Made by a program: the position numbers and the translations under genes
The notes under the pieces: model-generated
The model's input: only the letters and a program-made list of their open reading frames with translations
Database searches by the model: none
Told to the model about the DNA's origin: nothing
Part shown: positions 1 to 64,000 of the stretch, piece after piece
How positions within the stretch are numbered: the stretch's first letter is position 1
Layout of the letters: each line of letters begins with the position of its first letter
DNA from: Prolixibacteraceae bacterium
GTDB lineage: Bacteria > Bacteroidota > Bacteroidia > Bacteroidales > Prolixibacteraceae
Assembly (NCBI GenBank): GCA_021740385.1
Contig: JAIOZY010000009.1
Span: 1-64,000, forward strand
Length of the DNA stretch: 64,000 nucleotides
Direction: 5' to 3'

Positions 1-26
1 CTTTTTGGGTATTCAATTCCATCGTC

Positions 27-72
27 CACCGGGTTAGCACCCGGGGCTATTGTTGTTTAATTCCTTCGGAAT
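27..72. repeat. REP-like paired hairpins at the window edge
   Basis: A perfect stem, CCGGGT (29-34) with ACCCGG (39-44) around a TAGC loop, is followed by a second small palindrome, TTCC/GGAA around TTC (61-71). A pair of short GC-rich palindromes outside any gene is typical of REP/RAYT-associated repeats or the ends of degraded mobile elements. No second copy was noticed in this window, so the repeat status is an inference. Confidence 0.4.
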
Positions 73-427
73 AATTTTCCCTATACATTTTAAATTGATC
101 CCTGAAATTTGTTGTCTCCCCTATGAAGTTAATTTGATCCATCTTTAGCTTTCCAAAATTGACGATTATAAAAGTTTATATCCTGAAACACTTAAATAAT
201 TAAGGGCTTGTGCAATTGATTTGTCATATATTTCAGAAACAGCTTTTAATCTTGTAAACAATATCAGTCAATATTATTCGCAAATTAGTTATCGCTGAAC
301 TTTGTTTCGTGGCTTTATTTTCCCTGTTAGTGTTAATCAAGTAACAATTATAATTCATCCACCCGAATATTTAAGTGATCCGGTAAATCTCTATACGTTG
401 GAGTTTGATTGATACCTTGCTGTTATT
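73..427. other. Intergenic stretch with no recognisable gene
   Basis: About 350 AT-rich bases between the edge hairpins and the first terminator. No reading frame of useful length, tRNA-like fold or repeat was recognised here. It could be the remnant of a mobile element, but nothing in the sequence proves this. Confidence 0.5.
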
Positions 428-473
428 ACCACATAAAAAAACCTGATCGAATGAGCAGGTTCCTTTTTGTGGT
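428..473. terminator. Rho-independent hairpin downstream of the beta-propeller gene
   Basis: Nested inverted repeat: outer arms ACCACA (428-433) and TGTGGT (468-473), inner arms AACCTG and CAGGTT. Read on the minus strand, the inner stem is followed by a run of seven T. It lies just past the stop codon of the minus-strand gene that ends at 483. The A-run on the other side means it may also work on the plus strand. Confidence 0.75.
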
Positions 474-482
474 ATTTGTTGT

Positions 483-1442
483 TTAATGTCTTATAAATCT
501 GATGATAGGAATTGATATCAAAACCAAAAAAAGTGCCAATAAATATTTGATATTCAAAGGTACCGGGGGTGCATAGCCATACAAGCTAATAAACCTGGCT
601 GATACTCCTGTAATAATTGTGTTTATTGTAGTGCCGGAATGATCTATTTCATAAACACCACTACTATTTGTGATTAGTAAATTGCCATTTTGTAAATGCC
701 ACACCCCTCTGTAGTTTCCCCCAACCGAAGGAATGATCGTATTTAGTAAATTTCCGCTGGCATCAAATTCCAATATCCCCTCTTGCGATCCGGAGTAGTT
801 TCCAACATAAACATTTCCTGAAGAATATGAGATAGATGCTTGTTCAGGGAATGTATTTACGGTAGCAAAAACATCTATGTAATTACCGTTACTGTCAAAT
901 TGAAGTATGTTGTCAGAAGTAATACAACAAACCAAATAATCATTATGAGAGCTCCTGTAAACGATATCAAATGGACTGTCCATTCCAGCTGTTCCGTTTG
1001 CAATGAAATTACCCAAATAATTACCATCAATATCAAACTCTGCTACAGCATCATCATTGCTGCCCCCGCCAACAGTTACCAGCAAATTTCCATTAGGTCG
1101 TATTTCAATACCTCTGATGTTGTCTAATATTGAATTGTCAATACCACCCGCAGGTGCAAATAAACCAACGAATGTTCCATCTGTATTGTACTCATATACA
1201 CCGTCTGTTAGTTGATCTGACACTAAAATTGAATTTTTTATTGGGTGATACAATGCTTCAATTGGGGTATCCAGATTTGCACCATCAGAAGGAATAAAAT
1301 TACTATCATACAATGCCCCATCCGATACAGAAAAAGACATAACCCTGTCATTTGTTGACTCAGGAATGAGAAGCATTTGTGTTTGACTGAAAGCGATATG
1401 AGCTGTTAAAAAGAAAACTAAGGTTGCAGTAAAGGTTTTCAT
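483..1442 (-). CDS. Secreted beta-propeller (NHL/SMP-30-like) protein with C-terminal membrane sorting tail
   Basis: 319 residues. Residues 1-19 form a signal peptide ending near AFSQ. The body has repeating units of the kind G-N-Y-L/I and F-D-x-x-G-N (for example EFDIDGNYLGNF, QFDSNGNYIDVF, EFDASGNLLNTI), as in NHL/gluconolactonase-type propellers. The last 28 residues have a sorting-signal layout: a Pro-rich PPVPL motif, a hydrophobic helix, then a basic tail (RFIRH). This resembles exosortase-recognised tails and not the T9SS domains seen elsewhere in the window. The protein is probably exported and anchored, with unknown ligand. It is monocistronic as far as visible, with a terminator directly downstream. 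Confidence 0.7.
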   Translation of the reverse strand: MKTFTATLVFFLTAHIAFSQTQMLLIPESTNDRVMSFSVSDGALYDSNFIPSDGANLDTPIEALYHPIKNSILVSDQLTDGVYEYNTDGTFVGLFAPAGGIDNSILDNIRGIEIRPNGNLLVTVGGGSNDDAVAEFDIDGNYLGNFIANGTAGMDSPFDIVYRSSHNDYLVCCITSDNILQFDSNGNYIDVFATVNTFPEQASISYSSGNVYVGNYSGSQEGILEFDASGNLLNTIIPSVGGNYRGVWHLQNGNLLITNSSGVYEIDHSGTTINTIITGVSARFISLYGYAPPVPLNIKYLLALFLVLISIPIIRFIRH

Positions 1443-1673
1443 ATATGAGTTTTTATAGTGGAATTAAAAATTAAGTTATTCAAATATAAAATTTTTTTTT
1501 TAAGGGATCTTAGAGCAATCAATTTTTTATCAATTTTTTTAACCCGGATTATTCACAAATAATCCCTATCTCGAAAATGTTATCTTGTTAATGGAGAGAA
1601 GTTTGCCGGTTTAGATGTGATCCTTTTATGCGCATGAAATAATCTCAGTAAAATAGTTTTTTTTTCGGTGGTT

Positions 1674-2228
1674 TTACCCGGATGTGAAACCGTTACCAAT
1701 CTTCGTGAAAAAACTAAAATTCACATTCCCGTATTTTCGGAGTTCAATAAACCCGTGAATTTTACTGAAATTGAATTTTTTCGAATGTTCAACAATCAGC
1801 AGCCCGTTATCGGAAAGCAGGTTTTTTCCGAGAATTATTCCGGGTATTTCGCCAAAGCGTGGATGGTCGTACGGCGGGTCGGCAAAAATCAGGTCGTACT
1901 TTGTTTTTTCATGCTGAAGGAATTTAAACACATCGGTACGGTAAATGTTAGCCACTTCGCCCAGTTCTTTCACAACCGATTTGATAAACTGTACGTGTTT
2001 AAAGTTTAACTCAACCATGGTTATATTTGATGTGCCCCGCGATAGGAATTCGAACGAAATGCTGCCCGTTCCGGCAAAAAGGTCGAGTACCGAAATGGAT
2101 GTAAAATCGACCTTGTTGGTTAAGATATTGAAAAGGCTTTCTTTGGCCTGATCGGTTGTGGGACGTGCTTTAAACGATTTGCCCGGGTTAAACTGCCGGC
2201 CTTTGTATGTGCCGCCAATTATTCGCAT
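1674..2228 (-). CDS. rsmD: 16S rRNA (guanine(966)-N(2))-methyltransferase RsmD
   Basis: 184 residues, the usual family length. It methylates G966 of 16S rRNA during small-subunit assembly, using S-adenosylmethionine in the cytoplasm. The RIIGGTYKGR start is diagnostic, followed by the ARPTTDQAKESLFNIL segment, the SAM-binding motif DLFAGTGS (residues 49-56) and the catalytic motif DPPY near residue 118. The start lies inside the 3' end of the upstream DUF3822-like gene (10 bp overlap), so the two are probably translationally coupled. This pairing is common in Bacteroidota. Confidence 0.95.
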   Translation of the reverse strand: MRIIGGTYKGRQFNPGKSFKARPTTDQAKESLFNILTNKVDFTSISVLDLFAGTGSISFEFLSRGTSNITMVELNFKHVQFIKSVVKELGEVANIYRTDVFKFLQHEKTKYDLIFADPPYDHPRFGEIPGIILGKNLLSDNGLLIVEHSKKFNFSKIHGFIELRKYGNVNFSFFTKIGNGFTSG

Positions 2229-3058
2229 AATGCCAGTTGGGTAATGGGGTAGTGCAGGTGTTCGGGGTCGGCCAGGAATTTGTAACTAACCGAATAAGCG
2301 TTGTTGTATTTTTTCCACAGCAGGTTCGGAAACCGCGATTTCAGGTTTACAGCCAGTTCCGACTTTTTTCCAACGGTACCCGATATTTCAACAGGGGTTG
2401 TTGCCGGCAGCATGAATTGCCGCGCAGTGTATAAAATATAGTACATGCAGTCGGTATCGGTTTTTGTATAGAAGTGGTTCAGGAACATTATTTTGTGGTT
2501 TCTGACCACGGCAATACACATATCGGTATTATTTTGGCTTACGATTAGCCTGTCGGGTTCATTTTTGTTGGAGGTAATGTTTCGGAGTAAGGCGGTTGTG
2601 GTTGAAAAGAAACGGCTGTTTGGAAAATGGTCTTCAAAAAAACTTTTTAATAAGCGGGGGATGGAAAAAATTACGGCAGTTTCATTGTTCGGCAAAATGT
2701 TTTGTTGAATAAGGTCTTCCCTGTTGGTTTCAAAGGTAGCTTTGTAAAGCGGTTCTATCTCTTCTTGGCCCGAGAGCGAAACGGGACAAAGCATTTCACG
2801 TGTACAATTCCATCCGATGTTTACTTTCAGAAAGGATTGTTTTAACAGGGGTTCATCTGCAATAATGGTGTTGGCTTCGTTGCAGAACTGGAAAGGAGTG
2901 ACAGCATTGAACCGGTACGATGCCAAAACAAGGTGTTTTTTTTCGTCGTGGTGGGTAATTAAAAAAGAAAATCCATTCAGCGAACACTGAATGGATAAAC
3001 TGTATCTTGAACAATTCGTACTTTCGAATGAATCGTCGATAAACCGGACAATATTCAT
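2219..3058 (-). CDS. DUF3822-like family protein
   Basis: About 279 residues from the ATG at 3058. The reading frame extends four codons further to a TTG at 3070, but MNIVRFIDDSF is the more natural start. No signal peptide or membrane segment is visible. The family is Bacteroidota-specific and is usually found next to rsmD, as here; its fold recalls actin/ASKHA-type domains (family knowledge, weak). Overlap with rsmD and a 15 bp gap after the upstream gene suggest a three-gene transcript. Function unknown. Confidence 0.75.
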   Translation of the reverse strand: MNIVRFIDDSFESTNCSRYSLSIQCSLNGFSFLITHHDEKKHLVLASYRFNAVTPFQFCNEANTIIADEPLLKQSFLKVNIGWNCTREMLCPVSLSGQEEIEPLYKATFETNREDLIQQNILPNNETAVIFSIPRLLKSFFEDHFPNSRFFSTTTALLRNITSNKNEPDRLIVSQNNTDMCIAVVRNHKIMFLNHFYTKTDTDCMYYILYTARQFMLPATTPVEISGTVGKKSELAVNLKSRFPNLLWKKYNNAYSVSYKFLADPEHLHYPITQLALCE

Positions 3059-3073
3059 GGTTAACGCCAATTT

Positions 3074-3715
3074 TTACTCCCAGTTCCCGGCATTGTTGTT
3101 GGGTTCTAAAATAGAACCAACTTTGAGCCCCGGGTAGCGGTTGTTTTTTCGACGTTGTTCGTTCAGGTTAATGATTTCCTGTTCGTAATCGTCAATCAGT
3201 TCGACAAGTATTTGGTTGTTGTGCGCCCTTGCTTCAAAAAGAGGTACTTTAATGCCCGACCCGGTAGTGATAATGGTTTGTCTTAACCAGAATACTTCGC
3301 CATTGGAATGAGGTATAAATTTAAGTTCATCGATTTTATATTTTTTCCCAAAAACTTCCTCCAATACGCTTACTTTAATGGTATCTCTGATGATTAACCC
3401 TTTTCTCATAGCAGCTTTTTCATCAAGGCCGGCTTCAATCATACTGTCGGTAAGCATCCCAATTTTCCTGATTTTTGGGATCGAATCGAATTTAACAAAC
3501 GATATTAGCGAATCCCAGTCGCCACAAAACTGGTTATTAACATCTTTAAAAGCTAGTTGTGCCTTCCGGATATCTTTAAGGTTTTCAATAACATCCTCGT
3601 AACGGCTGGCTTTTTCTTTTTCGAAATCGAGAGGTGTCCTTACTGAATCCCATATAAGATATGCCAAAACTACTGCAACTGCAATCAGGACAACTTGAAT
3701 AATGATTTTTTTCAT
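3074..3715 (-). CDS. Single-pass membrane protein of unknown function
   Basis: 213 residues. An N-terminal hydrophobic helix (residues 3-22) anchors a soluble domain, probably periplasmic. The segment after the helix, with RYEDVIENLKDIRKAQLAFK and then a GD-W-DSL motif, resembles the N-terminal helix-plus-domain layout of pilin-like proteins (inference), but no prepilin cleavage site is evident. It is the first gene of the likely transcript with the DUF3822-like gene and rsmD. I do not recognise a function. Confidence 0.65.
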   Translation of the reverse strand: MKKIIIQVVLIAVAVVLAYLIWDSVRTPLDFEKEKASRYEDVIENLKDIRKAQLAFKDVNNQFCGDWDSLISFVKFDSIPKIRKIGMLTDSMIEAGLDEKAAMRKGLIIRDTIKVSVLEEVFGKKYKIDELKFIPHSNGEVFWLRQTIITTGSGIKVPLFEARAHNNQILVELIDDYEQEIINLNEQRRKNNRYPGLKVGSILEPNNNAGNWE

Positions 3716-4007
3716 GAGTATAAATCTTTTAATTTTTTGTCTGCCTAATGGATCGAATATTTTCGTTCAATTTTTTTTGTTTTCCGTATTTAAACATCTC
3801 CGGTATTTTGGAGCCCGTTTATTTTCATTAATGTTTTACAATTATGGTATATCGCGGAAGTGTCCATTTTTTTATTAAAATCCGCTCAAAAAAAAACGGT
3901 CTTACCAATATTCGATGGTACATTTCCGGGTACTTTTTCGACATGGTTGCCTGCAAATTTATAAAAAAAAATAAATTTACTTTCCCGAAAATAATTAATT
4001 TGGCAAT

Positions 4008-5444
4008 ATGTTCGAAAAGAAACTTGCCGAAATTATAATCCAGAATTTACCTGTAGAACCCACATCGAGTCAACAGTCTGCAATTGAAGATATTGCCCGT
4101 TTTTTATTTGACGACGACCAACATTCGATATACCTGTTAAAAGGTTATGCCGGTACCGGCAAAACATTACTTATTAGCGGCCTGGTTAAATCGTTGGTGC
4201 GGTTTAAGGTGCACACCTGTTTGCTTGCACCCACAGGCAGGGCGGCAAAAGTGCTTTCCGGTTATGCGCAAAAACCGGCTTTTACCATTCATAAAAAAAT
4301 TTACAGGCAACAATCGTCATCCGATGGCATGGGACGGTTTTCACTTGATTACAACAAGCATTCAAACACGCTTTTTATTGTCGATGAGGCTTCCATGATA
4401 TCGAATGCTGCCGGCGATTCTTCGGTTTTTGGCTCGGGGCGTTTGCTCGACGACCTGGTTGAATATGTTTACAACGGGAAAAACTGCCGCTTAATACTTG
4501 TGGGCGATACGGCACAGTTGCCACCTGTAGGGCTTCCGCTAAGCCAGGCTCTCGACAAATCGGTACTGGAGGGTTACGGCATGAACGTTTATTCATCGGT
4601 ATTGAGCGATATCGTCAGGCAATCCGTTAATTCCGGCATTTTATATAATGCTACGGCCATCAGGTTCAGGATTAAACAAAAAAGGACCCATAACTTTTTT
4701 CATTTTAAACTTGAAAACTTTGAAGATGTTGAGCGAATTGGGGGGGATATGCTGGTTGAAGAAATCAGTAACTGTTACGACAAATTTGGCATGGAAGAGA
4801 CCGTGGTTATAACCCGTTCGAACAAGCGGGCCAATATGTTTAATGAAGGGATCAGACGCACCATTTTATGGCGTGAATCGGAACTTGAGTCGGGCGATTA
4901 TCTGATGGTTGTAAAGAATAACTACTTTTACATTGAACCTGACGAGGGGCTCGATTTTATTGCAAACGGCGACATTGCCCGGGTGGTTAAAGTACACCGT
5001 ACCGAAAAGTTATACGGTTTCAGGTTTGCATCGGTTACCCTCGAGTTTATTGATTATGATAATTTTGAAATTGATTGTAAAATATTTCTTGACACACTGA
5101 AACTTGAAGCACCATCGTTTGGTCATGAGGAGAATTTGCGCCTCTTCAACAGCGTGCAAGAGGATTACAAGCACATTGGAAACAAGGCAAAACGCTGGAA
5201 GGAGATTCGTGAAAATGAGTATTTCAATGCCCTTCAGGTTAAATATGCCTATGCTGTAACGTGCCATAAGGCACAGGGAGGCCAGTGGAAGGCTGTTTTT
5301 ATCGACCAGGGTTACTTAACGGAAGACATGATTGATGTTGAATATTTACGTTGGTTATACACGGCTTTTACCCGGCCAGGAAAGAAACTTTACCTCGTGA
5401 ATTTCGATAAGCGCTTTTTTGAAGACAGTGACACCGATTATTAA
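4008..5444 (+). CDS. RecD-like ATP-dependent DNA helicase (superfamily 1)
   Basis: 478 residues. Walker A GYAGTGKT at 46-53, Walker B IVDEASMIS, and the SF1B signature LVGDTAQLPPVG follow in order. Near the C-terminus YAVTCHKAQGGQW and LRWLYTAFTR match the UvrD_C_2 motifs V and VI. This is the short, single-subunit RecD/Dda-type helicase common in Bacteroidota, without the N-terminal extension of RecD2. It likely unwinds DNA 5'-3' in repair or replication restart. Its last 4 bp overlap the convergent rnz gene. Confidence 0.85.
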   Translation: MFEKKLAEIIIQNLPVEPTSSQQSAIEDIARFLFDDDQHSIYLLKGYAGTGKTLLISGLVKSLVRFKVHTCLLAPTGRAAKVLSGYAQKPAFTIHKKIYRQQSSSDGMGRFSLDYNKHSNTLFIVDEASMISNAAGDSSVFGSGRLLDDLVEYVYNGKNCRLILVGDTAQLPPVGLPLSQALDKSVLEGYGMNVYSSVLSDIVRQSVNSGILYNATAIRFRIKQKRTHNFFHFKLENFEDVERIGGDMLVEEISNCYDKFGMEETVVITRSNKRANMFNEGIRRTILWRESELESGDYLMVVKNNYFYIEPDEGLDFIANGDIARVVKVHRTEKLYGFRFASVTLEFIDYDNFEIDCKIFLDTLKLEAPSFGHEENLRLFNSVQEDYKHIGNKAKRWKEIRENEYFNALQVKYAYAVTCHKAQGGQWKAVFIDQGYLTEDMIDVEYLRWLYTAFTRPGKKLYLVNFDKRFFEDSDTDY

Positions 5445-6373
5445 CGGACGGTCTCCCGGGGAATGCTGATTACCATGCCATCTTCGGCAGCAACCGTGTT
5501 TTCAAATACCGCTTTAGCTTCGTTGAGTAATTGGGATGTGTCTTTATAGCGTGCCGAAAAATGGCCGATTACAAGCTGGCCAACATTGCCGAGTTTTGCC
5601 AGTTGGGCGGCCTGGTTTGCCGTTGAGTGGAATATTTCGCCGGCCCGTTTTTCCATCCGTTTGTCGTAAGTAGCTTCGTGGTAGAGTAAATCAACATTTT
5701 TAATTGTGTCTTTCAGTTTGGGTAAGAATGCAGTGTCGCTGCAAAAAGCATACGAACGTGGCTTTTTTTGCGCATGTGTGAGCTCTTCGTTTTTGATTTT
5801 TTTGCCTTCGTCTGTTACAAAATCGGCACCCTGTTTAATGTTTTGCATTTCCCTGATGGGGATGTTGTATTCCTTTATTTTTTCCCTGATCAGGTTTTTG
5901 GGTTCGGGTTGTTCGGTAAACAGGAAACCGCAACAGGGGATACGGTGCTTAAGCGGAAATGAAACAACTTTCACGGTTTTGTTTTCCAGAATGGTTTGTG
6001 GCCGTTTGAAATTTAAAGGGTGCCAGATGATGTTGTATGTCTGGTCGTTTTTTAGCAAATAGAGTTGTTTTTCCAACAGTTCGGGTAATTCGGAGTGGGC
6101 ATAAATGTGCAGGTCGTTTTTACGTTCGAGCAGGGCGTATGACGAAAGGAGGCCGATTAGCCCATAGTAATGGTCGCCATGAAGGTGCGAGATAAAAAGG
6201 TGGTTGATGCGTGAGAACCGTACACCCAGTTTGCGCAATTGAATTTGTGTGCCTTCGCCGCAATCGATTAAAAAAAACCGCTCACGTACATTCAATACAT
6301 GAGCGGTTGGATATCTTGATGAAGTAGGGAGCGCTGAACTTGTGCCTAAAATGGTTAATTCAAATGGAATCAT
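5441..6373 (-). CDS. rnz: Ribonuclease Z
   Basis: 310 residues, normal for bacterial RNase Z. It is a zinc-dependent endonuclease that removes the 3' trailer from tRNA precursors. The metallo-beta-lactamase motif is intact: H63-L-H65-G-D67-H68. The N-terminal GTSSALPTSSRYPT loop and the C-terminal ATY and HFSARY motifs (H of IGHFSARY) are also present. It lies 36 bp after the STAS-domain gene and they are probably co-transcribed. The 3' end overlaps the convergent helicase by 4 bp. Confidence 0.95.
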   Translation of the reverse strand: MIPFELTILGTSSALPTSSRYPTAHVLNVRERFFLIDCGEGTQIQLRKLGVRFSRINHLFISHLHGDHYYGLIGLLSSYALLERKNDLHIYAHSELPELLEKQLYLLKNDQTYNIIWHPLNFKRPQTILENKTVKVVSFPLKHRIPCCGFLFTEQPEPKNLIREKIKEYNIPIREMQNIKQGADFVTDEGKKIKNEELTHAQKKPRSYAFCSDTAFLPKLKDTIKNVDLLYHEATYDKRMEKRAGEIFHSTANQAAQLAKLGNVGQLVIGHFSARYKDTSQLLNEAKAVFENTVAAEDGMVISIPRETVR

Positions 6374-6408
6374 TTTATTTGACCTTTTACGGCGCCAATA
6401 ATACGCAC

Positions 6409-6759
6409 TTATTCTTCGCTGTTTTCCATAAAAGCTTCTGCTTCGTCGAGGCTGTCCTTGATATCAAGGATTGTATCGAGCAATGAAATTTTTATTAAAC
6501 TTTCTACTTCAGGCTGTAATCCGGTAATGATAAATTTGCCCTCTGTTTGTTCGCAAAGCCTGTTTGCAACCAAAATAGCGCTTAATCCTGATGAATCACA
6601 ATATTGGCAACTGCTTAAATCGAGAATGATGTTGTTAATACCATTATTGGTAATGTATACAAATTCCGATTTAAGGTCAGGAGCATTCGTCGTATTTAAT
6701 TTTTCGGCTGTAGTTGTTACCACAGCGTACTTTTCTTTCTTGTCAACTTTATAATCCAT
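6409..6759 (-). CDS. STAS-domain anti-sigma-factor antagonist-like protein
   Basis: About 116 residues from the ATG at 6759. The frame extends six codons to a TTG at 6777, which is less likely. The fold is a single STAS domain with the motif CQYCDSSGLSAIL, where the DSSG serine is the site phosphorylated in SpoIIAA-type proteins. The C-terminal tail is acidic. No kinase or anti-sigma gene is adjacent, so partners are unknown. It sits between rpsA and rnz on the minus strand, an arrangement I recall from other Bacteroidota. Confidence 0.85.
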   Translation of the reverse strand: MDYKVDKKEKYAVVTTTAEKLNTTNAPDLKSEFVYITNNGINNIILDLSSCQYCDSSGLSAILVANRLCEQTEGKFIITGLQPEVESLIKISLLDTILDIKDSLDEAEAFMENSEE

Positions 6760-6808
6760 AGTACGGGCAAGGTACAAATTTCAAGATTAATTGTCCACAG
6801 GTAAAAAA

Positions 6809-8875
6809 TTATTTTTTACCTTTTTCGGCTTTTTCCATTTTTGTTTTCAGTGCAGCCAAATCGGAAATGTCGCCAAGAGTTGTTTTTTCAACGTTCTCGT
6901 TTACCGATTTAACAGCCTTAGCTGTTTTGCCCGCTTGTGATTTTTTCGAATCTTTTTCTTCGGCACGTTTTACATCTTCCCATACACGCGAGTGTGAAAG
7001 GATGATGCGTTTTGCTGTTTTCGAAAATTCGATCACTTTAAACGGAAGCTTATCATCGACTTTTACCGGTTCTTTGTCTTCCCTGGTTAAGTGCCGTGGT
7101 GTGGCAAAACCTTCAACGCCATAAGGCAGGGCAATAACAGCGCCTTTGTCGAAAAGTTCAACAACAGTGCCTTCGTGAATTGAGTCGACAGTAAAAATAG
7201 TTTCGAACACATCCCACGGGTTTTCTTCGAGTTGTTTGTGGCCAAGGCTTAACCTGCGGTTGTCTTTGTCAATATCGAGTACAACAACTTCAATTTCGGC
7301 ACCAATTGATGTAAATTCCGATGGGTGTTTGATTTTTTTTGTCCAGCTCAGGTCACTGATGTGAATAAGCCCGTCGACACCTTCCGAAATCTCTACAAAT
7401 ACACCAAAATTGGTGAAGTTGCGGACTTTTGCTTTGTGCTTCGATCCAACAGAATATATTTCGTCAATTTTATCCCATGGATCTTCGTGAAGCTGCTTAA
7501 TGCCCAGCGACATTTTACGTTCTTCGCGGTCAAGTGTCAGGATTTGTGCTTCTACTTCATCGCCAACTGCCAGGAAGTCTTGTGCACTGCGCAGGTGCTG
7601 GCTCCAGCTCATTTCCGAAACGTGGATCAGACCTTCAACGCCCGGTGCAATTTCAACAAATGCGCCGTAATCGGCCAGTACAACAACTTTACCTTTAACG
7701 GTATCGCCCACTTTGAGTTCAACATCGAGGTTGTCCCATGGGTGAGGTGTTAATTGTTTCAAACCAAGGGCAATCCGTTTTTTGTCATCGTCGAAGTCGA
7801 GGATAACAACGTTGATTTTCTGGTCGAGTTCAACAATTTCATTCGGGTGTGTAATGCGTCCCCAGCTTAGATCGGTGATGTGGATAAGCCCGTCAACGCC
7901 GCCAAGGTCGATAAATACACCGTATGATGTAATGTTTTTAACGGTACCTTCAAGCACCTGTCCTTTTTCGAGTTTCGAAATAATTTCTTTTTTCTGTTGT
8001 TCCAGTTCAGCTTCAATGAGCGCTTTGTGTGAAACAACAACATTGCGGAATTCGTGGTTGATTTTGACCACTTTGAATTCCATGGTTTTATTAACGAAAA
8101 CATCGTAGTCGCGTATGGGTTTCACATCGATTTGTGAACCCGGCAGGAACGCTTCAATTCCGAATACATCGACAATCATACCGCCTTTTGTGCGGCACTT
8201 GATGTATCCCTTGATGATTTCGTCTTTTTCCATTGCTTCGTTTACCCTGTCCCATGAGCGGAGGGCACGGGCTTTTTTGTGCGAAAGTGTAAGCTGGCCT
8301 TTTTTGTCTTCAAGGCTTTCAACATAAACTTCTACTTTGTCGCCAACTTTTAAATCGGGGTTGTACCTGAATTCGTTCAGGCTGACGATGCCATCCGATT
8401 TGTAGCCAATGTTTACAACGACTTCGCGTTTGTTCATCGAAATAACCTCGCCTTCAACAACTTCTTTTTCCTGAATGCTTGAAAGTGTGTTGTTGTAAAG
8501 GTTCTCGAGTTCTTCACGTTTTTTTGCCGACAAGCTGCTTTTGGGCGAATCCAGCGCATCCCAGTCAAAATCTTCATCGGTTTCAGCAGTCGGTTCTGCA
8601 ATCTCTTCTTTTTCTTTAGGTTTTGAGGCCGTTTCTTTTTCTTCTGTCTCTTCTTCAGCCTCAGCTTTTGCTTCCGGTTCAGTTTCAGCTTCAGCTTCAA
8701 CCTTTGTTTCCGGTTCAGTTTCAGTTTCTACAGCCTCTTCCATTTTGGGCTCTTCTGTTTCTTTCTTTTCCTCGGTTGGGGTGGTTTCGTTTTTGTTAGT
8801 AACTTCCTCGGGTTGAGCGTTTACCTCTTGGGTAACTTCTTTTTCGTCAACCTGTTCCTTTTTTTCTTTTGTCAT
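6809..8875 (-). CDS. rpsA: 30S ribosomal protein S1 with long acidic N-terminal extension
   Basis: 688 residues against about 557 in E. coli. Six S1/OB repeats start near residue 138, seen as recurring units such as G-x-V-x-x-I-T-x-Y-G-V-F-I-D-L and VDGLIHITDLSW. The first 110 residues are a Glu/Lys/Thr/Pro low-complexity tract ending in the motif DEDFDWDAL, which looks conserved in Bacteroidota S1. S1 binds mRNA and helps unfold 5' leaders, which matters in a phylum that rarely uses Shine-Dalgarno pairing. The tract has repetitive codons (8600-8760), so it may vary in length between strains. A strong promoter match lies upstream. Confidence 0.95.
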   Translation of the reverse strand: MTKEKKEQVDEKEVTQEVNAQPEEVTNKNETTPTEEKKETEEPKMEEAVETETEPETKVEAEAETEPEAKAEAEEETEEKETASKPKEKEEIAEPTAETDEDFDWDALDSPKSSLSAKKREELENLYNNTLSSIQEKEVVEGEVISMNKREVVVNIGYKSDGIVSLNEFRYNPDLKVGDKVEVYVESLEDKKGQLTLSHKKARALRSWDRVNEAMEKDEIIKGYIKCRTKGGMIVDVFGIEAFLPGSQIDVKPIRDYDVFVNKTMEFKVVKINHEFRNVVVSHKALIEAELEQQKKEIISKLEKGQVLEGTVKNITSYGVFIDLGGVDGLIHITDLSWGRITHPNEIVELDQKINVVILDFDDDKKRIALGLKQLTPHPWDNLDVELKVGDTVKGKVVVLADYGAFVEIAPGVEGLIHVSEMSWSQHLRSAQDFLAVGDEVEAQILTLDREERKMSLGIKQLHEDPWDKIDEIYSVGSKHKAKVRNFTNFGVFVEISEGVDGLIHISDLSWTKKIKHPSEFTSIGAEIEVVVLDIDKDNRRLSLGHKQLEENPWDVFETIFTVDSIHEGTVVELFDKGAVIALPYGVEGFATPRHLTREDKEPVKVDDKLPFKVIEFSKTAKRIILSHSRVWEDVKRAEEKDSKKSQAGKTAKAVKSVNENVEKTTLGDISDLAALKTKMEKAEKGKK

Positions 8876-8932
8876 TTAAATTCAATTAAAAATTAATGAG
8901 TTAGACATTATTTTATTTTTACAAATGCGCGG

Positions 8933-8963
8933 CAAAATTATAATTAAATTGGGATTAATCAAA
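8933..8963 (-). promoter_or_regulatory. Bacteroidetes-type promoter of rpsA
   Basis: Read on the minus strand, TTTG (8963-8960) is followed after exactly 19 bp by TAATTTTG (8940-8933), a full match to the -33 TTTG / -7 TAnnTTTG consensus. The 5' leader would be about 50 nt. This is the best promoter match noticed in the window. Confidence 0.65.
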
Positions 8964-9239
8964 AGGTTCCGCTTTTTTTTGAAATATTTGCGAATTGGAT
9001 TAACGTTTTTCACTGTTTCTGTAGTTAGATCAAAAATTCTTAATTAAATTGCATGTCCGTTACCCCTCACTGTTTTTTGATCATTTTTGGGAGAGGGTTA
9101 AATCATTTGCCTTTTTTCAAAAAATATCCATGAATAATTAACATTCATTGGATTTTTGAAGAAAAAGATATTCATTTGTCATTTGGAAAGAGAAACAGGC
9201 TTTGTTTAAGATAAAAACATTAACATTATAAAATAAACA
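8964..9239. other. Divergent intergenic region between rpsA and rfbD
   Basis: Apart from the rpsA promoter at its left edge, this AT-rich stretch shows only a 26-codon reading frame starting near 9053, with no family resemblance. TTTG at 9201-9204 could be a -33 element for rfbD, but no good -7 partner follows. No RNA gene recognised. Confidence 0.45.
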
Positions 9240-10118
9240 ATGAACAGTAAGATATTAGTCACGGGTGCCAATGGCCAGTTAGGGAATGAAATCAGAAGGT
9301 TATGTAAAAATTTCCCCGGTTTGGAATTTATTTTTACCGATGTAGATATGCTGGATATTACAAATCCCGATGCCGTATCGGTTTTTATGGAAGCCAGCAA
9401 ACCTGCCATTGTTGTTAATTGTGCCGCTTATACCAATGTCGACGGAGCTGAAGACAATGTCAAAACTGTACGAAAAGTAAATGCACTTGCACCCCAGGTA
9501 CTTGCTGCTGCATGTGCCATGCAAAATGCTTTCCTCATTCATATTTCAACCGATTATATTTTCGATGGCGAAAGCAATGTCCCTTATGTGGAAGACGATG
9601 TGGCTAACCCCACTTCGGTATATGGCAGTTCGAAACTCGAGGGAGAAGAAAAAATCAAAACCGTTTTTGATGATTACCTTATTATCCGTACTTCATGGAT
9701 GTACTCGGAATATGGCCACAATTTTATGCGCAAGATACTTTCTTTAAGCAAGGAAAATGATAAAATTGAAGTAGTTAACGATCAGGTTGGATCGCCAACC
9801 TACGCGCGCGATCTGGCTAATTGCATCATCGATATCATAATTAAATCGATATTGAACCCACAGGCCTACCTGCCTGGTGTATACCATTATGCCAACCAGG
9901 GATCATGTTCGTGGTATGAATTTGCCAGGGAGATATTTAAAATCGCTAACATAGAAAATTGTGAACTTGTGCCGGTAACGTCCGATAAAATCATTACGAA
10001 GGCTAAACGCCCAAAATATTCAGTACTCGATACTTCTAAGGTAAGGGGGTCGTTCGGGATTGGGATACCCAACTGGAGAGACAGCCTGAAAGAATGCCTC
10101 TCATCGATAATAGAATAG
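9240..10118 (+). CDS. rfbD: dTDP-4-dehydrorhamnose reductase
   Basis: 292 residues. It reduces dTDP-4-dehydro-L-rhamnose to dTDP-L-rhamnose with NAD(P)H, the last step of the rhamnose donor pathway. The NAD-binding motif TGANGQLG (8-15), the STDYIFDG segment and the YxxxK dyad (Y128, K132) are all present. The other rfb genes (rfbA, rfbB, rfbC) are not in the window. The next gene begins 4 bp downstream, so they are almost certainly co-transcribed. RfbD is firmly favoured over other extended SDR enzymes by the conserved C-terminal segment around YHYANQGSCSWYEFA. Confidence 0.9.
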   Translation: MNSKILVTGANGQLGNEIRRLCKNFPGLEFIFTDVDMLDITNPDAVSVFMEASKPAIVVNCAAYTNVDGAEDNVKTVRKVNALAPQVLAAACAMQNAFLIHISTDYIFDGESNVPYVEDDVANPTSVYGSSKLEGEEKIKTVFDDYLIIRTSWMYSEYGHNFMRKILSLSKENDKIEVVNDQVGSPTYARDLANCIIDIIIKSILNPQAYLPGVYHYANQGSCSWYEFAREIFKIANIENCELVPVTSDKIITKAKRPKYSVLDTSKVRGSFGIGIPNWRDSLKECLSSIIE

Positions 10119-10122
10119 CATA

Positions 10123-11868
10123 ATGAAAAATAGAGATTTACTTGCAGTTGTTGAGGAAAATGCAAGAAAATGGCTTTCCGGATCTTTCGACAAAGAAACG
10201 AGGGAAAAGGTAAAAGCAATGCTTGCCAGTGATGACAAGGAAGAACTTATCAACGCTTTTTATAAAAACCTTGAATTTGGAACCGGAGGCCTTCGAGGCG
10301 TAATGGGCGTTGGCATAAACCGGATGAATATTTACACGGTTGGTGCTGCCACACAAGGCCTGTCGAACTACTTGAAAAATGCCTTCGCTTCACTGCCTGA
10401 AATTAAGGTGGCCATTGGGCACGATTGCCGCAATAACAGCCGCGAATTTTCAGAAACGGCCGCGAAGATATTTTCTGCCAATGGTTTTAAAGTATATCTT
10501 TTTGACGATTTAAGGCCAACACCTGAATTGTCGTTTGCCATTCGCGCGTTGGGTTGTCAAAGTGGAATTATTTTAACGGCTTCGCATAACCCAAAGGAAT
10601 ACAACGGTTACAAAGCTTATTGGGACGATGGTTCCCAAATTGTAGCACCACACGACGTGGCCATTGTTGAAGAAGTTAAAAAAGTTGATGTTGCGGATAT
10701 ATTGTGGGATGGCGACGAAAACAACATTACCATTCTGGATGAAGAATTTGATAAAAAATTTATCGAAAAAGCCATTTCGGTTATCATTAACCCCGATGTG
10801 GTTGAAAGGCAGAAAGATTTAAAAATTGTATTCACGCCTATACACGGAACGGGTGTTAAACTGGTACCCGATTCATTGGCCGCTGCCGGTTTTACCAATG
10901 TTATTCATGTACCCGAACAGGATGTGGTCAGCGGCGATTTTCCAACGGTTGTTTCTCCAAATCCCGAAGAACCTGCTGCCATGGAAATGGCCATGAAGAA
11001 GGCCGTTGAAACCGATGCCGACATTGTAATGGCTACCGACCCCGATGCCGATAGAATTGGCGTATGCACCAAAAACGATAAAGGCGAATGGATAATCATT
11101 AACGGGAACCAAACAGCACTGCTCTTTTTATACTACATTATTACACAATACAAAAAACGGGGTAAAATCAAGGGTAACGAATATATTGTTAAAACAATTG
11201 TTACAACCGAACTGATTGCTGAAATTGCCCGAAAAAACGATATCGAATATTTCGATTGTTATACCGGCTTCAAATACATTGCCGAGGTAATTCGTGATAA
11301 CGAGGGAACGAAGAAATACATTGGGGGGGGCGAAGAAAGTTTTGGCTTTATGCCGGCCGATTTTGTCCGCGACAAAGATTCGGTTACATCGTGTGTATTA
11401 ATGGCCGAAATTGCTGCCTGGGCAAAAGATCAGGGCAAGTCGTTGTACGAAATGCTTAAAACCATTTATACAGAATATGGTTTTTCGAAAGAAAAAATGA
11501 AATACGTGGTTCGTAAAGGGCAAAGGGGAGCTGAGGAAATTAAACAAATGATGGAACAGTTCAGGAATAACCCGCCTTCCGAACTCGGGGGGGCGAGGCT
11601 TGCTGTAGTAAAAGATTATTTAACCCTTACCGAAAAGAATCTGGTGACTAACGATTCAAAACCTATTGATCAGAAAGTTACTTCGGATGTGTTGCAGTTT
11701 TTTACCGAAGATGGATCCAAAATATCTGTCAGGCCTTCGGGAACCGAACCGAAAATAAAATTTTACTTCGAAGTTAAAAGCGAACTAAATAATCCTGATG
11801 ACTTTGATAGTGTTGATGAAAGGGCAGGGGAGAAAATCAATCTTTTGATGGAACAACTTGTAAAATAA
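10123..11868 (+). CDS. Phosphoglucomutase/phosphomannomutase (alpha-D-phosphohexomutase)
   Basis: 581 residues, matching the long PgcA/PGM2-like branch. It interconverts hexose 1- and 6-phosphates through a phosphoserine. The active-site loop is TASHNPKEYNGYK with Ser154. The metal loop is DPDADRIG, the sugar-binding loop GGGEESFGF, and the phosphate-binding loop RPSGTEPKIKF. It follows rfbD by 4 bp, and glucose-1-phosphate from this enzyme would feed nucleotide-sugar synthesis. It would also take up glucose-1-phosphate released by the GH94 phosphorylase at the window end (inference). A strong terminator follows. Confidence 0.92.
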   Translation: MKNRDLLAVVEENARKWLSGSFDKETREKVKAMLASDDKEELINAFYKNLEFGTGGLRGVMGVGINRMNIYTVGAATQGLSNYLKNAFASLPEIKVAIGHDCRNNSREFSETAAKIFSANGFKVYLFDDLRPTPELSFAIRALGCQSGIILTASHNPKEYNGYKAYWDDGSQIVAPHDVAIVEEVKKVDVADILWDGDENNITILDEEFDKKFIEKAISVIINPDVVERQKDLKIVFTPIHGTGVKLVPDSLAAAGFTNVIHVPEQDVVSGDFPTVVSPNPEEPAAMEMAMKKAVETDADIVMATDPDADRIGVCTKNDKGEWIIINGNQTALLFLYYIITQYKKRGKIKGNEYIVKTIVTTELIAEIARKNDIEYFDCYTGFKYIAEVIRDNEGTKKYIGGGEESFGFMPADFVRDKDSVTSCVLMAEIAAWAKDQGKSLYEMLKTIYTEYGFSKEKMKYVVRKGQRGAEEIKQMMEQFRNNPPSELGGARLAVVKDYLTLTEKNLVTNDSKPIDQKVTSDVLQFFTEDGSKISVRPSGTEPKIKFYFEVKSELNNPDDFDSVDERAGEKINLLMEQLVK

Positions 11869-11887
11869 TCAATCAATTCGCTAAAAT

Positions 11888-11923
11888 AATAAATCCCGTG
11901 CGGGCGACCGTACGGGATTTATT
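11888..11923. terminator. 16-bp bidirectional hairpin with GCGA tetraloop
   Basis: Arms at 11888-11903 and 11908-11923 pair over 16 bp with a single G-T wobble, closed by a GNRA-type loop (GCGA). T-rich sequence follows on the plus strand. It sits between the convergent phosphohexomutase and flavodoxin-fold genes and can serve both. Confidence 0.8.
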
Positions 11924-11997
11924 CCTTTTCTCTATCCGGAAACTATGAACAGCCGGTTTTGTTTATTAATTGACAAACATCTTTATAAATGGTTTAA

Positions 11998-12660
11998 TTA
12001 AGCGGGCGCATACGGTGCATCAAAACGATTGCTGTAGGCAGTGTGTCCTTTCAATTTCATGTTCCAGTAAAAGTTTGCCAGGCCGGTTAACAACATCAGC
12101 CTGAATACAAAACGTCTGAAAGGGCTAAAACGGTATGGCTTGCCCAGTTTTTTTACAATTTTGGGATCGAAGTGGCCTGTTGCTGAAAAGTATTTTCCGA
12201 GCATTTCAAAATGGTTATACAATTTGCGGGTCATTTTGGGTGGCATTATCTGAATACCTTCAACACCGCCTTTTATTACCGTTCCAATATATTCCCAGCT
12301 CAAATCGCGTGATAGTTTTTTCAGGTATCGTTCAATAAAAATCGAATGGTACGATTCGGGGAAACCCGATTGTACGATAAAACCTACGCGTTTGCCCTGT
12401 GTGTTGCGGGAGGCAATTTGTTCGAAAAAGTATTTTACCTGGCCGGGCATGGCATCGGTATACAACGGAAAAATAATCAGCGCCGTATCGGCTTTTTCGA
12501 ACGCTTCAACATGGCTGGCCGTTTTCGCAGTATTTGCCAGATAGTGAAGCTCAGTGTTGTGATCAGCATTAGCATAATAGCCGTTTAAAAAGTGTTGAAT
12601 AAGCAGTGTTGAATTGCTTTTTTTTCTTCGGGGTGACCCGTTAAATACGGTTAATTTCAT
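11998..12660 (-). CDS. Flavodoxin-fold NAD(P)H-dependent oxidoreductase
   Basis: 220 residues. The N-terminus MKLTVFNGSPRRKKSNS is the FMN-phosphate-binding loop of the NADPH-dependent FMN reductase/flavodoxin family. The IIFPLYTDAMPGQVKYFFEQ segment is the second FMN-contacting loop. After residue 140 comes a basic extension (FRRFVFRLMLLTG) that may touch the membrane. The gene overlaps the upstream reductase by 20 bp, so the two are translationally coupled and may act as partners. Substrate unknown. Confidence 0.8.
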   Translation of the reverse strand: MKLTVFNGSPRRKKSNSTLLIQHFLNGYYANADHNTELHYLANTAKTASHVEAFEKADTALIIFPLYTDAMPGQVKYFFEQIASRNTQGKRVGFIVQSGFPESYHSIFIERYLKKLSRDLSWEYIGTVIKGGVEGIQIMPPKMTRKLYNHFEMLGKYFSATGHFDPKIVKKLGKPYRFSPFRRFVFRLMLLTGLANFYWNMKLKGHTAYSNRFDAPYAPA

Positions 12661-13180
12661 CGATTATTTCCTCCTGTGTTTTTTCGGTTGTTGCAAATAA
12701 TGAAAGATTTGTTTTTAGGTTGATCGAAAGCCTCGAATAGAGATCGCGCGTTATGTCAAGGTCTTCATTATCGGCGCCATTCCGATTGAGAATTAGTCCC
12801 AGTTTTGGGTATTTTGAATACCGTTTCTGATGATGCGATTCATTGTTAACCATGGCCATGTAGGGATGTACGAGGGGTATTGAACGGTCGTTTATGGTCT
12901 TTAACTTACTGCTTATAAAACCGGCAAGCATGGGGGAGTAGTGAATGACAAGGTCCGATTTTAAATAGCTTTTATAAAGCTGCGGCATGTCATCCTGGTG
13001 GGTGCAAATTCCCGGTGTTTTCCACCAACAACTCCAGCACCCTGTGCAGTAATTGATGTTCATGTTCCGGGCTTCGAAAAGGGTGACATCGTGCCCCGTT
13101 TTTTTCAGCAGTTCAGCCAGCTCAACGGGATAGGTGTTATTATTCCCGTTAGGAGAACCGTCAACAATTGTAATAATCAT
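12641..13180 (-). CDS. Flavodoxin-fold NADPH-dependent FMN reductase-like protein
   Basis: 179 residues. IVDGSPNGNNNTYPVELAEL is the flavin phosphate loop. The motif NYCTGCWSCWWKTPGICTHQDD carries the CxxCW...C cysteines seen in the iron-sulfur flavoprotein/WrbA-like branch that reduces quinones or metal complexes. It is upstream of, and overlaps, a second flavodoxin-fold gene on the same strand. No electron-donor gene is next to it. The physiological acceptor cannot be named. Confidence 0.8.
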   Translation of the reverse strand: MIITIVDGSPNGNNNTYPVELAELLKKTGHDVTLFEARNMNINYCTGCWSCWWKTPGICTHQDDMPQLYKSYLKSDLVIHYSPMLAGFISSKLKTINDRSIPLVHPYMAMVNNESHHQKRYSKYPKLGLILNRNGADNEDLDITRDLYSRLSINLKTNLSLFATTEKTQEEIIDEINRI

Positions 13181-13356
13181 GGCTACGTGTTTGTTTTAAT
13201 GTTACAGGTGTAAAAGTACATGAAACGAAAACGGTATAAACTCATTTATCGGTAAGGGTTCCGATTTTGTAGATAAGTGTGTTTTTTTAAGGAATAAAAT
13301 TCAAAGCATGAGCGTTTTGGTAAGGATTGGTTTTATATAATCTATTATTTTCGGGC

Positions 13357-13905
13357 TTATAACCAAATGTAAATGATTACAAGCACAATACCCCCGGCAA
13401 CAAACCATATTCCACGTTTCATGAAACCGTTTTTACCCCTGACCATAACAAGCCCTGACAACGCAAGGAAAATGAGGCTTACAGCATAAAAGTCGGCCGG
13501 TGTTGTCCAGTGTTTTTTTTGATTGTAATGCAGTTTGTTAATAAAAAAAACAAAAGGTTTTTTCCGGTAAGTTTCAAAGAATAAAAGTCCGGTTTCCGGT
13601 TCGTAAAAACCAATGCCCCCGTCAAGGATCAATTCAAATCGTTCATTGGTATAAAGGATTTTTTTTAGCGAAACTTCGTTAAAGTTTTCCCCAATGTAGA
13701 TTTTAATTTCGTTGGAAGTCAGCTTTTTTTCAACGATGCTTTCATGTGAAATGGTTTTATAGGCCGGGTCGTTGTTAACGCGCTTATGGTTTAAAATAAT
13801 TCCAGAAACCGAATAAACGACTGTAATACCAACAATAAAATAACCCAGGTCGCGGTGAATAATCCTGAGCCATTTTCTCCATTTAATATTATTGGGGAAT
13901 TTCAT
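13357..13905 (-). CDS. PepSY-associated transmembrane protein
   Basis: 182 residues. The N-terminal WLRIIHRDLGYFIVGITVVYSVSG matches PepSY_TM proteins: a His-bearing first helix (about 13-38), a PepSY-like periplasmic region with a YEPETG motif, then two C-terminal helices (about 138-156 and 163-182). Full-length relatives are often tied to iron uptake or ferric reduction; this is a short version. It lies 18 bp after the OB-fold lipoprotein gene. Its start codon falls inside a repeat that can pair with the end of that gene (see the hairpin entry). Confidence 0.75.
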   Translation of the reverse strand: MKFPNNIKWRKWLRIIHRDLGYFIVGITVVYSVSGIILNHKRVNNDPAYKTISHESIVEKKLTSNEIKIYIGENFNEVSLKKILYTNERFELILDGGIGFYEPETGLLFFETYRKKPFVFFINKLHYNQKKHWTTPADFYAVSLIFLALSGLVMVRGKNGFMKRGIWFVAGGIVLVIIYIWL

Positions 13906-13979
13906 ACGATTAAATTATTTATTTCAATTAGCATCGTATGGAACTCGCCCCGACAATTCGGGGCTCGTTTCATACGATT
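13903..13979 (-). promoter_or_regulatory. Possible alternative-pairing RNA element at the lipoprotein/PepSY junction
   Basis: On the transcript, AATCGTATGAAA occurs twice: within the last codons of the lipoprotein gene (+ strand 13968-13979) and across the PepSY start codon (13902-13913). Between them lies CATACGAT (13933-13940), complementary to both. The upstream pairing is extended by a GCCCC/GGGGC stem (13941-13970) with a GACAATTC loop. No T-run follows, so a terminator is unlikely. A coupling or start-masking switch is an inference. Confidence 0.4.
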
Positions 13980-14463
13980 TTCCTTCGATGAAATAAATGG
14001 CATAGTAGTTTTTTCCATGCTCTTTCATCCATTCCCGCATTTCGTTAATGTTTGCCAATTCGGCGCTGCAATGTTCGCCATCGTTATTCGCCTCCTCGGG
14101 GTGTTTGGTTAAATAATCACTTTCCAGTTTGTCGATTTCGGCAGCCGTAAACCGGTCTTCTTTTAAAACACCTGTTACCCGGATGGTTTTTCCAATCAGT
14201 TCTTTCTCAAAATTTTCAATTTCGCCTGCAGCTTCAACCCTTATTGAGTGTTCCCCCGTTTCATCAATCAAAAAACACCGGCGGCCAGAGTGTGAACAAA
14301 CGTGGTTTACAGTTCCGGAAATAACCATTTCCTGGTCGACTTTTTCTTCAGCCAGTGTAATTACTTCTTTAACAGATATAGGGGTTTGTGTTTTTTCTGT
14401 TTTGCCTGAATTGCATCCGAATGTTATCGGAATAAGCAAAATGATAAGGATTAGATGCTTCAT
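13924..14463 (-). CDS. Lipoprotein with OB-fold (nucleic-acid-binding-like) domain
   Basis: 179 residues. The signal peptide ends in a lipobox, ITFGC (Cys17). Residues 35-110 look like an OB-fold of the outer-membrane lipoprotein type: VDQEMVISGTVNHVC, then FLIDETGEHSIRV, then GKTIRVTGVL. A CSHSGRRC motif inside the fold could bind metal (inference). The C-terminal third is helical with EHCSAE and REWMKEHGKNYYAIYF. It is the first gene of a two-gene unit with the PepSY protein, which hints at a role in metal or redox stress. Exact function unknown. Confidence 0.7.
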   Translation of the reverse strand: MKHLILIILLIPITFGCNSGKTEKTQTPISVKEVITLAEEKVDQEMVISGTVNHVCSHSGRRCFLIDETGEHSIRVEAAGEIENFEKELIGKTIRVTGVLKEDRFTAAEIDKLESDYLTKHPEEANNDGEHCSAELANINEMREWMKEHGKNYYAIYFIEGKSYETSPELSGRVPYDAN

Positions 14464-14776
14464 GTTTTATTATTTATCGATTGGGACAAAAATAATAAGA
14501 TAAAATCAATATTTAATAACAAAATGACAGGTTGATTAAGAAATTGTAAACAATGGTTGCATCGTAATTGCTGCTTTGTTTTAAGTTCCATTTGAATAAT
14601 ATATTTGTTGCGATTGAACCAAAACCACTATAATGTTGTTTAAATGTCAGATATATAGTTGGTTGCCAATAACGGATAAAATCTTCCATGTTTTTGCTAA
14701 TGAGATGATCTTGCCGGAGGATGAATTTCAGAATATTAGATAAATAAATAATTATTGATAATTAAAAAGAATCGAC
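14464..14776. other. Intergenic region upstream of PEP carboxykinase
   Basis: 313 AT-rich bases between divergent genes. It holds the candidate pckG promoter (listed separately), leaving a leader of about 160 nt before the start codon. No known riboswitch fold was recognised and no reading frame looks real. Confidence 0.45.
14575..14607 (+). promoter_or_regulatory. Candidate promoter of PEP carboxykinase
   Basis: TTTG (14575-14578), a 21 bp spacer and TATATTTG (14600-14607) fit the Bacteroidetes -33/-7 consensus. Transcription would start near 14615, giving a long untranslated leader. The spacer is slightly longer than ideal. Confidence 0.45.
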
Positions 14777-16567
14777 ATGACAAAAAACCAAAAGCTTTTG
14801 GATTGGGTAAATGAATGGACAGAAATTTGTCAACCCGACAACGTACACTGGTGCGACGGAAGTGATGAAGAAAATCAGCGATTGCTTAATGAAATGATTA
14901 AGTCAGGTGCTGCCGTAAAACTCAACGAGGAAAAACGTCCTGGTAGTGTTGCTTTCAACAGCGATCCCAGTGATGTTGCCCGTGTTGAAAACCGTACATT
15001 TATCTGTACTACAAAAGAAGATGATGCAGGGCCAACCAATAACTGGATGGCACCGGATAAAATGAAAGCCGAAATGCTTGAGAGCTACAAGGGCTGTATG
15101 AAAGGGCGTACATTGTACGTTATTCCTTTCAGTATGGGGCCTCTGGGTTCAAACATTGCCAAGATAGGGATTGAAATTACCGATTCTCCTTATGTTGTTG
15201 TAAACATGCGTATTATGACCCGTATGGGGCAAAAAGTACTTGATGTTCTTGGCGATGGCGACTTTATTCCATGCTTACACTCGGTAGGTGCACCGCTTGA
15301 AGCCGGACAGAAAGATGTTCGCTGGCCTTGCGCTTCCAATATCGACGACAAGTACATTTCGCATTTCCCTGAAACCAACGAAATTTGGTCGTTCGGTTCG
15401 GGTTATGGCGGTAATGCACTGCTTGGCAAAAAATGCCTGGCCCTTCGTATTGCATCGAATATTGCAAAAAGAGAAGGCTGGTTGGCCGAACACATGCTCA
15501 TTATGGGCATTACCAACCCCGAGGGTGAAAAGAAATACATTGCGGCTGCTTTCCCAAGTGCTTGTGGAAAAACCAACCTGGCCATGTTAATTCCAACCAT
15601 TCCGGGTTGGAAAGTAGAAACTGTTGGTGATGACATTGCCTGGATGAAATTTGACGAAGAAGGCGTGCTGCGTGCCATTAACCCCGAAGCAGGTTTCTTT
15701 GGCGTAGCACCCCAAACCTCGATGGAAACAAACCCGAATGCAATGCACAGTGCCGATAAAAACTCCATTTTCACCAACGTGGGTGTAACCCCCGACGGTG
15801 ATATCTGGTGGGAAGGAATTGGCCACGATTGCCCCGCAGGTACTATCAACTGGAAGAACAAGGAATACGATCCGGAATCAGGCGAACCTGTAGCTCACCC
15901 GAACGCACGGTTTACTTCACCTGCAAGCCAGTGTCCGGCTATCGATCCGGCCTGGGAAGACCCCAAAGGTGTACCCATTTCGGCATTCCTCTTTGGAGGC
16001 CGTCGTCCGCATACGGTACCTTTGGTATACCAGGCATTCGATTGGAACCATGGTGTGTTTATGGGATCGATTGTAGGTTCTGAAGTAACGGCTGCTGCTA
16101 TTGGCCTTAAAGCTGGTGTACGCCGCGACCCGTTTGCCATGTTGCCCTTCTGTGGTTACAACATGGGTGATTATTTCGGACATTGGGTTAACATTGGCGA
16201 AAATGCTCCTGATAAGAGTAAGTTGCCTTTAATATTTAACGTTAACTGGTTCAGGAAAGCCGATGACGGTAGTTGGTTGTGGCCTGGTTATGGCGACAAT
16301 ATCCGTATATTGGGCTGGATTATCGACCGGGTAATGGGTAAAGTAGATGCAACTGAAACACCCATTGGCCTTGTTCCTAAGAAGGAAGACATTAACATTG
16401 ATGGCCTTGAAGGACAAGCTGAAAAAATGGATGAGTTGCTTGAAGTTGATAATAACGCATGGCTCGAAGAATGTGAATTGATTGCCGAACACCAGCAGAA
16501 ATTTGGCGATTCACTGCCAAAAGAGGTGAAAGAACAATATGAAGCCCTGAAAAAGAGGCTGAAATAA
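14777..16567 (+). CDS. pckG: Phosphoenolpyruvate carboxykinase (GTP)
   Basis: 596 residues, the length of GTP-dependent enzymes. It interconverts oxaloacetate and PEP with GTP/GDP in gluconeogenesis or anaplerosis. The kinase loop [13 protein letters not shown] holds the GTP-class active-site cysteine (Cys263). [13 protein letters not shown], the R-loop region with [13 protein letters not shown] and the FGGRRP motif are all in place. Many gut Bacteroides use the ATP enzyme, so the GTP type is a mild taxonomic hint. A clear terminator follows the gene. Confidence 0.95.
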
Positions 16568-16593
16568 TGATTATGAATATCACTTAATACGAC

Positions 16594-16627
16594 AAAAAAA
16601 ACCGGCTTGAAAGCCGGTTTTTTTTTG
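16594..16627. terminator. Bidirectional terminator between pckG and xerD
   Basis: ACCGGCT (16601-16607) pairs with AGCCGGT (16612-16618) around TGAA, flanked by an A-run and a run of about nine T. It lies between the convergent genes and can end both transcripts. Confidence 0.85.
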
Positions 16628-16646
16628 TTAATTTAATTAACCAGTA

Positions 16647-17546
16647 TTAAGACCTTGGATGAAACTGGTTAATGGTATCTTTTAAATACTCCCTGTCGAG
16701 ATGAGTATAAATTTCAGTTGTCAGGATCGATTCGTGCCCTAACATTTCCTGTACAGCCCTTAAGTCGGCTCCGCCATCGATCAGGTGCGTGGCAAATGAG
16801 TGCCGGAACGTGTGCGGACTGATTTTTTTGTCGAGATTAATTTTTTCGGCGAGGTTTTTAATGATGGTAAAAATCATTACACGGCTAAGCATTTGACCCC
16901 GTCTGTTCAGAAATAGGATATCCTGGGCATTGGGTGCAACTTTCAGGTTTTTTCTGTAGGTGTTCATGTACTTTTTAATTTCCACAACTGCACGTTCGCT
17001 TACAGGTACAAGCCTCTCTTTGTCCGACTTGCCTTCAACTTTTATGTACCCCTGGTTAAAGAAGAGGTTGCTCACTTTTAAATTCACCAGTTCGGATACC
17101 CTTAACCCGCAACTGTAAAGTGTTTCGATTATTGCCTTGTTGCGTTGTCCCTCGGGTTTCTCCAAATCGATGGCCGAAATGAGGTTGTCAATTTCCTCGG
17201 TACTTAAAATATCGGGTAATTTACGCCCAATTTTTGGCGATTCGAGCAGTGTTGTTGGATCGCTGTTGATTTTGTCCTCAATCAGCAAATACTTAAAGTA
17301 TGACTTTATTCCCGATATGGTACGGGCCTGTGTTCGCGGGCTTACATTTTTTTCGTTTAACCATTCAATGAAATTTCTTAAATGGTTGAGCTTTACTTTT
17401 TGCGGAGTAATGCCTTTGTAGGTTGCTTTCAAAAACTCCATCAGTTTGTTGATGTCATTAATGTAAGCATTAATCGAATTTAGTGAAAGTCCTTTTTCCA
17501 AGCGTAAATACTCTTCAAATCCTTTAATGCTATCATCCCATTTCAT
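16647..17546 (-). CDS. xerD: Site-specific tyrosine recombinase XerD
   Basis: 299 residues, the housekeeping Xer length. The N-terminal SAM-like core-binding domain spans about 5-95. The catalytic domain has all six conserved residues: R149 (SCGLRVSEL), K174, H245 and R248 (HTFRH), H271 (LGHES) and the nucleophile Y280. With XerC it resolves chromosome dimers at dif. The FtsK motor that normally triggers this is encoded about 1.3 kb away. No integrase-like extension, so a mobile-element recombinase is unlikely; XerC versus XerD is decided by overall resemblance only. Confidence 0.85.
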   Translation of the reverse strand: MKWDDSIKGFEEYLRLEKGLSLNSINAYINDINKLMEFLKATYKGITPQKVKLNHLRNFIEWLNEKNVSPRTQARTISGIKSYFKYLLIEDKINSDPTTLLESPKIGRKLPDILSTEEIDNLISAIDLEKPEGQRNKAIIETLYSCGLRVSELVNLKVSNLFFNQGYIKVEGKSDKERLVPVSERAVVEIKKYMNTYRKNLKVAPNAQDILFLNRRGQMLSRVMIFTIIKNLAEKINLDKKISPHTFRHSFATHLIDGGADLRAVQEMLGHESILTTEIYTHLDREYLKDTINQFHPRS

Positions 17547-17772
17547 AATTCTTCGTTTTTGATTATATTAGGTTAACAATTATCTATAATTTTGGTTCTG
17601 TAAACACGATTTTTCAATTTACGATAATAATTTTGATTAATAAACTCAAATTACTGATTTATTTGTTGTTTTATATTTTATTTATTTGCTTTTTTACTTA
17701 ACTGATTGTTTGAATGAAAAACAGAATTTTTATTGCTTTGTTTTACTGTGTTTTTAATTAATTGAAATACAG

Positions 17773-17780
17773 TATTTTTG
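17773..17780 (+). promoter_or_regulatory. -7 element of the aroQ promoter
   Basis: TATTTTTG is an exact TAnnTTTG match, 33 bp upstream of the aroQ start codon. A weak -33 candidate (TGTG, 17747-17750) lies 22 bp upstream, so only the -7 is well supported. Confidence 0.45.
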
Positions 17781-17812
17781 CGTATGGTGTGTTTTAGTAA
17801 AAAAATATTTCT

Positions 17813-18235
17813 ATGAAAATAATTATTATAAACGGCCCCAATTTAAACTTGTTGGGCGTACGTGAAAAAAGTATTTATGGTCATCAAAATTTTGAACAAT
17901 ATTTATCATTGTTGAAAAAAAAATACGACAACTTAAATATTGATTATTATCAATCGAACATTGAAGGAGAACTGGTAAATAAATTGCACGAAGTAGGTTT
18001 TAGCTACCATGGAATTATTATCAATGCCGGTGCTTACACACACACTTCGGTTGCTTTACGCGATGCCATTGCCGGAATAAGCACTCCGGTTGTCGAAGTA
18101 CACATATCGAATATTTTAACCCGTGAAAACTTCAGGCATGAATCGATCATTGGGCCGGTTTGCAAAGGCAGTATCATGGGCTTTGGCCTCGATTCTTACC
18201 GTCTTGGTATCGAGAGCTTTTTAGATGCCGGTTAG
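17813..18235 (+). CDS. aroQ: 3-dehydroquinate dehydratase, type II
   Basis: 140 residues, as usual for the dodecameric type II enzyme. It dehydrates 3-dehydroquinate to 3-dehydroshikimate in the shikimate pathway. The GPNLNLLG start, catalytic Tyr22 on the flexible lid loop (REKSIYG), QSNIEGELV, NAGAYTHTS, VEVHISN with the catalytic His97, and Arg108 of the lid are present. The usual QSNHEGE motif has Ile in place of His, which is tolerated elsewhere. It ends 4 bp into the convergent lolA-like gene. Confidence 0.95.
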   Translation: MKIIIINGPNLNLLGVREKSIYGHQNFEQYLSLLKKKYDNLNIDYYQSNIEGELVNKLHEVGFSYHGIIINAGAYTHTSVALRDAIAGISTPVVEVHISNILTRENFRHESIIGPVCKGSIMGFGLDSYRLGIESFLDAG

Positions 18236-18867
18236 CGCATATCAATAACATCAACATCGGGATGGTTGACAGTATTAAAGCTAAAAGCCGATACCGGGTA
18301 TTTTTTGTCCGTCTCCATCGATGTAACATTTATTATGTACGTATTGCCGTCGTTGCCTGACATTTTCGCGTTAAGTATTTTGTGGGTATCTTGTTCAATT
18401 TCAATAATTATACGTTCAAATTCATTCTTTTCGGTGGGAACCAGTTCAATTTTCCATGTTTTTTCCGATCCGTTGGTAAATTCTCCCAGGTAAGTGTTTT
18501 TAAAGCCTTTTTCGTAAATGGTAAAAATGGAGGCGGGGTTTATGGCTTCTTCGTCGCTATTGGGTTCCGAAATGTTTACTTCCATCGCATCGGGTAAATA
18601 AGTCCATTGTTTTTCGCCATTGCAGAAAATCTCAATTCCGCTAATCGATAATTTGTACTTTTCGTCCTGTAGAATTAGTTCTCCTTCGTTCGACTCCCTG
18701 ATACCGGCATCGGTATTTTCAATAATGAATTCAAAACCGGCCGTAATGCTGTTGTAGCTTTTTGTTTTTTGCGAAACAGCATCAAGTATGGTTTTAGCCT
18801 TTTGGTCAACCTGGGCTGAAAGTGTAAAACTGTTAATCACAAATAAAATCAATATAAACTTCTTCAT
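18232..18867 (-). CDS. LolA-like outer-membrane lipoprotein carrier protein
   Basis: 211 residues. Signal peptide 1-18 ending SAQ. The following AKTILDAVSQKTKSYNSITAGFEF and FCNGEKQWTYLPDAMEV match the half-barrel LolA/LolB fold that shuttles lipoproteins through the periplasm. It lies 13 bp after ftsK on the same strand, a common Bacteroidota pairing. The Bacteroidota version is divergent from proteobacterial LolA, so I leave the symbol blank. Confidence 0.8.
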   Translation of the reverse strand: MKKFILILFVINSFTLSAQVDQKAKTILDAVSQKTKSYNSITAGFEFIIENTDAGIRESNEGELILQDEKYKLSISGIEIFCNGEKQWTYLPDAMEVNISEPNSDEEAINPASIFTIYEKGFKNTYLGEFTNGSEKTWKIELVPTEKNEFERIIIEIEQDTHKILNAKMSGNDGNTYIINVTSMETDKKYPVSAFSFNTVNHPDVDVIDMR

Positions 18868-18880
18868 TTTCGTATTTTTT

Positions 18881-21334
18881 CTAAAGCGTATTCAACAATT
18901 GTTCCAAACTGTATTCATCCTGAATTAAAACTTTTCTTGCTTTGCTGCCTTCGCTTGGCCCAACAACTCCGGCAGCTTCGAGTTGATCCATAATGCGCCC
19001 TGCACGGTTGTAGCCAATCGAGAATTTCCGTTGAATCATTGATGTAGAGCCTTGTTGGTTTAACACAACAATACGGGCTGCATCGTCGAAAAATTCATCT
19101 TTCTGGCTCAGGTCGGCAGCACCGGGCATGTCGCCATCGTCGCCAACATATTCGGGTAACAAGTATGCCGTAGGGTAGGCCTGCTGTTCGGCAATGTGTT
19201 CGCAAATGCGTTCAACTTCGGGTGTGTCAACCAAGGCGCACTGCAACCGTACCATATCGCTGCCCGATGCAAAAAGCATATCACCTTTGCCAATGAGCTG
19301 GTTCGCTCCCGGGTGGTCGAGTATGGTTCGGGAATCGATCATTGAAGCGACCTTAAAAGCAATACGCGAGGGGAAGTTGGCTTTTATAACCCCGGTAATG
19401 ATGTTGGTTGAGGGGCGCTGCGTTGCAATAACCATGTGTATGCCCACGGCCCGTGCAAGTTGTGCAATACGTGCTATGGGCAGCTCAATTTCTTTACCGG
19501 CTGTCATGATCAGGTCGGCAAATTCATCAATAACAACAACGATATAAGGCAGGTAGCGATGGCCTTTTTCGGGGTTCAGCTTGCGCTCAATGAATTTTTT
19601 GTTGTATTCTTTGATGTTACGGGCGTGGGCGCTTTTCAGCAAATCGTAACGGTTGTCCATTTCAATGCCAACCGAATTGAGCGTGGCTTTTACTTTTTCG
19701 ACTTCGGTAATGATGGGTTCTTCGGAATCGGGTAGTTTGGCCAGGAAATGGTTTTCGATGGAGGAATAGAGGTTTAGCTCAACTTTTTTGGGGTCGATAA
19801 AAACGAATTTTATTTGTGAAGGGTGTTTTTTGTAAAGTATTGATGCAATGATGGCATTCAGGCCTACCGATTTACCCTGTCCTGTTGCACCGGCAACCAA
19901 TATATGGGGCATTTTGGTGAGGTCGAATACGAAAGTTTCGTTCGATATGGTACGCCCCATGGCAATAGGAAGTTCCGCAGTAGTTTCCTGAAATTTGCGC
20001 GAAGCAATGATTGACCGCATTGAAACAACTTGTGGGTTACGGTTTGGTACTTCAATACCAATGGTGCCCCTGCCGGGAATGGGGGCAATAATGCGTATTC
20101 CCAGTGCCGATAGGCTTAGGGCAATGTCGTCTTCAAGGTTTTTAATTTTCGATATACGTATGCCTCTTGCAGGAATAATTTCATAGAGCGTGACAGTGGG
20201 GCCGATGGTTGCTTTAATTTTTACAATTTCAATTTTGAAATTCCGGAGGGTCTCTACTATCCGGTTTTTATTGTCGATCAATTCTTCATCGGTTACTTCC
20301 GATTTCAGGTGCGAGTAATCTTCCAGCAGGTCAATCGAAGGGAATTCATAGTGTGATAAATCGAGCGTGGGGTCATAGTCTTCGAGTGGTTTGTTCTCAA
20401 ATTCTTCATTGCCCGATTCTTTCATTTCTACGGTCATCTCAAGGTCATCTTCGCCCTCGTTCAATGTTTTTGTTTGCGGGTTGTCGGTTCCTTCTTTTTC
20501 TTCGTTTGTTTTGGCCCTTGTTACTTTATCGTCTGAAATATTGTTCGTTTCTTCTCCGTCGCGATCCATGTCGAAACCAATGGGTGAAACCGTTTTTTCG
20601 AATTCCTCGTTGGTGCCGTCATCTATATCAACTTTTTCAATGTCTTTTTCAGCTTCTTTATTTTTATTCGGTGAAGCGAGCAGTGAACCTTCCGGATTGC
20701 TTTTTGCCTTTTGCGAACGCTTGAAAATATTGATAAATCCTTCAAAAACAAAAACAAGGTATATGAAAAGGGTTACAAGTAAAATGAAGAATGTACCCAC
20801 TTTTCCAACAATGGAGTTAAGCCAAACGGCAATGTAATAGCCGTACATTCCGCCCGGGTATATGCTCGCTGTTTCGTATTTTCCTTCAAAAGCATAGCCA
20901 AGTGTAACCGATAGCCACAAAACAAGCACAAGCACCTTGATTGTTTTGACAACATTGCCTTTGATTTTCCGGTTAAACAATTTTAAACAGTAAATAAACA
21001 GTAAATAAATAAATAAAAACGCAGAGAGCCCGAACCACCGGTTAATAAAAAGGTCGGCAAGCCAGGCACCGGTTTTCCCTGTAATGTTTTCAACTTTTAT
21101 TTCAGCGTTTTTAACCAGTTCCCACCAGTTTATCTGCAATTTGCTTTGATCGGCTGTAGCATTAAATAAAAAGCTTCCAAAAGCAAATAAAAGGTAAATG
21201 GAAAACGACAAGAGAACAAACCCGAGAATAATTTTAAGTTGTTCTTTGCGTACCGGCTTCTTTGTGTTTTTTGCCTTGTTGCCCGCCTGTTTTTTACTGT
21301 TGGATTGCTTTACTCCGGTTTTTCTTTCAGCCAT
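18881..21334 (-). CDS. ftsK: DNA translocase FtsK/SpoIIIE
   Basis: 817 residues. A basic N-terminus is followed by about four membrane helices (roughly 30-200) and an acidic linker rich in Glu, Asp and Asn (215-340). The RecA-like motor has Walker A VAGATGQGKS with Lys488 and Walker B VVVIDEFADLI. The C-terminal gamma winged helix (about 750-817) includes SIGYNRAGRIMDQLEAAGVVGPSEGSKAR-type residues that read KOPS and contact XerD. It anchors at the septum and pumps chromosomal DNA. CAAAATTA at 21362-21369 is a possible minus-strand -7 element. Confidence 0.93.
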   Translation of the reverse strand: MAERKTGVKQSNSKKQAGNKAKNTKKPVRKEQLKIILGFVLLSFSIYLLFAFGSFLFNATADQSKLQINWWELVKNAEIKVENITGKTGAWLADLFINRWFGLSAFLFIYLLFIYCLKLFNRKIKGNVVKTIKVLVLVLWLSVTLGYAFEGKYETASIYPGGMYGYYIAVWLNSIVGKVGTFFILLVTLFIYLVFVFEGFINIFKRSQKAKSNPEGSLLASPNKNKEAEKDIEKVDIDDGTNEEFEKTVSPIGFDMDRDGEETNNISDDKVTRAKTNEEKEGTDNPQTKTLNEGEDDLEMTVEMKESGNEEFENKPLEDYDPTLDLSHYEFPSIDLLEDYSHLKSEVTDEELIDNKNRIVETLRNFKIEIVKIKATIGPTVTLYEIIPARGIRISKIKNLEDDIALSLSALGIRIIAPIPGRGTIGIEVPNRNPQVVSMRSIIASRKFQETTAELPIAMGRTISNETFVFDLTKMPHILVAGATGQGKSVGLNAIIASILYKKHPSQIKFVFIDPKKVELNLYSSIENHFLAKLPDSEEPIITEVEKVKATLNSVGIEMDNRYDLLKSAHARNIKEYNKKFIERKLNPEKGHRYLPYIVVVIDEFADLIMTAGKEIELPIARIAQLARAVGIHMVIATQRPSTNIITGVIKANFPSRIAFKVASMIDSRTILDHPGANQLIGKGDMLFASGSDMVRLQCALVDTPEVERICEHIAEQQAYPTAYLLPEYVGDDGDMPGAADLSQKDEFFDDAARIVVLNQQGSTSMIQRKFSIGYNRAGRIMDQLEAAGVVGPSEGSKARKVLIQDEYSLEQLLNTL

Positions 21335-21605
21335 AAGGTGAAGGTTGCTTGATTACGTTTGCAAAATTATCAAAATTGATGAAATAGCCATGCTATGTTT
21401 ACGGGCTATTATCGGTAAATGAAATGGAACTTGTTTTGTGTCTAAAAAAGAATTTTATCGATTATTTGTACTGCAATATGCTAAACGCTAAACAAATTAA
21501 AAAATTTTGAGAGAAGATGGTGATTTTTTTTTCTTTAGTAAATGACGAATTTTATCAGTTTTTTTCATTCAGGTTTGTTGTAAGTTCGCTAAAAAATGTG
21601 ATGTT

Positions 21606-22571
21606 ATGGGCAAGTTAGCCGTAATTGCGCTTGGGGGAAATGCCTTGTTGAGGGACGATGAGGCCGGATCGATTGAACAGCAGGAAGCAAATACCCTTGA
21701 AACGATCGAAAACCTCATCTATCTTTTAAAAGATGGATATAACCTGGTTATTACGCATGGAAACGGCCCCCAGGTTGGAAACATTCTTATGCGCAACGAT
21801 GCCGGGGAACAGGTTTACGGCATTGTACAAATGCCCCTTGACATTTGCGTAGCCGATTCGCAGGGTGGAATTGGCTACATGGTTGAACGCATGTTGCGCA
21901 ACGTGATGAAAAAACACGGCATAGAGCGCGACGTGGTTACGGTTATTACCATGGTACTGGTCGACCCCGATGATAAATCATTCTTAAACCCGTCGAAACG
22001 TATTGGTAAATTGTATGCAATTGATGAAGCGGATAAACTAAAAAGCGCAAAGGGCTGGGACTTTAAACCATCGTCGAAAAGGAAAGGTTATTACAGCCGG
22101 GTGGTACCTTCGCCCGAGCCGGTTGGCATTGTCAATATCGACATGATCAGGCACCTGGTATCGGCCGGTGCGGTTGTAATTGCAGCCGGTGGCGGGGGCA
22201 TACCTGTTTACATCGATGAAGCGGGCTGCATCAGGACTGTAAACGGCGTTATCGATAAAGATATAGCCTCATCGGTACTGGCCTCGCAACTTGGGGCAAA
22301 CGAGTTTTATATTCTGACCGATGTGCCAAATATTTACAAGGATTTTGGTTTGCCCACACAGGAAAAACTGGAGTTTCTCGACCGCAAAGATGCTTTGCAT
22401 TACCTTAAGCAGGGTGTTTTTGCCGAAGGTTCGATGGAACCAAAAATCAGGGCATCTGTCAGGTTTATAGAAAAAGGCGGTGAAAAAAGCGTTATAACCG
22501 AGGCAAAAAAACTCGAAGATCGTAACTTTGGTTCCAAAATAACACTGAATTATGAAGATGGGGATAATTGA
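21606..22571 (+). CDS. arcC: Carbamate kinase
   Basis: 321 residues, standard for ArcC. It transfers phosphate between carbamoyl phosphate and ADP, making ATP plus carbamate. ALGGNALL, the THGNGPQVGN loop, SQGGIGYM, VIAAGGGGIPV and the ASQLGANEF/LTDV segments are the usual family blocks. A nearby in-frame alternative was not found; the ATG at 21601 is in another frame. It is followed 51 bp later by ornithine carbamoyltransferase, so together they would run citrulline breakdown. No arginine deiminase is adjacent. Confidence 0.93.
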   Translation: MGKLAVIALGGNALLRDDEAGSIEQQEANTLETIENLIYLLKDGYNLVITHGNGPQVGNILMRNDAGEQVYGIVQMPLDICVADSQGGIGYMVERMLRNVMKKHGIERDVVTVITMVLVDPDDKSFLNPSKRIGKLYAIDEADKLKSAKGWDFKPSSKRKGYYSRVVPSPEPVGIVNIDMIRHLVSAGAVVIAAGGGGIPVYIDEAGCIRTVNGVIDKDIASSVLASQLGANEFYILTDVPNIYKDFGLPTQEKLEFLDRKDALHYLKQGVFAEGSMEPKIRASVRFIEKGGEKSVITEAKKLEDRNFGSKITLNYEDGDN

Positions 22572-22622
22572 TTTCCATTGTCGAAGTTTTTTTATTAATG
22601 TTTAATATCAAAATTTAACATA

Positions 22623-23615
22623 GTGAAAATAAAAAATAAGCACTTTTTAAAACTGCTCGATTACCAGCCCTCAGAAATTGAGTTCTTACTGGGCTTATCG
22701 CAGCGGTTAAAAATGGACAAACTTACCGATACCGAAGAAAGGAAACTTCACGGTAAAAACATAGCCCTTATTTTTGAAAAAACATCTACACGTACCCGTT
22801 GTGCATTTGAAGTAGCTGCTTACGATCAGGGTGCACATGTAACTTACCTTGGCCCAACCGGCAGCCAGATTGGCCACAAAGAAAGCATGAAAGATACGGC
22901 ACGTGTGCTTGGCCGTATGTACGATGCCATTGAATACCGGGGTTTTTCGCAACAAATTGTTGAAGAATTGGCTTTGCATGCCGGGGTGCCGGTTGTAAAC
23001 GGTTTAACCAACGAATTTCACCCCACACAGGTGCTGGCCGATTTGCTTACCATGCGTGAGCATTGCGAAAAGCCTTTTTCAGAAATGAAGTTTTGTTATA
23101 TGGGCGATGCCCGCAATAACATGGGTAATTCGCTCATGGTGGGCGCAGCCAAAATGGGGATCGATTTCAGGGCTGCGGCACCAAAGCATTGCCAGCCCGA
23201 TGAGTCACTAATAAAAATGTGCCGTGAAATTGCTGCCGAAACGGGTGCAAAAATTACTGTTACCCACGATTGGGAAAAAGCCGTGAACGGGTGCGATTTT
23301 ATTTATACCGATGTTTGGGTTTCGATGGGCGAGGATGAGAAAGTATGGGGGGAACGTATAAACCTGCTCAAACCCTATCAGATTAATGCACGTGTTATTG
23401 AAAAGACGAATAACCCTGATGTGAAATTCCTGCATTGCCTGCCTGCTTTTCATAACCGCGACACCAAAATGGGTGAAGAAATTTACCGGAAATTTGGGCT
23501 TGAAGCCATGGAGGTTACCGACGATGTTTTCGAAAGTGCGGCCTCTGTTGTATTCGACCAGGCTGAGAACCGAATGCACACGATAAAAGCTGTTTTGGTA
23601 GCCCTGATTTGCTGA
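22623..23615 (+). CDS. Ornithine carbamoyltransferase
   Basis: 330 residues with a GTG start; the next in-frame ATG would remove the conserved start [16 protein letters not shown]. It exchanges carbamoyl phosphate plus ornithine for citrulline. The carbamoyl-phosphate loop STRTR (55-59), the HPTQ motif, the ornithine-binding DVWVSMG and the catalytic HCLPAFH are intact. The SMG motif argues against the N-acetyl- or N-succinylornithine enzymes of other Bacteroidota. It follows carbamate kinase, which favours a catabolic (ArcB-like) role, but an anabolic role (ArgF) cannot be excluded. Confidence 0.9.
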
Positions 23616-23627
23616 TGGTAAAATGCA

Positions 23628-23660
23628 AAAAGCAGGTCATTTATGCAATGCCCCGCTTTT
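23628..23660. terminator. Weak hairpin after ornithine carbamoyltransferase
   Basis: AAAAGC (23628-23633) pairs with GCTTTT (23655-23660), with further GG/CC pairing inside. The T-run is only four bases, so it is a weak terminator candidate between two convergent genes. Confidence 0.4.
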
Positions 23661-23695
23661 CGATAAAGGAGAAAGTAAAAATATGAAGAGTTGAA

Positions 23696-24415
23696 TTATT
23701 TCCGGTAAACCATACCTATACCGCTAATGCTTTTGTTGATTTCGGGGTTTCCTCGGTACCCAATTTTGCCAACGCCTTCAACAGTAGCATCAAGTTTTTC
23801 GGTAGCATAAACCGAAGCATTTCCCACACCGGCAACTTTACAGCGTACAAATTTTGCTTCAAGGTTATCGGCATCAATGTTGCCGGCACCTTCCGAAGAT
23901 GCGATAAACTCGTTGGTAACGCCTTCAAACTCCATGTTTACACCACCGGCAGCAGCGGTTGTTATTTTGTTGGCTTTTATTTTCATGTCGATGTTTGCAC
24001 CGCCTTCAACATCGATATTGATGTTGTTGACATCGATATACCCCCTGGTTGAGAGGTATGCACCGCCTTCAATTTTGATGTCTTCAAGGTTCTTAAATGT
24101 AATATCAACCAGTATTTCATCTGAGCTGATGTTATTCCCCCTGGTTTTTATATGAAGTTTGCCGTTTTCGGACCAAACCCTGATACGGTCGTGAAGCCGG
24201 TCCGATGTGTTAATAATTACTTCCTGTTCGTCGCCCTGTATCAGTTTTATATTGTAAGCACCTTCGAATTTTAGCTGGCTGAAATTTTCAACCTCGAATG
24301 TTTTTTCAACAAAATCGGATTGGTCCCTGTTTATGCTTGTTGTGCACGAGGCCAGTAACGATGCCAGCAGTATTCCCAACAGGGTAAAAATCGAATATGT
24401 TTTTAATAATCTCAT
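23696..24415 (-). CDS. Lipoprotein with DUF2807 (auto-transporter adhesin head GIN-like) domain
   Basis: About 239 residues from the ATG at 24415. The frame runs 14 codons further upstream, but MRLLKTYSIF begins a clean lipoprotein signal with lipobox LLASC. The body is a right-handed beta-helix type repeat (IKIEGGAYLS, INIDVEGGANID, EFIASSEGAGNIDAD, DATVEGVGKI), as in DUF2807. It is a likely periplasmic or surface beta-solenoid with unknown ligand. No neighbour clarifies its role; the next minus-strand gene upstream is a membrane protein. Confidence 0.8.
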   Translation of the reverse strand: MRLLKTYSIFTLLGILLASLLASCTTSINRDQSDFVEKTFEVENFSQLKFEGAYNIKLIQGDEQEVIINTSDRLHDRIRVWSENGKLHIKTRGNNISSDEILVDITFKNLEDIKIEGGAYLSTRGYIDVNNINIDVEGGANIDMKIKANKITTAAAGGVNMEFEGVTNEFIASSEGAGNIDADNLEAKFVRCKVAGVGNASVYATEKLDATVEGVGKIGYRGNPEINKSISGIGMVYRK

Positions 24416-24514
24416 TTTGTTTTGTATTAAAATGATGAGCCAAATGTAAACCAACATTTTTTACCAGTGAACCAATTATCGATAAACGGCTCTTTTAAAT
24501 CGGTAAAACAGCGT

Positions 24515-25132
24515 TTACCCTTCGTTGTTGGGTTTGTTAAAATGCGATGTAAGCTTATTGAGGTAAAAGGTGGTATAAAGCAGAACCATAATAATTATTA
24601 TTGCAGCCACCATGTCCATTGTTGAAGGGTTTCCGGTAGCAGTAAGTTTAAATATTGCATAACCCATGGCCGGGATGTTCAGTGCGAGCAACACTTGCGA
24701 GAGAAAAACTTTTTTATGTTTTGAAAGTTGATGTGTTATGAAAATGACCAGGAGCCCGGTAAGGATGTAAGCTGCACCATACAGCATTTGTCCTTCCGAA
24801 ATGCTGAATGCACCGAGGATAACCGGCAATAAACCAAACCCGTAAAAAACGCGGCATAAACTTTTGAAAATGGCCAGGTTTTGCTGGTTGTTTGCCGAAA
24901 GCGGAAACAAACTCCGCGGAGGTAGTTCAACGGGTTTAAAATCATCTTTTTCCAAATCATCAACCGATGTGATGATTCCTCGTTTCATTGCTTCTTTTAT
25001 TGCTGATTTAACAGCATGAGGCTGAAAGTGTTCCCTGTATCTCAAAATCGAAATGATTTCTTCGTTTGAAACCTCTTTTAAGCGGTATTCAAACGATTTT
25101 CGGTCGTTATGTTCAGGTGTGTCACTTCCCAT
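24515..25132 (-). CDS. Multi-pass membrane protein of unknown function
   Basis: 205 residues. A soluble N-terminal part (1-85) has YRLKEVSNEEIISILRYREHFQPHAV and AIKEAMKRGI, suggestive of a small helical regulatory domain. Four membrane helices follow (about 92-112, 117-137, 145-163, 170-192). It reads toward the DUF2807-like lipoprotein with a gap of about 100 bp. I do not recognise a family. Confidence 0.65.
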   Translation of the reverse strand: MGSDTPEHNDRKSFEYRLKEVSNEEIISILRYREHFQPHAVKSAIKEAMKRGIITSVDDLEKDDFKPVELPPRSLFPLSANNQQNLAIFKSLCRVFYGFGLLPVILGAFSISEGQMLYGAAYILTGLLVIFITHQLSKHKKVFLSQVLLALNIPAMGYAIFKLTATGNPSTMDMVAAIIIIMVLLYTTFYLNKLTSHFNKPNNEG

Positions 25133-25285
25133 TTTATTTTTTTTGTATTTCTTTACTCTTTTAACATTACAAAAGTATAAATTGTTATATACAATAACGA
25201 TTCTGCTTGTTTAATTCACCTTATTTTTATTATCATGGGGCAGGTTAAACAATGCGTATAATTGTACCGTTTAAGTTGTTGAAGC

Positions 25286-27472
25286 ATGAGTGAACGTTTG
25301 TATTTTGATAATGAGCTGAAAACGATGATGGCGCTTTTTGAGAAAAGCGAATTGAACATCGATTTGACAAAAGTTGAAGAGGCATGCCGTTTTGCCTATC
25401 AAATATTGGGCAACAAGAGCTGGGAGTCAGGTGGCCCCATTATTTATCATTCGATGGACGTGGCACAAATTGTGGCCCTCGCAATTGGCCTGGGTACCGA
25501 TCCGGTTGTTGCCGCCTTGCTTCACAATGTTTTTGAAAGTACGGCCGATAAAGATGAACTGATTGCTGAAATTCCCCTGCGCTTTGGCGAACAGGTCTCT
25601 GATTTACTCGAGGGACTGTTCAAAATCAATTCAATAGACACGGTAACCATTTCTGTTCATTCAGAAAATTTCAGGCGTTTGTTGCTGGCCCTCTCGGGCG
25701 ATTTGCGCGTAGTGCTTATAAAAATTGCCGATCGCCTTGAAGATATGCGAAACCTTGATAATCTCCCGCACAGCCTTCAGCAAAAATATGCAACCGAATC
25801 GTCGTATTTATATGCCCCCCTGGCACACCGCATGGGCCTTTACAATATAAAGAGCGAGCTGGAAGATATGTCGCTGAAATATTTGAAACCGGCCGATTAT
25901 GCAAAAATCGCGAAACACCTTGAAGATACAGTAAAAGAGCGTGAAGATTTTGTTTCGGTTTTTGTTAAGCCCATTGAAGAAAAACTGGTTGCGCGTGGTA
26001 TTAAGTTCGACATGAAAGCCCGTACAAAATCGATTTATTCCATTTGGAACAAAATGAAAAGACAGCGGGTTAGCTTTGACGAGGTTTACGATTTGTTTGC
26101 TATACGTATAATTATTGATTCGAAGCCCGCCAATGAAAAATCGGATTGCTGGCAGGTTTATTCCATCGTTACCGAAGAATACCAGCCAAACCCCGAGCGC
26201 ATGCGCGACTGGATTTCGATACCCAAATCGAACGGTTACGAATCGTTGCACACCACGGTAATGGGGCCTGCCGGCAAATGGGTTGAAGTACAAATTCGTA
26301 CCCGGCGAATGGACGATGTTGCCGAAAAAGGGTTGGCTGCCCACTGGAAATACAAAGGAGGTAAAGGAAGCGACCTTGATTATTGGCTTGCCGGAATACG
26401 TGAATTGCTTGAAAATCCTGCAGGCGATGCCAACGAAGTAATCGAGGAGTTTAAAACTACCGTGGTTGAAGATGAAATTTTTGTGTTTACACCCAAAGGC
26501 GACTTGAGGAAACTTCCTGCCGGTGCCACAATTCTCGATTTTGCGTATGATATACATTCCGATATTGGCGATAAATGCGTTGGCGGAAAAGTTAACCAGC
26601 GTAAAGTGTCGATAAAGCATAAATTAAAAAACGGCGACCAGGTTTCAATTGAAACGGCCAGTAACCAAAAACCCAAAATCGACTGGCTTGATTTTGTGGT
26701 AACATCGAAAGCCAAAAGCCGTATAAAATCGAATTTAAACGAGGCCAAAAGGCTTGAGGCAGAGAATGGGAAGGAAATTGTAAAAAGAAAATTCAGGAAC
26801 TGGAAACTCGATTATTGCGATGAAAACATCCGTAAACTCATTGCATTTTTTAATTTAAAAAGCGCACAGGAACTGTTTTATTCGGTTTCAACAGGTGCCA
26901 TCGATGCCCTTCAGTTAAAAACGGTACTTAAAGAAGAAGAAACACCCCGGGCAAAGGAAGTATTGGGTGAGTTGTTGCCCAAAAAGGTAGTTGACAATCT
27001 TTCGTTCGACCCGGGTAATGAATTTTTAATTATAGACAAAGGGCTGAAAGATGTAAATTATAAGCTGGCACAATGCTGTAACCCCATTTTTGGCGACCCT
27101 ATTTTTGGGTTTATAACCATTCGCGAGGGAATAAAAATTCACCGCATATCGTGCCCCAATGCAAAGAACCTGTACGAAAGGTATCCTTACCGGTTTATTA
27201 AAGCCAAATGGAGGGAAACGAAAAACTATAATTCGTTTCAGGCATCGGTTTACCTTGAAGGAAGCGACCGGCAGGGGATTATTGGTGACATATCGTATGT
27301 TATTGCGAAAGATGTTGGCATACAGATGCGTTCAATTAATGTTGATACGAAAAATGGAGCATTCACCGGTACATTACGCGTTTATGTGAATAATATTGAA
27401 CACCTCGAATTCCTGATAAACAAACTGAAAAGCATTAAGGGGATACAGAATGTTTTACGTGCTGATTTTTAA
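25286..27472 (+). CDS. RelA/SpoT homologue, (p)ppGpp synthetase with degenerate hydrolase motif
   Basis: 728 residues with the full RSH layout. The HD-type domain (about 25-190) reads AALLHNVFEST where active hydrolases have HD followed by ED, so the metal-binding Asp is Asn81 and the second acid of ED is Ser85. The synthetase domain (about 235-345) keeps KARTKSIYSIWNKM, the basic RMRDW motif at 305-309, IPKSNGYESLHT and VEVQIRT. A TGS domain (about 393-455) and a C-terminal ACT domain (about 655-728) follow. It probably makes but does not degrade the alarmone, so a second RSH or hydrolase should exist elsewhere. Confidence 0.88.
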   Translation: MSERLYFDNELKTMMALFEKSELNIDLTKVEEACRFAYQILGNKSWESGGPIIYHSMDVAQIVALAIGLGTDPVVAALLHNVFESTADKDELIAEIPLRFGEQVSDLLEGLFKINSIDTVTISVHSENFRRLLLALSGDLRVVLIKIADRLEDMRNLDNLPHSLQQKYATESSYLYAPLAHRMGLYNIKSELEDMSLKYLKPADYAKIAKHLEDTVKEREDFVSVFVKPIEEKLVARGIKFDMKARTKSIYSIWNKMKRQRVSFDEVYDLFAIRIIIDSKPANEKSDCWQVYSIVTEEYQPNPERMRDWISIPKSNGYESLHTTVMGPAGKWVEVQIRTRRMDDVAEKGLAAHWKYKGGKGSDLDYWLAGIRELLENPAGDANEVIEEFKTTVVEDEIFVFTPKGDLRKLPAGATILDFAYDIHSDIGDKCVGGKVNQRKVSIKHKLKNGDQVSIETASNQKPKIDWLDFVVTSKAKSRIKSNLNEAKRLEAENGKEIVKRKFRNWKLDYCDENIRKLIAFFNLKSAQELFYSVSTGAIDALQLKTVLKEEETPRAKEVLGELLPKKVVDNLSFDPGNEFLIIDKGLKDVNYKLAQCCNPIFGDPIFGFITIREGIKIHRISCPNAKNLYERYPYRFIKAKWRETKNYNSFQASVYLEGSDRQGIIGDISYVIAKDVGIQMRSINVDTKNGAFTGTLRVYVNNIEHLEFLINKLKSIKGIQNVLRADF

Positions 27473-27614
27473 TCTTTTGTTTTTTAGTTTTTTAACATGT
27501 TTTAATTGAAAACGCTGAAAATTGGCAAGAATATTGTTCTATCATCAAACAAAAACAAAAGGCTGTTTAAGTTTGTTGATGCCTGATTAAACAATAAGAA
27601 TTGAAAGGGGAAAA

Positions 27615-27893
27615 ATGAATATGACAAACACGAAAGCGAATGAAGCATTTGCCCAAGGCAATTATTCGGCTACATTAAAACACATTGCACGGATTTTGGA
27701 AAGCGACCCGGTTCATATTGATGCATTGCTTTTGAGGGCAAAGGTTAACTTTAAACTTCAAAATTGGCAACAGGCATTAAACGACTTAACCATTATTTTG
27801 GAAAAACAGCCGGGAAACGAGGTCGCAAGGAATTACAAATCGATGGTTATGGAGATACTTAACTTTTGGCACAAAGAAAATTATAATCCATAA
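27615..27893 (+). CDS. Small TPR protein
   Basis: 92 residues without a signal peptide. Two tetratricopeptide repeats are visible (ANEAFAQGNYSATLKHIARIL and ALLLRAKVNFKLQNWQQAL). A purine-rich AAAGGGG stretch just upstream of the ATG may act as a ribosome-binding site. It is probably a cytoplasmic interaction adaptor. It stands 136 bp before a larger exported TPR protein; the two may or may not share a transcript. Confidence 0.65.
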   Translation: MNMTNTKANEAFAQGNYSATLKHIARILESDPVHIDALLLRAKVNFKLQNWQQALNDLTIILEKQPGNEVARNYKSMVMEILNFWHKENYNP

Positions 27894-27972
27894 TCAGGTT
27901 CCTGTTTTTAACATTTTTAACAGTATTTTGTATTCATTTATAAAAAAAACTTTTATAAAAAATCAATTTAAT

Positions 27973-27980
27973 TATCTTTG
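27973..27980 (+). promoter_or_regulatory. -7 element upstream of the exported TPR gene
   Basis: TATCTTTG matches TAnnTTTG exactly and lies about 50 bp upstream of the start codon. No convincing -33 partner is present. Confidence 0.4.
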
Positions 27981-28029
27981 GAAGCCGTAAAAATCAGATT
28001 GACAATTAATAATTAAAATTTTAAAAGAT

Positions 28030-28839
28030 ATGAAGAAAGTATTTTTATTACTGGGGATGATTATTTTTTCCTTTTCAGTTTTTGCACAGGAATTGAGTCC
28101 TGGTTTGCAGGCAAAAAACGATGGCAATGCTGCATTTAAAGAAAAAGATTATGTGAGTGCCATTAAGCATTGGGAAAAGTATTTAAACTCTGATGAAGAA
28201 GGTGTTGAAAACGATGTAAATACAATGTTGTTGTATCTGAAAAGTTTTAAATACGCTGGTAATAATTTCATGAAAAAGAAAAATTATGCCCAGGCATATG
28301 ATTATTATAAAAATTACATTGAAAAGGGTGATGAAGAGGCAAAAACTGATGGGAAAACTTTTTATTACATGGCCTATTGTGCAAAAAAAATGGACAAGCC
28401 CGACCTGGCAATAACCCATTATCAAAAGTCAATTGAGCTTGACTACAGGCCCGATATGTGCAAACTATACATTGCCGATATTTATAAAGATATGGGCAAA
28501 GATGAAGATATGAAACAATTGCTGGTTGCTGCCATCGAGGAACACCCCGATAGCAAGTATATTGACAAAATGGCCTCGATGCTGACAAAGCCCATGTTGC
28601 AGGAGGCTTCAGTGCCTTTTAACAAGGCCAACGAATTGGCCAAGGAAGCTTCAACCGGAAGCCCGAATGAATACATGCAAAAAATGGCCCGGGCTGTCAG
28701 TAAGTTTGAAGAGGCCATACCTCTTTTCGATAAGGTGTTGAAATACGATCCTAAGAACGATACTGCGCTGAAATACAAAAAAGTATGTACCGACAACATT
28801 AACCAGTTTGAAGAATACAAAGCAAGTCTCGACAAATAA
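28030..28839 (+). CDS. Exported TPR-repeat protein
   Basis: 269 residues. Signal peptide 1-19 (FSVFAQ). At least four TPR-like helix pairs follow, for example GNAAFKEKDYVSAIKHWEKY, YAQAYDYYKNYI, MDKPDLAITHYQKS and KFEEAIPLFDKVLKYDP. It is probably a periplasmic scaffold. It has its own -7 element upstream and a good terminator downstream. Specific partners are unknown. Confidence 0.75.
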   Translation: MKKVFLLLGMIIFSFSVFAQELSPGLQAKNDGNAAFKEKDYVSAIKHWEKYLNSDEEGVENDVNTMLLYLKSFKYAGNNFMKKKNYAQAYDYYKNYIEKGDEEAKTDGKTFYYMAYCAKKMDKPDLAITHYQKSIELDYRPDMCKLYIADIYKDMGKDEDMKQLLVAAIEEHPDSKYIDKMASMLTKPMLQEASVPFNKANELAKEASTGSPNEYMQKMARAVSKFEEAIPLFDKVLKYDPKNDTALKYKKVCTDNINQFEEYKASLDK

Positions 28840-28855
28840 GTTTAACTGAATTATA

Positions 28856-28893
28856 TAAAAAAAGAGGCGCTGTTTCAGTTGCCTCTTTTTTTA
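28856..28893. terminator. Bidirectional terminator between TPR and beta-barrel genes
   Basis: The stem AAAAAAGAGGC pairs with GCCTCTTTTTT around a 12-nt loop. T-runs on both strands fit termination of both convergent genes. Confidence 0.8.
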
Positions 28894-28899
28894 TTGAAA

Positions 28900-29643
28900 T
28901 TAAAGCCAGTATACAAGACCAATGGTTGTATTGATGGTTTTTACCGGAATTTCGAAGCGGGTAGTGCTTATTTCATCTACATCGGTTTCGGTAACCAAAT
29001 AACTGGCATGGTTGTACGATATTGTAGTGCCAAAATAGGAAGCTTCAATTTTAAGCTCAACGTTTGAACTGATCCTGAAACGTAGGGCAGCAGTGGCAGC
29101 AAGTGAAGCCGAAAGCGTTGTATCGTCTGTGTTTTCTGAAACGAGTACTTTTTTGTTTTCCGTGTCGTTAAAGATTAAGACCTGATCGGGTATTTGGTTA
29201 AATGATACCCCGGAGAATAGTCCGCCATCGAAGAATACTTTGTTTTTAATAACCGGGAGGCTATACTTAATTCCCAGTAAAGGTGTAGCCCATTGCCAGT
29301 AATTAATGGCATAATTTACCGAATCGGGTTCGGTAATGTAACTGCCCAGCTTGTTATCGAACCATGCTTCGAATTTGTTTTTATCGAGGGGTGCATTGCC
29401 AAAGTGGAACCGCAATGACAATGCCATATCTTTATAAATTGAATAATTGGCTTCGGCGTTAAGCGTGAACCCGGTCGTTGCATACCCCGATGTGGCAAGG
29501 TTTATGTCACTTTTTTTGAAATTGCCCAGCGGACTGACAATCCCCATTGAAATGTCGGCCCTGAATTTCGACTGCGGAAAACCTGAAGTTGCAACGAGCA
29601 AAAAAGCTGCAACCGAAAAAGCAGTAATTAATGTTTTTTGCAT
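28900..29643 (-). CDS. Outer-membrane beta-barrel protein
   Basis: 247 residues. Signal peptide with cleavage near residue 22 (TSGFPQ). The body shows alternating polar and hydrophobic strands, and the final residues TTIGLVYWL end in an aromatic-hydrophobic pattern typical of outer-membrane barrels. About eight strands would fit an OmpA/OmpX-like porin-fold protein. It follows malQ on the same strand after 136 bp. No specific function can be assigned. Confidence 0.7.
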   Translation of the reverse strand: MQKTLITAFSVAAFLLVATSGFPQSKFRADISMGIVSPLGNFKKSDINLATSGYATTGFTLNAEANYSIYKDMALSLRFHFGNAPLDKNKFEAWFDNKLGSYITEPDSVNYAINYWQWATPLLGIKYSLPVIKNKVFFDGGLFSGVSFNQIPDQVLIFNDTENKKVLVSENTDDTTLSASLAATAALRFRISSNVELKIEASYFGTTISYNHASYLVTETDVDEISTTRFEIPVKTINTTIGLVYWL

Positions 29644-29779
29644 AACGAAGTAAAGATAATCAGTTCCGCTTGTATTTTATATAAGCAGGCCACCTAATTT
29701 TATCAAATTAACAAAACAGATGATTGTAAACTCCTTGTTTTTTGGAGGAACTGCAAGGGTGGTAAAGAAATTGATTTTT

Positions 29780-32512
29780 TCAATATTCACTGTTTCTCCC
29801 GGCCCTTTTTACCATTTCACTTAACATACGGTTAAAGTCTTTTGCCTTTAGCAATTCTTCAAGAGAAAGTATCATGCGGTAGCGCCATTTGTTTTTCTCG
29901 TCGCTGGGCACATTTATCCGTTCTTTGTCGGTTTCGTCCCAGCGCAGGTCGCCGTCCATGGCCAGCAAATCCTGTATGGGGAAAATGGTGAAAAGTGCCG
30001 GTGAATATAGGTGTTGGTTTATAATCTCTTTGCAAACCCAGGGTTCGGCAAAAGGCGGAGGTGTGTTATTGTGTCCTAAAACGGTTCGGTAGAAACGCTT
30101 TGTCCTTTCGTGATTCTCTTCCCACCATCCCCGTATTGTCGACATGTCGTGGGTCGATGTTGTGCAAACGCTCAGGTAAGGCGCATCGGCCGGGTGGCCA
30201 AATTCAATATCGGGGTTTTTGGGCATGCGTTGTATCTCGAGGCTCAGGATGTTGAGGTTTTCCATCACTTCGGGGACACAGTCGGGCACCATGCCCAGGT
30301 CTTCGCCGCAAACCAGCATGTTGGATGCATGAATGAGTGTTGGTAGTTTTCTATAGGCTTCATCCTTCCAGAATGATTCATGGCGTTTGTAGAAGAAGTC
30401 GATGTAAAGGTCGTTCATCATGCTTTTCGTATGACTGTCGAGCTCACGGTATGAGTAGCTGTAGTGCATCGAAATGCGTGGATGAAAGGCGAGGTGGGCC
30501 GAGTAGGGGTCTTTTATCAGCAATACCTCATCAATAAGTGCTATTAGTCCATCGCGGATTGTTATATCTTTTTCACTTGCGTTTTTTTCAGTGTTTTTTA
30601 TGGTTGTAAAATGCTGATAAACTTTTTGTTGCGTATTAAATTCTTCTTTAAGGCCAAATTGGTTGTTTTCGGTTTCAATCAGGTAATTCTTTTTAACCTC
30701 GCTGGCATATTCCCCGAAAATTTCGTGCAGGAAATGCCCCCTGATGTATGGTTTCAGAAAACGGTCATAATCGAACCAGATACCCCGGTCCTGAATTTCG
30801 TTAAGCGAAAGGGGCAGCCCGGGTTTAAAGTAGCCCAAAAGCCCGTGAATGGCATGTTTGGGTATTTCCCATATCCTAAAAAATCCCAGTATATGGTCAA
30901 TACGATAAGCGTCGAAATATTTCGAGAGGTTGTCGAGGCGGTTTCTCCACCAGGCAAATCCGTCCTTTTCCATTACATCCCAGTTATAGGTTGGGAAACC
31001 CCAGTTTTGTCCCAATACGGCAAAATCGTCGGGTGGGGCACCGGCCTGGCCGTTGAGGTTGAAAAGTTCCGGTTGCGTCCATGCTTCAATGCTGTTTGGG
31101 CTGATACCAATGGGGATATCGCCTTTAAAAGCAACGCCCTTTTTGTGGCCGTATTCAATGGCATCGCTCAGTTGTTTGTCTAAGTGGTACTGTATAAAAT
31201 AATGAACGGCAATGTGTTCGTAGTGTTCGGTTTTTGGGTCGGTCAGCTTCTTTATTTTTTTGGGGTTGTATTGTGCCCATTCGCCCCACTCCCTGAAATT
31301 TGATGTTTTAAACCGGTCGCGAAGGAAACAGAATGCGGCGTAGGGTTCAAGCCATTCGTTGTTTTCATCAAAAAAATCACGATAAGGTTTGGTGTCTTTA
31401 ATGTTATCCCATTCCTGATCGAATATAAGTTTGTAATACCTCGATTTCACACGGGTGACTTCAATGTAATCGACATACGATTTGCTGTTGAGCAATTCGC
31501 GGGCAACTTCAAATTCGTCGTTCAGCTTTTCGTTTTTTAATTTGCCCATTTGTTGCAGGTTGAGGTAAATGGGATGCAGCGCGTAAACCGATATGGCTTT
31601 GTAAGGGTATGAATCGAGCCACGAGTGGGTGGCAACCGTTTCGTTAATGGGTAGTACCTGTATCATTTTCAGCCCGGTTTTCGATGCCCAGTCGGCCAGT
31701 TTTTTCAAATCGTTGAATTCGCCGGTACCAAAGCTTTGCCGGCTACGTAACGAAAATACGGGCACTGCTACGCCGGCTCCTTTCCAGTTTCCGGCCGGGT
31801 ACCTGAATTTTTCATCGTTGCGTATGTGAATGGATGGTGTTTCAGTTTTGTTTACAAAAAAAATTGAACGTTCATTCCCTTCTTCCCAAACTTCGGTTTC
31901 TTTTGTTTTCCGGTTGGTAAGCACGTACTTGTATCCCATCGGGAATTTAGCTTTTCCCAAGTCAACTTCGAGGCTCCATAGCGTTGAGCCGGTTTTTTTC
32001 ATGGTTACCGGTTTTATCCAGTTGCCCAGTGACGGTATGTTTCCTACAAGGCTTACCTGCAAATGTTTTGGAACCCGGGGTGCTGAAAGGTTGAACCGGA
32101 TCACTGAATGGTTTCCGGCCATCTTTTTCGTTGTTGAATTTTTTGTATGGGCCATTAAAACACCCGTAAATACTTTCGAAAACAGGGGAAAATCTTCATC
32201 GGCCTTTGGCCGCCAAAAATCGCGTATTTCGACAATTTTATGTCCGGTTGAAGCAAAGCACCGGTTTTTGCCACCTTCCCATAAAAGGGATTTGTCGGCA
32301 TTTTTTATGAAGTATTTGTATTCAAATTCTTCTTCTTCTGTACTGAATGTTGTTTCCCATTCACCGTTACCAATGTACAACATGGGAAAGGCTTCGCGTG
32401 TGTCCCAATTCCCAATCTCACTTGTTGAACCTGATATCCAGAGCGATTGCCCCCAGGCCGTTTTATAATTTATACGAAAAGTTAGTTTCATATCCCCCAT
32501 TTTAAATTTCAT
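29780..32512 (-). CDS. malQ: 4-alpha-glucanotransferase with two N-terminal CBM20 domains
   Basis: 910 residues. It transfers alpha-1,4-glucan chains in maltodextrin or glycogen metabolism in the cytoplasm. Two starch-binding CBM20 domains come first (about 9-105 and 130-235; ISGSTSEIGNWDTREAFPM and SLVGNIPSLGNWIKPVTM). The GH77 barrel follows with the nucleophile motif FDAYRIDHILGFF, the acid/base motif CGEDLGMVP and the stabiliser in TSTHDMS. This CBM20-CBM20-GH77 layout matches plant DPE2 and its bacterial relatives. The start may instead be the ATG at 32491 (MKLTFRINY). No signal peptide. Confidence 0.9.
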   Translation of the reverse strand: MKFKMGDMKLTFRINYKTAWGQSLWISGSTSEIGNWDTREAFPMLYIGNGEWETTFSTEEEEFEYKYFIKNADKSLLWEGGKNRCFASTGHKIVEIRDFWRPKADEDFPLFSKVFTGVLMAHTKNSTTKKMAGNHSVIRFNLSAPRVPKHLQVSLVGNIPSLGNWIKPVTMKKTGSTLWSLEVDLGKAKFPMGYKYVLTNRKTKETEVWEEGNERSIFFVNKTETPSIHIRNDEKFRYPAGNWKGAGVAVPVFSLRSRQSFGTGEFNDLKKLADWASKTGLKMIQVLPINETVATHSWLDSYPYKAISVYALHPIYLNLQQMGKLKNEKLNDEFEVARELLNSKSYVDYIEVTRVKSRYYKLIFDQEWDNIKDTKPYRDFFDENNEWLEPYAAFCFLRDRFKTSNFREWGEWAQYNPKKIKKLTDPKTEHYEHIAVHYFIQYHLDKQLSDAIEYGHKKGVAFKGDIPIGISPNSIEAWTQPELFNLNGQAGAPPDDFAVLGQNWGFPTYNWDVMEKDGFAWWRNRLDNLSKYFDAYRIDHILGFFRIWEIPKHAIHGLLGYFKPGLPLSLNEIQDRGIWFDYDRFLKPYIRGHFLHEIFGEYASEVKKNYLIETENNQFGLKEEFNTQQKVYQHFTTIKNTEKNASEKDITIRDGLIALIDEVLLIKDPYSAHLAFHPRISMHYSYSYRELDSHTKSMMNDLYIDFFYKRHESFWKDEAYRKLPTLIHASNMLVCGEDLGMVPDCVPEVMENLNILSLEIQRMPKNPDIEFGHPADAPYLSVCTTSTHDMSTIRGWWEENHERTKRFYRTVLGHNNTPPPFAEPWVCKEIINQHLYSPALFTIFPIQDLLAMDGDLRWDETDKERINVPSDEKNKWRYRMILSLEELLKAKDFNRMLSEMVKRAGRNSEY

Positions 32513-32726
32513 TCCCCTTGCTCCAACTTTTTCTTACAAACATCAAGTTCGCAGTATTTTTATAGAAAACAAATAGCTGATGAAAAAAAATATTCGAAAT
32601 AAATTGGCAGGAGCTTAAACAGGGGTTGTAAATTCCTGAATTCAGATTTTAAATCGGAATAAGTGGATAAAAAAAGGTTTATTTCAAATTGCTTCTTATT
32701 ATTTTAGCGGCAAAAAATTCAAAACA

Positions 32727-33110
32727 ATGGCAATAACAATTGATGAAAAAGACCTTTCAAAGTTTATTCTTATGGGCGACCGTGTACTTGTTAAACCCAA
32801 AAATCCGCAAAGCAAGACGAAAAGCGGGCTTTACCTGCCGCCAACCGTTCAGGAAAACGAGAAAGTGCAAAGCGGTTACATTGTAAAGACCGGCCCGGGA
32901 TACCCGATACCAGCCATGGCCGATCAGGAAGATTTCTGGAAAGCCGGGAAAGAAGATGTAAAGTACATTCCGCTTCAGGCAAAGGAAGGTGACCTTGCCG
33001 TTTACCTGCAGAAAACCGGTTACGAGATTGAATTCAACAGCGAAAAGTACATCATACTGCCGCATTCAGCTATATTGATGATTATTCGGGATGAGGGGAT
33101 GTTTGAGTAG
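32727..33110 (+). CDS. Divergent GroES-family co-chaperonin-like protein
   Basis: 127 residues against about 95 in canonical GroES. The core is recognisable: LMGDRVLVKPKNPQSKTKSGLYLPPT at the N-terminus and an AVYLQKTGYEIEFNSEKYIILPHSAIL C-terminal barrel. An insertion of about 30 residues (GYPIPAMADQEDFWKAGKED) replaces the usual central region, and the mobile-loop sequence differs from IVL-type loops. No groEL is adjacent. It may be a Bacteroidota-specific paralogue that works with GroEL, or a barrel reused for another purpose. Confidence 0.75.
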   Translation: MAITIDEKDLSKFILMGDRVLVKPKNPQSKTKSGLYLPPTVQENEKVQSGYIVKTGPGYPIPAMADQEDFWKAGKEDVKYIPLQAKEGDLAVYLQKTGYEIEFNSEKYIILPHSAILMIIRDEGMFE

Positions 33111-33163
33111 TCGTTTGGACGACAGAAGAAAATGGCGGTAGTAACAACAAACCGATGGTCAGT

Positions 33164-33233
33164 CTTCGCTAAAGTTTTGTCGGACAAGCCAGTACCCTGC
33201 CTTTGCTATGGCTTCGGCTGGCAAAGCCAGTAC
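33164..33233. repeat. Two imperfect direct repeats with internal hairpin
   Basis: Copies of about 32-33 bp at 33164-33195 and 33201-33233 begin CTTYGCTA and both end AAGCCAGTAC. The second copy also forms a hairpin (CTTTGCTA with TGGCAAAG, 33201-33226). They lie between convergent genes, where an intergenic repeat family or a weak two-way terminator is plausible. Confidence 0.45.
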
Positions 33234-33243
33234 TCAGTATACC

Positions 33244-33774
33244 TTACAATAGCCCTTTTACTTCTTCTTGTAGAAATTTGATGGCGTTGGTAAGCGGGTC
33301 GTCACTTACATCGGCAAATTCTTCGAGCAGGTCGGTGGCATAATCCATGTAAGGGTCATCGGGTTTATGATCGGCGGCTGTTGAACTTACAAGTTGCATC
33401 ATACTTTGACGTGCTGCCACAACCATTGACCATGCTTCGGGCGAAACGTATAATTGCTGCGACAGGTTATGTTCAAATTCATCCCGTATGTTTTCAAGAA
33501 GTTTTTTTTGCAGGTCGAGTACGTTCATGCCCGTTTGCGTGTTCCGTATTACCATCGATTCGGGCTTGATGCGTTCGAGGAACAGGGTTAAGCGTTCGTA
33601 TGCCTGCAGGCGCAAGGGCATGGTTTCACTGCTAAACTTCATGCGTAATTCCTGCTTTCGTTGTTTTTCAAATTGCTCGAAAAACGATTTCAACATGTAA
33701 TAAACGAATAAAAAAACCACAATGAGCGGAAAAAGCATCGCGATGGCTTGTTCTATAATTTTTTGCCAATTCAT
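33244..33774 (-). CDS. Membrane-anchored protein of unknown function
   Basis: 176 residues. One N-terminal membrane helix (about 10-28) is followed by a basic, probably helical region (EKQRKQELRMKFSSET) and a conserved-looking soluble domain with LRLQAYERLTLFLERI. Relatives with this layout occur across Bacteroidota without a known role (recollection). It stands alone on the minus strand, divergent from the aminotransferase. Confidence 0.65.
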   Translation of the reverse strand: MNWQKIIEQAIAMLFPLIVVFLFVYYMLKSFFEQFEKQRKQELRMKFSSETMPLRLQAYERLTLFLERIKPESMVIRNTQTGMNVLDLQKKLLENIRDEFEHNLSQQLYVSPEAWSMVVAARQSMMQLVSSTAADHKPDDPYMDYATDLLEEFADVSDDPLTNAIKFLQEEVKGLL

Positions 33775-33967
33775 ACCAATTTGTTAAAAAAATGTTTAAA
33801 CTTTATTCAAAAATCATGAAAAATGCCTGAAAATGGCATTTATTTCCATTTTTTTTTGCAAAATTTTTATCTTGCATGCGCATGTAAAAGTAACGAAAAT
33901 TACCGATCCGGCAGTTTAATAAATTGCATGTGTGCTTTTTTTTAAGAACCAATTTAAAGGAAATTAT

Positions 33968-35260
33968 ATGAATCCACAGGCAGAAGAACTAAACAAGCTT
34001 ATTCAATCGGAAAATCCGGTTGTATACGATTTATTATCTGAAAAAGGTAAAAATATTTTCTTTCCGAAGAAAGGAATACTCGGACAAACAGCCGATGCCA
34101 AAGGCACAAAAATAAATGCAACAATTGGTGCAGCCATCGAAGATGACGGATCGCCCATGCGGCTTGAGGCCATTGCATCGAAAGTGGGGCTCGATCCATC
34201 CGGCGTTTTCCCGTACGCACCCAGTTTTGGCCGTCCCGACATACGCCCCCGCTGGAAACAAATGATTTACAAAAAGAACCCTGCGTTAAACGGTGTTGAG
34301 CTTAGCCTGCCCGTTGTAACCAATGCACTTACCCACGGGGTTAGCATGGCCGGTTACCTGTTTGCCGATCCGGGCGATGAAGTGATTGTTCCAAACTATT
34401 TTTGGGGCAATTATAACCTGATATTGAAAAATGCGTATGGTGCTGAATTCAAGCCATTCGAGCTTTTTGACAACAACGGTTTCAATATTGAATCGTTTGC
34501 CGGGGCGTTAAACGACGGGCCGGTAGGTAAAAAAATTGTTGTACTGAATTTCCCCAATAACCCGTCGGGATATTCTCCCACCGTTGAAGAGGCCAAATGT
34601 ATTATGAACGCAGTTAAAACGGCAGCCGAAAAGGGTAATAAAATTGCCGTTTTGTGCGACGATGCCTATTTCGGGCTGGTTTACGAGGAGGGGATCGAAG
34701 AACAGAGTATTTTCTCGTATCTCGCTAACCTGCACGAAAATGTGTTGGCTGTGAAAATAGACGGACCAACGAAAGAGGATTACGTTTGGGGCTTCAGGGT
34801 AGGATTTATCACCTTTGGAATAAAAGGAGGAAACGCCCCGCTTTACAATGCCCTCGAATCGAAAACTGCCGGTGCCGTGCGCGGTAACATATCCAACGCT
34901 TCGAACCTTTCACAGTCGTTGTTATTACAGGCATTCGACAGCCCCGATTATTTTAGCCAGAAAGCAGCAAAATTTGACATTATGAAAGCCCGTTACGATG
35001 CGGTAAAAGAAACCCTGGCCGATGAAAAATACAAGGAGTGTTTTACCGCACTGCCTTACAATTCAGGGTATTTCATGTGTGTGAAACTGGCCGGGGGAAT
35101 TGATGGTGAAGCCCTGCGGCGGTTGCTCATCGAGAAATACAGCATTGGTATTATCAACCTGAATAACATCATCCGCATTGCTTATTCGGCAGTAGCAGCT
35201 AAAGATGTAAAAGAAATGTTCGATGGAATTTATTCGGCTTGCATTGAAGTGAGGGGTTGA
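33968..35260 (+). CDS. PLP-dependent class I/II aminotransferase
   Basis: 430 residues from the ATG at 33968. An in-frame GTG at 33932 gives a longer product, but a purine-rich AAAGGAAA sequence precedes the ATG and MNPQAEEL is the better start. Fold type I features: NFPNNPSGYSPT, DDAYFGLVYEE (PLP Asp/Tyr) and Lys269 in VKIDGPTKEDYVWGFRVGF as the likely Schiff-base lysine. The DGPTKED context is unlike the SxSK motif of most aspartate-type enzymes. The amino-acid substrate cannot be assigned. A strong terminator follows. Confidence 0.85.
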   Translation: MNPQAEELNKLIQSENPVVYDLLSEKGKNIFFPKKGILGQTADAKGTKINATIGAAIEDDGSPMRLEAIASKVGLDPSGVFPYAPSFGRPDIRPRWKQMIYKKNPALNGVELSLPVVTNALTHGVSMAGYLFADPGDEVIVPNYFWGNYNLILKNAYGAEFKPFELFDNNGFNIESFAGALNDGPVGKKIVVLNFPNNPSGYSPTVEEAKCIMNAVKTAAEKGNKIAVLCDDAYFGLVYEEGIEEQSIFSYLANLHENVLAVKIDGPTKEDYVWGFRVGFITFGIKGGNAPLYNALESKTAGAVRGNISNASNLSQSLLLQAFDSPDYFSQKAAKFDIMKARYDAVKETLADEKYKECFTALPYNSGYFMCVKLAGGIDGEALRRLLIEKYSIGIINLNNIIRIAYSAVAAKDVKEMFDGIYSACIEVRG

Positions 35261-35275
35261 TCGTAAAATATTTTC

Positions 35276-35316
35276 AATAAAAAGAGGCTGTCTCAGGAGG
35301 CAGTCTCTTTTTTATT
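35276..35316. terminator. Bidirectional terminator overlapping a stop codon
   Basis: A 10-bp stem (35284-35293 with 35298-35307, two G-T wobbles, loop CAGG) is flanked by A- and T-runs. The stop codon of the minus-strand membrane gene (35312) lies in the T-run, so termination and the end of translation are unusually close. Confidence 0.8.
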
Positions 35317-35758
35317 CCTTTGGATTTTTTATCGTGTCGGTTACAACTTCCGTTTTACTCAATTCAAATTTTACCCGCGAAAGTTTTGTGCTTTGAAAAA
35401 ATACAATCAAGCCCAATACAAATACCAATACAACCAACGGGATAAATGGCTTTTTCCGGATGATACGTACAAGCAGGCTGATTCCGCCAAGCGAGCCTGT
35501 TGCTGCAAGCATAATAAGCATTTTAATAACATCCTTAATATCTTGTTCTACCAGACCTTTGGTTTGTGGGGAGGGTATGGCCCCGCTAAGTAAAACGGTT
35601 AAAGCAAGTATGGCAATAACAATGAGTACAATTTCGGCAACTTTTCCCAGCAGGGGTTTTTTATCAATCCATGCAAAAAGGTAAAGGCCCAGTGCTCCAA
35701 ATAGTAAATACTGTGGGGCGCTACGTAACAACACTTCAAGTAAATCAATTGAAATCAT
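35312..35758 (-). CDS. Small multi-pass membrane protein
   Basis: About 148 residues from the ATG at 35758. The frame extends to a TTG at 35779, which is less likely. Four membrane helices are visible (about 12-26, 35-55, 73-93, 101-122), with a short charged C-terminal tail. No family recognised. It stands alone, convergent with the aminotransferase. Confidence 0.6.
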   Translation of the reverse strand: MISIDLLEVLLRSAPQYLLFGALGLYLFAWIDKKPLLGKVAEIVLIVIAILALTVLLSGAIPSPQTKGLVEQDIKDVIKMLIMLAATGSLGGISLLVRIIRKKPFIPLVVLVFVLGLIVFFQSTKLSRVKFELSKTEVVTDTIKNPKE

Positions 35759-35871
35759 GCTTGTTCCATTTTTTTTCAAAAGTAGAATATTTTCCCTATT
35801 GAATTCGTTTTATTCTTCATTAATAAGACGTAATTTCACTACTGATTTGAAAAACAGACAATTTTAATAGT

Positions 35872-36891
35872 ATGAAAACAGTTACACGAATAGCATTAGT
35901 TTTTCTCGCCTTTATTGCCGTGTCGTGCCAGCCTCGTCTGGCATTAAAGGACAAACATACGGTTGTTTTTTACAATGTTGAAAATTTGTTCGATACCCTT
36001 GATAACCCGCATAAAACCGATAATGAATTTATGCCCGTTGAACCCAAAAACTGGAATACTACACGTTACCGGCAAAAATTATCGGACCTGGCCCGGGTCA
36101 TTTCTTCGGTCGATACGGTTGAATTACCGGTTCTTGTTGGTTTGGCCGAAGTTGAAAATGACCGGGTGCTTCAGGACCTTGTTGCGGAACCTTTACTGCA
36201 CGATGCGAATTACAGCATTGTGTGGGAAGAAGGGCCCGATGTGCGGGGCATTGATTGCGCGTTGCTCTACCGGCCCGATTGTTTCAGGGTTGACAAGGTT
36301 GAAAATATTGAAATTGAAATTGATTCATTGCCGCGCTTCAAAACCCGCGATATACTTTATGCATCGGGGTGGCTGGGAAACGACTACCTTCATGTTTTTG
36401 TAAACCATTGGCCATCGAGGCGGGGAGGTGTTGACGACTCGGAACCGAAAAGGATTGAAGCCGCCCGTGTATTGCGCGAAAAAGTTGATCTGGTTTTTAA
36501 TACCGATCCAAAAGCAAACATCATCGTTATGGGCGATATGAACGATGAACCTGCAAACCGCAGTTTGCTGGATGTATTGAAGGCTTTGCCCAATAACAAA
36601 ATGCCCGGCGAAAAGCAGCTGGTTAATTTAATGTACGATGAATTCAATGATGGCGATGGATCGTACAGCTACCGCGGCGACTGGTCAATGCTTGATAACA
36701 TTATTGTTTCGTCGAACCTGTTGAAAGAACAAAAAGGGTATAATACTTCCCTGGATAATGGTTTTATTTTTCATCAAAAATTCATGGAATACGTTAACAG
36801 CAGCGGGCAAATATCGCCAAACCGTACATACGGACGCAGTTATTACGGGGGAATCAGCGACCATTTTCCCGTGTATGTGACTTTTGAATAA
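35872..36891 (+). CDS. Endonuclease/exonuclease/phosphatase-family lipoprotein
   Basis: 339 residues. Lipobox AVSC at residue 19. The EEP fold is clear: VVFYNVENLFDT at the start, GLAEVENDRVL (metal-binding Glu), VNHWPSRRGG, VMGDMNDEPANRSLL (catalytic Asp/Asn) and the terminal SDHFPVYVTF with the catalytic His. Such lipoproteins are probably periplasmic or surface phosphodiesterases or nucleases. The 3' end lies 5 bp from the convergent mltG, so there is no room for a separate terminator. Confidence 0.85.
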   Translation: MKTVTRIALVFLAFIAVSCQPRLALKDKHTVVFYNVENLFDTLDNPHKTDNEFMPVEPKNWNTTRYRQKLSDLARVISSVDTVELPVLVGLAEVENDRVLQDLVAEPLLHDANYSIVWEEGPDVRGIDCALLYRPDCFRVDKVENIEIEIDSLPRFKTRDILYASGWLGNDYLHVFVNHWPSRRGGVDDSEPKRIEAARVLREKVDLVFNTDPKANIIVMGDMNDEPANRSLLDVLKALPNNKMPGEKQLVNLMYDEFNDGDGSYSYRGDWSMLDNIIVSSNLLKEQKGYNTSLDNGFIFHQKFMEYVNSSGQISPNRTYGRSYYGGISDHFPVYVTFE

Positions 36892-36896
36892 CGCGT

Positions 36897-37958
36897 TTAC
36901 CGCCAAATTTTATTTTTGTTTAATGCTCTCCGGTAGCGTGCAGCGTTCCGGTTATGTTCCACCAGGTTAGCCGCGAAGCGGTGTTCGCCCGAGAAATCTT
37001 CCTTGGCACACATGTACAGGTAATTGTGGTTTTCGGCATTTAGTACGGCTTCAACCGATGAAATTTCGGGGAACCCAATGGGGCCCGGGGGCAAACCGGC
37101 GTATTTGTAGGTGTTGTAAGGCGAATCAATTTTTAACATGTCGTTGGTTATTCGCCTGATTGATGTGTCGTTAAGTGCATATTTTATGGTCGGGTCGGCC
37201 TGTAATGCCATGCCGCGTTTTAAACGGTTCAGGTACAAACCGGCAATAATGGGTTTCTCTTCTGGAATGACCGTTTCTTTTTCTACAATCGATGCCAGGG
37301 TAACTGCTTCAACGGGTGTGAGCCCTTTCTTTTCGGCTTTTTCTTTTCGTTTACTGTTCCAAAAACGTTCGTATTCGGCATTCATCCTTGTCAGGAATTC
37401 ATCCGGAGTTGTTGTCCAGTAAAACTCATAGGTGTTGGGAATGAACATGGCCGGGAACGCTGTCGCGGTAAAACCGTATTTTTGCTGAATTGCCGGGTCG
37501 GTAAATTGCGAAATCAGGTTAAGCGAGTCGGGTTCAATATAATCAGATACTTTACCTGCCAGGTCGGCAAACGAGTTCACGTTGTGAAATTTGAGTTCGA
37601 CCGGATCCTGGTTGCCTGCCCTTAGCTTGTTTACAAGGTTATTCGTATTGGTTCCTTTTTTCAGTTTGTACAGGCCGGGCCTGATGCTTGTTTTGTAGTC
37701 TTTCTTTTTGGCTATCCATTTAAACGCTTTATAGTTGATAAGGACCTGTTCTTTTTCAAGTTTGTTGTAAACATCTTCGAATGTTTCCCCGGTGCCGATA
37801 ACAAGCGTGTGATCTTTAGCGACATTCGATTTGAAAATGAAACCATAAAGTTCGAATGCCCTAAACCCAAGAATAATAAGCAGTAATGCAAACAGTACCA
37901 TCGAAAACCTTGCGATGCGGGGCATATAATTTCGTTTATTTCTTCGTTCGATAACCAT
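36897..37958 (-). CDS. mltG: Endolytic murein transglycosylase MltG
   Basis: 353 residues. One N-terminal membrane helix (about 16-35), then a LysM-like region and the YceG domain. The catalytic Glu226 lies in SIVEKET, equivalent to Glu218 of E. coli, followed by the ALQADPTIKYAL block and the conserved GLPPGPI. It cuts nascent glycan strands at the inner membrane. An internal ATG 11 codons later (MPRIARFSM) is a possible shorter start. Confidence 0.92.
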   Translation of the reverse strand: MVIERRNKRNYMPRIARFSMVLFALLLIILGFRAFELYGFIFKSNVAKDHTLVIGTGETFEDVYNKLEKEQVLINYKAFKWIAKKKDYKTSIRPGLYKLKKGTNTNNLVNKLRAGNQDPVELKFHNVNSFADLAGKVSDYIEPDSLNLISQFTDPAIQQKYGFTATAFPAMFIPNTYEFYWTTTPDEFLTRMNAEYERFWNSKRKEKAEKKGLTPVEAVTLASIVEKETVIPEEKPIIAGLYLNRLKRGMALQADPTIKYALNDTSIRRITNDMLKIDSPYNTYKYAGLPPGPIGFPEISSVEAVLNAENHNYLYMCAKEDFSGEHRFAANLVEHNRNAARYRRALNKNKIWR

Positions 37959-38039
37959 AGCTGATTCTGTTTTAACTTTTCACTGCAAAAATATATTTTT
38001 CACGACAAACAAAACGGAATACCCCGTTGTTTATTTTAC

Positions 38040-38633
38040 ATGAAAAAACTTCTGATTGTTATATTGTTTTTCGTTAGTGTTGCATTAACTGCTTCTGCAC
38101 AGGGAAATCATGTTGATTTTGTTGAAAAGAGTTTGAAAACCAACAATACCGGTATGATGGTTTTGGGTGGATGGGCCCTGGCCAATATGGCATACGGGGC
38201 TTATGGCTGGGCAAATTTTGACGGACAGCAAAAATATTTTAACCAGATGAACTTTTTCTGGAACACGGTTAATTTGTCGATAGCAGGAATTGCATTGTAT
38301 AACAACTTCTCAACGGATTATTCTTTGGTGAGTACCGAAGATATTTTGTCTAACCACCTTAAAACAGAGCGGATACTTTTAATTAATTCTGCGCTCGATG
38401 TGGGATATATCGGGACTGGTTTTTTGTTGCGTTATCTCGGCACAAAATCTGATAAACGAACTGAACTGCTCCGTGGATATGGCAATTCGCTTATACTTCA
38501 GGGAAGCTTTCTGCTTGTGTTTGACCTGGCGTTTTATGCTGTTATGCATAGCATTAGTGTGCAATACAACTCTCAAGTCAGTTTTTCCATATCTCCACGG
38601 TTTTATGGCTTGAATTTGGCTTTTCGCTTATAA
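38040..38633 (+). CDS. Exported membrane-associated protein of unknown function
   Basis: 197 residues. Signal peptide 1-20 (TASAQ). Three to four hydrophobic segments follow (about 39-60, 73-92, 114-136, 147-168), the first with MVLGGWALANMAYGAYGWAN. Similar proteins occur in Bacteroidota without known function (recollection). It stands alone between divergent mltG and the flavodiiron gene. Confidence 0.6.
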   Translation: MKKLLIVILFFVSVALTASAQGNHVDFVEKSLKTNNTGMMVLGGWALANMAYGAYGWANFDGQQKYFNQMNFFWNTVNLSIAGIALYNNFSTDYSLVSTEDILSNHLKTERILLINSALDVGYIGTGFLLRYLGTKSDKRTELLRGYGNSLILQGSFLLVFDLAFYAVMHSISVQYNSQVSFSISPRFYGLNLAFRL

Positions 38634-38697
38634 AGGGCCAATCATATCCTTTTTTAAAGTAGCTTGTGTTAAATGTTGATCCTTTGTGCGGACTATT

Positions 38698-38729
38698 TTT
38701 GATCGCTATCCCGAAATCAGTTAAATTCG
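38698..38729 (+). promoter_or_regulatory. Candidate promoter of the flavodiiron gene
   Basis: TTTG (38698-38701), a 20 bp spacer and TAAATTCG (38722-38729, one mismatch to TAnnTTTG) lie 24 bp upstream of the start codon. Confidence 0.5.
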
Positions 38730-38753
38730 TGTTTTAAAAAAAATAAATTCATA

Positions 38754-39953
38754 ATGCATAAGATAAATTTATCAGGCGACATTTATTTTCTTGGTGTAAA
38801 CGACCGGCGTACAGCTTTATTCGAAAATTTCTGGCCGCTTCCCAACGGGGTTACGTACAATTCGTATTTGATTGTCGATGAAAAAGTTTGCCTGATTGAC
38901 ACGGTTGAACGAAAATTTTCAGATGATCTGTTTGAGAAAATTGAAGCCATTATTGGTAAACGGCCGGTTGATTATCTGATTATTAACCATGTTGAGCCCG
39001 ATCACTCGGGGGCCATTCGGGCAGTAAAAGAAAAATATCCCGGGATAACGCTTGTTGGAAACAAAAAAACCATTCCAATTGTAACCAATTTTTATGGCGA
39101 TACGGAAAATTCACTCATCGTTGAAGATGGCGGAACTCTCGATCTGGGAAAACACGAGCTGAGTTTCCATACTATACCCATGGTGCACTGGCCCGAGAGC
39201 ATGGTTACGTTTGAATCGGAAACAGGCATTCTCTTTTCAAACGATGCTTTTGGCAGCTTTGGCACATTTGGAGGCGCCGTATTCGACGACGAGGTTGATC
39301 TGAACTTATACGAAGAAGAAGTGATGCGGTATTATACCAACATTGTGGGGAAATATTGCCCGCATACACAACGTGCCCTGGTGAAACTTGAAAATTTGAA
39401 GATTAACCAAATTGCCCCTTCTCATGGACTGCTTTGGCGTAGTAACCTTTCCTGGATTTTGGAGAGATACCAGAAATGGAGCAGCTATTCAACCGATAAC
39501 GGGGTGGTTATTGTATTCGGTTCCATGTACGGTCACACCGAAAAGATGGCCGATGCCATTGGCCGCCAGTTGGCAAACAGAGGCGTAAAAAACCTGCGGA
39601 TATATGATGCTTCAAAAACACATATCTCGTATATAATCAGCGATATCTTTAAATACAAAGGGGTTATTATTGGCAGTTGTGCCTATAACAATGAAATGTT
39701 CCCGCCCGTTGAAGCCCTGGTAAGGGAAATTGAGCACAAAGGAATTAAAGACCATTACCTTGGTTTGTTTGGCTCATATAGCTGGAATGGAGGAGGAGTG
39801 AAGAACCTCGAAAAATTTGCCGAAGCCGTAAAATGGGAAATTGTGGATTCGCCGGTTGAAGAAAAAGGGGCACTAAAAGAAGAAAAGTATGCGGCACTGG
39901 TTGCATTGGCTAATGCCATGGCCGGTAAACTCGTAGAAGATTTTGGAAAATAG
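38754..39953 (+). CDS. Flavodiiron protein (FprA-type A flavoprotein)
   Basis: 399 residues, class A flavodiiron length. It reduces O2 to water or NO to N2O. The diiron-binding HxExDH is intact: H79, E81, D83, H84 in INHVEPDHSGAI. Further ligands lie in MVHWPESM and SNDAFGSFG. The C-terminal flavodoxin domain begins near 250 with VFGSMYGHTEKMADA. Redox partners such as rubredoxin are not adjacent. Its presence fits an anaerobe or microaerophile that must detoxify oxygen. Confidence 0.93.
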   Translation: MHKINLSGDIYFLGVNDRRTALFENFWPLPNGVTYNSYLIVDEKVCLIDTVERKFSDDLFEKIEAIIGKRPVDYLIINHVEPDHSGAIRAVKEKYPGITLVGNKKTIPIVTNFYGDTENSLIVEDGGTLDLGKHELSFHTIPMVHWPESMVTFESETGILFSNDAFGSFGTFGGAVFDDEVDLNLYEEEVMRYYTNIVGKYCPHTQRALVKLENLKINQIAPSHGLLWRSNLSWILERYQKWSSYSTDNGVVIVFGSMYGHTEKMADAIGRQLANRGVKNLRIYDASKTHISYIISDIFKYKGVIIGSCAYNNEMFPPVEALVREIEHKGIKDHYLGLFGSYSWNGGGVKNLEKFAEAVKWEIVDSPVEEKGALKEEKYAALVALANAMAGKLVEDFGK

Positions 39954-40076
39954 TATTTTTCTTTTGTTTCATAGTGGAATGTTTTAATGAAATGATTAAC
40001 TTTCAACTCTATTTTTAATCGTTTTTCATTAACCCTGATAAAATATATCTGGTATTTTATCTTACACAAACTCTCT

Positions 40077-41969
40077 ATGAAAAAATTATTGTTTATTTCT
40101 TTAGTCGTGATGATTGCATTTACAGCATGTGAAAAAAGAGAACCCAAAGCTGAACCGGTAGCGTTGGAAGATTTCTTTAAAAACCCCGAAAAAACTTCTT
40201 TTGAATTGTCACCCAACGGTGAGTACTTTTCTTATCTTGCTCCCTATGAAAGCAGGTTGAATGTTTTTGTTCAGAAAGTTGGCGATGAAGAAGCTCTGCG
40301 TATCACCTCGGAAACCGATCGTGACATTGCCGGTTACCTGTGGGCAAATAACAACCGCATTCTTTATTTGAAGGATACCGGCGGCGATGAAAACTATCAG
40401 TTGTACGGGGTAAATATCGATGGTTCCGACCTGGTAGGCTTAACCGTATTCGAAGGTGTTCGAACACAAATTATCGATGACCTTGAAGAATTGCCCGAGG
40501 AAATCATTATCGGGATGAATAAACGAGATGCACGGGTTTTTGACCCGTATCGTTTGAATATTATTACCGGCGAAATGGTAATGTTGGCCGAAAACCCGGG
40601 CAATATCATGGGCTGGATGACCGACCACGATGGCAAATTGCGTATAGCCATTGCTTCCGATGGAGTAAACCAAACTTATTTGTACAGGGAAACCGAGGAT
40701 GAAGAGTTTGTCCCTGTTATGTCGTTAAATTTCAAAGAAACCCTTAACCCCCTGTTCTTTACATTCGATAATAAGAATGTATATGCAACATCGAACATTG
40801 GCAGGGATAAAGAGGCCATTGTATTGTTCGATATGGCCAATGCCAAAGAACTGGATGTGATTTTTGAAACCGAAGCAGCCGATGTTTCCGGACTGGCTTA
40901 TTCAAAAAAGGATAAAAAACTACAGGCCGCTTTCTACTACACATCAAAAAGACAAGTCCATTTTCTTGATGATGAAGCGGAAGAAATGTACGGGAAAGTA
41001 GAAGCAAAATTACCGGGGCTTGAAGTCCGCTTTACAAGTGAAAACAAAGCCGAAGATAAATTCATGATCCGCACTTTCAGCGACAAAACCCGCGGTGAAT
41101 ATTACATGTACGATAAAGCTTCAGATGGGTTGACCAAACTGGCCGAACTGAGTCCCTGGCTCGATGCCGATAACATGTGTGATATGAAACCCATTTATTA
41201 TGACTCCCGCGACGGTTTAAATATTCAGGGGTATTTAACATTGCCCAAGGGGTATAAGCCCAAAAACCTTCCCGTGGTAGTTAATCCGCACGGTGGCCCG
41301 TGGGCACGCGATTATTGGGGCTTTAATCCCGAAGTTCAGTTTTTGACCAATAACGGATATGCCGTGTTGCAAATGAACTTCAGGGGATCGACCGGTTTTG
41401 GACGTGAATTTTGGGAAGCTTCCTTCAAACAGTGGGGCAAAACCATGCAGGACGATATCTCCGATGGCGTTAAATGGTTGATTGACGAAGGAATAGCCGA
41501 CCCGGATAAAATTGCCATTTACGGTGGTAGTTATGGCGGTTATGCAACGCTTGCCGGGTTGTGTTTTAGTCCTGAATTATACGCGGCCGGAGTCGATTAC
41601 GTAGGTGTTTCAAACCTCTTTACGTTCATGAAAACCATTCCGCCGTATTGGAAACCCATGCTTGATATGATGTACGAGATGGTTGGAAATCCCGAAACCG
41701 ACAGCCTGTTAATGGCCGAAGCCTCACCCGTTTTCCATGTCGATAATATTGTTGCCCCGTTATTTGTAGCACAGGGAGCAAACGATCCCCGGGTGAACAT
41801 CGAAGAATCGAACCAGATTGTTGATGCCTTAGAAGCACGCGGGGTTGACGTTGAGTACATGGTAAAAGATAACGAAGGTCATGGATTCCGCAACGAAGAA
41901 AACCGCTTCGATTTTTACCGGGGTATGATTACTTTCCTCGATGCACATTTGAAAGAAGTTGAGGAATAG
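40077..41969 (+). CDS. S9-family prolyl oligopeptidase-like lipoprotein
   Basis: 630 residues. Lipobox FTAC (Cys18). An N-terminal beta-propeller (about 30-350) precedes an alpha/beta-hydrolase domain. The catalytic triad reads Ser485 (GGSYGGYA), Asp570 (GANDPRV) and His602 (NEGHGFR). It probably trims short peptides in the periplasm, as other S9B/C-type acyl-aminoacyl or dipeptidyl peptidases do. Monocistronic, with a terminator directly after. Confidence 0.9.
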   Translation: MKKLLFISLVVMIAFTACEKREPKAEPVALEDFFKNPEKTSFELSPNGEYFSYLAPYESRLNVFVQKVGDEEALRITSETDRDIAGYLWANNNRILYLKDTGGDENYQLYGVNIDGSDLVGLTVFEGVRTQIIDDLEELPEEIIIGMNKRDARVFDPYRLNIITGEMVMLAENPGNIMGWMTDHDGKLRIAIASDGVNQTYLYRETEDEEFVPVMSLNFKETLNPLFFTFDNKNVYATSNIGRDKEAIVLFDMANAKELDVIFETEAADVSGLAYSKKDKKLQAAFYYTSKRQVHFLDDEAEEMYGKVEAKLPGLEVRFTSENKAEDKFMIRTFSDKTRGEYYMYDKASDGLTKLAELSPWLDADNMCDMKPIYYDSRDGLNIQGYLTLPKGYKPKNLPVVVNPHGGPWARDYWGFNPEVQFLTNNGYAVLQMNFRGSTGFGREFWEASFKQWGKTMQDDISDGVKWLIDEGIADPDKIAIYGGSYGGYATLAGLCFSPELYAAGVDYVGVSNLFTFMKTIPPYWKPMLDMMYEMVGNPETDSLLMAEASPVFHVDNIVAPLFVAQGANDPRVNIEESNQIVDALEARGVDVEYMVKDNEGHGFRNEENRFDFYRGMITFLDAHLKEVEE

Positions 41970-41989
41970 TTTTTTTTGAAAATATTTGT

Positions 41990-42027
41990 AAGCCCTTTTT
42001 GCCGAAGCAGGAAGGGCTTTTTTTTTT
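41990..42027 (+). terminator. Terminator of the S9 peptidase gene
   Basis: AAGCCCTT (41990-41997) pairs with AAGGGCTT (42012-42019) and is followed by an eight-base T-run. Confidence 0.85.
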
Positions 42028-42084
42028 GTGTCCTGAATTTGAAATCGAGGAGAAAGAGGCTGTTTTATGCCACAATCATAAACC

Positions 42085-43677
42085 TTATTTCCCGCGATAA
42101 TCAAACCAGTCGAAAACAGCCGGAGCTTCAGCCGGTTTGCCGTTTCCGGTGGCATAAAGGCCAACGTACAAGCCGGTAAACCACCCAACCGTTTCGGTAC
42201 TTAAAAAACGGGCATCGACTTTTTCAACCGTTTTGAAACCGCGGTTGTTTTGCGCATACGAGAATATAAATTCCGGGCCTGTTCCTTCAACCCGTAAATC
42301 GACAGTACCGGGTGTGAGTTCAATTATGGTTGATTGATAAAGGGTTTGTCCAAACTGCAGTTTGACAGAAAGGTAGCGCTTTTCGTTTTTTGCGTGTACC
42401 GTAATGTCGAAGTGGGAGCCATTATTGAGGAGGATCATCCCGGCCTCTTCGTTTTCGTTTGCCGGGTTAAACGCTATACGGGTAGTGGCTTCAAATTTTA
42501 TGTCGGTAAGGCGTCGGCCAACAAAGCTTGGATTGCCCTTTTCGCCAATTTTCAATGCCGAACCTTTTAATGATAAGGTTCCCTTTTCGGGGTCCAGTAT
42601 AATATTTTGCCCGCCCGGGGGCTGTATATAGTTCCATTCAAAACCCAGTTCCTTTTTGTTGAAGTTCGTACGGGCAGGTATTGCTTCGACCGGTATTTGT
42701 GGTAAAGTTGGGCAGGTCATTTCTACCGGTACTGTTCCGTTGCCGTTAACCACCGGCCATCCACCTTTGGGCCAGCTTACCGGAACCAGACAGGTTTCGC
42801 GCCCCAGCATGTGGTGTGGCGGATAACCGGTAACACTGCGGTAGCCATGAATGACCATCCACCAGGTGTTGTTGTGTGCCTGAATAATATCGGCATGGCC
42901 TATGCCCTGTATGGGTTTGCCCATACCTGCGTAATTAACATGTGTGGCGATGGGGTTGGCGGGGTTGTCGATATACGGTCCCCAAATATTGTGGCTGCGC
43001 GCAATGGTAACCATGTGGGCCTCTTCGGTACCGCCTTCGGCAGCCATCAGGTAATAAAAACCATCTTTTTTGTAAATGTGCGGTGCCTCGGGATAACGGC
43101 CGCCGGTTGAATTCCATATCTTTCGGCGTTCGCTTAGCAGTTTCCCGGTTGCAATATCAATTTCAGCAAGTTCAAAGGCCGAAGTAATTACGTAAGTTTT
43201 TCCGTTGTCGTCGAAGAACAGGTCGGGGTCAATTTCGGGCATGTCAATCCAAATGGCATCGCTCCACGGGCCGGCAGGGTTTTTGGCGGTTACGTAAAAA
43301 TTGCCTTTGTACGTTACATTGGTGGTAATCATGTAAAAAGTACCCTTGTGATAACGAATGGTAGGGGCAAAAATGTTGATTTCGCCATCGATTTGTCCTT
43401 TGCGGTGTATGCAGTGGCCAACCTGGTCCCAGTGAATCAAATCTTTGCTGTGGAAAACAGGTACTCCCGGAAAATATTCGAAGGTGCTGTTTACCAAATA
43501 ATAATCATCGTTAACGCGGCAAACACTCGGGTCGGGGTAAAAGCCGGGTATTACGGGGTTTGTGTATGTTACTTCGGCTGTAGTATCGGGCGCCATTACC
43601 CAGGGGTTAGGGTTTACCTGCTGCGAAAACAAATGAACGCAAATCATTATTAATAAAACAGTAAGTGGGTATTTCAT
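42085..43677 (-). CDS. Glycoside hydrolase family 43 protein (beta-xylosidase/arabinofuranosidase-like)
   Basis: 530 residues from the ATG at 43677; an in-frame start 16 codons upstream would place a hydrophilic stretch before the signal peptide (MKYPLTVLLIMICVHLFSQQ). The five-bladed propeller has the three GH43 acids: Asp in GFYPDPSVCR, Asp in IDPDLFFDDNGK and Glu in YPEAPHIYKKDGFYYL. A C-terminal beta-sandwich (about 320-530) is the GH43_C2 type. The YLVNSTFEYFPGVPVFHS block resembles the xylosidase/arabinosidase subfamilies. It is periplasmic or exported and divergent from the large sugar locus. Confidence 0.88.
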   Translation of the reverse strand: MKYPLTVLLIMICVHLFSQQVNPNPWVMAPDTTAEVTYTNPVIPGFYPDPSVCRVNDDYYLVNSTFEYFPGVPVFHSKDLIHWDQVGHCIHRKGQIDGEINIFAPTIRYHKGTFYMITTNVTYKGNFYVTAKNPAGPWSDAIWIDMPEIDPDLFFDDNGKTYVITSAFELAEIDIATGKLLSERRKIWNSTGGRYPEAPHIYKKDGFYYLMAAEGGTEEAHMVTIARSHNIWGPYIDNPANPIATHVNYAGMGKPIQGIGHADIIQAHNNTWWMVIHGYRSVTGYPPHHMLGRETCLVPVSWPKGGWPVVNGNGTVPVEMTCPTLPQIPVEAIPARTNFNKKELGFEWNYIQPPGGQNIILDPEKGTLSLKGSALKIGEKGNPSFVGRRLTDIKFEATTRIAFNPANENEEAGMILLNNGSHFDITVHAKNEKRYLSVKLQFGQTLYQSTIIELTPGTVDLRVEGTGPEFIFSYAQNNRGFKTVEKVDARFLSTETVGWFTGLYVGLYATGNGKPAEAPAVFDWFDYRGK

Positions 43678-44068
43678 CGTTTTGTGTTTTAAAGTGTAAT
43701 TGCTTGTACAATAATTAATAAGCATTAAGTTTCATCGTTATTTGAAACATAAAAGTATTAACAAAATAACAAATCCACTAAAAAAAATGCAGATAAGACG
43801 GGGTGTTTTACGAATTAACCCCTTATTAGAAACAAAAAAACCTGTTGTTTCGCGGGGTGTCAGGATTTATCGGACGGTGAATGACTAAAGGTGGTAGGTT
43901 AAAACAAAAATCCTTTCGCTAATTTCAAATTGGGATGGGTTTAGGATAGTATGTTATACTTCGCTTTGATCGTATTTGACCGTTATACCGAAATGATAAT
44001 GGAAACTTCATCTTTTACGTTTTGAAAGTTATTAATAAATAAAATGGGAAATTTCACCTTATTTATAG

Positions 44069-44089
44069 TTAAGTCAACAGATGACTTAA
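44069..44089. promoter_or_regulatory. Inverted repeat, possible operator
   Basis: TTAAGTCA (44069-44076) and TGACTTAA (44082-44089) are perfect inverted arms separated by five bases. This two-fold symmetry suits a dimeric regulator. No T-run follows, so a terminator is unlikely. Confidence 0.5.
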
Positions 44090-44131
44090 TGTACGTCTTG
44101 TGAATTTTATTTTTTATTTAAGCGCAATTAA

Positions 44132-44143
44132 TTGATTAATCAA
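44132..44143. promoter_or_regulatory. 12-bp perfect palindrome, possible operator
   Basis: TTGATTAATCAA is fully self-complementary and lies about 58 bp (centre to centre) from the preceding inverted repeat. In AT-rich DNA such a palindrome can arise by chance, so this is weaker than its neighbour. Confidence 0.35.
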
Positions 44144-44507
44144 AGACCTATAATGAGATATAATATTATGGTATTACCTATGAGATCACGTTTTTCGAAA
44201 TGATAAAAAAGCGAAATATTGATTCAGAAAGTGAATGAAAAATCAGCATTTCAGCGTTTAATGTTAAATCTTTCAGGTTTATAAATTTTTATTTTGTGCA
44301 ATGAGCTAATTTAACAAAAATATGTTAACAGTTTAAAAATTAGCCTTTGTTAATAAGATATCGTCTTGTTTTTAAACGCAATAAAAAATTTTTAAAGCAC
44401 ACATAATCAGAAAGATAGCTTGGTTTTTTTATTGAGTTTCTATTTCTTTGTTTGAAGGTTTTACTAACTAATTCGATTTTTCACAAACCTAAAAACAATA
44501 AAATATT

Positions 44508-47500
44508 ATGAAAACAACTTTTTACTTATTATTAAGCTTTTTGCTTATTAGTACATTTAGTTGGGCAAACAATACTGCTCAAATAATGAAAGCAGAAACA
44601 TCCCCTCAAATTGATGGGACTAAAGATGCAATATGGACTACAGCTACAGCCGTTAGTCTAGGCGAAATGACCAACGCCGGTGATGGAGATGCTTCTGTAG
44701 AAGCCACTTGGAGTGCGCTGTGGGATAACGAAAACCTTTACCTTCTTTTTGAAGTTGTTGATGATGTTGCCATTAATAATGGCGCTGAAAATGCAATATG
44801 GTATATGCACGATTGTATTGAGGTTTTTACCGATTTGCAGAATTTGAAAAGCGAAGCTAAAGTTACCAATAGCAATGGTGAATACCAGTTACGTTTTATT
44901 TATGGTCTAGATGATGAACCTATTTATGAAAACCCGGAAATGACTACTTATGAGTCAGTTTCGGAGTTGACCGCTAATGGTTATATTATAGAAGTGAAGT
45001 TTCCATGGAACCTTATTACTGAAGGTACCGATGTAGCAATTCAGGAAGGACTTAAATTTGGTGTCGATTTTAAAGTGACAGATATTGATGCCCCTACCGA
45101 AGGCTGGTGGCCTCCTCATTTTGAATTTGCATGGAATGGAGCTCAGGATCAAGCCCCTGTAAATTTTGGTGAGGTCGAGTTGATTTCGACTTCTGCAAAA
45201 ACAGCTATTGTTTATTCTACCTTCAGTTCTCCATCTATCGATGGTGATATTGATGCACTTTGGGTAGATGTTGAGACAAACGAAATTGATGTGCTGGCCA
45301 ATGCCGGCGATGGTGATGCCACTGTTTCAGCTACGTGGCGTGCATTGTGGGATATCGAAAACTTATACATGCTTTTTGAGGTTGAAGATGATGTTGCCAT
45401 AAATAATGGTGCAGGTAATGCGATTTGGTATATGCACGATTGTATTGAAATGTTAACCGATATGCAGAATCTGAAAAGCGAAGCGGAAGTTACAAATAGT
45501 GATGGTGAATACCAGTTGCGTTTTATTTATGGGCTTGACGATGAGCCAATATACGAAAACCTTGAAATGACTACCTATGAGTCAGTTTCGGCTTTATCTG
45601 ACAATGGTTATGTAATTGAAGTGAAATTCCCATGGGCTGATCTTATTGATAACACTACCGTTAATATTGCTGAGGGTTTGCAGTTTGGTGCCGATTTTAA
45701 AGTAACCGATATAGATGCGCCTACCGAAGGCTGGTGGCCACCGCATTATGAATATGTTTGGAACAATGCAGCCGGTAAAATACCTGCTAATTTTGGTTTG
45801 ATTGCCCTTGCTCAATCGTCCGATATTGAAAAACCAACCGCACCAACGAATTTAACATCATCGCTCGACGAAATTGACCTGACTTTAAACTGGACTGCTT
45901 CTACTGATAATGTGGCCGTAAGCGGTTACAATGTTAAAAACGGAAGCCGGTTGATGACTAGTGTTACCGGTAGTATAACTACTGCACAAATTAAATTGTC
46001 TTATGGTACCACTTATAATATTTCGGTAGTTGCCATTGATGCAGCTGGTAATGAGTCAGATCATAGTAATATAGTTGAAATTGTTACCGAAGGATTAGCG
46101 CCAATTCCTGACGGAACACCAATCGCAAACGCAACCGAAGCTGTAACAATAGACGGTAAAGCCGATGAAGCTTCGTGGGAAACCGCTTCGTATTTGATTC
46201 CACGTGTTGATACATGGGCCCCAAGCGCTGAAGTTAACGGACATGCAGATTTTTCAGCCTCGTTTAAAAGTTTGTGGGACGATGAATACGTTTATTTCCT
46301 TTTTGATGTAACAGACGACAAAGTGCATCAAGGTGTTGGAGAGGCCGATAACCTTTGGGTGCAGGATTGCATCGAAGTGATTATTGCTAAAGACGAAACC
46401 GAAGATTATAAATATCGTTTTGTTCATGGAAGAGACAACGAATCGGTGTTAAGTGGCGAAGAAATTGAAGTGCCTGCCGGATTCAAAAATGTATCGACTA
46501 AAACTGCCACAGGTTACATTATTGAGGTGGCAATACCTTGGAGCACAATACCTGGAATTGATGTAGTTGAGCGTGCCTCAACTTTCAATGTAAGCTTCTC
46601 AGCGTTGGATATCGATCGCGAAGATGCTTCTCTTTGGACACACATTAGTGGTATTTTAGGCTGGCCATATTCAACAGTATCAAACGTTATGGCTTTAGGT
46701 AATGCTGAGGATGTAATGCTTGTTGATGCTCCCGCCGCACCTGCCGGTTTAACTGCCGTAGCCAACGATTTTAAAAGCGCTAATTTAAGTTGGACAGCTT
46801 CTGAAGGGGCTCTTTTATATACCATTGTGCTTGATGGAAAAATAGCGGCCTCAACAGGCAACACTTCATTTACTTTAAGTGGGCTTGAAGCTGAAACCAC
46901 ATATAACATTGAAGTTATTGCCAACAATGCACAAAAATATTCCGCAGCTTCAAATAAAGTTTCTGTTACAACCAAAGAAATGCCCAACCCAACCATACGT
47001 AAAGTAGGTATTGCGAAAATAAATGTTGATCCATCTATCGATTACGAAGTTTGGGATACCATTGTTGCTGCTGAAGTGTTTCATCCCGAAAGGACTTTCG
47101 ACCCTGTTGATTTTTCAGGTAGTTGGAAAGCTTTGTGGGACGATAATTTTATCTATTTCCAGGTTAGTGTTCACGATGCTGATATTTATAATTCAGATGG
47201 TGATGGATGGAAAAATGACAATATCGAATTGCATTTCGACATGAACAACGAATCGGATGGAACTTCGTGCGAAACTGTAGATGAAAACATGCAAATTGAT
47301 AACTTTCAGTATCGTTTTATTGCTTACGATAAAGTAACGCAAACCGGCTCGGGTAATGCCCCTGTTTGGAACGGTGTTGGGGCAAACTATTTCGACTTGT
47401 TCGAAGATGAAAACATTGTTGGTTATCTGGCTGAAATTGCCATCCCCTGGACCAGTTTAACCACCGAAAAGTCGGATGAGATTACATTTAATCCAGCAAT

Positions 47501-47960
47501 GAACAGCGAGTTTGCATTCGAAATTAAAATTACCGATAAAGACCCGTTTGTGGACGATGCCGGAGCTACAGTTTATGATGATGCCGAAGCCAATGGCGAA
47601 ATGTGCTGGAATTTACAGGATTATGCGATTAGTCCAAACCGTAACAATTCACAATATGGCAAAATCTTCCTCTCAACGGGACAAGTACCTTTTGTCAACT
47701 CGGTTAAAAATGTGACTAATTATGCCGAATTGAATGTGTATCCAAACCCGGCCAAAGATGTGTTGAATATCGATATACCATCAGTCGCGTTTGCTGAAAT
47801 CACTTTAAGCGATATTTCGGGTAAAGTGATTTTAACTAAAACGATTGGGCAAAATGCATCTGTAGAAAGACTTTCAGTTTCGGAACTCAAATCAGGAATC
47901 TATTTGTTAACTGTATCAGGTCCTGCTGAAATTAGTAGAGCGAAAGTAGTAGTTCAGTAG
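44508..47960 (+). CDS. T9SS-exported protein with four CBM9-like domains and FN3 domains, no catalytic domain seen
   Basis: 1150 residues. Signal peptide 1-20. Four CBM9/DOMON-like beta-sandwiches (about 25-225, 235-440, 540-745, 830-1065) each start with an IDG...W motif and carry ALWDxENLYLLFEV-like and VQDCIEV/HDCIEV strands. FN3 domains lie at about 443-530 and 750-825. The last 75 residues are a type A T9SS sorting domain (LNVYPNPAKDVLNI). Domains 1 and 2 are nearly identical at DNA level, pointing to recent duplication. It is the first gene of the operon and probably captures glycan at the cell surface. Confidence 0.8.
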   Translation: MKTTFYLLLSFLLISTFSWANNTAQIMKAETSPQIDGTKDAIWTTATAVSLGEMTNAGDGDASVEATWSALWDNENLYLLFEVVDDVAINNGAENAIWYMHDCIEVFTDLQNLKSEAKVTNSNGEYQLRFIYGLDDEPIYENPEMTTYESVSELTANGYIIEVKFPWNLITEGTDVAIQEGLKFGVDFKVTDIDAPTEGWWPPHFEFAWNGAQDQAPVNFGEVELISTSAKTAIVYSTFSSPSIDGDIDALWVDVETNEIDVLANAGDGDATVSATWRALWDIENLYMLFEVEDDVAINNGAGNAIWYMHDCIEMLTDMQNLKSEAEVTNSDGEYQLRFIYGLDDEPIYENLEMTTYESVSALSDNGYVIEVKFPWADLIDNTTVNIAEGLQFGADFKVTDIDAPTEGWWPPHYEYVWNNAAGKIPANFGLIALAQSSDIEKPTAPTNLTSSLDEIDLTLNWTASTDNVAVSGYNVKNGSRLMTSVTGSITTAQIKLSYGTTYNISVVAIDAAGNESDHSNIVEIVTEGLAPIPDGTPIANATEAVTIDGKADEASWETASYLIPRVDTWAPSAEVNGHADFSASFKSLWDDEYVYFLFDVTDDKVHQGVGEADNLWVQDCIEVIIAKDETEDYKYRFVHGRDNESVLSGEEIEVPAGFKNVSTKTATGYIIEVAIPWSTIPGIDVVERASTFNVSFSALDIDREDASLWTHISGILGWPYSTVSNVMALGNAEDVMLVDAPAAPAGLTAVANDFKSANLSWTASEGALLYTIVLDGKIAASTGNTSFTLSGLEAETTYNIEVIANNAQKYSAASNKVSVTTKEMPNPTIRKVGIAKINVDPSIDYEVWDTIVAAEVFHPERTFDPVDFSGSWKALWDDNFIYFQVSVHDADIYNSDGDGWKNDNIELHFDMNNESDGTSCETVDENMQIDNFQYRFIAYDKVTQTGSGNAPVWNGVGANYFDLFEDENIVGYLAEIAIPWTSLTTEKSDEITFNPAMNSEFAFEIKITDKDPFVDDAGATVYDDAEANGEMCWNLQDYAISPNRNNSQYGKIFLSTGQVPFVNSVKNVTNYAELNVYPNPAKDVLNIDIPSVAFAEITLSDISGKVILTKTIGQNASVERLSVSELKSGIYLLTVSGPAEISRAKVVVQ
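44760..45595 (+). repeat. Internal tandem duplication of CBM9-like domains 1 and 2
   Basis: The segment starting GATGATGTTGCCAT at 44760 recurs at 45387 with a 627 bp (209-codon) offset and stays closely similar for about 200 bp, including silent positions, such as the shared TATATGCACGATTGTATTGA. This indicates a duplication younger than the other domain splits in the gene. Confidence 0.75.
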
Positions 47961-48050
47961 TAAGTTTTAAGATAACCGGTAGTCATTTATTTAATGATGG
48001 CTGCCGGTGATTCTTATTTTATCTCAATATCCTATAATAAATCTAATTCT

Positions 48051-51000
48051 ATGTTAAAAATTGCCAATATATTGTTCTTTTTAATTTTTTGTTTTACTGT
48101 GTTTTTTTCGCAAGCACAGGAAACAAGAGCCTATATAGCTATTGCGCCTGATGCTCCAGTCATTGATGGTACTATAGATGAAGTATGGAGCAATTCTACT
48201 AAAAACCCCATTTTAAATGTTGTAAACGGGCCAGATACAACACCCGATGACATTTCGGCATTTTGGTATTCCCTATGGGACGAGCAAAACCTTTATTTTT
48301 TGTTTGAAGTAACCGACGATATGCTAAGAAATAATGGTCCCGAAGCTACAAATTACTGGATTCATGACTGCGCAGAGATTTTTTTAGATATGTTGAACGA
48401 AAAAAAACAGGTTGAAACAGGCGATGACGAAAATGACGATAAATACCAGTATCGATTTATTTACGATTTAGATGATGAACCCATAAGTGAGAACCCGCCA
48501 ATGGATGGTGTTGAAAATGTTTCAATGGCTACCGAAAAAGGATACAATATCGAAGTGAAAATGCCTTGGACTACATTAATCGGTTCGCATCCTTTTGGTG
48601 ATGTAATAATTGGCAGGAGCATTGGAGCTGAGTTTCAGGTAGCCGATTTGGATGATAACCCCGGACAGTTTATGCCCGACAACAATCTTGCATGGAACAA
48701 CACAACAGGAGACCGCATACATCTTACATCCAATTTTGGAACCATAATTCTGGTCGACAATAATTTACCCGACACAACTCCACCGGCAGCCATATCCGAC
48801 TTGAATGCTACTACATTAAGTGCAGTAGAAGTAAATCTCGATTGGACATCGCCCGGCGATGATGGCATGGTTGGCCTGTCAACTGCTTATGAAATACGTT
48901 ACAGTACCGAAACCATAAACGATTCAAATTGGGAAAGCGCACATGTGGTAGAACAAACATTGGCGCCAGAAATTGCAGGAACTCAACAGTCGTTTATTGT
49001 TTCAGGTTTAACCGGTGGAACCACTTACTATTTTGCAATAAAAAGCATCGATGAGGCAGGCAATGTTTCAGCACTTTCGAATATTGTAAATACCGAAACT
49101 TCGGCTGCCGATCTTATTGCTCCAGCGGCCATCACTGATCTGAAGGTTGTGAAGTCGCGCCCAATTTCAATTGAAATTTGCTGGACAGCTACGGGCGATG
49201 ATGGGAGTGACGGTACTGCAACAAGTTATGATATACGTTATTCACAGTCAAGTATTACCGAAGCCAATTGGGATTCATACCCTCAACAACCAAACACTCC
49301 CGTGCCGCAGGCAGCCGGTAGCCAACAATCAGTTATTGTTATTGGACTTAACCCTTCTACAGAATACAATCTTGCCATAAGGGCAATTGACGGCCAAAAT
49401 AACATTTCGCCAATTTCGAATATCGTTACCGCTACCACAAGTGAATTGGTGGTAAATGCCAAAACCCCAATGGATCAATTCATTGGAGTGAATGCTTTTA
49501 TCGATGACCCACTTGACAAAATGATGGTGGCAGGATATATTCGTGAATACCATAGTTGGAATTGGGACGAAGGCGATATTTGGGATGGGGGTGGTAATTT
49601 AAATTACCCGGGCTACCCAAACAATCAAAATGCATTTAACCCCAGCTGGGCCGGTGGCGGATGGAATTTCGACAATTTTTACAAAGACTTAACCGATGCC
49701 GGGTTATTCGTTTGCCCTGCCATTCAAGGTTCGGTTAAATGGCTCAACGATGAAAAAAGTTTTCCGTCAAGCAATATCCCGGTACGTTCAGGGCTTGATC
49801 GTAACGACCCGACTTCGTACCGCGAACATGCCGACCATATGTTCCAGTTTGCCGCACGTTACGGTTCAACCCATGTATCTGATGAACTTTTGAAACTTGC
49901 CGATAACCAAACACGTGTTTCGGGCCTTGGGTATGTCAGCTATCTCGAAAATTGGAACGAACCCGATAACTGGTGGGATGGGGATGATGCTGAATTTACA
50001 CCTGCAAACCTTGCAGCAATGGGCAGTGCCGACAGAGACGGCCACGAGGGAACCATGGGCAATACCTATGGAGTGAAAAATGCCGATCCCAATATGAAAT
50101 TGGTAATGGGAGGGCTAACCCAACGGGGTTTGGATGATAATTTTAGCTACATTGAAGAGATAAGGCAATGGTGCCTTGAAAACCGTACCGATAAACAATT
50201 TGTTTACGATGTTATTAACGTGCATCATTATTGCGGACAAATAAGCCCCGAAGAGGCAAAAATTAAGGAAACCATTCAGCAACTGGTCGATTATCGCGAT
50301 CAGTACATGCCCGATTGTGAAATATGGCTCACCGAATTTGGTTGGGAAACCAGCATTTACGATACTCCCTTTTCTGCCATTGAGGTGGGCAGTTTTAGTC
50401 GCGAGGAAGTACAGGCTCAACGTATAGTGCGTGAATATCTGCTACTTTCATCAACAGGCATCGATCGTGCTGCTCAATACATGCTGCGAAATGTGGAAAA
50501 CAACGGTAGAGGTCAGCATACGAGCAGCGGATTTACTTCTGTCAAAGGTGAATGGTTTCCAAAACCATCGTGGTACTATGTTTATACAATGAAGAATACC
50601 TTAAAAGGGATGTTTTACATTGGTGAACAAGCTTCAATGAATTCCAATGTGAACATATATAAGTACCAGAATGAAGCTGGTGATACAACGGTTTATGCAT
50701 TGTGGTGCCCCACCAGCAACGAAGTTGTTGTGGCCGACTATCAGCTTAGTTTACCGAATGCTCCTACAAGTGCAACGCTGGTCGAGATGGTGGTTGACGA
50801 AACCGAAGGGGTTAAAACTGATTTGAAGATTGCACGAAATACTGTTCTTGTTAATGTTAGCGAACGTCCTGTATTTGTGATAACTACATCAAATGCCAAT
50901 TCGGCAGGCAGTGTTAAAATTCAAAATAAGGCATTCAGTCTGTATCCCAGTTATACATCAAACACAATTGGTGTTAATTTAACGTTTGGGAATACAAACA

Positions 51001-51167
51001 AGTCAACAAAAGTCACCATAATGAACCAAGTGGGTAATGTTGTTTCTGAAAACGAATCGAACCTTTCTCTGTTCAGAATCGATGTTTCTCATTTTGTGCC
51101 GGGAGTTTATTTTGCCCGCATCAAAAGCGGAATTCATTCCGAAGTACATAAATTTATTAAATACTAA
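48051..51167 (+). CDS. T9SS-exported glycoside hydrolase (clan GH-A type) with CBM9-like and two FN3 domains
   Basis: 1038 residues from the ATG at 48051, which gives a clean signal peptide (MLKIANILFFLIFCF); the frame itself opens 19 codons earlier. A CBM9-like domain (about 25-240) and two FN3 domains (about 250-460) precede a (beta/alpha)8 catalytic domain (about 470-860). Glu637 in ENWNEPDNWW and Glu762 in WLTEFGWE stand at the positions of the clan GH-A acid/base and nucleophile. The C-terminal 78 residues form a T9SS sorting domain. The GH family is not recognised; a GH39-like or GH5-like assignment would be a guess. Confidence 0.78.
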   Translation: MLKIANILFFLIFCFTVFFSQAQETRAYIAIAPDAPVIDGTIDEVWSNSTKNPILNVVNGPDTTPDDISAFWYSLWDEQNLYFLFEVTDDMLRNNGPEATNYWIHDCAEIFLDMLNEKKQVETGDDENDDKYQYRFIYDLDDEPISENPPMDGVENVSMATEKGYNIEVKMPWTTLIGSHPFGDVIIGRSIGAEFQVADLDDNPGQFMPDNNLAWNNTTGDRIHLTSNFGTIILVDNNLPDTTPPAAISDLNATTLSAVEVNLDWTSPGDDGMVGLSTAYEIRYSTETINDSNWESAHVVEQTLAPEIAGTQQSFIVSGLTGGTTYYFAIKSIDEAGNVSALSNIVNTETSAADLIAPAAITDLKVVKSRPISIEICWTATGDDGSDGTATSYDIRYSQSSITEANWDSYPQQPNTPVPQAAGSQQSVIVIGLNPSTEYNLAIRAIDGQNNISPISNIVTATTSELVVNAKTPMDQFIGVNAFIDDPLDKMMVAGYIREYHSWNWDEGDIWDGGGNLNYPGYPNNQNAFNPSWAGGGWNFDNFYKDLTDAGLFVCPAIQGSVKWLNDEKSFPSSNIPVRSGLDRNDPTSYREHADHMFQFAARYGSTHVSDELLKLADNQTRVSGLGYVSYLENWNEPDNWWDGDDAEFTPANLAAMGSADRDGHEGTMGNTYGVKNADPNMKLVMGGLTQRGLDDNFSYIEEIRQWCLENRTDKQFVYDVINVHHYCGQISPEEAKIKETIQQLVDYRDQYMPDCEIWLTEFGWETSIYDTPFSAIEVGSFSREEVQAQRIVREYLLLSSTGIDRAAQYMLRNVENNGRGQHTSSGFTSVKGEWFPKPSWYYVYTMKNTLKGMFYIGEQASMNSNVNIYKYQNEAGDTTVYALWCPTSNEVVVADYQLSLPNAPTSATLVEMVVDETEGVKTDLKIARNTVLVNVSERPVFVITTSNANSAGSVKIQNKAFSLYPSYTSNTIGVNLTFGNTNKSTKVTIMNQVGNVVSENESNLSLFRIDVSHFVPGVYFARIKSGIHSEVHKFIKY

Positions 51168-51180
51168 ATAAATCTAAAAA

Positions 51181-54100
51181 ATGATTAACAGTATCTTTCG
51201 AAAAAAGCTTTGGTTGTCGCTATTAATGCTCTTCGCATTTGTAACGGTTTCATTGGCACAAAAAATTGACATAACAGGCATTGTTCTCGACAGTGAGACT
51301 AACGAAGCCATACCGGGTGTTAATGTTCTGATAAAAGGTGAATTAACCGGAACAGTAACAAATGTTGATGGCGAATTTAAAATAAATGCCGAAGCGGGAA
51401 GTACCCTTATTTTTTCGTTTTTGGGTTACCTAACCCAGGAAATCAAAGTTGAAAATGCCACTACGTTAAAAGTGGTTTTGAAGCCCGATGTTCAACAAAT
51501 TGACGATGTGGTAGTGGTTGGTTATGGCGTAATGAAAAAAAGTGACTTAACCGGATCTGTTTCGTCGGTTAAAAGCGAGTCGTTTAAAGAGATGGCCAAA
51601 ACAGGTCTCGATCAGGCTTTGCAAGGACGTGCTGCCGGGGTAATGGTTACCAATAATACCGGTGCACCGGGTAGCGGTGTGTCCATCCGTATTCGTGGTG
51701 TAGGATCTATTGCACGAAGCAACGAGCCACTTTATATTATTGATGGTGTGCCTATCGACAATGCGCAGATTTCGAACAAACAAACCGGTAACGACCAAAT
51801 CAATACGCTGAGCGGCTTAAATCCCGACGATATTGAGCGTTTCGAAATTCTGAAAGATCCCGCTTCGTGTGCCATTTATGGTGCAAGGGGGGCCAACGGT
51901 GTGGTGCTCATTACTACAAAAAGAGGTTCGAAGGGAGTCAACAAATTTGAATTTTCTAGCTATTACGGCGTTTCGCAAGTGGTGAAAAAACTCGATTTGC
52001 TGAATTCAACACAATACCAACGTTTGGTTTACGAAGGTTTGAAGCGTATGCGTGTTCCCGAAAGCGATACCCGCTACATTACCGATGAAGAAGTGGCCTT
52101 GTATAATACCGATTGGCAAGACGAAATTTTTAGAATTGCTCCTACTTACAATGTAAACTTATCGGCACGTGGTGGTTCCGACAAAGCTACCTATTATATA
52201 AGTGGTGGTTATTATAAATCCGATGGTATTGTGATCAATACAGGTATAGAACGCTTTTCGGCTACATCGAATGTAGATATTAATATGACCGATAAATTAA
52301 AGATCGGGCTTAATTTAACTGCCAGTCATACAACAGGTTTGAGACAAAACAATAGTGGTATGCAAGCCGGTGTTGACCAAAATAAAGCTACCGGTGCACC
52401 AATTATTGCATCGGCACTTTCGTCCAGTCCGGTTTACCCGGTCCGCGATTCAATAGGCCGATACGGGGTTGATTTACGAAACCGTGCTATTCCCAACCCG
52501 GTAATGCTGGCAAATGAGCAGGCACTCAATTATACTACCAACCGTATTTTGGCCAGTGTTTATATTGATTATGAAATTATCAAAAACCTGACATTTCGAA
52601 ATGTATTTGGATCGGACCTTCGCAATACCAAGGAAAGCTTTTTTTGGGGGCCCTATTATTATCCCGACGATAATTTGTTGATGCCTGCTTCAGGGCGTGC
52701 TTCCGACAATTATAACAACGGTTTATCGTGGGTTTTTACCAGTACGTTGAATTACATGTTCGACATCGGGAAAAACAGTTTTAACGTATTGCTCGGTCAC
52801 GAGGCTTCACGCATGCAAACCACCGGAACCTATGTCGAGGTAGGTGGCATGCCCATCGATTATATTAAAACATTCGACTCATCGCCGGCCAATACCATTT
52901 CAACAAATTTTTACACTGCTAACACGTTGGAGTCGTACTTCGGTAGGGTGAATTACAGTTACGATGATCGTTACTTATTTCAGATCAACATTCGCCGCGA
53001 TGGTTCATCGCGTTTTGGACCCAGCAAAAAATGGGGTTTTTTCCCGGCATTCTCGTTTGGTTGGAATGCTGCCAAAGAAAGCTTTATGGAAAGCCAGCAT
53101 GTAATTAACGAACTTAAACCCCGCTTGAGTTACGGTATAACCGGTAACCAAAACATAGGAGATTACTCGTGGCGTGGTTCGTTCGAAGTTGGTACATTAC
53201 CCAGTAGCGATGCCGATGGCATTGTAATGAATTACCTCGATCAATTGGGTGGAAAATATACTTCAATATCCGATTACGGTTTCTCGTGGGAGGAATGTCG
53301 TACAACCAATATTGGTTTTGATTTGGGTATGTTAGAAAACCGCATCTATTTATCGTTTGATGCCTACAAGCGGGTAACAAATAATTTGATTCTGAACGTG
53401 CAACTTCCCATTACAACCGGAGTATATTCGGCAACCAACAACGCCGGGAAACTAACCAATACAGGTTACGAATTTGCCATCACCTCGCGCAATATTGTTG
53501 GAGAATTTAACTGGACCACTGATTTTAACATCAGCTCATCGAAATTGCATGTCAATAAATTGGTAACTGACAGTATTCAAGTTGGAAACAATATACTGAT
53601 TATGGGTCAGGATCTTCAGATTTTTACATATATACGCGAAGAGAATGTCGATTCGATGAGGGGGAACGTTGTTTTACGCGACCTTAACAGTGACCAAAAA
53701 GTAACTTATGGTGGAGCCAGTGCCGATCGTACTACTGTAGGCTCACCGCTGCCAAAATTTTATGGTGGTATGAACAACACTTTTTCATATAAAGGGTTCG
53801 AATTGTCTGTTTTTCTTCAATATGTTTATGGAAACATGATTTACAACTCAACACGCCAGTCGCTCGAAACTTTGCACATACCACCAGGGCAATCGCTGAT
53901 TGTTAACTCCACAGTGGAATCTTTTGAAAACCGATGGATATCGAGAGATGTAACCGATGACGAAGGCAATGTTATTTGGGCACAAAACAGGCATACTCCC
54001 TATCCGGCTACCAATTTTGCCGGAAACAATGTCGATCAACGCGAAGGCCACAATGGTTTTGTTGAAGATGGTTCGTACCTAAGGCTTAAAAATGTCAGCT

Positions 54101-54327
54101 TTGGTTATTCCATTCCGCGCAAATATTTGACAAAGGTTAATTTAACTTCAGCAAAAATATATGTTTCGGCAACCAACCTGTGGACATTAACCAATTATTC
54201 CGGTTACGATCCTGAAGTGAACAGTGTGTCGGGTTCGGGCATCGAGAGCAATTTAGGTATTGGCCGCGACAGTGGAAGTTATCCGCAATCGCGCACTATT
54301 ACCATGGGTTTAAACATATCGTATTAA
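51181..54327 (+). CDS. SusC/RagA-family TonB-linked outer-membrane transporter
   Basis: 1048 residues. Signal peptide ending SLAQ. A carboxypeptidase-D-like domain (about 28-100; ITGIVLDSETNEAIPGVNVLIKG) precedes the TonB-box/plug segment VVVVGYGVMKKSDLTGSVSSV and the plug motif IRGVGSIARSNEPLYIIDGVP. The 22-stranded barrel ends in TITMGLNISY. With SusD it imports oligosaccharides across the outer membrane. No N-terminal STN domain, so direct control by an ECF sigma/anti-sigma pair is unlikely. It lies 13 bp after the GH-A gene and 21 bp before susD. Confidence 0.93.
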   Translation: MINSIFRKKLWLSLLMLFAFVTVSLAQKIDITGIVLDSETNEAIPGVNVLIKGELTGTVTNVDGEFKINAEAGSTLIFSFLGYLTQEIKVENATTLKVVLKPDVQQIDDVVVVGYGVMKKSDLTGSVSSVKSESFKEMAKTGLDQALQGRAAGVMVTNNTGAPGSGVSIRIRGVGSIARSNEPLYIIDGVPIDNAQISNKQTGNDQINTLSGLNPDDIERFEILKDPASCAIYGARGANGVVLITTKRGSKGVNKFEFSSYYGVSQVVKKLDLLNSTQYQRLVYEGLKRMRVPESDTRYITDEEVALYNTDWQDEIFRIAPTYNVNLSARGGSDKATYYISGGYYKSDGIVINTGIERFSATSNVDINMTDKLKIGLNLTASHTTGLRQNNSGMQAGVDQNKATGAPIIASALSSSPVYPVRDSIGRYGVDLRNRAIPNPVMLANEQALNYTTNRILASVYIDYEIIKNLTFRNVFGSDLRNTKESFFWGPYYYPDDNLLMPASGRASDNYNNGLSWVFTSTLNYMFDIGKNSFNVLLGHEASRMQTTGTYVEVGGMPIDYIKTFDSSPANTISTNFYTANTLESYFGRVNYSYDDRYLFQINIRRDGSSRFGPSKKWGFFPAFSFGWNAAKESFMESQHVINELKPRLSYGITGNQNIGDYSWRGSFEVGTLPSSDADGIVMNYLDQLGGKYTSISDYGFSWEECRTTNIGFDLGMLENRIYLSFDAYKRVTNNLILNVQLPITTGVYSATNNAGKLTNTGYEFAITSRNIVGEFNWTTDFNISSSKLHVNKLVTDSIQVGNNILIMGQDLQIFTYIREENVDSMRGNVVLRDLNSDQKVTYGGASADRTTVGSPLPKFYGGMNNTFSYKGFELSVFLQYVYGNMIYNSTRQSLETLHIPPGQSLIVNSTVESFENRWISRDVTDDEGNVIWAQNRHTPYPATNFAGNNVDQREGHNGFVEDGSYLRLKNVSFGYSIPRKYLTKVNLTSAKIYVSATNLWTLTNYSGYDPEVNSVSGSGIESNLGIGRDSGSYPQSRTITMGLNISY

Positions 54328-54348
54328 TTGAATATAATTTTAAGAGTT

Positions 54349-55884
54349 ATGAACAGAAATATTGTAGCAACAATAAGCATTATACTTTTTTCGGTCTTTA
54401 TACTCTCGTGCAGCGAAGAGTTCCTGAACGAAAAACCACTGCATCAAATCGACCTTGAAAACTTTTATACGCAACCTATTGATGCCGAAATTGGCCTTAC
54501 AGGAGCCTATAGCCGAATTATTTCGAAGGGAATGATGCAAAACCTTTTCTTTTTCTCTATTTCAGCTGACGAAATTACCAATGGTACGGCAACACAAACC
54601 GGAATTGGCTCAGGTGAAAATAGAGAATTGGCCACCAGTGCGCTGTGGGGTATGGGCCAGGGTTATAATGAGCCAATGGTTGGTATAGCCAATATTAATT
54701 TATTGTTGAAAAAAATTACCGATATACCGGACGATAAGTTTGCTTCAGGACGAAAAGATGAAATTATGGGCGAAGCACACTTTCTCAGGGGATGGGCATT
54801 CTACATTTTTGCTATGGGTTACCGTGATGTGCAAATGCAGCTCGAAGTTCCCACCTCATCGTTGCCCGAAGATAACTTTCTTGAAAAGAGTCCACAGGAA
54901 GAAATACTGGCACAAGCCATGTTCGACCTTAGTAAAGCTGATAGTTTATTGCCCGTTAGGCTAGGAAACGATAAGAGCGAACACGATGTGCGTGGTCGGG
55001 CCAGCAAGTGGGCGGCAAAAGCATTTAAAGCACGCATTCATATGTGGAACAGCGAGTGGGATAAAGCCTACGCCGAATGCAAAGCCATTGTAGAAAGCAA
55101 CCAATTTAATATGGCAGAACGATGGATTAACATTTTTGCCGGCGAGAACAACGACCCTGAAGTGATTTGGCAGGCACAAGGCCAGTCGCGCGAAGAGTAC
55201 GATTTTATTGGTGTGTACCGTTGGTATTGCGATGCTAATGCCGGCCAGGCTTTGCCACCGTATATGGTTGAAAAGAACCTTACAAATGCTTTTGAAGTTC
55301 CGTATAAGGATGTAAGACTTGAGTACAGCGTAAGGGCAATTGGCCGAAGCGGTACTCCTTCGAATTATGGTGGTCGTAACGTTAAACACTTCAAAGTGCC
55401 TTCGGGTGAAGTTATACAGGGTGTTTCCGATGAGTCGCGCGATAAAAACACACCATTAATGCGCCTGGCTGAAGTTAAGCTGATGATGGCCGAGGCCATT
55501 ATTCAATCAAATTATTCATTAGGCACAAAAGAAGAAGTATTGGCTATTTTAAACGAATTGCGGGCAAGGGCTGCCGATCCCGAATTTCGACCTCGAGAAG
55601 AGGATAGCCGGTATGATTATGATGCAAACAAAGGTTGCGAAGGAATAGAATTGCTAACAGTTGATGACATTAACCTGCAAGCGGTTAAAGACGAAAAATA
55701 CCGCGAATTGGCTTTCGAATTTATTCGTTGGTTTGACTTGTTACGTTGGAGCCGCATGGAAGATAATTACGAATCGGTAATGGCATTGGTTAATGCAAGT
55801 AGTGTTGATAGGTTGTATTTACCCATTCCACAAAGCCAAATTGAGGCTAACAAAGGTATTTTAAAGCAAAACCCAGGATATTAA
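54349..55884 (+). CDS. SusD/RagB-family nutrient-binding lipoprotein
   Basis: 511 residues from the ATG at 54349; the frame opens seven codons earlier with TTG, but MNRNIVATISIILF starts a proper signal with lipobox FILSC. The SusD helical core is visible: LNEKPLHQIDLENFYTQPIDAE, AHFLRGWAFYIFAMGYRDV and the C-terminal RYRELAFEFIRWFDLLRW-type block. It sits on SusC as a lid and binds the incoming glycan. Sequence cannot reveal the ligand. It follows susC by 21 bp. Confidence 0.93.
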   Translation: MNRNIVATISIILFSVFILSCSEEFLNEKPLHQIDLENFYTQPIDAEIGLTGAYSRIISKGMMQNLFFFSISADEITNGTATQTGIGSGENRELATSALWGMGQGYNEPMVGIANINLLLKKITDIPDDKFASGRKDEIMGEAHFLRGWAFYIFAMGYRDVQMQLEVPTSSLPEDNFLEKSPQEEILAQAMFDLSKADSLLPVRLGNDKSEHDVRGRASKWAAKAFKARIHMWNSEWDKAYAECKAIVESNQFNMAERWINIFAGENNDPEVIWQAQGQSREEYDFIGVYRWYCDANAGQALPPYMVEKNLTNAFEVPYKDVRLEYSVRAIGRSGTPSNYGGRNVKHFKVPSGEVIQGVSDESRDKNTPLMRLAEVKLMMAEAIIQSNYSLGTKEEVLAILNELRARAADPEFRPREEDSRYDYDANKGCEGIELLTVDDINLQAVKDEKYRELAFEFIRWFDLLRWSRMEDNYESVMALVNASSVDRLYLPIPQSQIEANKGILKQNPGY

Positions 55885-55934
55885 ACATTTAGTTTTATTA
55901 GTTATATAGTGTAATAGTTGATTAGTGTACTAAG

Positions 55935-58358
55935 ATGAGAAGGCTGGTTGTTTTTTTTACAATGTTATATTATTCATTAGTTGTTAATGGGCAGGAAAAC
56001 CCTAAAGGAACTAATTACGGAAAATGGGAAAACCTGAAAAACGTTTGGGAAGCATTGTGGATATCCGACCCCAATAGCAACAGCAATGAATATGGTGTAT
56101 ATCATTTTCGAAAAAATATTTGGCTTAAAGCACAGCCAACTCATTTTATTATTCACGTTTCGGCCGATAATCGGTATCAATTGTTTGTTAACGGGTTACC
56201 CGTTTGTAAAGGCCCGGCAAGGGGAGAGTTTCAAAATTGGAAGTATGAAACCATCGATATTGCTGGGCATCTGGATGCAGGCTCAAATACAATTGCAGCA
56301 AAGGTGTTTAATTTTGGAAAATACCTTCCGGCACAACACTTTACTTCCGGCACAGGTTTTATCCTTCAGTCCGATGCCAAAGAGCATTCGGTCATTAATA
56401 CCAATAATTCGTGGAAGGTTTTCCGAAACAAAGCCTATTCTCCGTTAAGGGTAAGTGGCGATCGAGTGCGTGGTTATTATGTCGTAGGTCCTTGCGATAG
56501 CATTTTTGCTGCAAAATATCCATGGGGTTGGGAAATGCCCGGTTTTGATGATTCAAATTGGTCAAATCCCAATCAATCAATTATTGATCGCGGAACGGGA
56601 GCTGGTTTTATGCACGGTACAACACGTTCGCTGGTAAAACGTACCATACCTTTAATGGAAGAAAAAGCAAAAAAATTTGCAGCAGTAGTTAGGGTTGAAC
56701 CTAAACAACAAATTGAACAAGGTTTTTTGAATCAAGAAAAACCGTTAAAAATTGAAGCAAATAAAAAGGTTAAAATATTAATCGATAATCAAATATTAGA
56801 CGTTGGTTACCCCGAGCTGATTATTTCGAATGGGAAAAATTCGCATATCAGGATCGAGTATGCCGAGGCTTTGTTTGACGAGGACAATTTGAAAGGCAAC
56901 CGTAACGAAATTGAAGGCAAAAACATCGCCGGCGCTTTTGATGTAATGGTAGCCGACGGGGGCATCAACCGCAAGTTTTCGCCTTTGTGGCTACGTGCTT
57001 TCAGGTATGTACAACTCGAAATAACTACTTCTGGTGAGCCGCTTTATATCAACAATTTTAGTTACCACAGCTTCAAATATCCTTTCGAAGAAAAAGCAAG
57101 AACCCATTTTGAACCACAGCTTTTCCCTTTCGAAAAAATTTGGGATACTGCATGGCGCACAGCCCGCCTTTGTGCCAACGAAACTTATTGGGATTGTCCG
57201 TATTACGAACAATTACAATACATTGGCGACACACGTATTCAAGCTTTAATATCGCTTTATGTGGCAGGCGACGACAGGCTGATGCGGAATGCCCTAATCC
57301 AGTTTAATAATTCAATTACGGGTGAAGGATTAACCAAATGCAACGCCCCAAATAAAAAACAAGTGATTATTCCACCATTTTCGCTGGCATACATTGGTAT
57401 GTTGCACGACTATATGATGCATCGCAACGATGTAGACTTTTTAAAACCCTTGTTGCCCAATATTGAAGTGATACTGGCTTGGTTCGCCCGTCGGATGCAA
57501 ACTAACGGACTGCTTGGCCCGGTGGATTGGTGGCCCTTTGTCGATTGGACCGATGGTTTTTTCAATGGCATCCCTCCTGGGGCCGAGGAGGGCAATTCAA
57601 CCTTGCTGACCCTGGTTTATGCCAAAGCACTGAGCGATGCAGCAGATATTTTTACGGCGTACGGACACCTTGCAAAAGTCGAAACCTGCAGGCAAAAGTT
57701 GGCCGAAATTGAGAAAGGAGTCAACCAATTGTGCTTCGACACTTCGAAAGGATTGTATGCCGATACCCCCGAAATGAAAAGCTACTCGCAGCACACTAAT
57801 GTGTTGGCCGTGTTATCGGGAGTAGCAGCAGTGCGCAACCAAAACGAGCTAATGAAACAAGTGCTGACCAACAAGAGCCTCATTCAATGCTCGCTGTTTT
57901 ATAAATTTTACCTGATGCGTGCTTTGGCAAAAACCGGTATGGGCGAACATTATTTCGATCAGCTGAAAATTTGGGAAGAAATGTTGGAATTGGGATTAAG
58001 TACTTTCCCCGAAACCGCAGGTAAATCGAATTGGCAGGATGATATTCGTTCTGACTGCCACGCCTGGAGCGCTAGTGTTTGTTACGATTTTTTGTCAATC
58101 ATTTGCGGTATTAATCCATTATCTCAAGGTTTTAAAACTATTAAAATTGCTCCTGCACCGGGAGAGTTAAATCGTTTGAAAGGCAAAATGCCACATCCAC
58201 ACGGGACGATTTCGGTTGATCTAAAAATTACCGAAACCGATGTTACAGGATCAGTAAGCTTACCTGGAAATACAACAGGCATTTTTTGCTGGCAAGAGAA
58301 AATATTGCAGTTAACTGAAGGTAGTCAGCCAATTAACATAAATAATAAAAATGATTAA
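55935..58358 (+). CDS. GH78-type alpha-L-rhamnosidase-like protein
   Basis: 807 residues. A short signal peptide (LVVNGQ) is followed by beta-sandwich domains with WEALWISDP and NRYQLFVNGLPVCKGPARGE. The (alpha/alpha)6 barrel has CANETYWDCPYYEQLQYIGDTR, with Asp420 and Glu425 near the catalytic region, and DWTDGFFNGIPPGAEEG. The C-terminal SDCHAWSASVCYDF block holds a further family motif. GH78 enzymes remove terminal alpha-L-rhamnose; related activities are possible. The gene ends 8 bp inside the GH3 gene, so translation is coupled. Confidence 0.82.
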   Translation: MRRLVVFFTMLYYSLVVNGQENPKGTNYGKWENLKNVWEALWISDPNSNSNEYGVYHFRKNIWLKAQPTHFIIHVSADNRYQLFVNGLPVCKGPARGEFQNWKYETIDIAGHLDAGSNTIAAKVFNFGKYLPAQHFTSGTGFILQSDAKEHSVINTNNSWKVFRNKAYSPLRVSGDRVRGYYVVGPCDSIFAAKYPWGWEMPGFDDSNWSNPNQSIIDRGTGAGFMHGTTRSLVKRTIPLMEEKAKKFAAVVRVEPKQQIEQGFLNQEKPLKIEANKKVKILIDNQILDVGYPELIISNGKNSHIRIEYAEALFDEDNLKGNRNEIEGKNIAGAFDVMVADGGINRKFSPLWLRAFRYVQLEITTSGEPLYINNFSYHSFKYPFEEKARTHFEPQLFPFEKIWDTAWRTARLCANETYWDCPYYEQLQYIGDTRIQALISLYVAGDDRLMRNALIQFNNSITGEGLTKCNAPNKKQVIIPPFSLAYIGMLHDYMMHRNDVDFLKPLLPNIEVILAWFARRMQTNGLLGPVDWWPFVDWTDGFFNGIPPGAEEGNSTLLTLVYAKALSDAADIFTAYGHLAKVETCRQKLAEIEKGVNQLCFDTSKGLYADTPEMKSYSQHTNVLAVLSGVAAVRNQNELMKQVLTNKSLIQCSLFYKFYLMRALAKTGMGEHYFDQLKIWEEMLELGLSTFPETAGKSNWQDDIRSDCHAWSASVCYDFLSIICGINPLSQGFKTIKIAPAPGELNRLKGKMPHPHGTISVDLKITETDVTGSVSLPGNTTGIFCWQEKILQLTEGSQPININNKND

Positions 58359-60657
58359 GCAAGTTTTTTTAATAATAATATCCATGGCTTTTCTTTTTTG
58401 TTTCTGTACAAAAAAGGAAGAATTTTCATATAAAAATCCCGATTTACCAGTACAAGAAAGGATTGATGATTTGATTTCAAAAATGACCTTAGAAGAAAAG
58501 GTCGCACAGCTTCAGATTGAAGACTTTATATATGATTATACGGATACTGTAAAGCTTTATGAACAGTTAAAAAATGGACTTGGTATGCTTTCGTCGTATC
58601 AGTTGAATTTGGAACAAACTGTTAAGAGCAGGAATTTAATTCAAAAATTCATCATTGATAACACCCGTTTGGGTATCCCTGTTATTTTTCTCGATGAAGG
58701 CTTGCATGGATTGATGAAACCAAATTCAACCAGTTTCCCTCAAGCAATTGGGTTGGCATGCTCGTGGGATACCGATCTTTACGAAAGGGTTTTTACTGTA
58801 GTAGCACACGAAATGCGATCGAGGGGAGCCCAAATAGCTTTATCGCCGGTTTTGGATGTTTGCCGTGATCCACGCTGGGGAAGGGTTGAGGAAACTTATG
58901 GGGAAGATCCCTTTCTGAATGGAATACTGGCAATTGCAGCCATTAAGGGGTTTCAGGGGAGTGCTGATGGTAGCATTGCCCCTGGTCATGTTGCTGCAAC
59001 ACTAAAACACTTTGTTGGTCACGGTGAACCCGAAAATGGGCTAAATATTTCCCCATGCAATATTTCAGAAAGGGTTTTGAGGGAAATGCACATGTTGCCA
59101 TTTAAAATGACAATCGATAGTGTAAAACCTTTTGCATTAATGGCTTCGTATAACGAAGTTGATGGCATGCCATCGCATAAAAATAAATGGTTGTTGAGAA
59201 AAATACTCAGGGAAGAATGGGGCTTTGATGGCATGTTGATATCCGACAAAGGTGGAATTGAAATGCTTTACGATCGTCATAAAGTAGCCAATACACCCGA
59301 GGATGCTGCATTGCAAGCATTCGAAGCAGGTATTGAAGTTGCTTTGCCCGGTAAGTATTATAACTATTTACCACAACTGGTAAGCGAAAAAAAAATTGAA
59401 GAGAAAGATGTTGATAAAGCAGTAGCCAAAATTCTGCAACTTAAATTCGAGAGCGGGCTGTTCGATAATCGGTATAGCGATCCTGAGGAAGCAATAGCTA
59501 TCAGCCATCTGGAATCTTCAAAAAAATTGGCCCTCGAAGCTGCAGAAAAATCAATTGTTTTGCTCGAAAACAAGAATCAGATTCTTCCTTTAGATATTGA
59601 TAAATACGAAACCATTGCCGTTGTTGGACCTTGTGCCAATGATGTATCGTTGGGAGGATATCCGGGCGGACCTTATTATAAAACATCGATTCTGAAAGGA
59701 ATACAAAATTTTGTGGGCGATCGGATTAATATAATACATTCAAAGGGCACCACCATTACAAAAGATAGCGAAAAGGATATTAATTATAAACGCTGGCAGG
59801 CCGACAGTATAAAATTTGTTCCCCGCGAAGAAAACCTCCAATCGATTAAAGAAGCTGTAAAGGTGGCCCGACAAGCCGATATAATTATCCTTTGTGTTGG
59901 CGAAACAGAATATATCTGTCGCGAGGCATGGTCTAAAACACACCTTGGTGATGCAGCAACGCTCGATTTAATTTGTGAACAAAATGAATTAGCCGAGGCG
60001 ATGTTTAACACCGGGAAACCCGTTATTGTTTGTTTAAGTAACGGAAGGCCATTGTCTGTGAACATGATCGCCGGGCGTGCTGATGCTTTGCTTGAATGTT
60101 GGTACATGGGGCAAGAAACAGGCCGTGCTGTTGCCGAAATCCTTTTCGGAAAAGTATCACCATCGGGGAAACTAACGATTACAATCCCGCGTTCGGTTGG
60201 GCAATTGCCAATTTACTACAATCATAAGCCCTCAGCGCGGTTTGTCGATTATGTAACCATGGGCAGCAAACCCTTGTATCCTTTCGGATATGGTTTATCG
60301 TACAGTAACTTTAAATACAGTAAACCGCTTTTAGACATACTTTCAGTTAAAAATGGAGCAAAAGCAAGGGTTAGTATCGACGTGAGAAATGAAGGAAGGA
60401 TGCCTGCCGACGAAATAGTACAACTTTACATAAGGGATAAGGTAAGTTCGGTCTCGAGACCGATAAAGGAATTGAAGGGTTTTAAACGTATTACATTGGA
60501 TGTTGGTGAATCTGAGACCGTTTCTTTTGAAATTGATCATTCAGTTCTCAGTTTTCATAACGAAAACATGGACAGGGTAGTAGAGCCCGGTGAATTTGAA
60601 ATAATGATTGGACGTTCATCGGCCGATTATCAAAGTGTAATTTTTGCTATTGAATAA
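58351..60657 (+). CDS. GH3-family beta-glycosidase lipoprotein
   Basis: 768 residues. Lipobox CFC near residue 19. The GH3 N-terminal barrel has FLDEGLHGLMKPNST and LSPVLDVCRDPRWGRVEETYGEDP. The nucleophile is probably Asp299 in LISDKGGIEM; SDK is less common than SDW/SDY. The C-terminal domain has SIVLLENKNQILPL and a FN3-like end domain. It likely removes terminal beta-glucose or beta-xylose in the periplasm. Overlap with the GH78 gene ties the two activities to one substrate. Confidence 0.88.
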   Translation: MIKQVFLIIISMAFLFCFCTKKEEFSYKNPDLPVQERIDDLISKMTLEEKVAQLQIEDFIYDYTDTVKLYEQLKNGLGMLSSYQLNLEQTVKSRNLIQKFIIDNTRLGIPVIFLDEGLHGLMKPNSTSFPQAIGLACSWDTDLYERVFTVVAHEMRSRGAQIALSPVLDVCRDPRWGRVEETYGEDPFLNGILAIAAIKGFQGSADGSIAPGHVAATLKHFVGHGEPENGLNISPCNISERVLREMHMLPFKMTIDSVKPFALMASYNEVDGMPSHKNKWLLRKILREEWGFDGMLISDKGGIEMLYDRHKVANTPEDAALQAFEAGIEVALPGKYYNYLPQLVSEKKIEEKDVDKAVAKILQLKFESGLFDNRYSDPEEAIAISHLESSKKLALEAAEKSIVLLENKNQILPLDIDKYETIAVVGPCANDVSLGGYPGGPYYKTSILKGIQNFVGDRINIIHSKGTTITKDSEKDINYKRWQADSIKFVPREENLQSIKEAVKVARQADIIILCVGETEYICREAWSKTHLGDAATLDLICEQNELAEAMFNTGKPVIVCLSNGRPLSVNMIAGRADALLECWYMGQETGRAVAEILFGKVSPSGKLTITIPRSVGQLPIYYNHKPSARFVDYVTMGSKPLYPFGYGLSYSNFKYSKPLLDILSVKNGAKARVSIDVRNEGRMPADEIVQLYIRDKVSSVSRPIKELKGFKRITLDVGESETVSFEIDHSVLSFHNENMDRVVEPGEFEIMIGRSSADYQSVIFAIE

Positions 60658-60675
60658 TATCTTAAAAAGATAATT

Positions 60676-60816
60676 ATGAAAGAACGATTTATAAAAGGAC
60701 TAATTCAATTTAAGAAAAAGCCTGTTTATCAAAAAAATAAAAAATTGATTGATGGTTTATTTGTGATTTTCCTAATGATTATTACTTACATTATAGTGTC
60801 GATATTTTTATCGTAA
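60676..60816 (+). CDS. 46-residue single-pass membrane protein
   Basis: ATG at 60676 to TAA at 60814-60816, 46 residues, 18 bp after the GH3 stop. The first 24 residues are basic (MKERFIKGLIQFKKK, then KNKK). The rest (about 25-45) is a single strongly hydrophobic helix ending IVSIFLS, giving an N-in membrane protein. No family recognised. The close spacing within the operon and the clean basic-then-hydrophobic layout support a real gene, but chance in AT-rich DNA cannot be excluded. Confidence 0.5.
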   Translation: MKERFIKGLIQFKKKPVYQKNKKLIDGLFVIFLMIITYIIVSIFLS

Positions 60817-61069
60817 TGAATAGATATTGAGTTTTTTATTGTTTTATAATCGTTCTGCGCATTGTTGTATGTAAAAATAAAAAGCGTCCTTCATTTTAGC
60901 TAATATACAGAATTCCAGAATTTTAAAAACCTTGAATTTTAAGGTTCAGGAGAATTATGTTTTGTGATGAAGGATGGAAAGCTGAAATATCTATAAAAAA
61001 TTGATTTTTAATGTTAAAACGGAACGAGGATAGATAAAGTAAATATTAAAAGTTTTAATTGAATAAAAA
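60817..61069. other. Spacer inside the sugar-utilisation operon
   Basis: 253 AT-rich bases between the small membrane gene and the MFS gene, the largest gap in the operon. No terminator or exact promoter match was seen. A second promoter for the transporter and phosphorylase is possible. Confidence 0.4.
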
Positions 61070-62314
61070 ATGAGGAGTAATTTAATACATCAAGAGTATC
61101 AGATATATAAGTCTTATCCTAAAAATATGAGGATACTTTTAATGACAAACCTTTTGTATGCTCTGGTATTACCAATTCTGGAGTTATTTGTAGGGGCCTA
61201 TATTTTAAGGCAAACCAGCAATACATCTTATGTGGTTATTTATCAGTTGGCTGTTTATACCGGCATACCATTTACCTTTTTAATTAACGGTTTCCTGTTA
61301 CGTTACATAAAAATTGCCCGTTTATACTCGCTGGGCATGATAATGAGCGGGGTGGCAATGACTGTAATGATGATTTTACCCGAACTTAAACTGGCCGGCA
61401 TTGCCCTTGTTGGTTTAACCATGGGCACATCGTATGGTTTCTTTTGGTGTAACCGCGATTTTTTAGCCATTTCATCGACCAACGACAGTAACCGAAATTA
61501 CTACTTTAGCCTCGAAACGGTATTTTATACCATCACTTTTATTATAATGCCCGCCCTGGCCGGTTTGTTCATTAGTTTGGGCGAATTGAGGGGTTGGTTT
61601 CCGCCGCGTTTTGCATACATCACACTAACTTGTGCTGTTTTTGTGTTAACCGTTATCGCTTCGGTAATGGTGCATCAAGGCAATTTTAAAAATCCAAAAC
61701 GCGAGCGTTTCGTCTTCTTCAAATTCCGTCCTGAGTGGTACAAAATGCTTTGGCTCGGATCATTTAAAGGAATTGCCCAGGCTGCCATTTTCTTTTATCC
61801 CATATTGCTCATTTTAACATTTGTGGGTAACGAAGGGTCGTTGGGAGGAATTGTTGCAGTCAGTTCGTTGCTAACTACTGCCTTACTCTATTTTATTGGC
61901 CGTTTTTCGAAGCCCGAACACCGCATTTACGTATACGGAGCCGGCTTGTTACTTTATTTATTGGGCGGCACTTTTAACACCATATTCTTTTCGGCAGCAG
62001 GTGTGCTTTTGTACCAAATGTGTAGTTCGTTGGCCCGCCCACTGCTCGATGCCGCTTATTTCCCGATACAAATGAATGTAATAGACAAACTTTCTGAGAT
62101 TGAAAAACGGGGGAAGTTTGCCTACATTTTCAATCACGAGTTTGGCTTGTATTTCGGACGTTTGGTTGGTTGTATGGTGTTTTTGGTAACTGCTTATGTC
62201 TTTTCGCCCGAAGCCGCCTTGCGCTATTCACTGCTTATCATAGCAGTTATTCAGGTTTTATCGATACCCATTGCCAAAAACCTTATAAAACTGATGAGAA
62301 AAATTGATATGTAA
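61070..62314 (+). CDS. MFS transporter
   Basis: 414 residues with about 12 hydrophobic helices, beginning near residue 23 and ending near 405. The loop between helices 6 and 7 (about 208-225) is basic, as in the major facilitator superfamily. No signal peptide. Placed between GH3 and the phosphorylase gene, it most likely carries the trimmed oligosaccharide into the cytoplasm. A fusion partner or substrate-specific motif is not evident. Confidence 0.82.
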   Translation: MRSNLIHQEYQIYKSYPKNMRILLMTNLLYALVLPILELFVGAYILRQTSNTSYVVIYQLAVYTGIPFTFLINGFLLRYIKIARLYSLGMIMSGVAMTVMMILPELKLAGIALVGLTMGTSYGFFWCNRDFLAISSTNDSNRNYYFSLETVFYTITFIIMPALAGLFISLGELRGWFPPRFAYITLTCAVFVLTVIASVMVHQGNFKNPKRERFVFFKFRPEWYKMLWLGSFKGIAQAAIFFYPILLILTFVGNEGSLGGIVAVSSLLTTALLYFIGRFSKPEHRIYVYGAGLLLYLLGGTFNTIFFSAAGVLLYQMCSSLARPLLDAAYFPIQMNVIDKLSEIEKRGKFAYIFNHEFGLYFGRLVGCMVFLVTAYVFSPEAALRYSLLIIAVIQVLSIPIAKNLIKLMRKIDM

Positions 62315-62355
62315 ATACCTATTCTAAAATAATCGAAATACTAAACCAATAACAA

Positions 62356-64000
62356 ATGCAGAATAAATACGGATATTTTAAAAACGACGGAAAAGAATTT
62401 GTCATTACCAACCCCCAAACGCCTCGGGCATTCGATAACTTTATGTGGAACGATGTGCTTTTCTCGTCGGTACACCAAACCGGCGTTGGCTATATCGACT
62501 ACCAAATTGAGGATACCGAAGCCGTTCAGTTGTTAACCGGGATTGGCCGCATTTGCGATTTTGACGTGTATGGCCGCGATCACCTCATGAGCCGCCTGGT
62601 TTACATACGTGATAACGAAACTGGCCGGTTTTGGAATGCCAACTGGGAACCCGTAAAACGCGAATACCAATTTTTTGAGTGTACTCATGGACTTGGTTAT
62701 TCCAAAATTGAATCGAATACCGAAGACATACAATCTTCGTTTCGAATATTTGTACCAAAAGGCAACGACCCTGTTGAACTTTGGTCGCTGGGCTTTGTGA
62801 ATACCTCGGATAAAAAACGTGATATTTCGATTTTCCTCTACAACCAGTTTCAGTTTGCCTACAAATGGGGCTTTAACAGCTATGGCGATATGTTTTTCCG
62901 CACCACTTATTTGAGTAAAGAAAACAATGCAATGGTAGCCAACAAGCACCCACATATAACACCACACAATCACCAAACAGCATTTATGGCTCCCGATCGC
63001 AAAATTGATGGTTTCGATGGTAGCCGTGATGCTTTTATGGGCTTGTACAATGGGCTGAACGAACCGCAGGTAGTGGTTGAAGGTAAGTGCAGAAGTTCAA
63101 TAGGTTCGAGTGATGCAACCATTGGGGTTTTGCAATTCAACTTTTTATTGGAGCCTTGGCAACACGAAGCCATCAACATGGTATTGGGCGTTTGCGATGC
63201 TGTTGAAGGCATTGAACCGCTTAAGGCTAAATACCTCTCGACCATTGATAAAGAGTTTGAAAAATTGAATAATTACCACACCAATTTTATCGAAAACAAC
63301 CACTTCGAAACCCCCGACGTGCACCTCAATATGATGCTCAACGTGTGGATGAAGCACCAAGCAGCCTATGGAGCACAATGGTGCCGCTGGGGTTGGATGG
63401 GTTACCGGGATATTGTACAGCATGGTTATGGTGTTTCGTCGTTTAACCCTGCCCGTACCAGGGAGATTTTACGCGAAGCTTTTAAACATCAATATTCTAA
63501 CGGTATGGCTCTGCGTGGTTGGAATCCGGTAGATACCAAGCCTTATTCCGACAGTGCTTTGTGGTTGGTTTTCACTTTAATTTCATACTTGAAAGAAACG
63601 TCCGATTTTGGTTTTCTTTTCGAAATTGTTGAATTCTTTGATGAAGGTTCAGCAACGGTGTTACAGCATATTGAAAGTGCACTGAATTTCCTCGAAAACA
63701 ATAAGGGAGAACATGAATTAGTGCTCATTAAATTTGGCGATTGGAACGACTCGCTTACCGCCATTGGTAAAGAAGGCCGTGGCGAGAGCGTATGGTTGAG
63801 TATGGCCTATGCTGAAGCATTGAAGCAAATGATCGGCCTTTTTATTTATCTGAAAGATATGCGGGCAGAAAGTTACCAAACTCGTTACGATAAAATTAAA
63901 AATGCAATTAACAATTCGGCATGGGACGGTGACTGGTATGTGCGTTGTTTCGACGATAATGGCCGTGCCATTGGTTCGAACCAAAGTAACGAAGGGAAAA
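62356..64000 (+). CDS. GH94-type glycoside phosphorylase, 3' end cut off by the window
   Basis: ATG at 62356; open to the window end with no stop (548 complete codons). The N-terminus MQNKYGYFKNDGKEFVITNP fits the start of cellobiose-phosphorylase relatives. The beta-sandwich is followed by an (alpha/alpha)6 barrel with NVWMKHQAAYGAQWCRW and FGDWNDSL; Asp465 in GDWND is the likely general acid. No signal peptide, so the enzyme is cytoplasmic. It would split a beta-glycosidic disaccharide with phosphate, giving a sugar 1-phosphate. The subfamily differs from canonical cellobiose phosphorylases, and the substrate is unknown. Confidence 0.8.
   Translation, partial: MQNKYGYFKNDGKEFVITNPQTPRAFDNFMWNDVLFSSVHQTGVGYIDYQIEDTEAVQLLTGIGRICDFDVYGRDHLMSRLVYIRDNETGRFWNANWEPVKREYQFFECTHGLGYSKIESNTEDIQSSFRIFVPKGNDPVELWSLGFVNTSDKKRDISIFLYNQFQFAYKWGFNSYGDMFFRTTYLSKENNAMVANKHPHITPHNHQTAFMAPDRKIDGFDGSRDAFMGLYNGLNEPQVVVEGKCRSSIGSSDATIGVLQFNFLLEPWQHEAINMVLGVCDAVEGIEPLKAKYLSTIDKEFEKLNNYHTNFIENNHFETPDVHLNMMLNVWMKHQAAYGAQWCRWGWMGYRDIVQHGYGVSSFNPARTREILREAFKHQYSNGMALRGWNPVDTKPYSDSALWLVFTLISYLKETSDFGFLFEIVEFFDEGSATVLQHIESALNFLENNKGEHELVLIKFGDWNDSLTAIGKEGRGESVWLSMAYAEALKQMIGLFIYLKDMRAESYQTRYDKIKNAINNSAWDGDWYVRCFDDNGRAIGSNQSNEGK

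Follow-up and report, generated by a model that had tools for sequence, protein, structure and literature searches.

SusC/SusD-type PULs are well known as a kind; little studied are the two enzyme groups that meet in the locus described here, one predicted to cut a glycan outside the cell and one to split its products inside, which tend to co-occur. The inner group belongs to GH94, a family with few known activities in which new ones are useful for sugar synthesis. GH130-MFS cassettes, the other carrier-phosphorylase arrangement considered below, have a role in mannoside use. We analysed a window of 64,000 nucleotides from a Prolixibacteraceae bacterium (start of contig JAIOZY010000009.1) and, in the same numbering, the contig beyond it. 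We consider it likely that the locus found there is a SusC/D-type PUL for one heteroglycan, ending in cytoplasmic GH94 phosphorolysis. Among the papers listed in literature searches, none was recognised as describing a locus with this exact gene set.

Gene content and extent of the locus

Gene content and order, domain assignments and secretion tails were observed directly from ORF calls, Pfam matches and coordinates. A preliminary description had read 44508-64000 as a sugar-utilisation operon of nine plus-strand genes, and all nine are present in their places and in the order given there, so that this reading stands as to gene set, position and strand. It does not stand as to the second CBM9 protein, whose predicted enzyme domain it missed, nor as to its end point, which was placed at GH94, the later part of the locus lying outside the window; seven more large genes follow on the same strand, and the run therefore extends beyond GH94, to a total of 16 genes over ~34 kb, ending at contig point 78,581. 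The tandem SusC and SusD genes and the CAZymes co-located with them on one strand are those of a PUL.

44508..47960, plus strand: T9SS-secreted protein of 1150 aa with four CBM9 stretches and fn3 (CBM9_1 4.5e-79; Por_Secre_tail 5.7e-13)
47994..51167, plus strand: T9SS-secreted protein with CBM9, fn3 and a predicted GH39-like catalytic domain (CBM9_1, fn3, Por_Secre_tail; fold match)
51181..54327, plus strand: SusC/RagA TonB-linked outer-membrane transporter (TIGR04056, 849.8 bits against a cut-off of 368; Plug, CarbopepD_reg_2)
54328..55884, plus strand: SusD-like lipoprotein (PF07980 and PF14322 above cut-off)
55935..58358, plus strand: GH78-type enzyme with a signal peptide, by eye (PF17389, PF17390 and PF08531 above cut-off)
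58351..60657, plus strand: GH3 beta-glycosidase with a lipoprotein-type signal, by eye (PF00933, PF01915, PF14310)
60676..60816, plus strand: single-span membrane protein of 46 aa, conserved in genome G118
61070..62314, plus strand: MFS carrier of a phosphorylase-linked family (weak MFS_1; hydrophobic segments; family context)
62356..64689 (window ends at 64000), plus strand: GH94 phosphorylase of 777 aa (PF17167 4.9e-82; PF06165)
64842-67304, plus strand: GH2 (ORF, Pfam)
67617-69560, plus strand: esterase (ORF, Pfam)
69600-71606, plus strand: second GH39-like lipoprotein (ORF; 40% identical to the first copy over the domain)
71608-72429, plus strand: BD-FAE esterase (ORF, Pfam)
72485-75622, plus strand: Reg_prop/Y_Y_Y regulator (ORF, Pfam)
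75643-76413, plus strand: DUF5040 protein (ORF, Pfam)
76503-78581, plus strand: GH127-like protein (ORF, Pfam)

Signal peptides judged by eye put the likely true starts of the second CBM9 protein and the SusD-like protein at 48051 and 54349. The GH78-type protein, in which the Bac_rhamnosid six-hairpin, N and C domains all score above cut-off, is a putative rhamnosidase; its best PDB match is RhaB (2okx, 4.2e-52), and its relatives are 47-48% identical in genomes G127 and G131 and 85% in G118. The best PDB matches of the GH3 protein are 5z87, 7zb3 and 8c7f. The small membrane protein of the preliminary description is supported by comparison with G118, since 41 of 46 residues are kept and the codon differences (10 synonymous, 5 not) fall mostly at third positions; the 46-aa gene thus looks real. 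Downstream, the closest PDB entry to the GH2 protein is 5t98, labelled just as a glycoside hydrolase, followed by the GH2 beta-galactosidase 9bey. The regulator terminates in a zinc ribbon of transposase type, and a literature search on this domain mix gave nothing on topic among the matches listed.

A predicted GH39-like enzyme among the secreted proteins

Export of both CBM9 proteins by the T9SS, as described previously, is upheld by a Por_Secre_tail match above the Pfam cut-off in each. The first, with relatives of 55% identity in G014 and 80% in G118, has no catalytic domain that Pfam detects and was assigned a binding role. The second likewise carries CBM9 but also holds, at about residues 488-965, an enzyme domain that had been overlooked; as judged from its structural model, this protein is a secreted enzyme with a GH39-like predicted catalytic domain.

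Pfam gave no match to this domain. Its AF2 model (pLDDT 94) has a GH39-type fold by structure comparison, and the fold search matched 5JVK with Z 33.2 over 371 residues and PslG with Z 30.8, at 17-19% identity to GH39 proteins, too distant a match to specify which bond is cleaved. Folds of GH30 and GH1 type match the model as well (Z 23-26), so the fold alone is insufficient to settle the family or to exclude any GH family besides GH39. Two catalytic-type glutamates, in NEP and EFG motifs, are invariant in alignments of 15 and 67 rows, the larger comprising 66 of the 80 named loci plus the window domain. With E values up to 1 admitted, the GH39 profile PF01229 was matched by 3 of the 67 members (best E 0.024) and PF11790 (Glyco_hydro_cc) by 12 (best 3.7e-6).

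Carrier, phosphorylase and their distribution

The MFS_1 score of the carrier is 30.3, under the Pfam cut-off of 33.4, but its 11 hydrophobic segments sustain the earlier call. All six loci with close MFS relatives contain a GH94 gene. Further relatives, at 45-56% identity, have GH130 in the locus in 14 of 14 cases and adjacent in 10 of 14 (14 of 18 such relatives were examined; G017, G018, G021 and G081 were left out). A phosphorylase was thus present in 20 of 20 carrier-family loci examined, and the GH94-linked carriers form one group in the MFS tree (100/100). These varied partners were observed directly, and the constant presence of GH130 with the more distant relatives examined suggests that the phosphorylase was exchanged behind one carrier family.

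Both Pfam domains of the GH94 protein, whose gene is truncated by the window end and continues on the contig, clear their cut-offs of 27 and 23 bits, with scores of 276 and 146. Hydrophobic segments are absent, as is a signal peptide (by eye), and the protein stands behind a phosphorylase-linked carrier; the final step is therefore probably intracellular phosphorolysis, as the preliminary description had held. Alignment against published residues found the R-D, W-N-D, E and Y/H positions intact, including the catalytic Asp and the subsite -1 residues; the residue accounts in PMC5309861 and PMC8741936 assign these positions to catalysis, subsite -1 or phosphate. At the acceptor positions, located by counting offsets from shared motifs, the window's clade has Gly, Cys and Phe/Tyr, against T337, W603 and F672 of solabiose phosphorylase, and Cys stands at the position of the cellobiose phosphorylase Lys. 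The clade also lacks a nine-residue loop, as do several GH94 rows outside it; by our own count, this loop holds the Arg that fills subsite +2 in CgCBP. Because the glucose-binding residues are kept and the acceptor site is unusual, the product is probably alpha-glucose-1-phosphate, released from an uncharacterised beta-glucoside. Two narrower ideas were rejected. Altered donor binding through an Asp-to-His change five residues past the R-D Arg was set aside with the R-D donor residues, as PMC5309861 describes them, intact, and a clean identity as solabiose phosphorylase was discarded on one match among its three acceptor residues.

Among 140 family genomes, the close GH94 occurs in five, and an MFS protein of at least 69% identity occurs in the identical five. 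A close GH39-like enzyme, taken as one with E of 1e-80 or below, occurs in those five and in G110, where the contig is cut; this joint occurrence, a direct observation, has a Fisher p of 1.4e-8, uncorrected for kinship. All seven close-GH94 loci, including those of Parabacteroides PH5-46 and Cerasicoccus maritimus, hold a GH39-like gene. Sunxiuqinia indica RC1_OXG_1F is, like Parabacteroides sp. PH5-46, a named strain that carries the set. Cerasicoccus (Verrucomicrobiota) has the two genes together without this MFS, with a clear GH39-like gene ~8 kb from GH94 on the opposite strand; the genus is represented here by a single locus, interpreted through its ORF starts, its matches to window proteins and five Pfam scans. 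To be weighed against the proposed reading, most GH39-like relatives do not show this GH94 nearby: it appears in four of the 80 named loci, many of which are short or cut. Detection of the clade in its own genome alone, in even samples of 395 genomes phylum-wide (E 1e-150) and 393 order-wide (E 1e-120), and in 1 of 10 genomes of the Cerasicoccus family, indicates that it is rare.

The genes between SusC and GH94, both included, stand in the same order in G118, with identities of 84-93%. G014 has CBM9, CBM9/GH39-like, SusC, SusD, MFS and GH94 in that order, with no match to GH78, GH3 or the downstream genes in the 40 kb examined. The core is thus the CBM9 proteins, the GH39-like enzyme, SusC/D, MFS and GH94; GH78 and GH3 lie outside it, and GH78, absent from some related loci, is accessory. 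The proposal that GH78, GH3 and GH94 together define a ligand of rhamnose and beta-linked glucose-like units is not supported in view of G014, which makes rhamnose an accessory inference, and with enzyme sets varying between them, related loci need not share a single substrate. The locus is flanked by genes for a flavodiiron-type protein (38754-39950) and a TrkA-like protein (by eye; 80885-82219). In a search for an empty counterpart of the site, this pair lay at least about 129 kb apart in three genomes with both on one contig (G073, G113, G114); the sole same-genus genome has neither flank gene, with a 26% match to a Sua5-type gene.

Proposed pathway and comparison with known systems

We infer the substrate, the place and direction of each step, and co-transcription as follows. 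The T9SS-secreted CBM9 proteins would hold the glycan while the CBM9-fused GH39-like enzyme cleaves it internally, and SusC/D would take in the pieces. Lipoprotein or periplasmic GH78, GH3, GH2, second GH39-like and GH127-like proteins and esterases could then trim side chains and ester groups. The MFS carrier would move a short beta-glucoside across the inner membrane, where cytoplasmic GH94 and phosphate would yield alpha-glucose-1-phosphate and an acceptor sugar. More tentatively, and at somewhat less than even chances, we propose that secreted, CBM9-fused GH39-like endo-enzymes, barely detectable by Pfam, feed a GH94 clade of new acceptor specificity in a glycan route not described before; that the pair was kept across two phyla while its inner-membrane transporter was swapped, Bacteroidota using MFS and Verrucomicrobiota some other type, perhaps ABC; and that a single change of partner brought the MFS over from GH130 cassettes. 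The GH39-like and GH94 enzymes predict each other, as GH39-like release products, once trimmed, should feed GH94, and varied phosphorylases behind one carrier family give a rule for spotting intracellular phosphorolysis in other loci.

A somewhat doubtful alternative divides the run into two or three units under separate control: CBM9/SusC/D/GH78/GH3, MFS-GH94, and the stretch from GH2 to GH127 further downstream. It draws on intergenic gaps of 253, 152 and 312 bases, the first and last of which may leave room for promoters, and on G014, where the first two parts occur without the third in 40 kb; the common strand of the whole run and the SusC-to-GH94 order retained in G118 speak for one unit. 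A plain search of the plus strand from 42000 to 80000 found no Bacteroidota promoter pattern, and in scans for sigma-70 sites and terminators, hits were about as frequent as in shuffles, or less so.

As to the glycan, a rhamnose/galactose/glucose exopolysaccharide or glycoside (solatriose-like Glc-Gal with Rha), with GH78 removing rhamnose, GH2 acting as a beta-galactosidase and GH94 splitting a beta-glucosyl-galactose-type disaccharide, seems unlikely to be the target. The PDB neighbours of GH2 are in its favour, as is the occurrence of solabiose in solanine and bacterial exopolysaccharides (PMC8741936). Outside the clade, the GH94 match with the highest score (Paenibacillus sp. YN15, 35%, from a search of 33 of the 80 named loci, as 32 genomes) also shows, by our count of offsets from shared motifs, the solabiose-type Thr/Trp/Phe acceptor pattern, of which, however, the window's clade has one residue in three. 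Moreover, the 20 kb around the Paenibacillus gene contain no GH130 match, unlike PBOR_28850 as described, so its enzyme may differ, and GH78 is not constant among related loci. Still less probable is a locus for a common beta-glucan or hemicellulose in which GH94 would phosphorolyse cellobiose or laminaribiose in the usual way. Hemicellulose loci commonly hold CBM9 and GH3, and the best PDB matches of GH94 are cellobiose phosphorylases; yet the Lys-to-Cys replacement and, less distinctively, the missing loop argue otherwise, and the clade is separated (support 100/100, branch 1.06; rows L146, L147 and L148 duplicate G127, L112 and L077) from the two further GH94 proteins encoded in its own genome, both with the loop and motifs of cellobiose and chitobiose phosphorylases. 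Algal ulvan loci hold GH78, GH39-like, GH43, GH3 and GH2 enzymes, and similar family names here, with sulfatases near GH94 in G127 and near the GH39-like gene in L113, would suit such a target. Pfam finds no polysaccharide lyase, GH105 or sulfatase among the run's 16 proteins, and we know of no place for GH94 in the ulvan pathway; we rejected this reading as very improbable.

The proposed heteroglycan PUL shares with other SusC/SusD PULs of Bacteroidota the SusC/D pair, secreted and exported CAZymes and a sensor-type regulator, and differs in its probable end at GH94 behind an MFS carrier and in the zinc ribbon of the regulator. Its GH39-like domain resembles PslG and 5JVK in fold over most of its length and in the two catalytic-type glutamates, although the identity is low, the profile match is at E 0.01-0.02, and the CBM9 fusion and T9SS tail set the window protein apart. 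RhaB, which has a role in gellan use, is the best solved relative of the GH78 protein and has the DCPxYEQ motif in common with it, but is distant and shorter. The solabiose phosphorylase PBOR_28850 (PMC8741936), compared through published residue positions alone, is likewise a GH94 with the same subsite -1 residues and Phe/Tyr position, whereas its T337 and W603 are replaced here. The GH130-MFS cassettes share the MFS family and a phosphorylase-family gene in each, with GH130 as the partner there and GH94 here, and their carriers fall in a separate tree group.

Extent and gene content of the locus

The source contig, 95,395 bases long, belongs to a 4.9 Mb draft genome, and the window covers its opening 64,000 bases. 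ORF and domain calls recovered all nine genes of the candidate polysaccharide utilisation locus (PUL) named in the preliminary description, each on the plus strand, and its observations are largely right. One correction concerns its reading of the run as ending in GH94: the window edge truncates that gene, the contig copy stops at 64689, and same-strand genes continue to give a locus of 16 genes across 34 kb. Past the GH127-like gene lies a Sua5-type gene on the opposite strand.

Genes flanking the nine-gene run (contig and window numbering are equal)
42085-43725, opposite direction to the locus, GH43, upstream of it
64842-67304, same strand as GH94, GH2
67617-69560, same strand as GH94, esterase (647 aa)
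69600-71606, same strand as GH94, 668-aa lipoprotein
71608-72429, same strand as GH94, BD-FAE esterase
72485-75622 (L004:12485-15622), same strand as GH94, Reg_prop/Y_Y_Y protein, beyond the window
75643-76413, same strand as GH94, DUF5040
76503-78581, same strand as GH94, GH127-like

The C-terminus of the Reg_prop/Y_Y_Y regulator resembles a zinc ribbon of the transposase type (PF12760, E 5.6e-4, under the cut-off), and a Pfam scan found no kinase or AraC domain; the protein may be a membrane sensor of the one-component kind whose DNA-binding end derives from a transposase. A 13-pair hairpin at window positions 47975-48008 marks the junction of the CBM9x4 and CBM9/GH39-like genes and would be intergenic with the likely start of the latter at 48051. 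It could act as an attenuator or RNA-stabilising element; the total number of such sites in the scan is about that expected by chance.

The GH39-like enzyme

Residues ~488-965 of the second CBM9 protein (CBM9/GH39-like), an enzyme domain that the preliminary description overlooked, have no Pfam match. Among 67 members of this family, 12 match Glyco_hydro_cc (best 3.7e-6) and three match GH39 (best 0.024) at Pfam E values up to 1. The predicted structure of the domain, built from an alignment with 66 relatives, has a mean pLDDT of 94, and its top solved match is the Bacteroides cellulosilyticus GH39 protein 5JVK (Z 33.2, 371 residues, 17% identity), followed by PslG (Z 30.8, 19% identity), with GH30 and GH1 types ranking behind (Z 23-26). 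Both leading matches were also reached by sequence profile (E 0.01-0.02), and the Glu residues of the NEP and EFG motifs are invariant in alignments of the relatives. PslG is described as an endo-beta-glucosidase acting on a mannose-rhamnose-glucose exopolysaccharide in PMC11912335.

The 668-aa lipoprotein is a second GH39-like copy, with 40% identity over the domain to the second CBM9 protein. By record titles, the family (135 relatives, 80 retained) ranges over Bacteroidota, Paenibacillus, Cohnella, Verrucomicrobiota, Armatimonadota and others. Paenibacillus cymbidii R196 has at least five GH39-like loci (L056, L060, L065, L086, L127), several with adjoining extra stretches that match the CBM9/GH39-like protein.

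Joint occurrence with the MFS carrier and GH94

Close GH94 proteins, which form a clade with the locus phosphorylase, occur in 5 of 140 family genomes, and the MFS carrier (at least 69% identity) occurs in those same five, which span four genera. The same five, together with G110, a relative whose contig breaks inside the gene, also have a close GH39-like enzyme (E 1e-80 or better); 22 of the 140 have a GH39-like match of any strength. Fisher's test on joint occurrence gives p 1.4e-8 with kinship ignored. The relative G118 retains the locus order on two contigs, and GH78, the 668-aa type, MFS and GH94 are present in G127 (Sunxiuqinia) and G131. Beyond the family, MFS (70%), GH94 (71%) and the 668-aa type (60%) lie near one another in Parabacteroides PH5-46. 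Cerasicoccus maritimus (Verrucomicrobiota) encodes GH94 (54%) and one clear GH39-like protein (43%) ~8 kb apart on opposite strands, plus two weaker GH39-like matches (one bearing CBM9), GH3, a BNR_4 protein and two ABC permeases. No MFS match was found in this locus; a short protein near its GH94 resembles, by eye, a drug/metabolite-type transporter, so the transporter there may be of this or the ABC type.

The GH39-like type is present in all seven loci carrying clade GH94. The converse fails, however: clade GH94 was seen in 4 of 80 named GH39-like loci and, at 54% identity or more, in 3 of the 32 genomes of such loci searched. This joint occurrence of GH39-like enzyme, MFS and GH94 is a more telling finding than the combination of GH78, GH3 and GH94. 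BNR_4 proteins also lie near clade GH94 in two phyla (L171:12948-14252, L038:10526-11863), and a ~730-aa protein without a Pfam match lies upstream of MFS-GH94 in Sunxiuqinia (L038:8313-10514) and Parabacteroides (L174:4863-7058), the two copies sharing 52% identity over 736 columns.

All 14 fetched loci of MFS relatives with 45-56% identity (L132-L145, from 18 listed relatives in the same family) contain GH130, adjoining in 10 and Pfam-confirmed in the two scanned. With carriers of at least 68%, GH94 is the partner in six of six loci, four within 60 bases and two across a ~1.4 kb gap. A tree of 20 carriers places those linked to GH94 in a single group (100/100), nested, given a correct midpoint root, among those linked to GH130; a single change of phosphorylase partner would fit. 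These pairings suggest an inner-membrane carrier ahead of a phosphorylase, and members of this carrier family may be a general marker of phosphorolysis inside the cell.

Glycan target and comparison with known phosphorylases

The ligand that the preliminary description drew from GH78, GH3 and GH94 is not well founded: the relative G014 has CBM9x4, CBM9/GH39-like, SusC, SusD, MFS and GH94 in order, with no GH78 or GH3 match within 40 kb. The closest relatives are RhaB for GH78, 5z87 and two xylosidases for GH3, and 5t98 and beta-galactosidase 9bey for GH2. The GH127-like protein is far from arabinofuranosidases and matched the NCBIfam aceric acid hydrolase far under cut-off, and the 647-aa esterase resembles feruloyl esterases across ~140 residues. 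These nearest relatives do not agree on any single known glycan. In the related loci L112, L113 and G127 further genes appear, for DUF2961, polysaccharide deacetylase, BNR_4, heparinase-like and sulfatase proteins; the 668-aa type is present in L113, and no close GH94 was found in its genome. Such varied enzyme sets point to several related, non-identical substrates.

The closest PDB matches of GH94 are cellobiose phosphorylases. In a 33-row tree its clade (10 rows from seven distinct loci) is set off from the rest with 100/100 support on a branch of 1.06. The residues R-D, W-N-D and E, assigned to donor glucose binding and the acid in PMC5309861 and PMC8741936, are all kept. Every member has Cys in place of the Lys found on the acceptor side in cellobiose phosphorylase, and a nine-residue loop is absent, as in several GH94 rows outside the clade; by position count this loop holds CgCBP R362, said to fill subsite +2 (PMC5309861). 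From the intact donor residues and altered acceptor side, we predict that the product is likely alpha-glucose-1-phosphate and the acceptor probably other than plain glucose. The genome of the locus encodes two further GH94 proteins (contigs C107 and C51; L001, L002), whose motifs follow those of cellobiose or chitobiose phosphorylases.

Among the papers listed in literature searches, we recognised no matching described locus. The best-scoring GH94 match outside the clade, from Paenibacillus sp. YN15 (35%), shows the T/W/F acceptor pattern given for solabiose phosphorylase in PMC8741936, and no GH130 match was found in the surrounding 20 kb; the review PMC8950772 mentions one further GH94 glucosyl-galactose phosphorylase. 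Compared with solabiose phosphorylase, the clade matches one of the three T/W/F positions, and the locus as a whole is a variant form of an already known PUL type.
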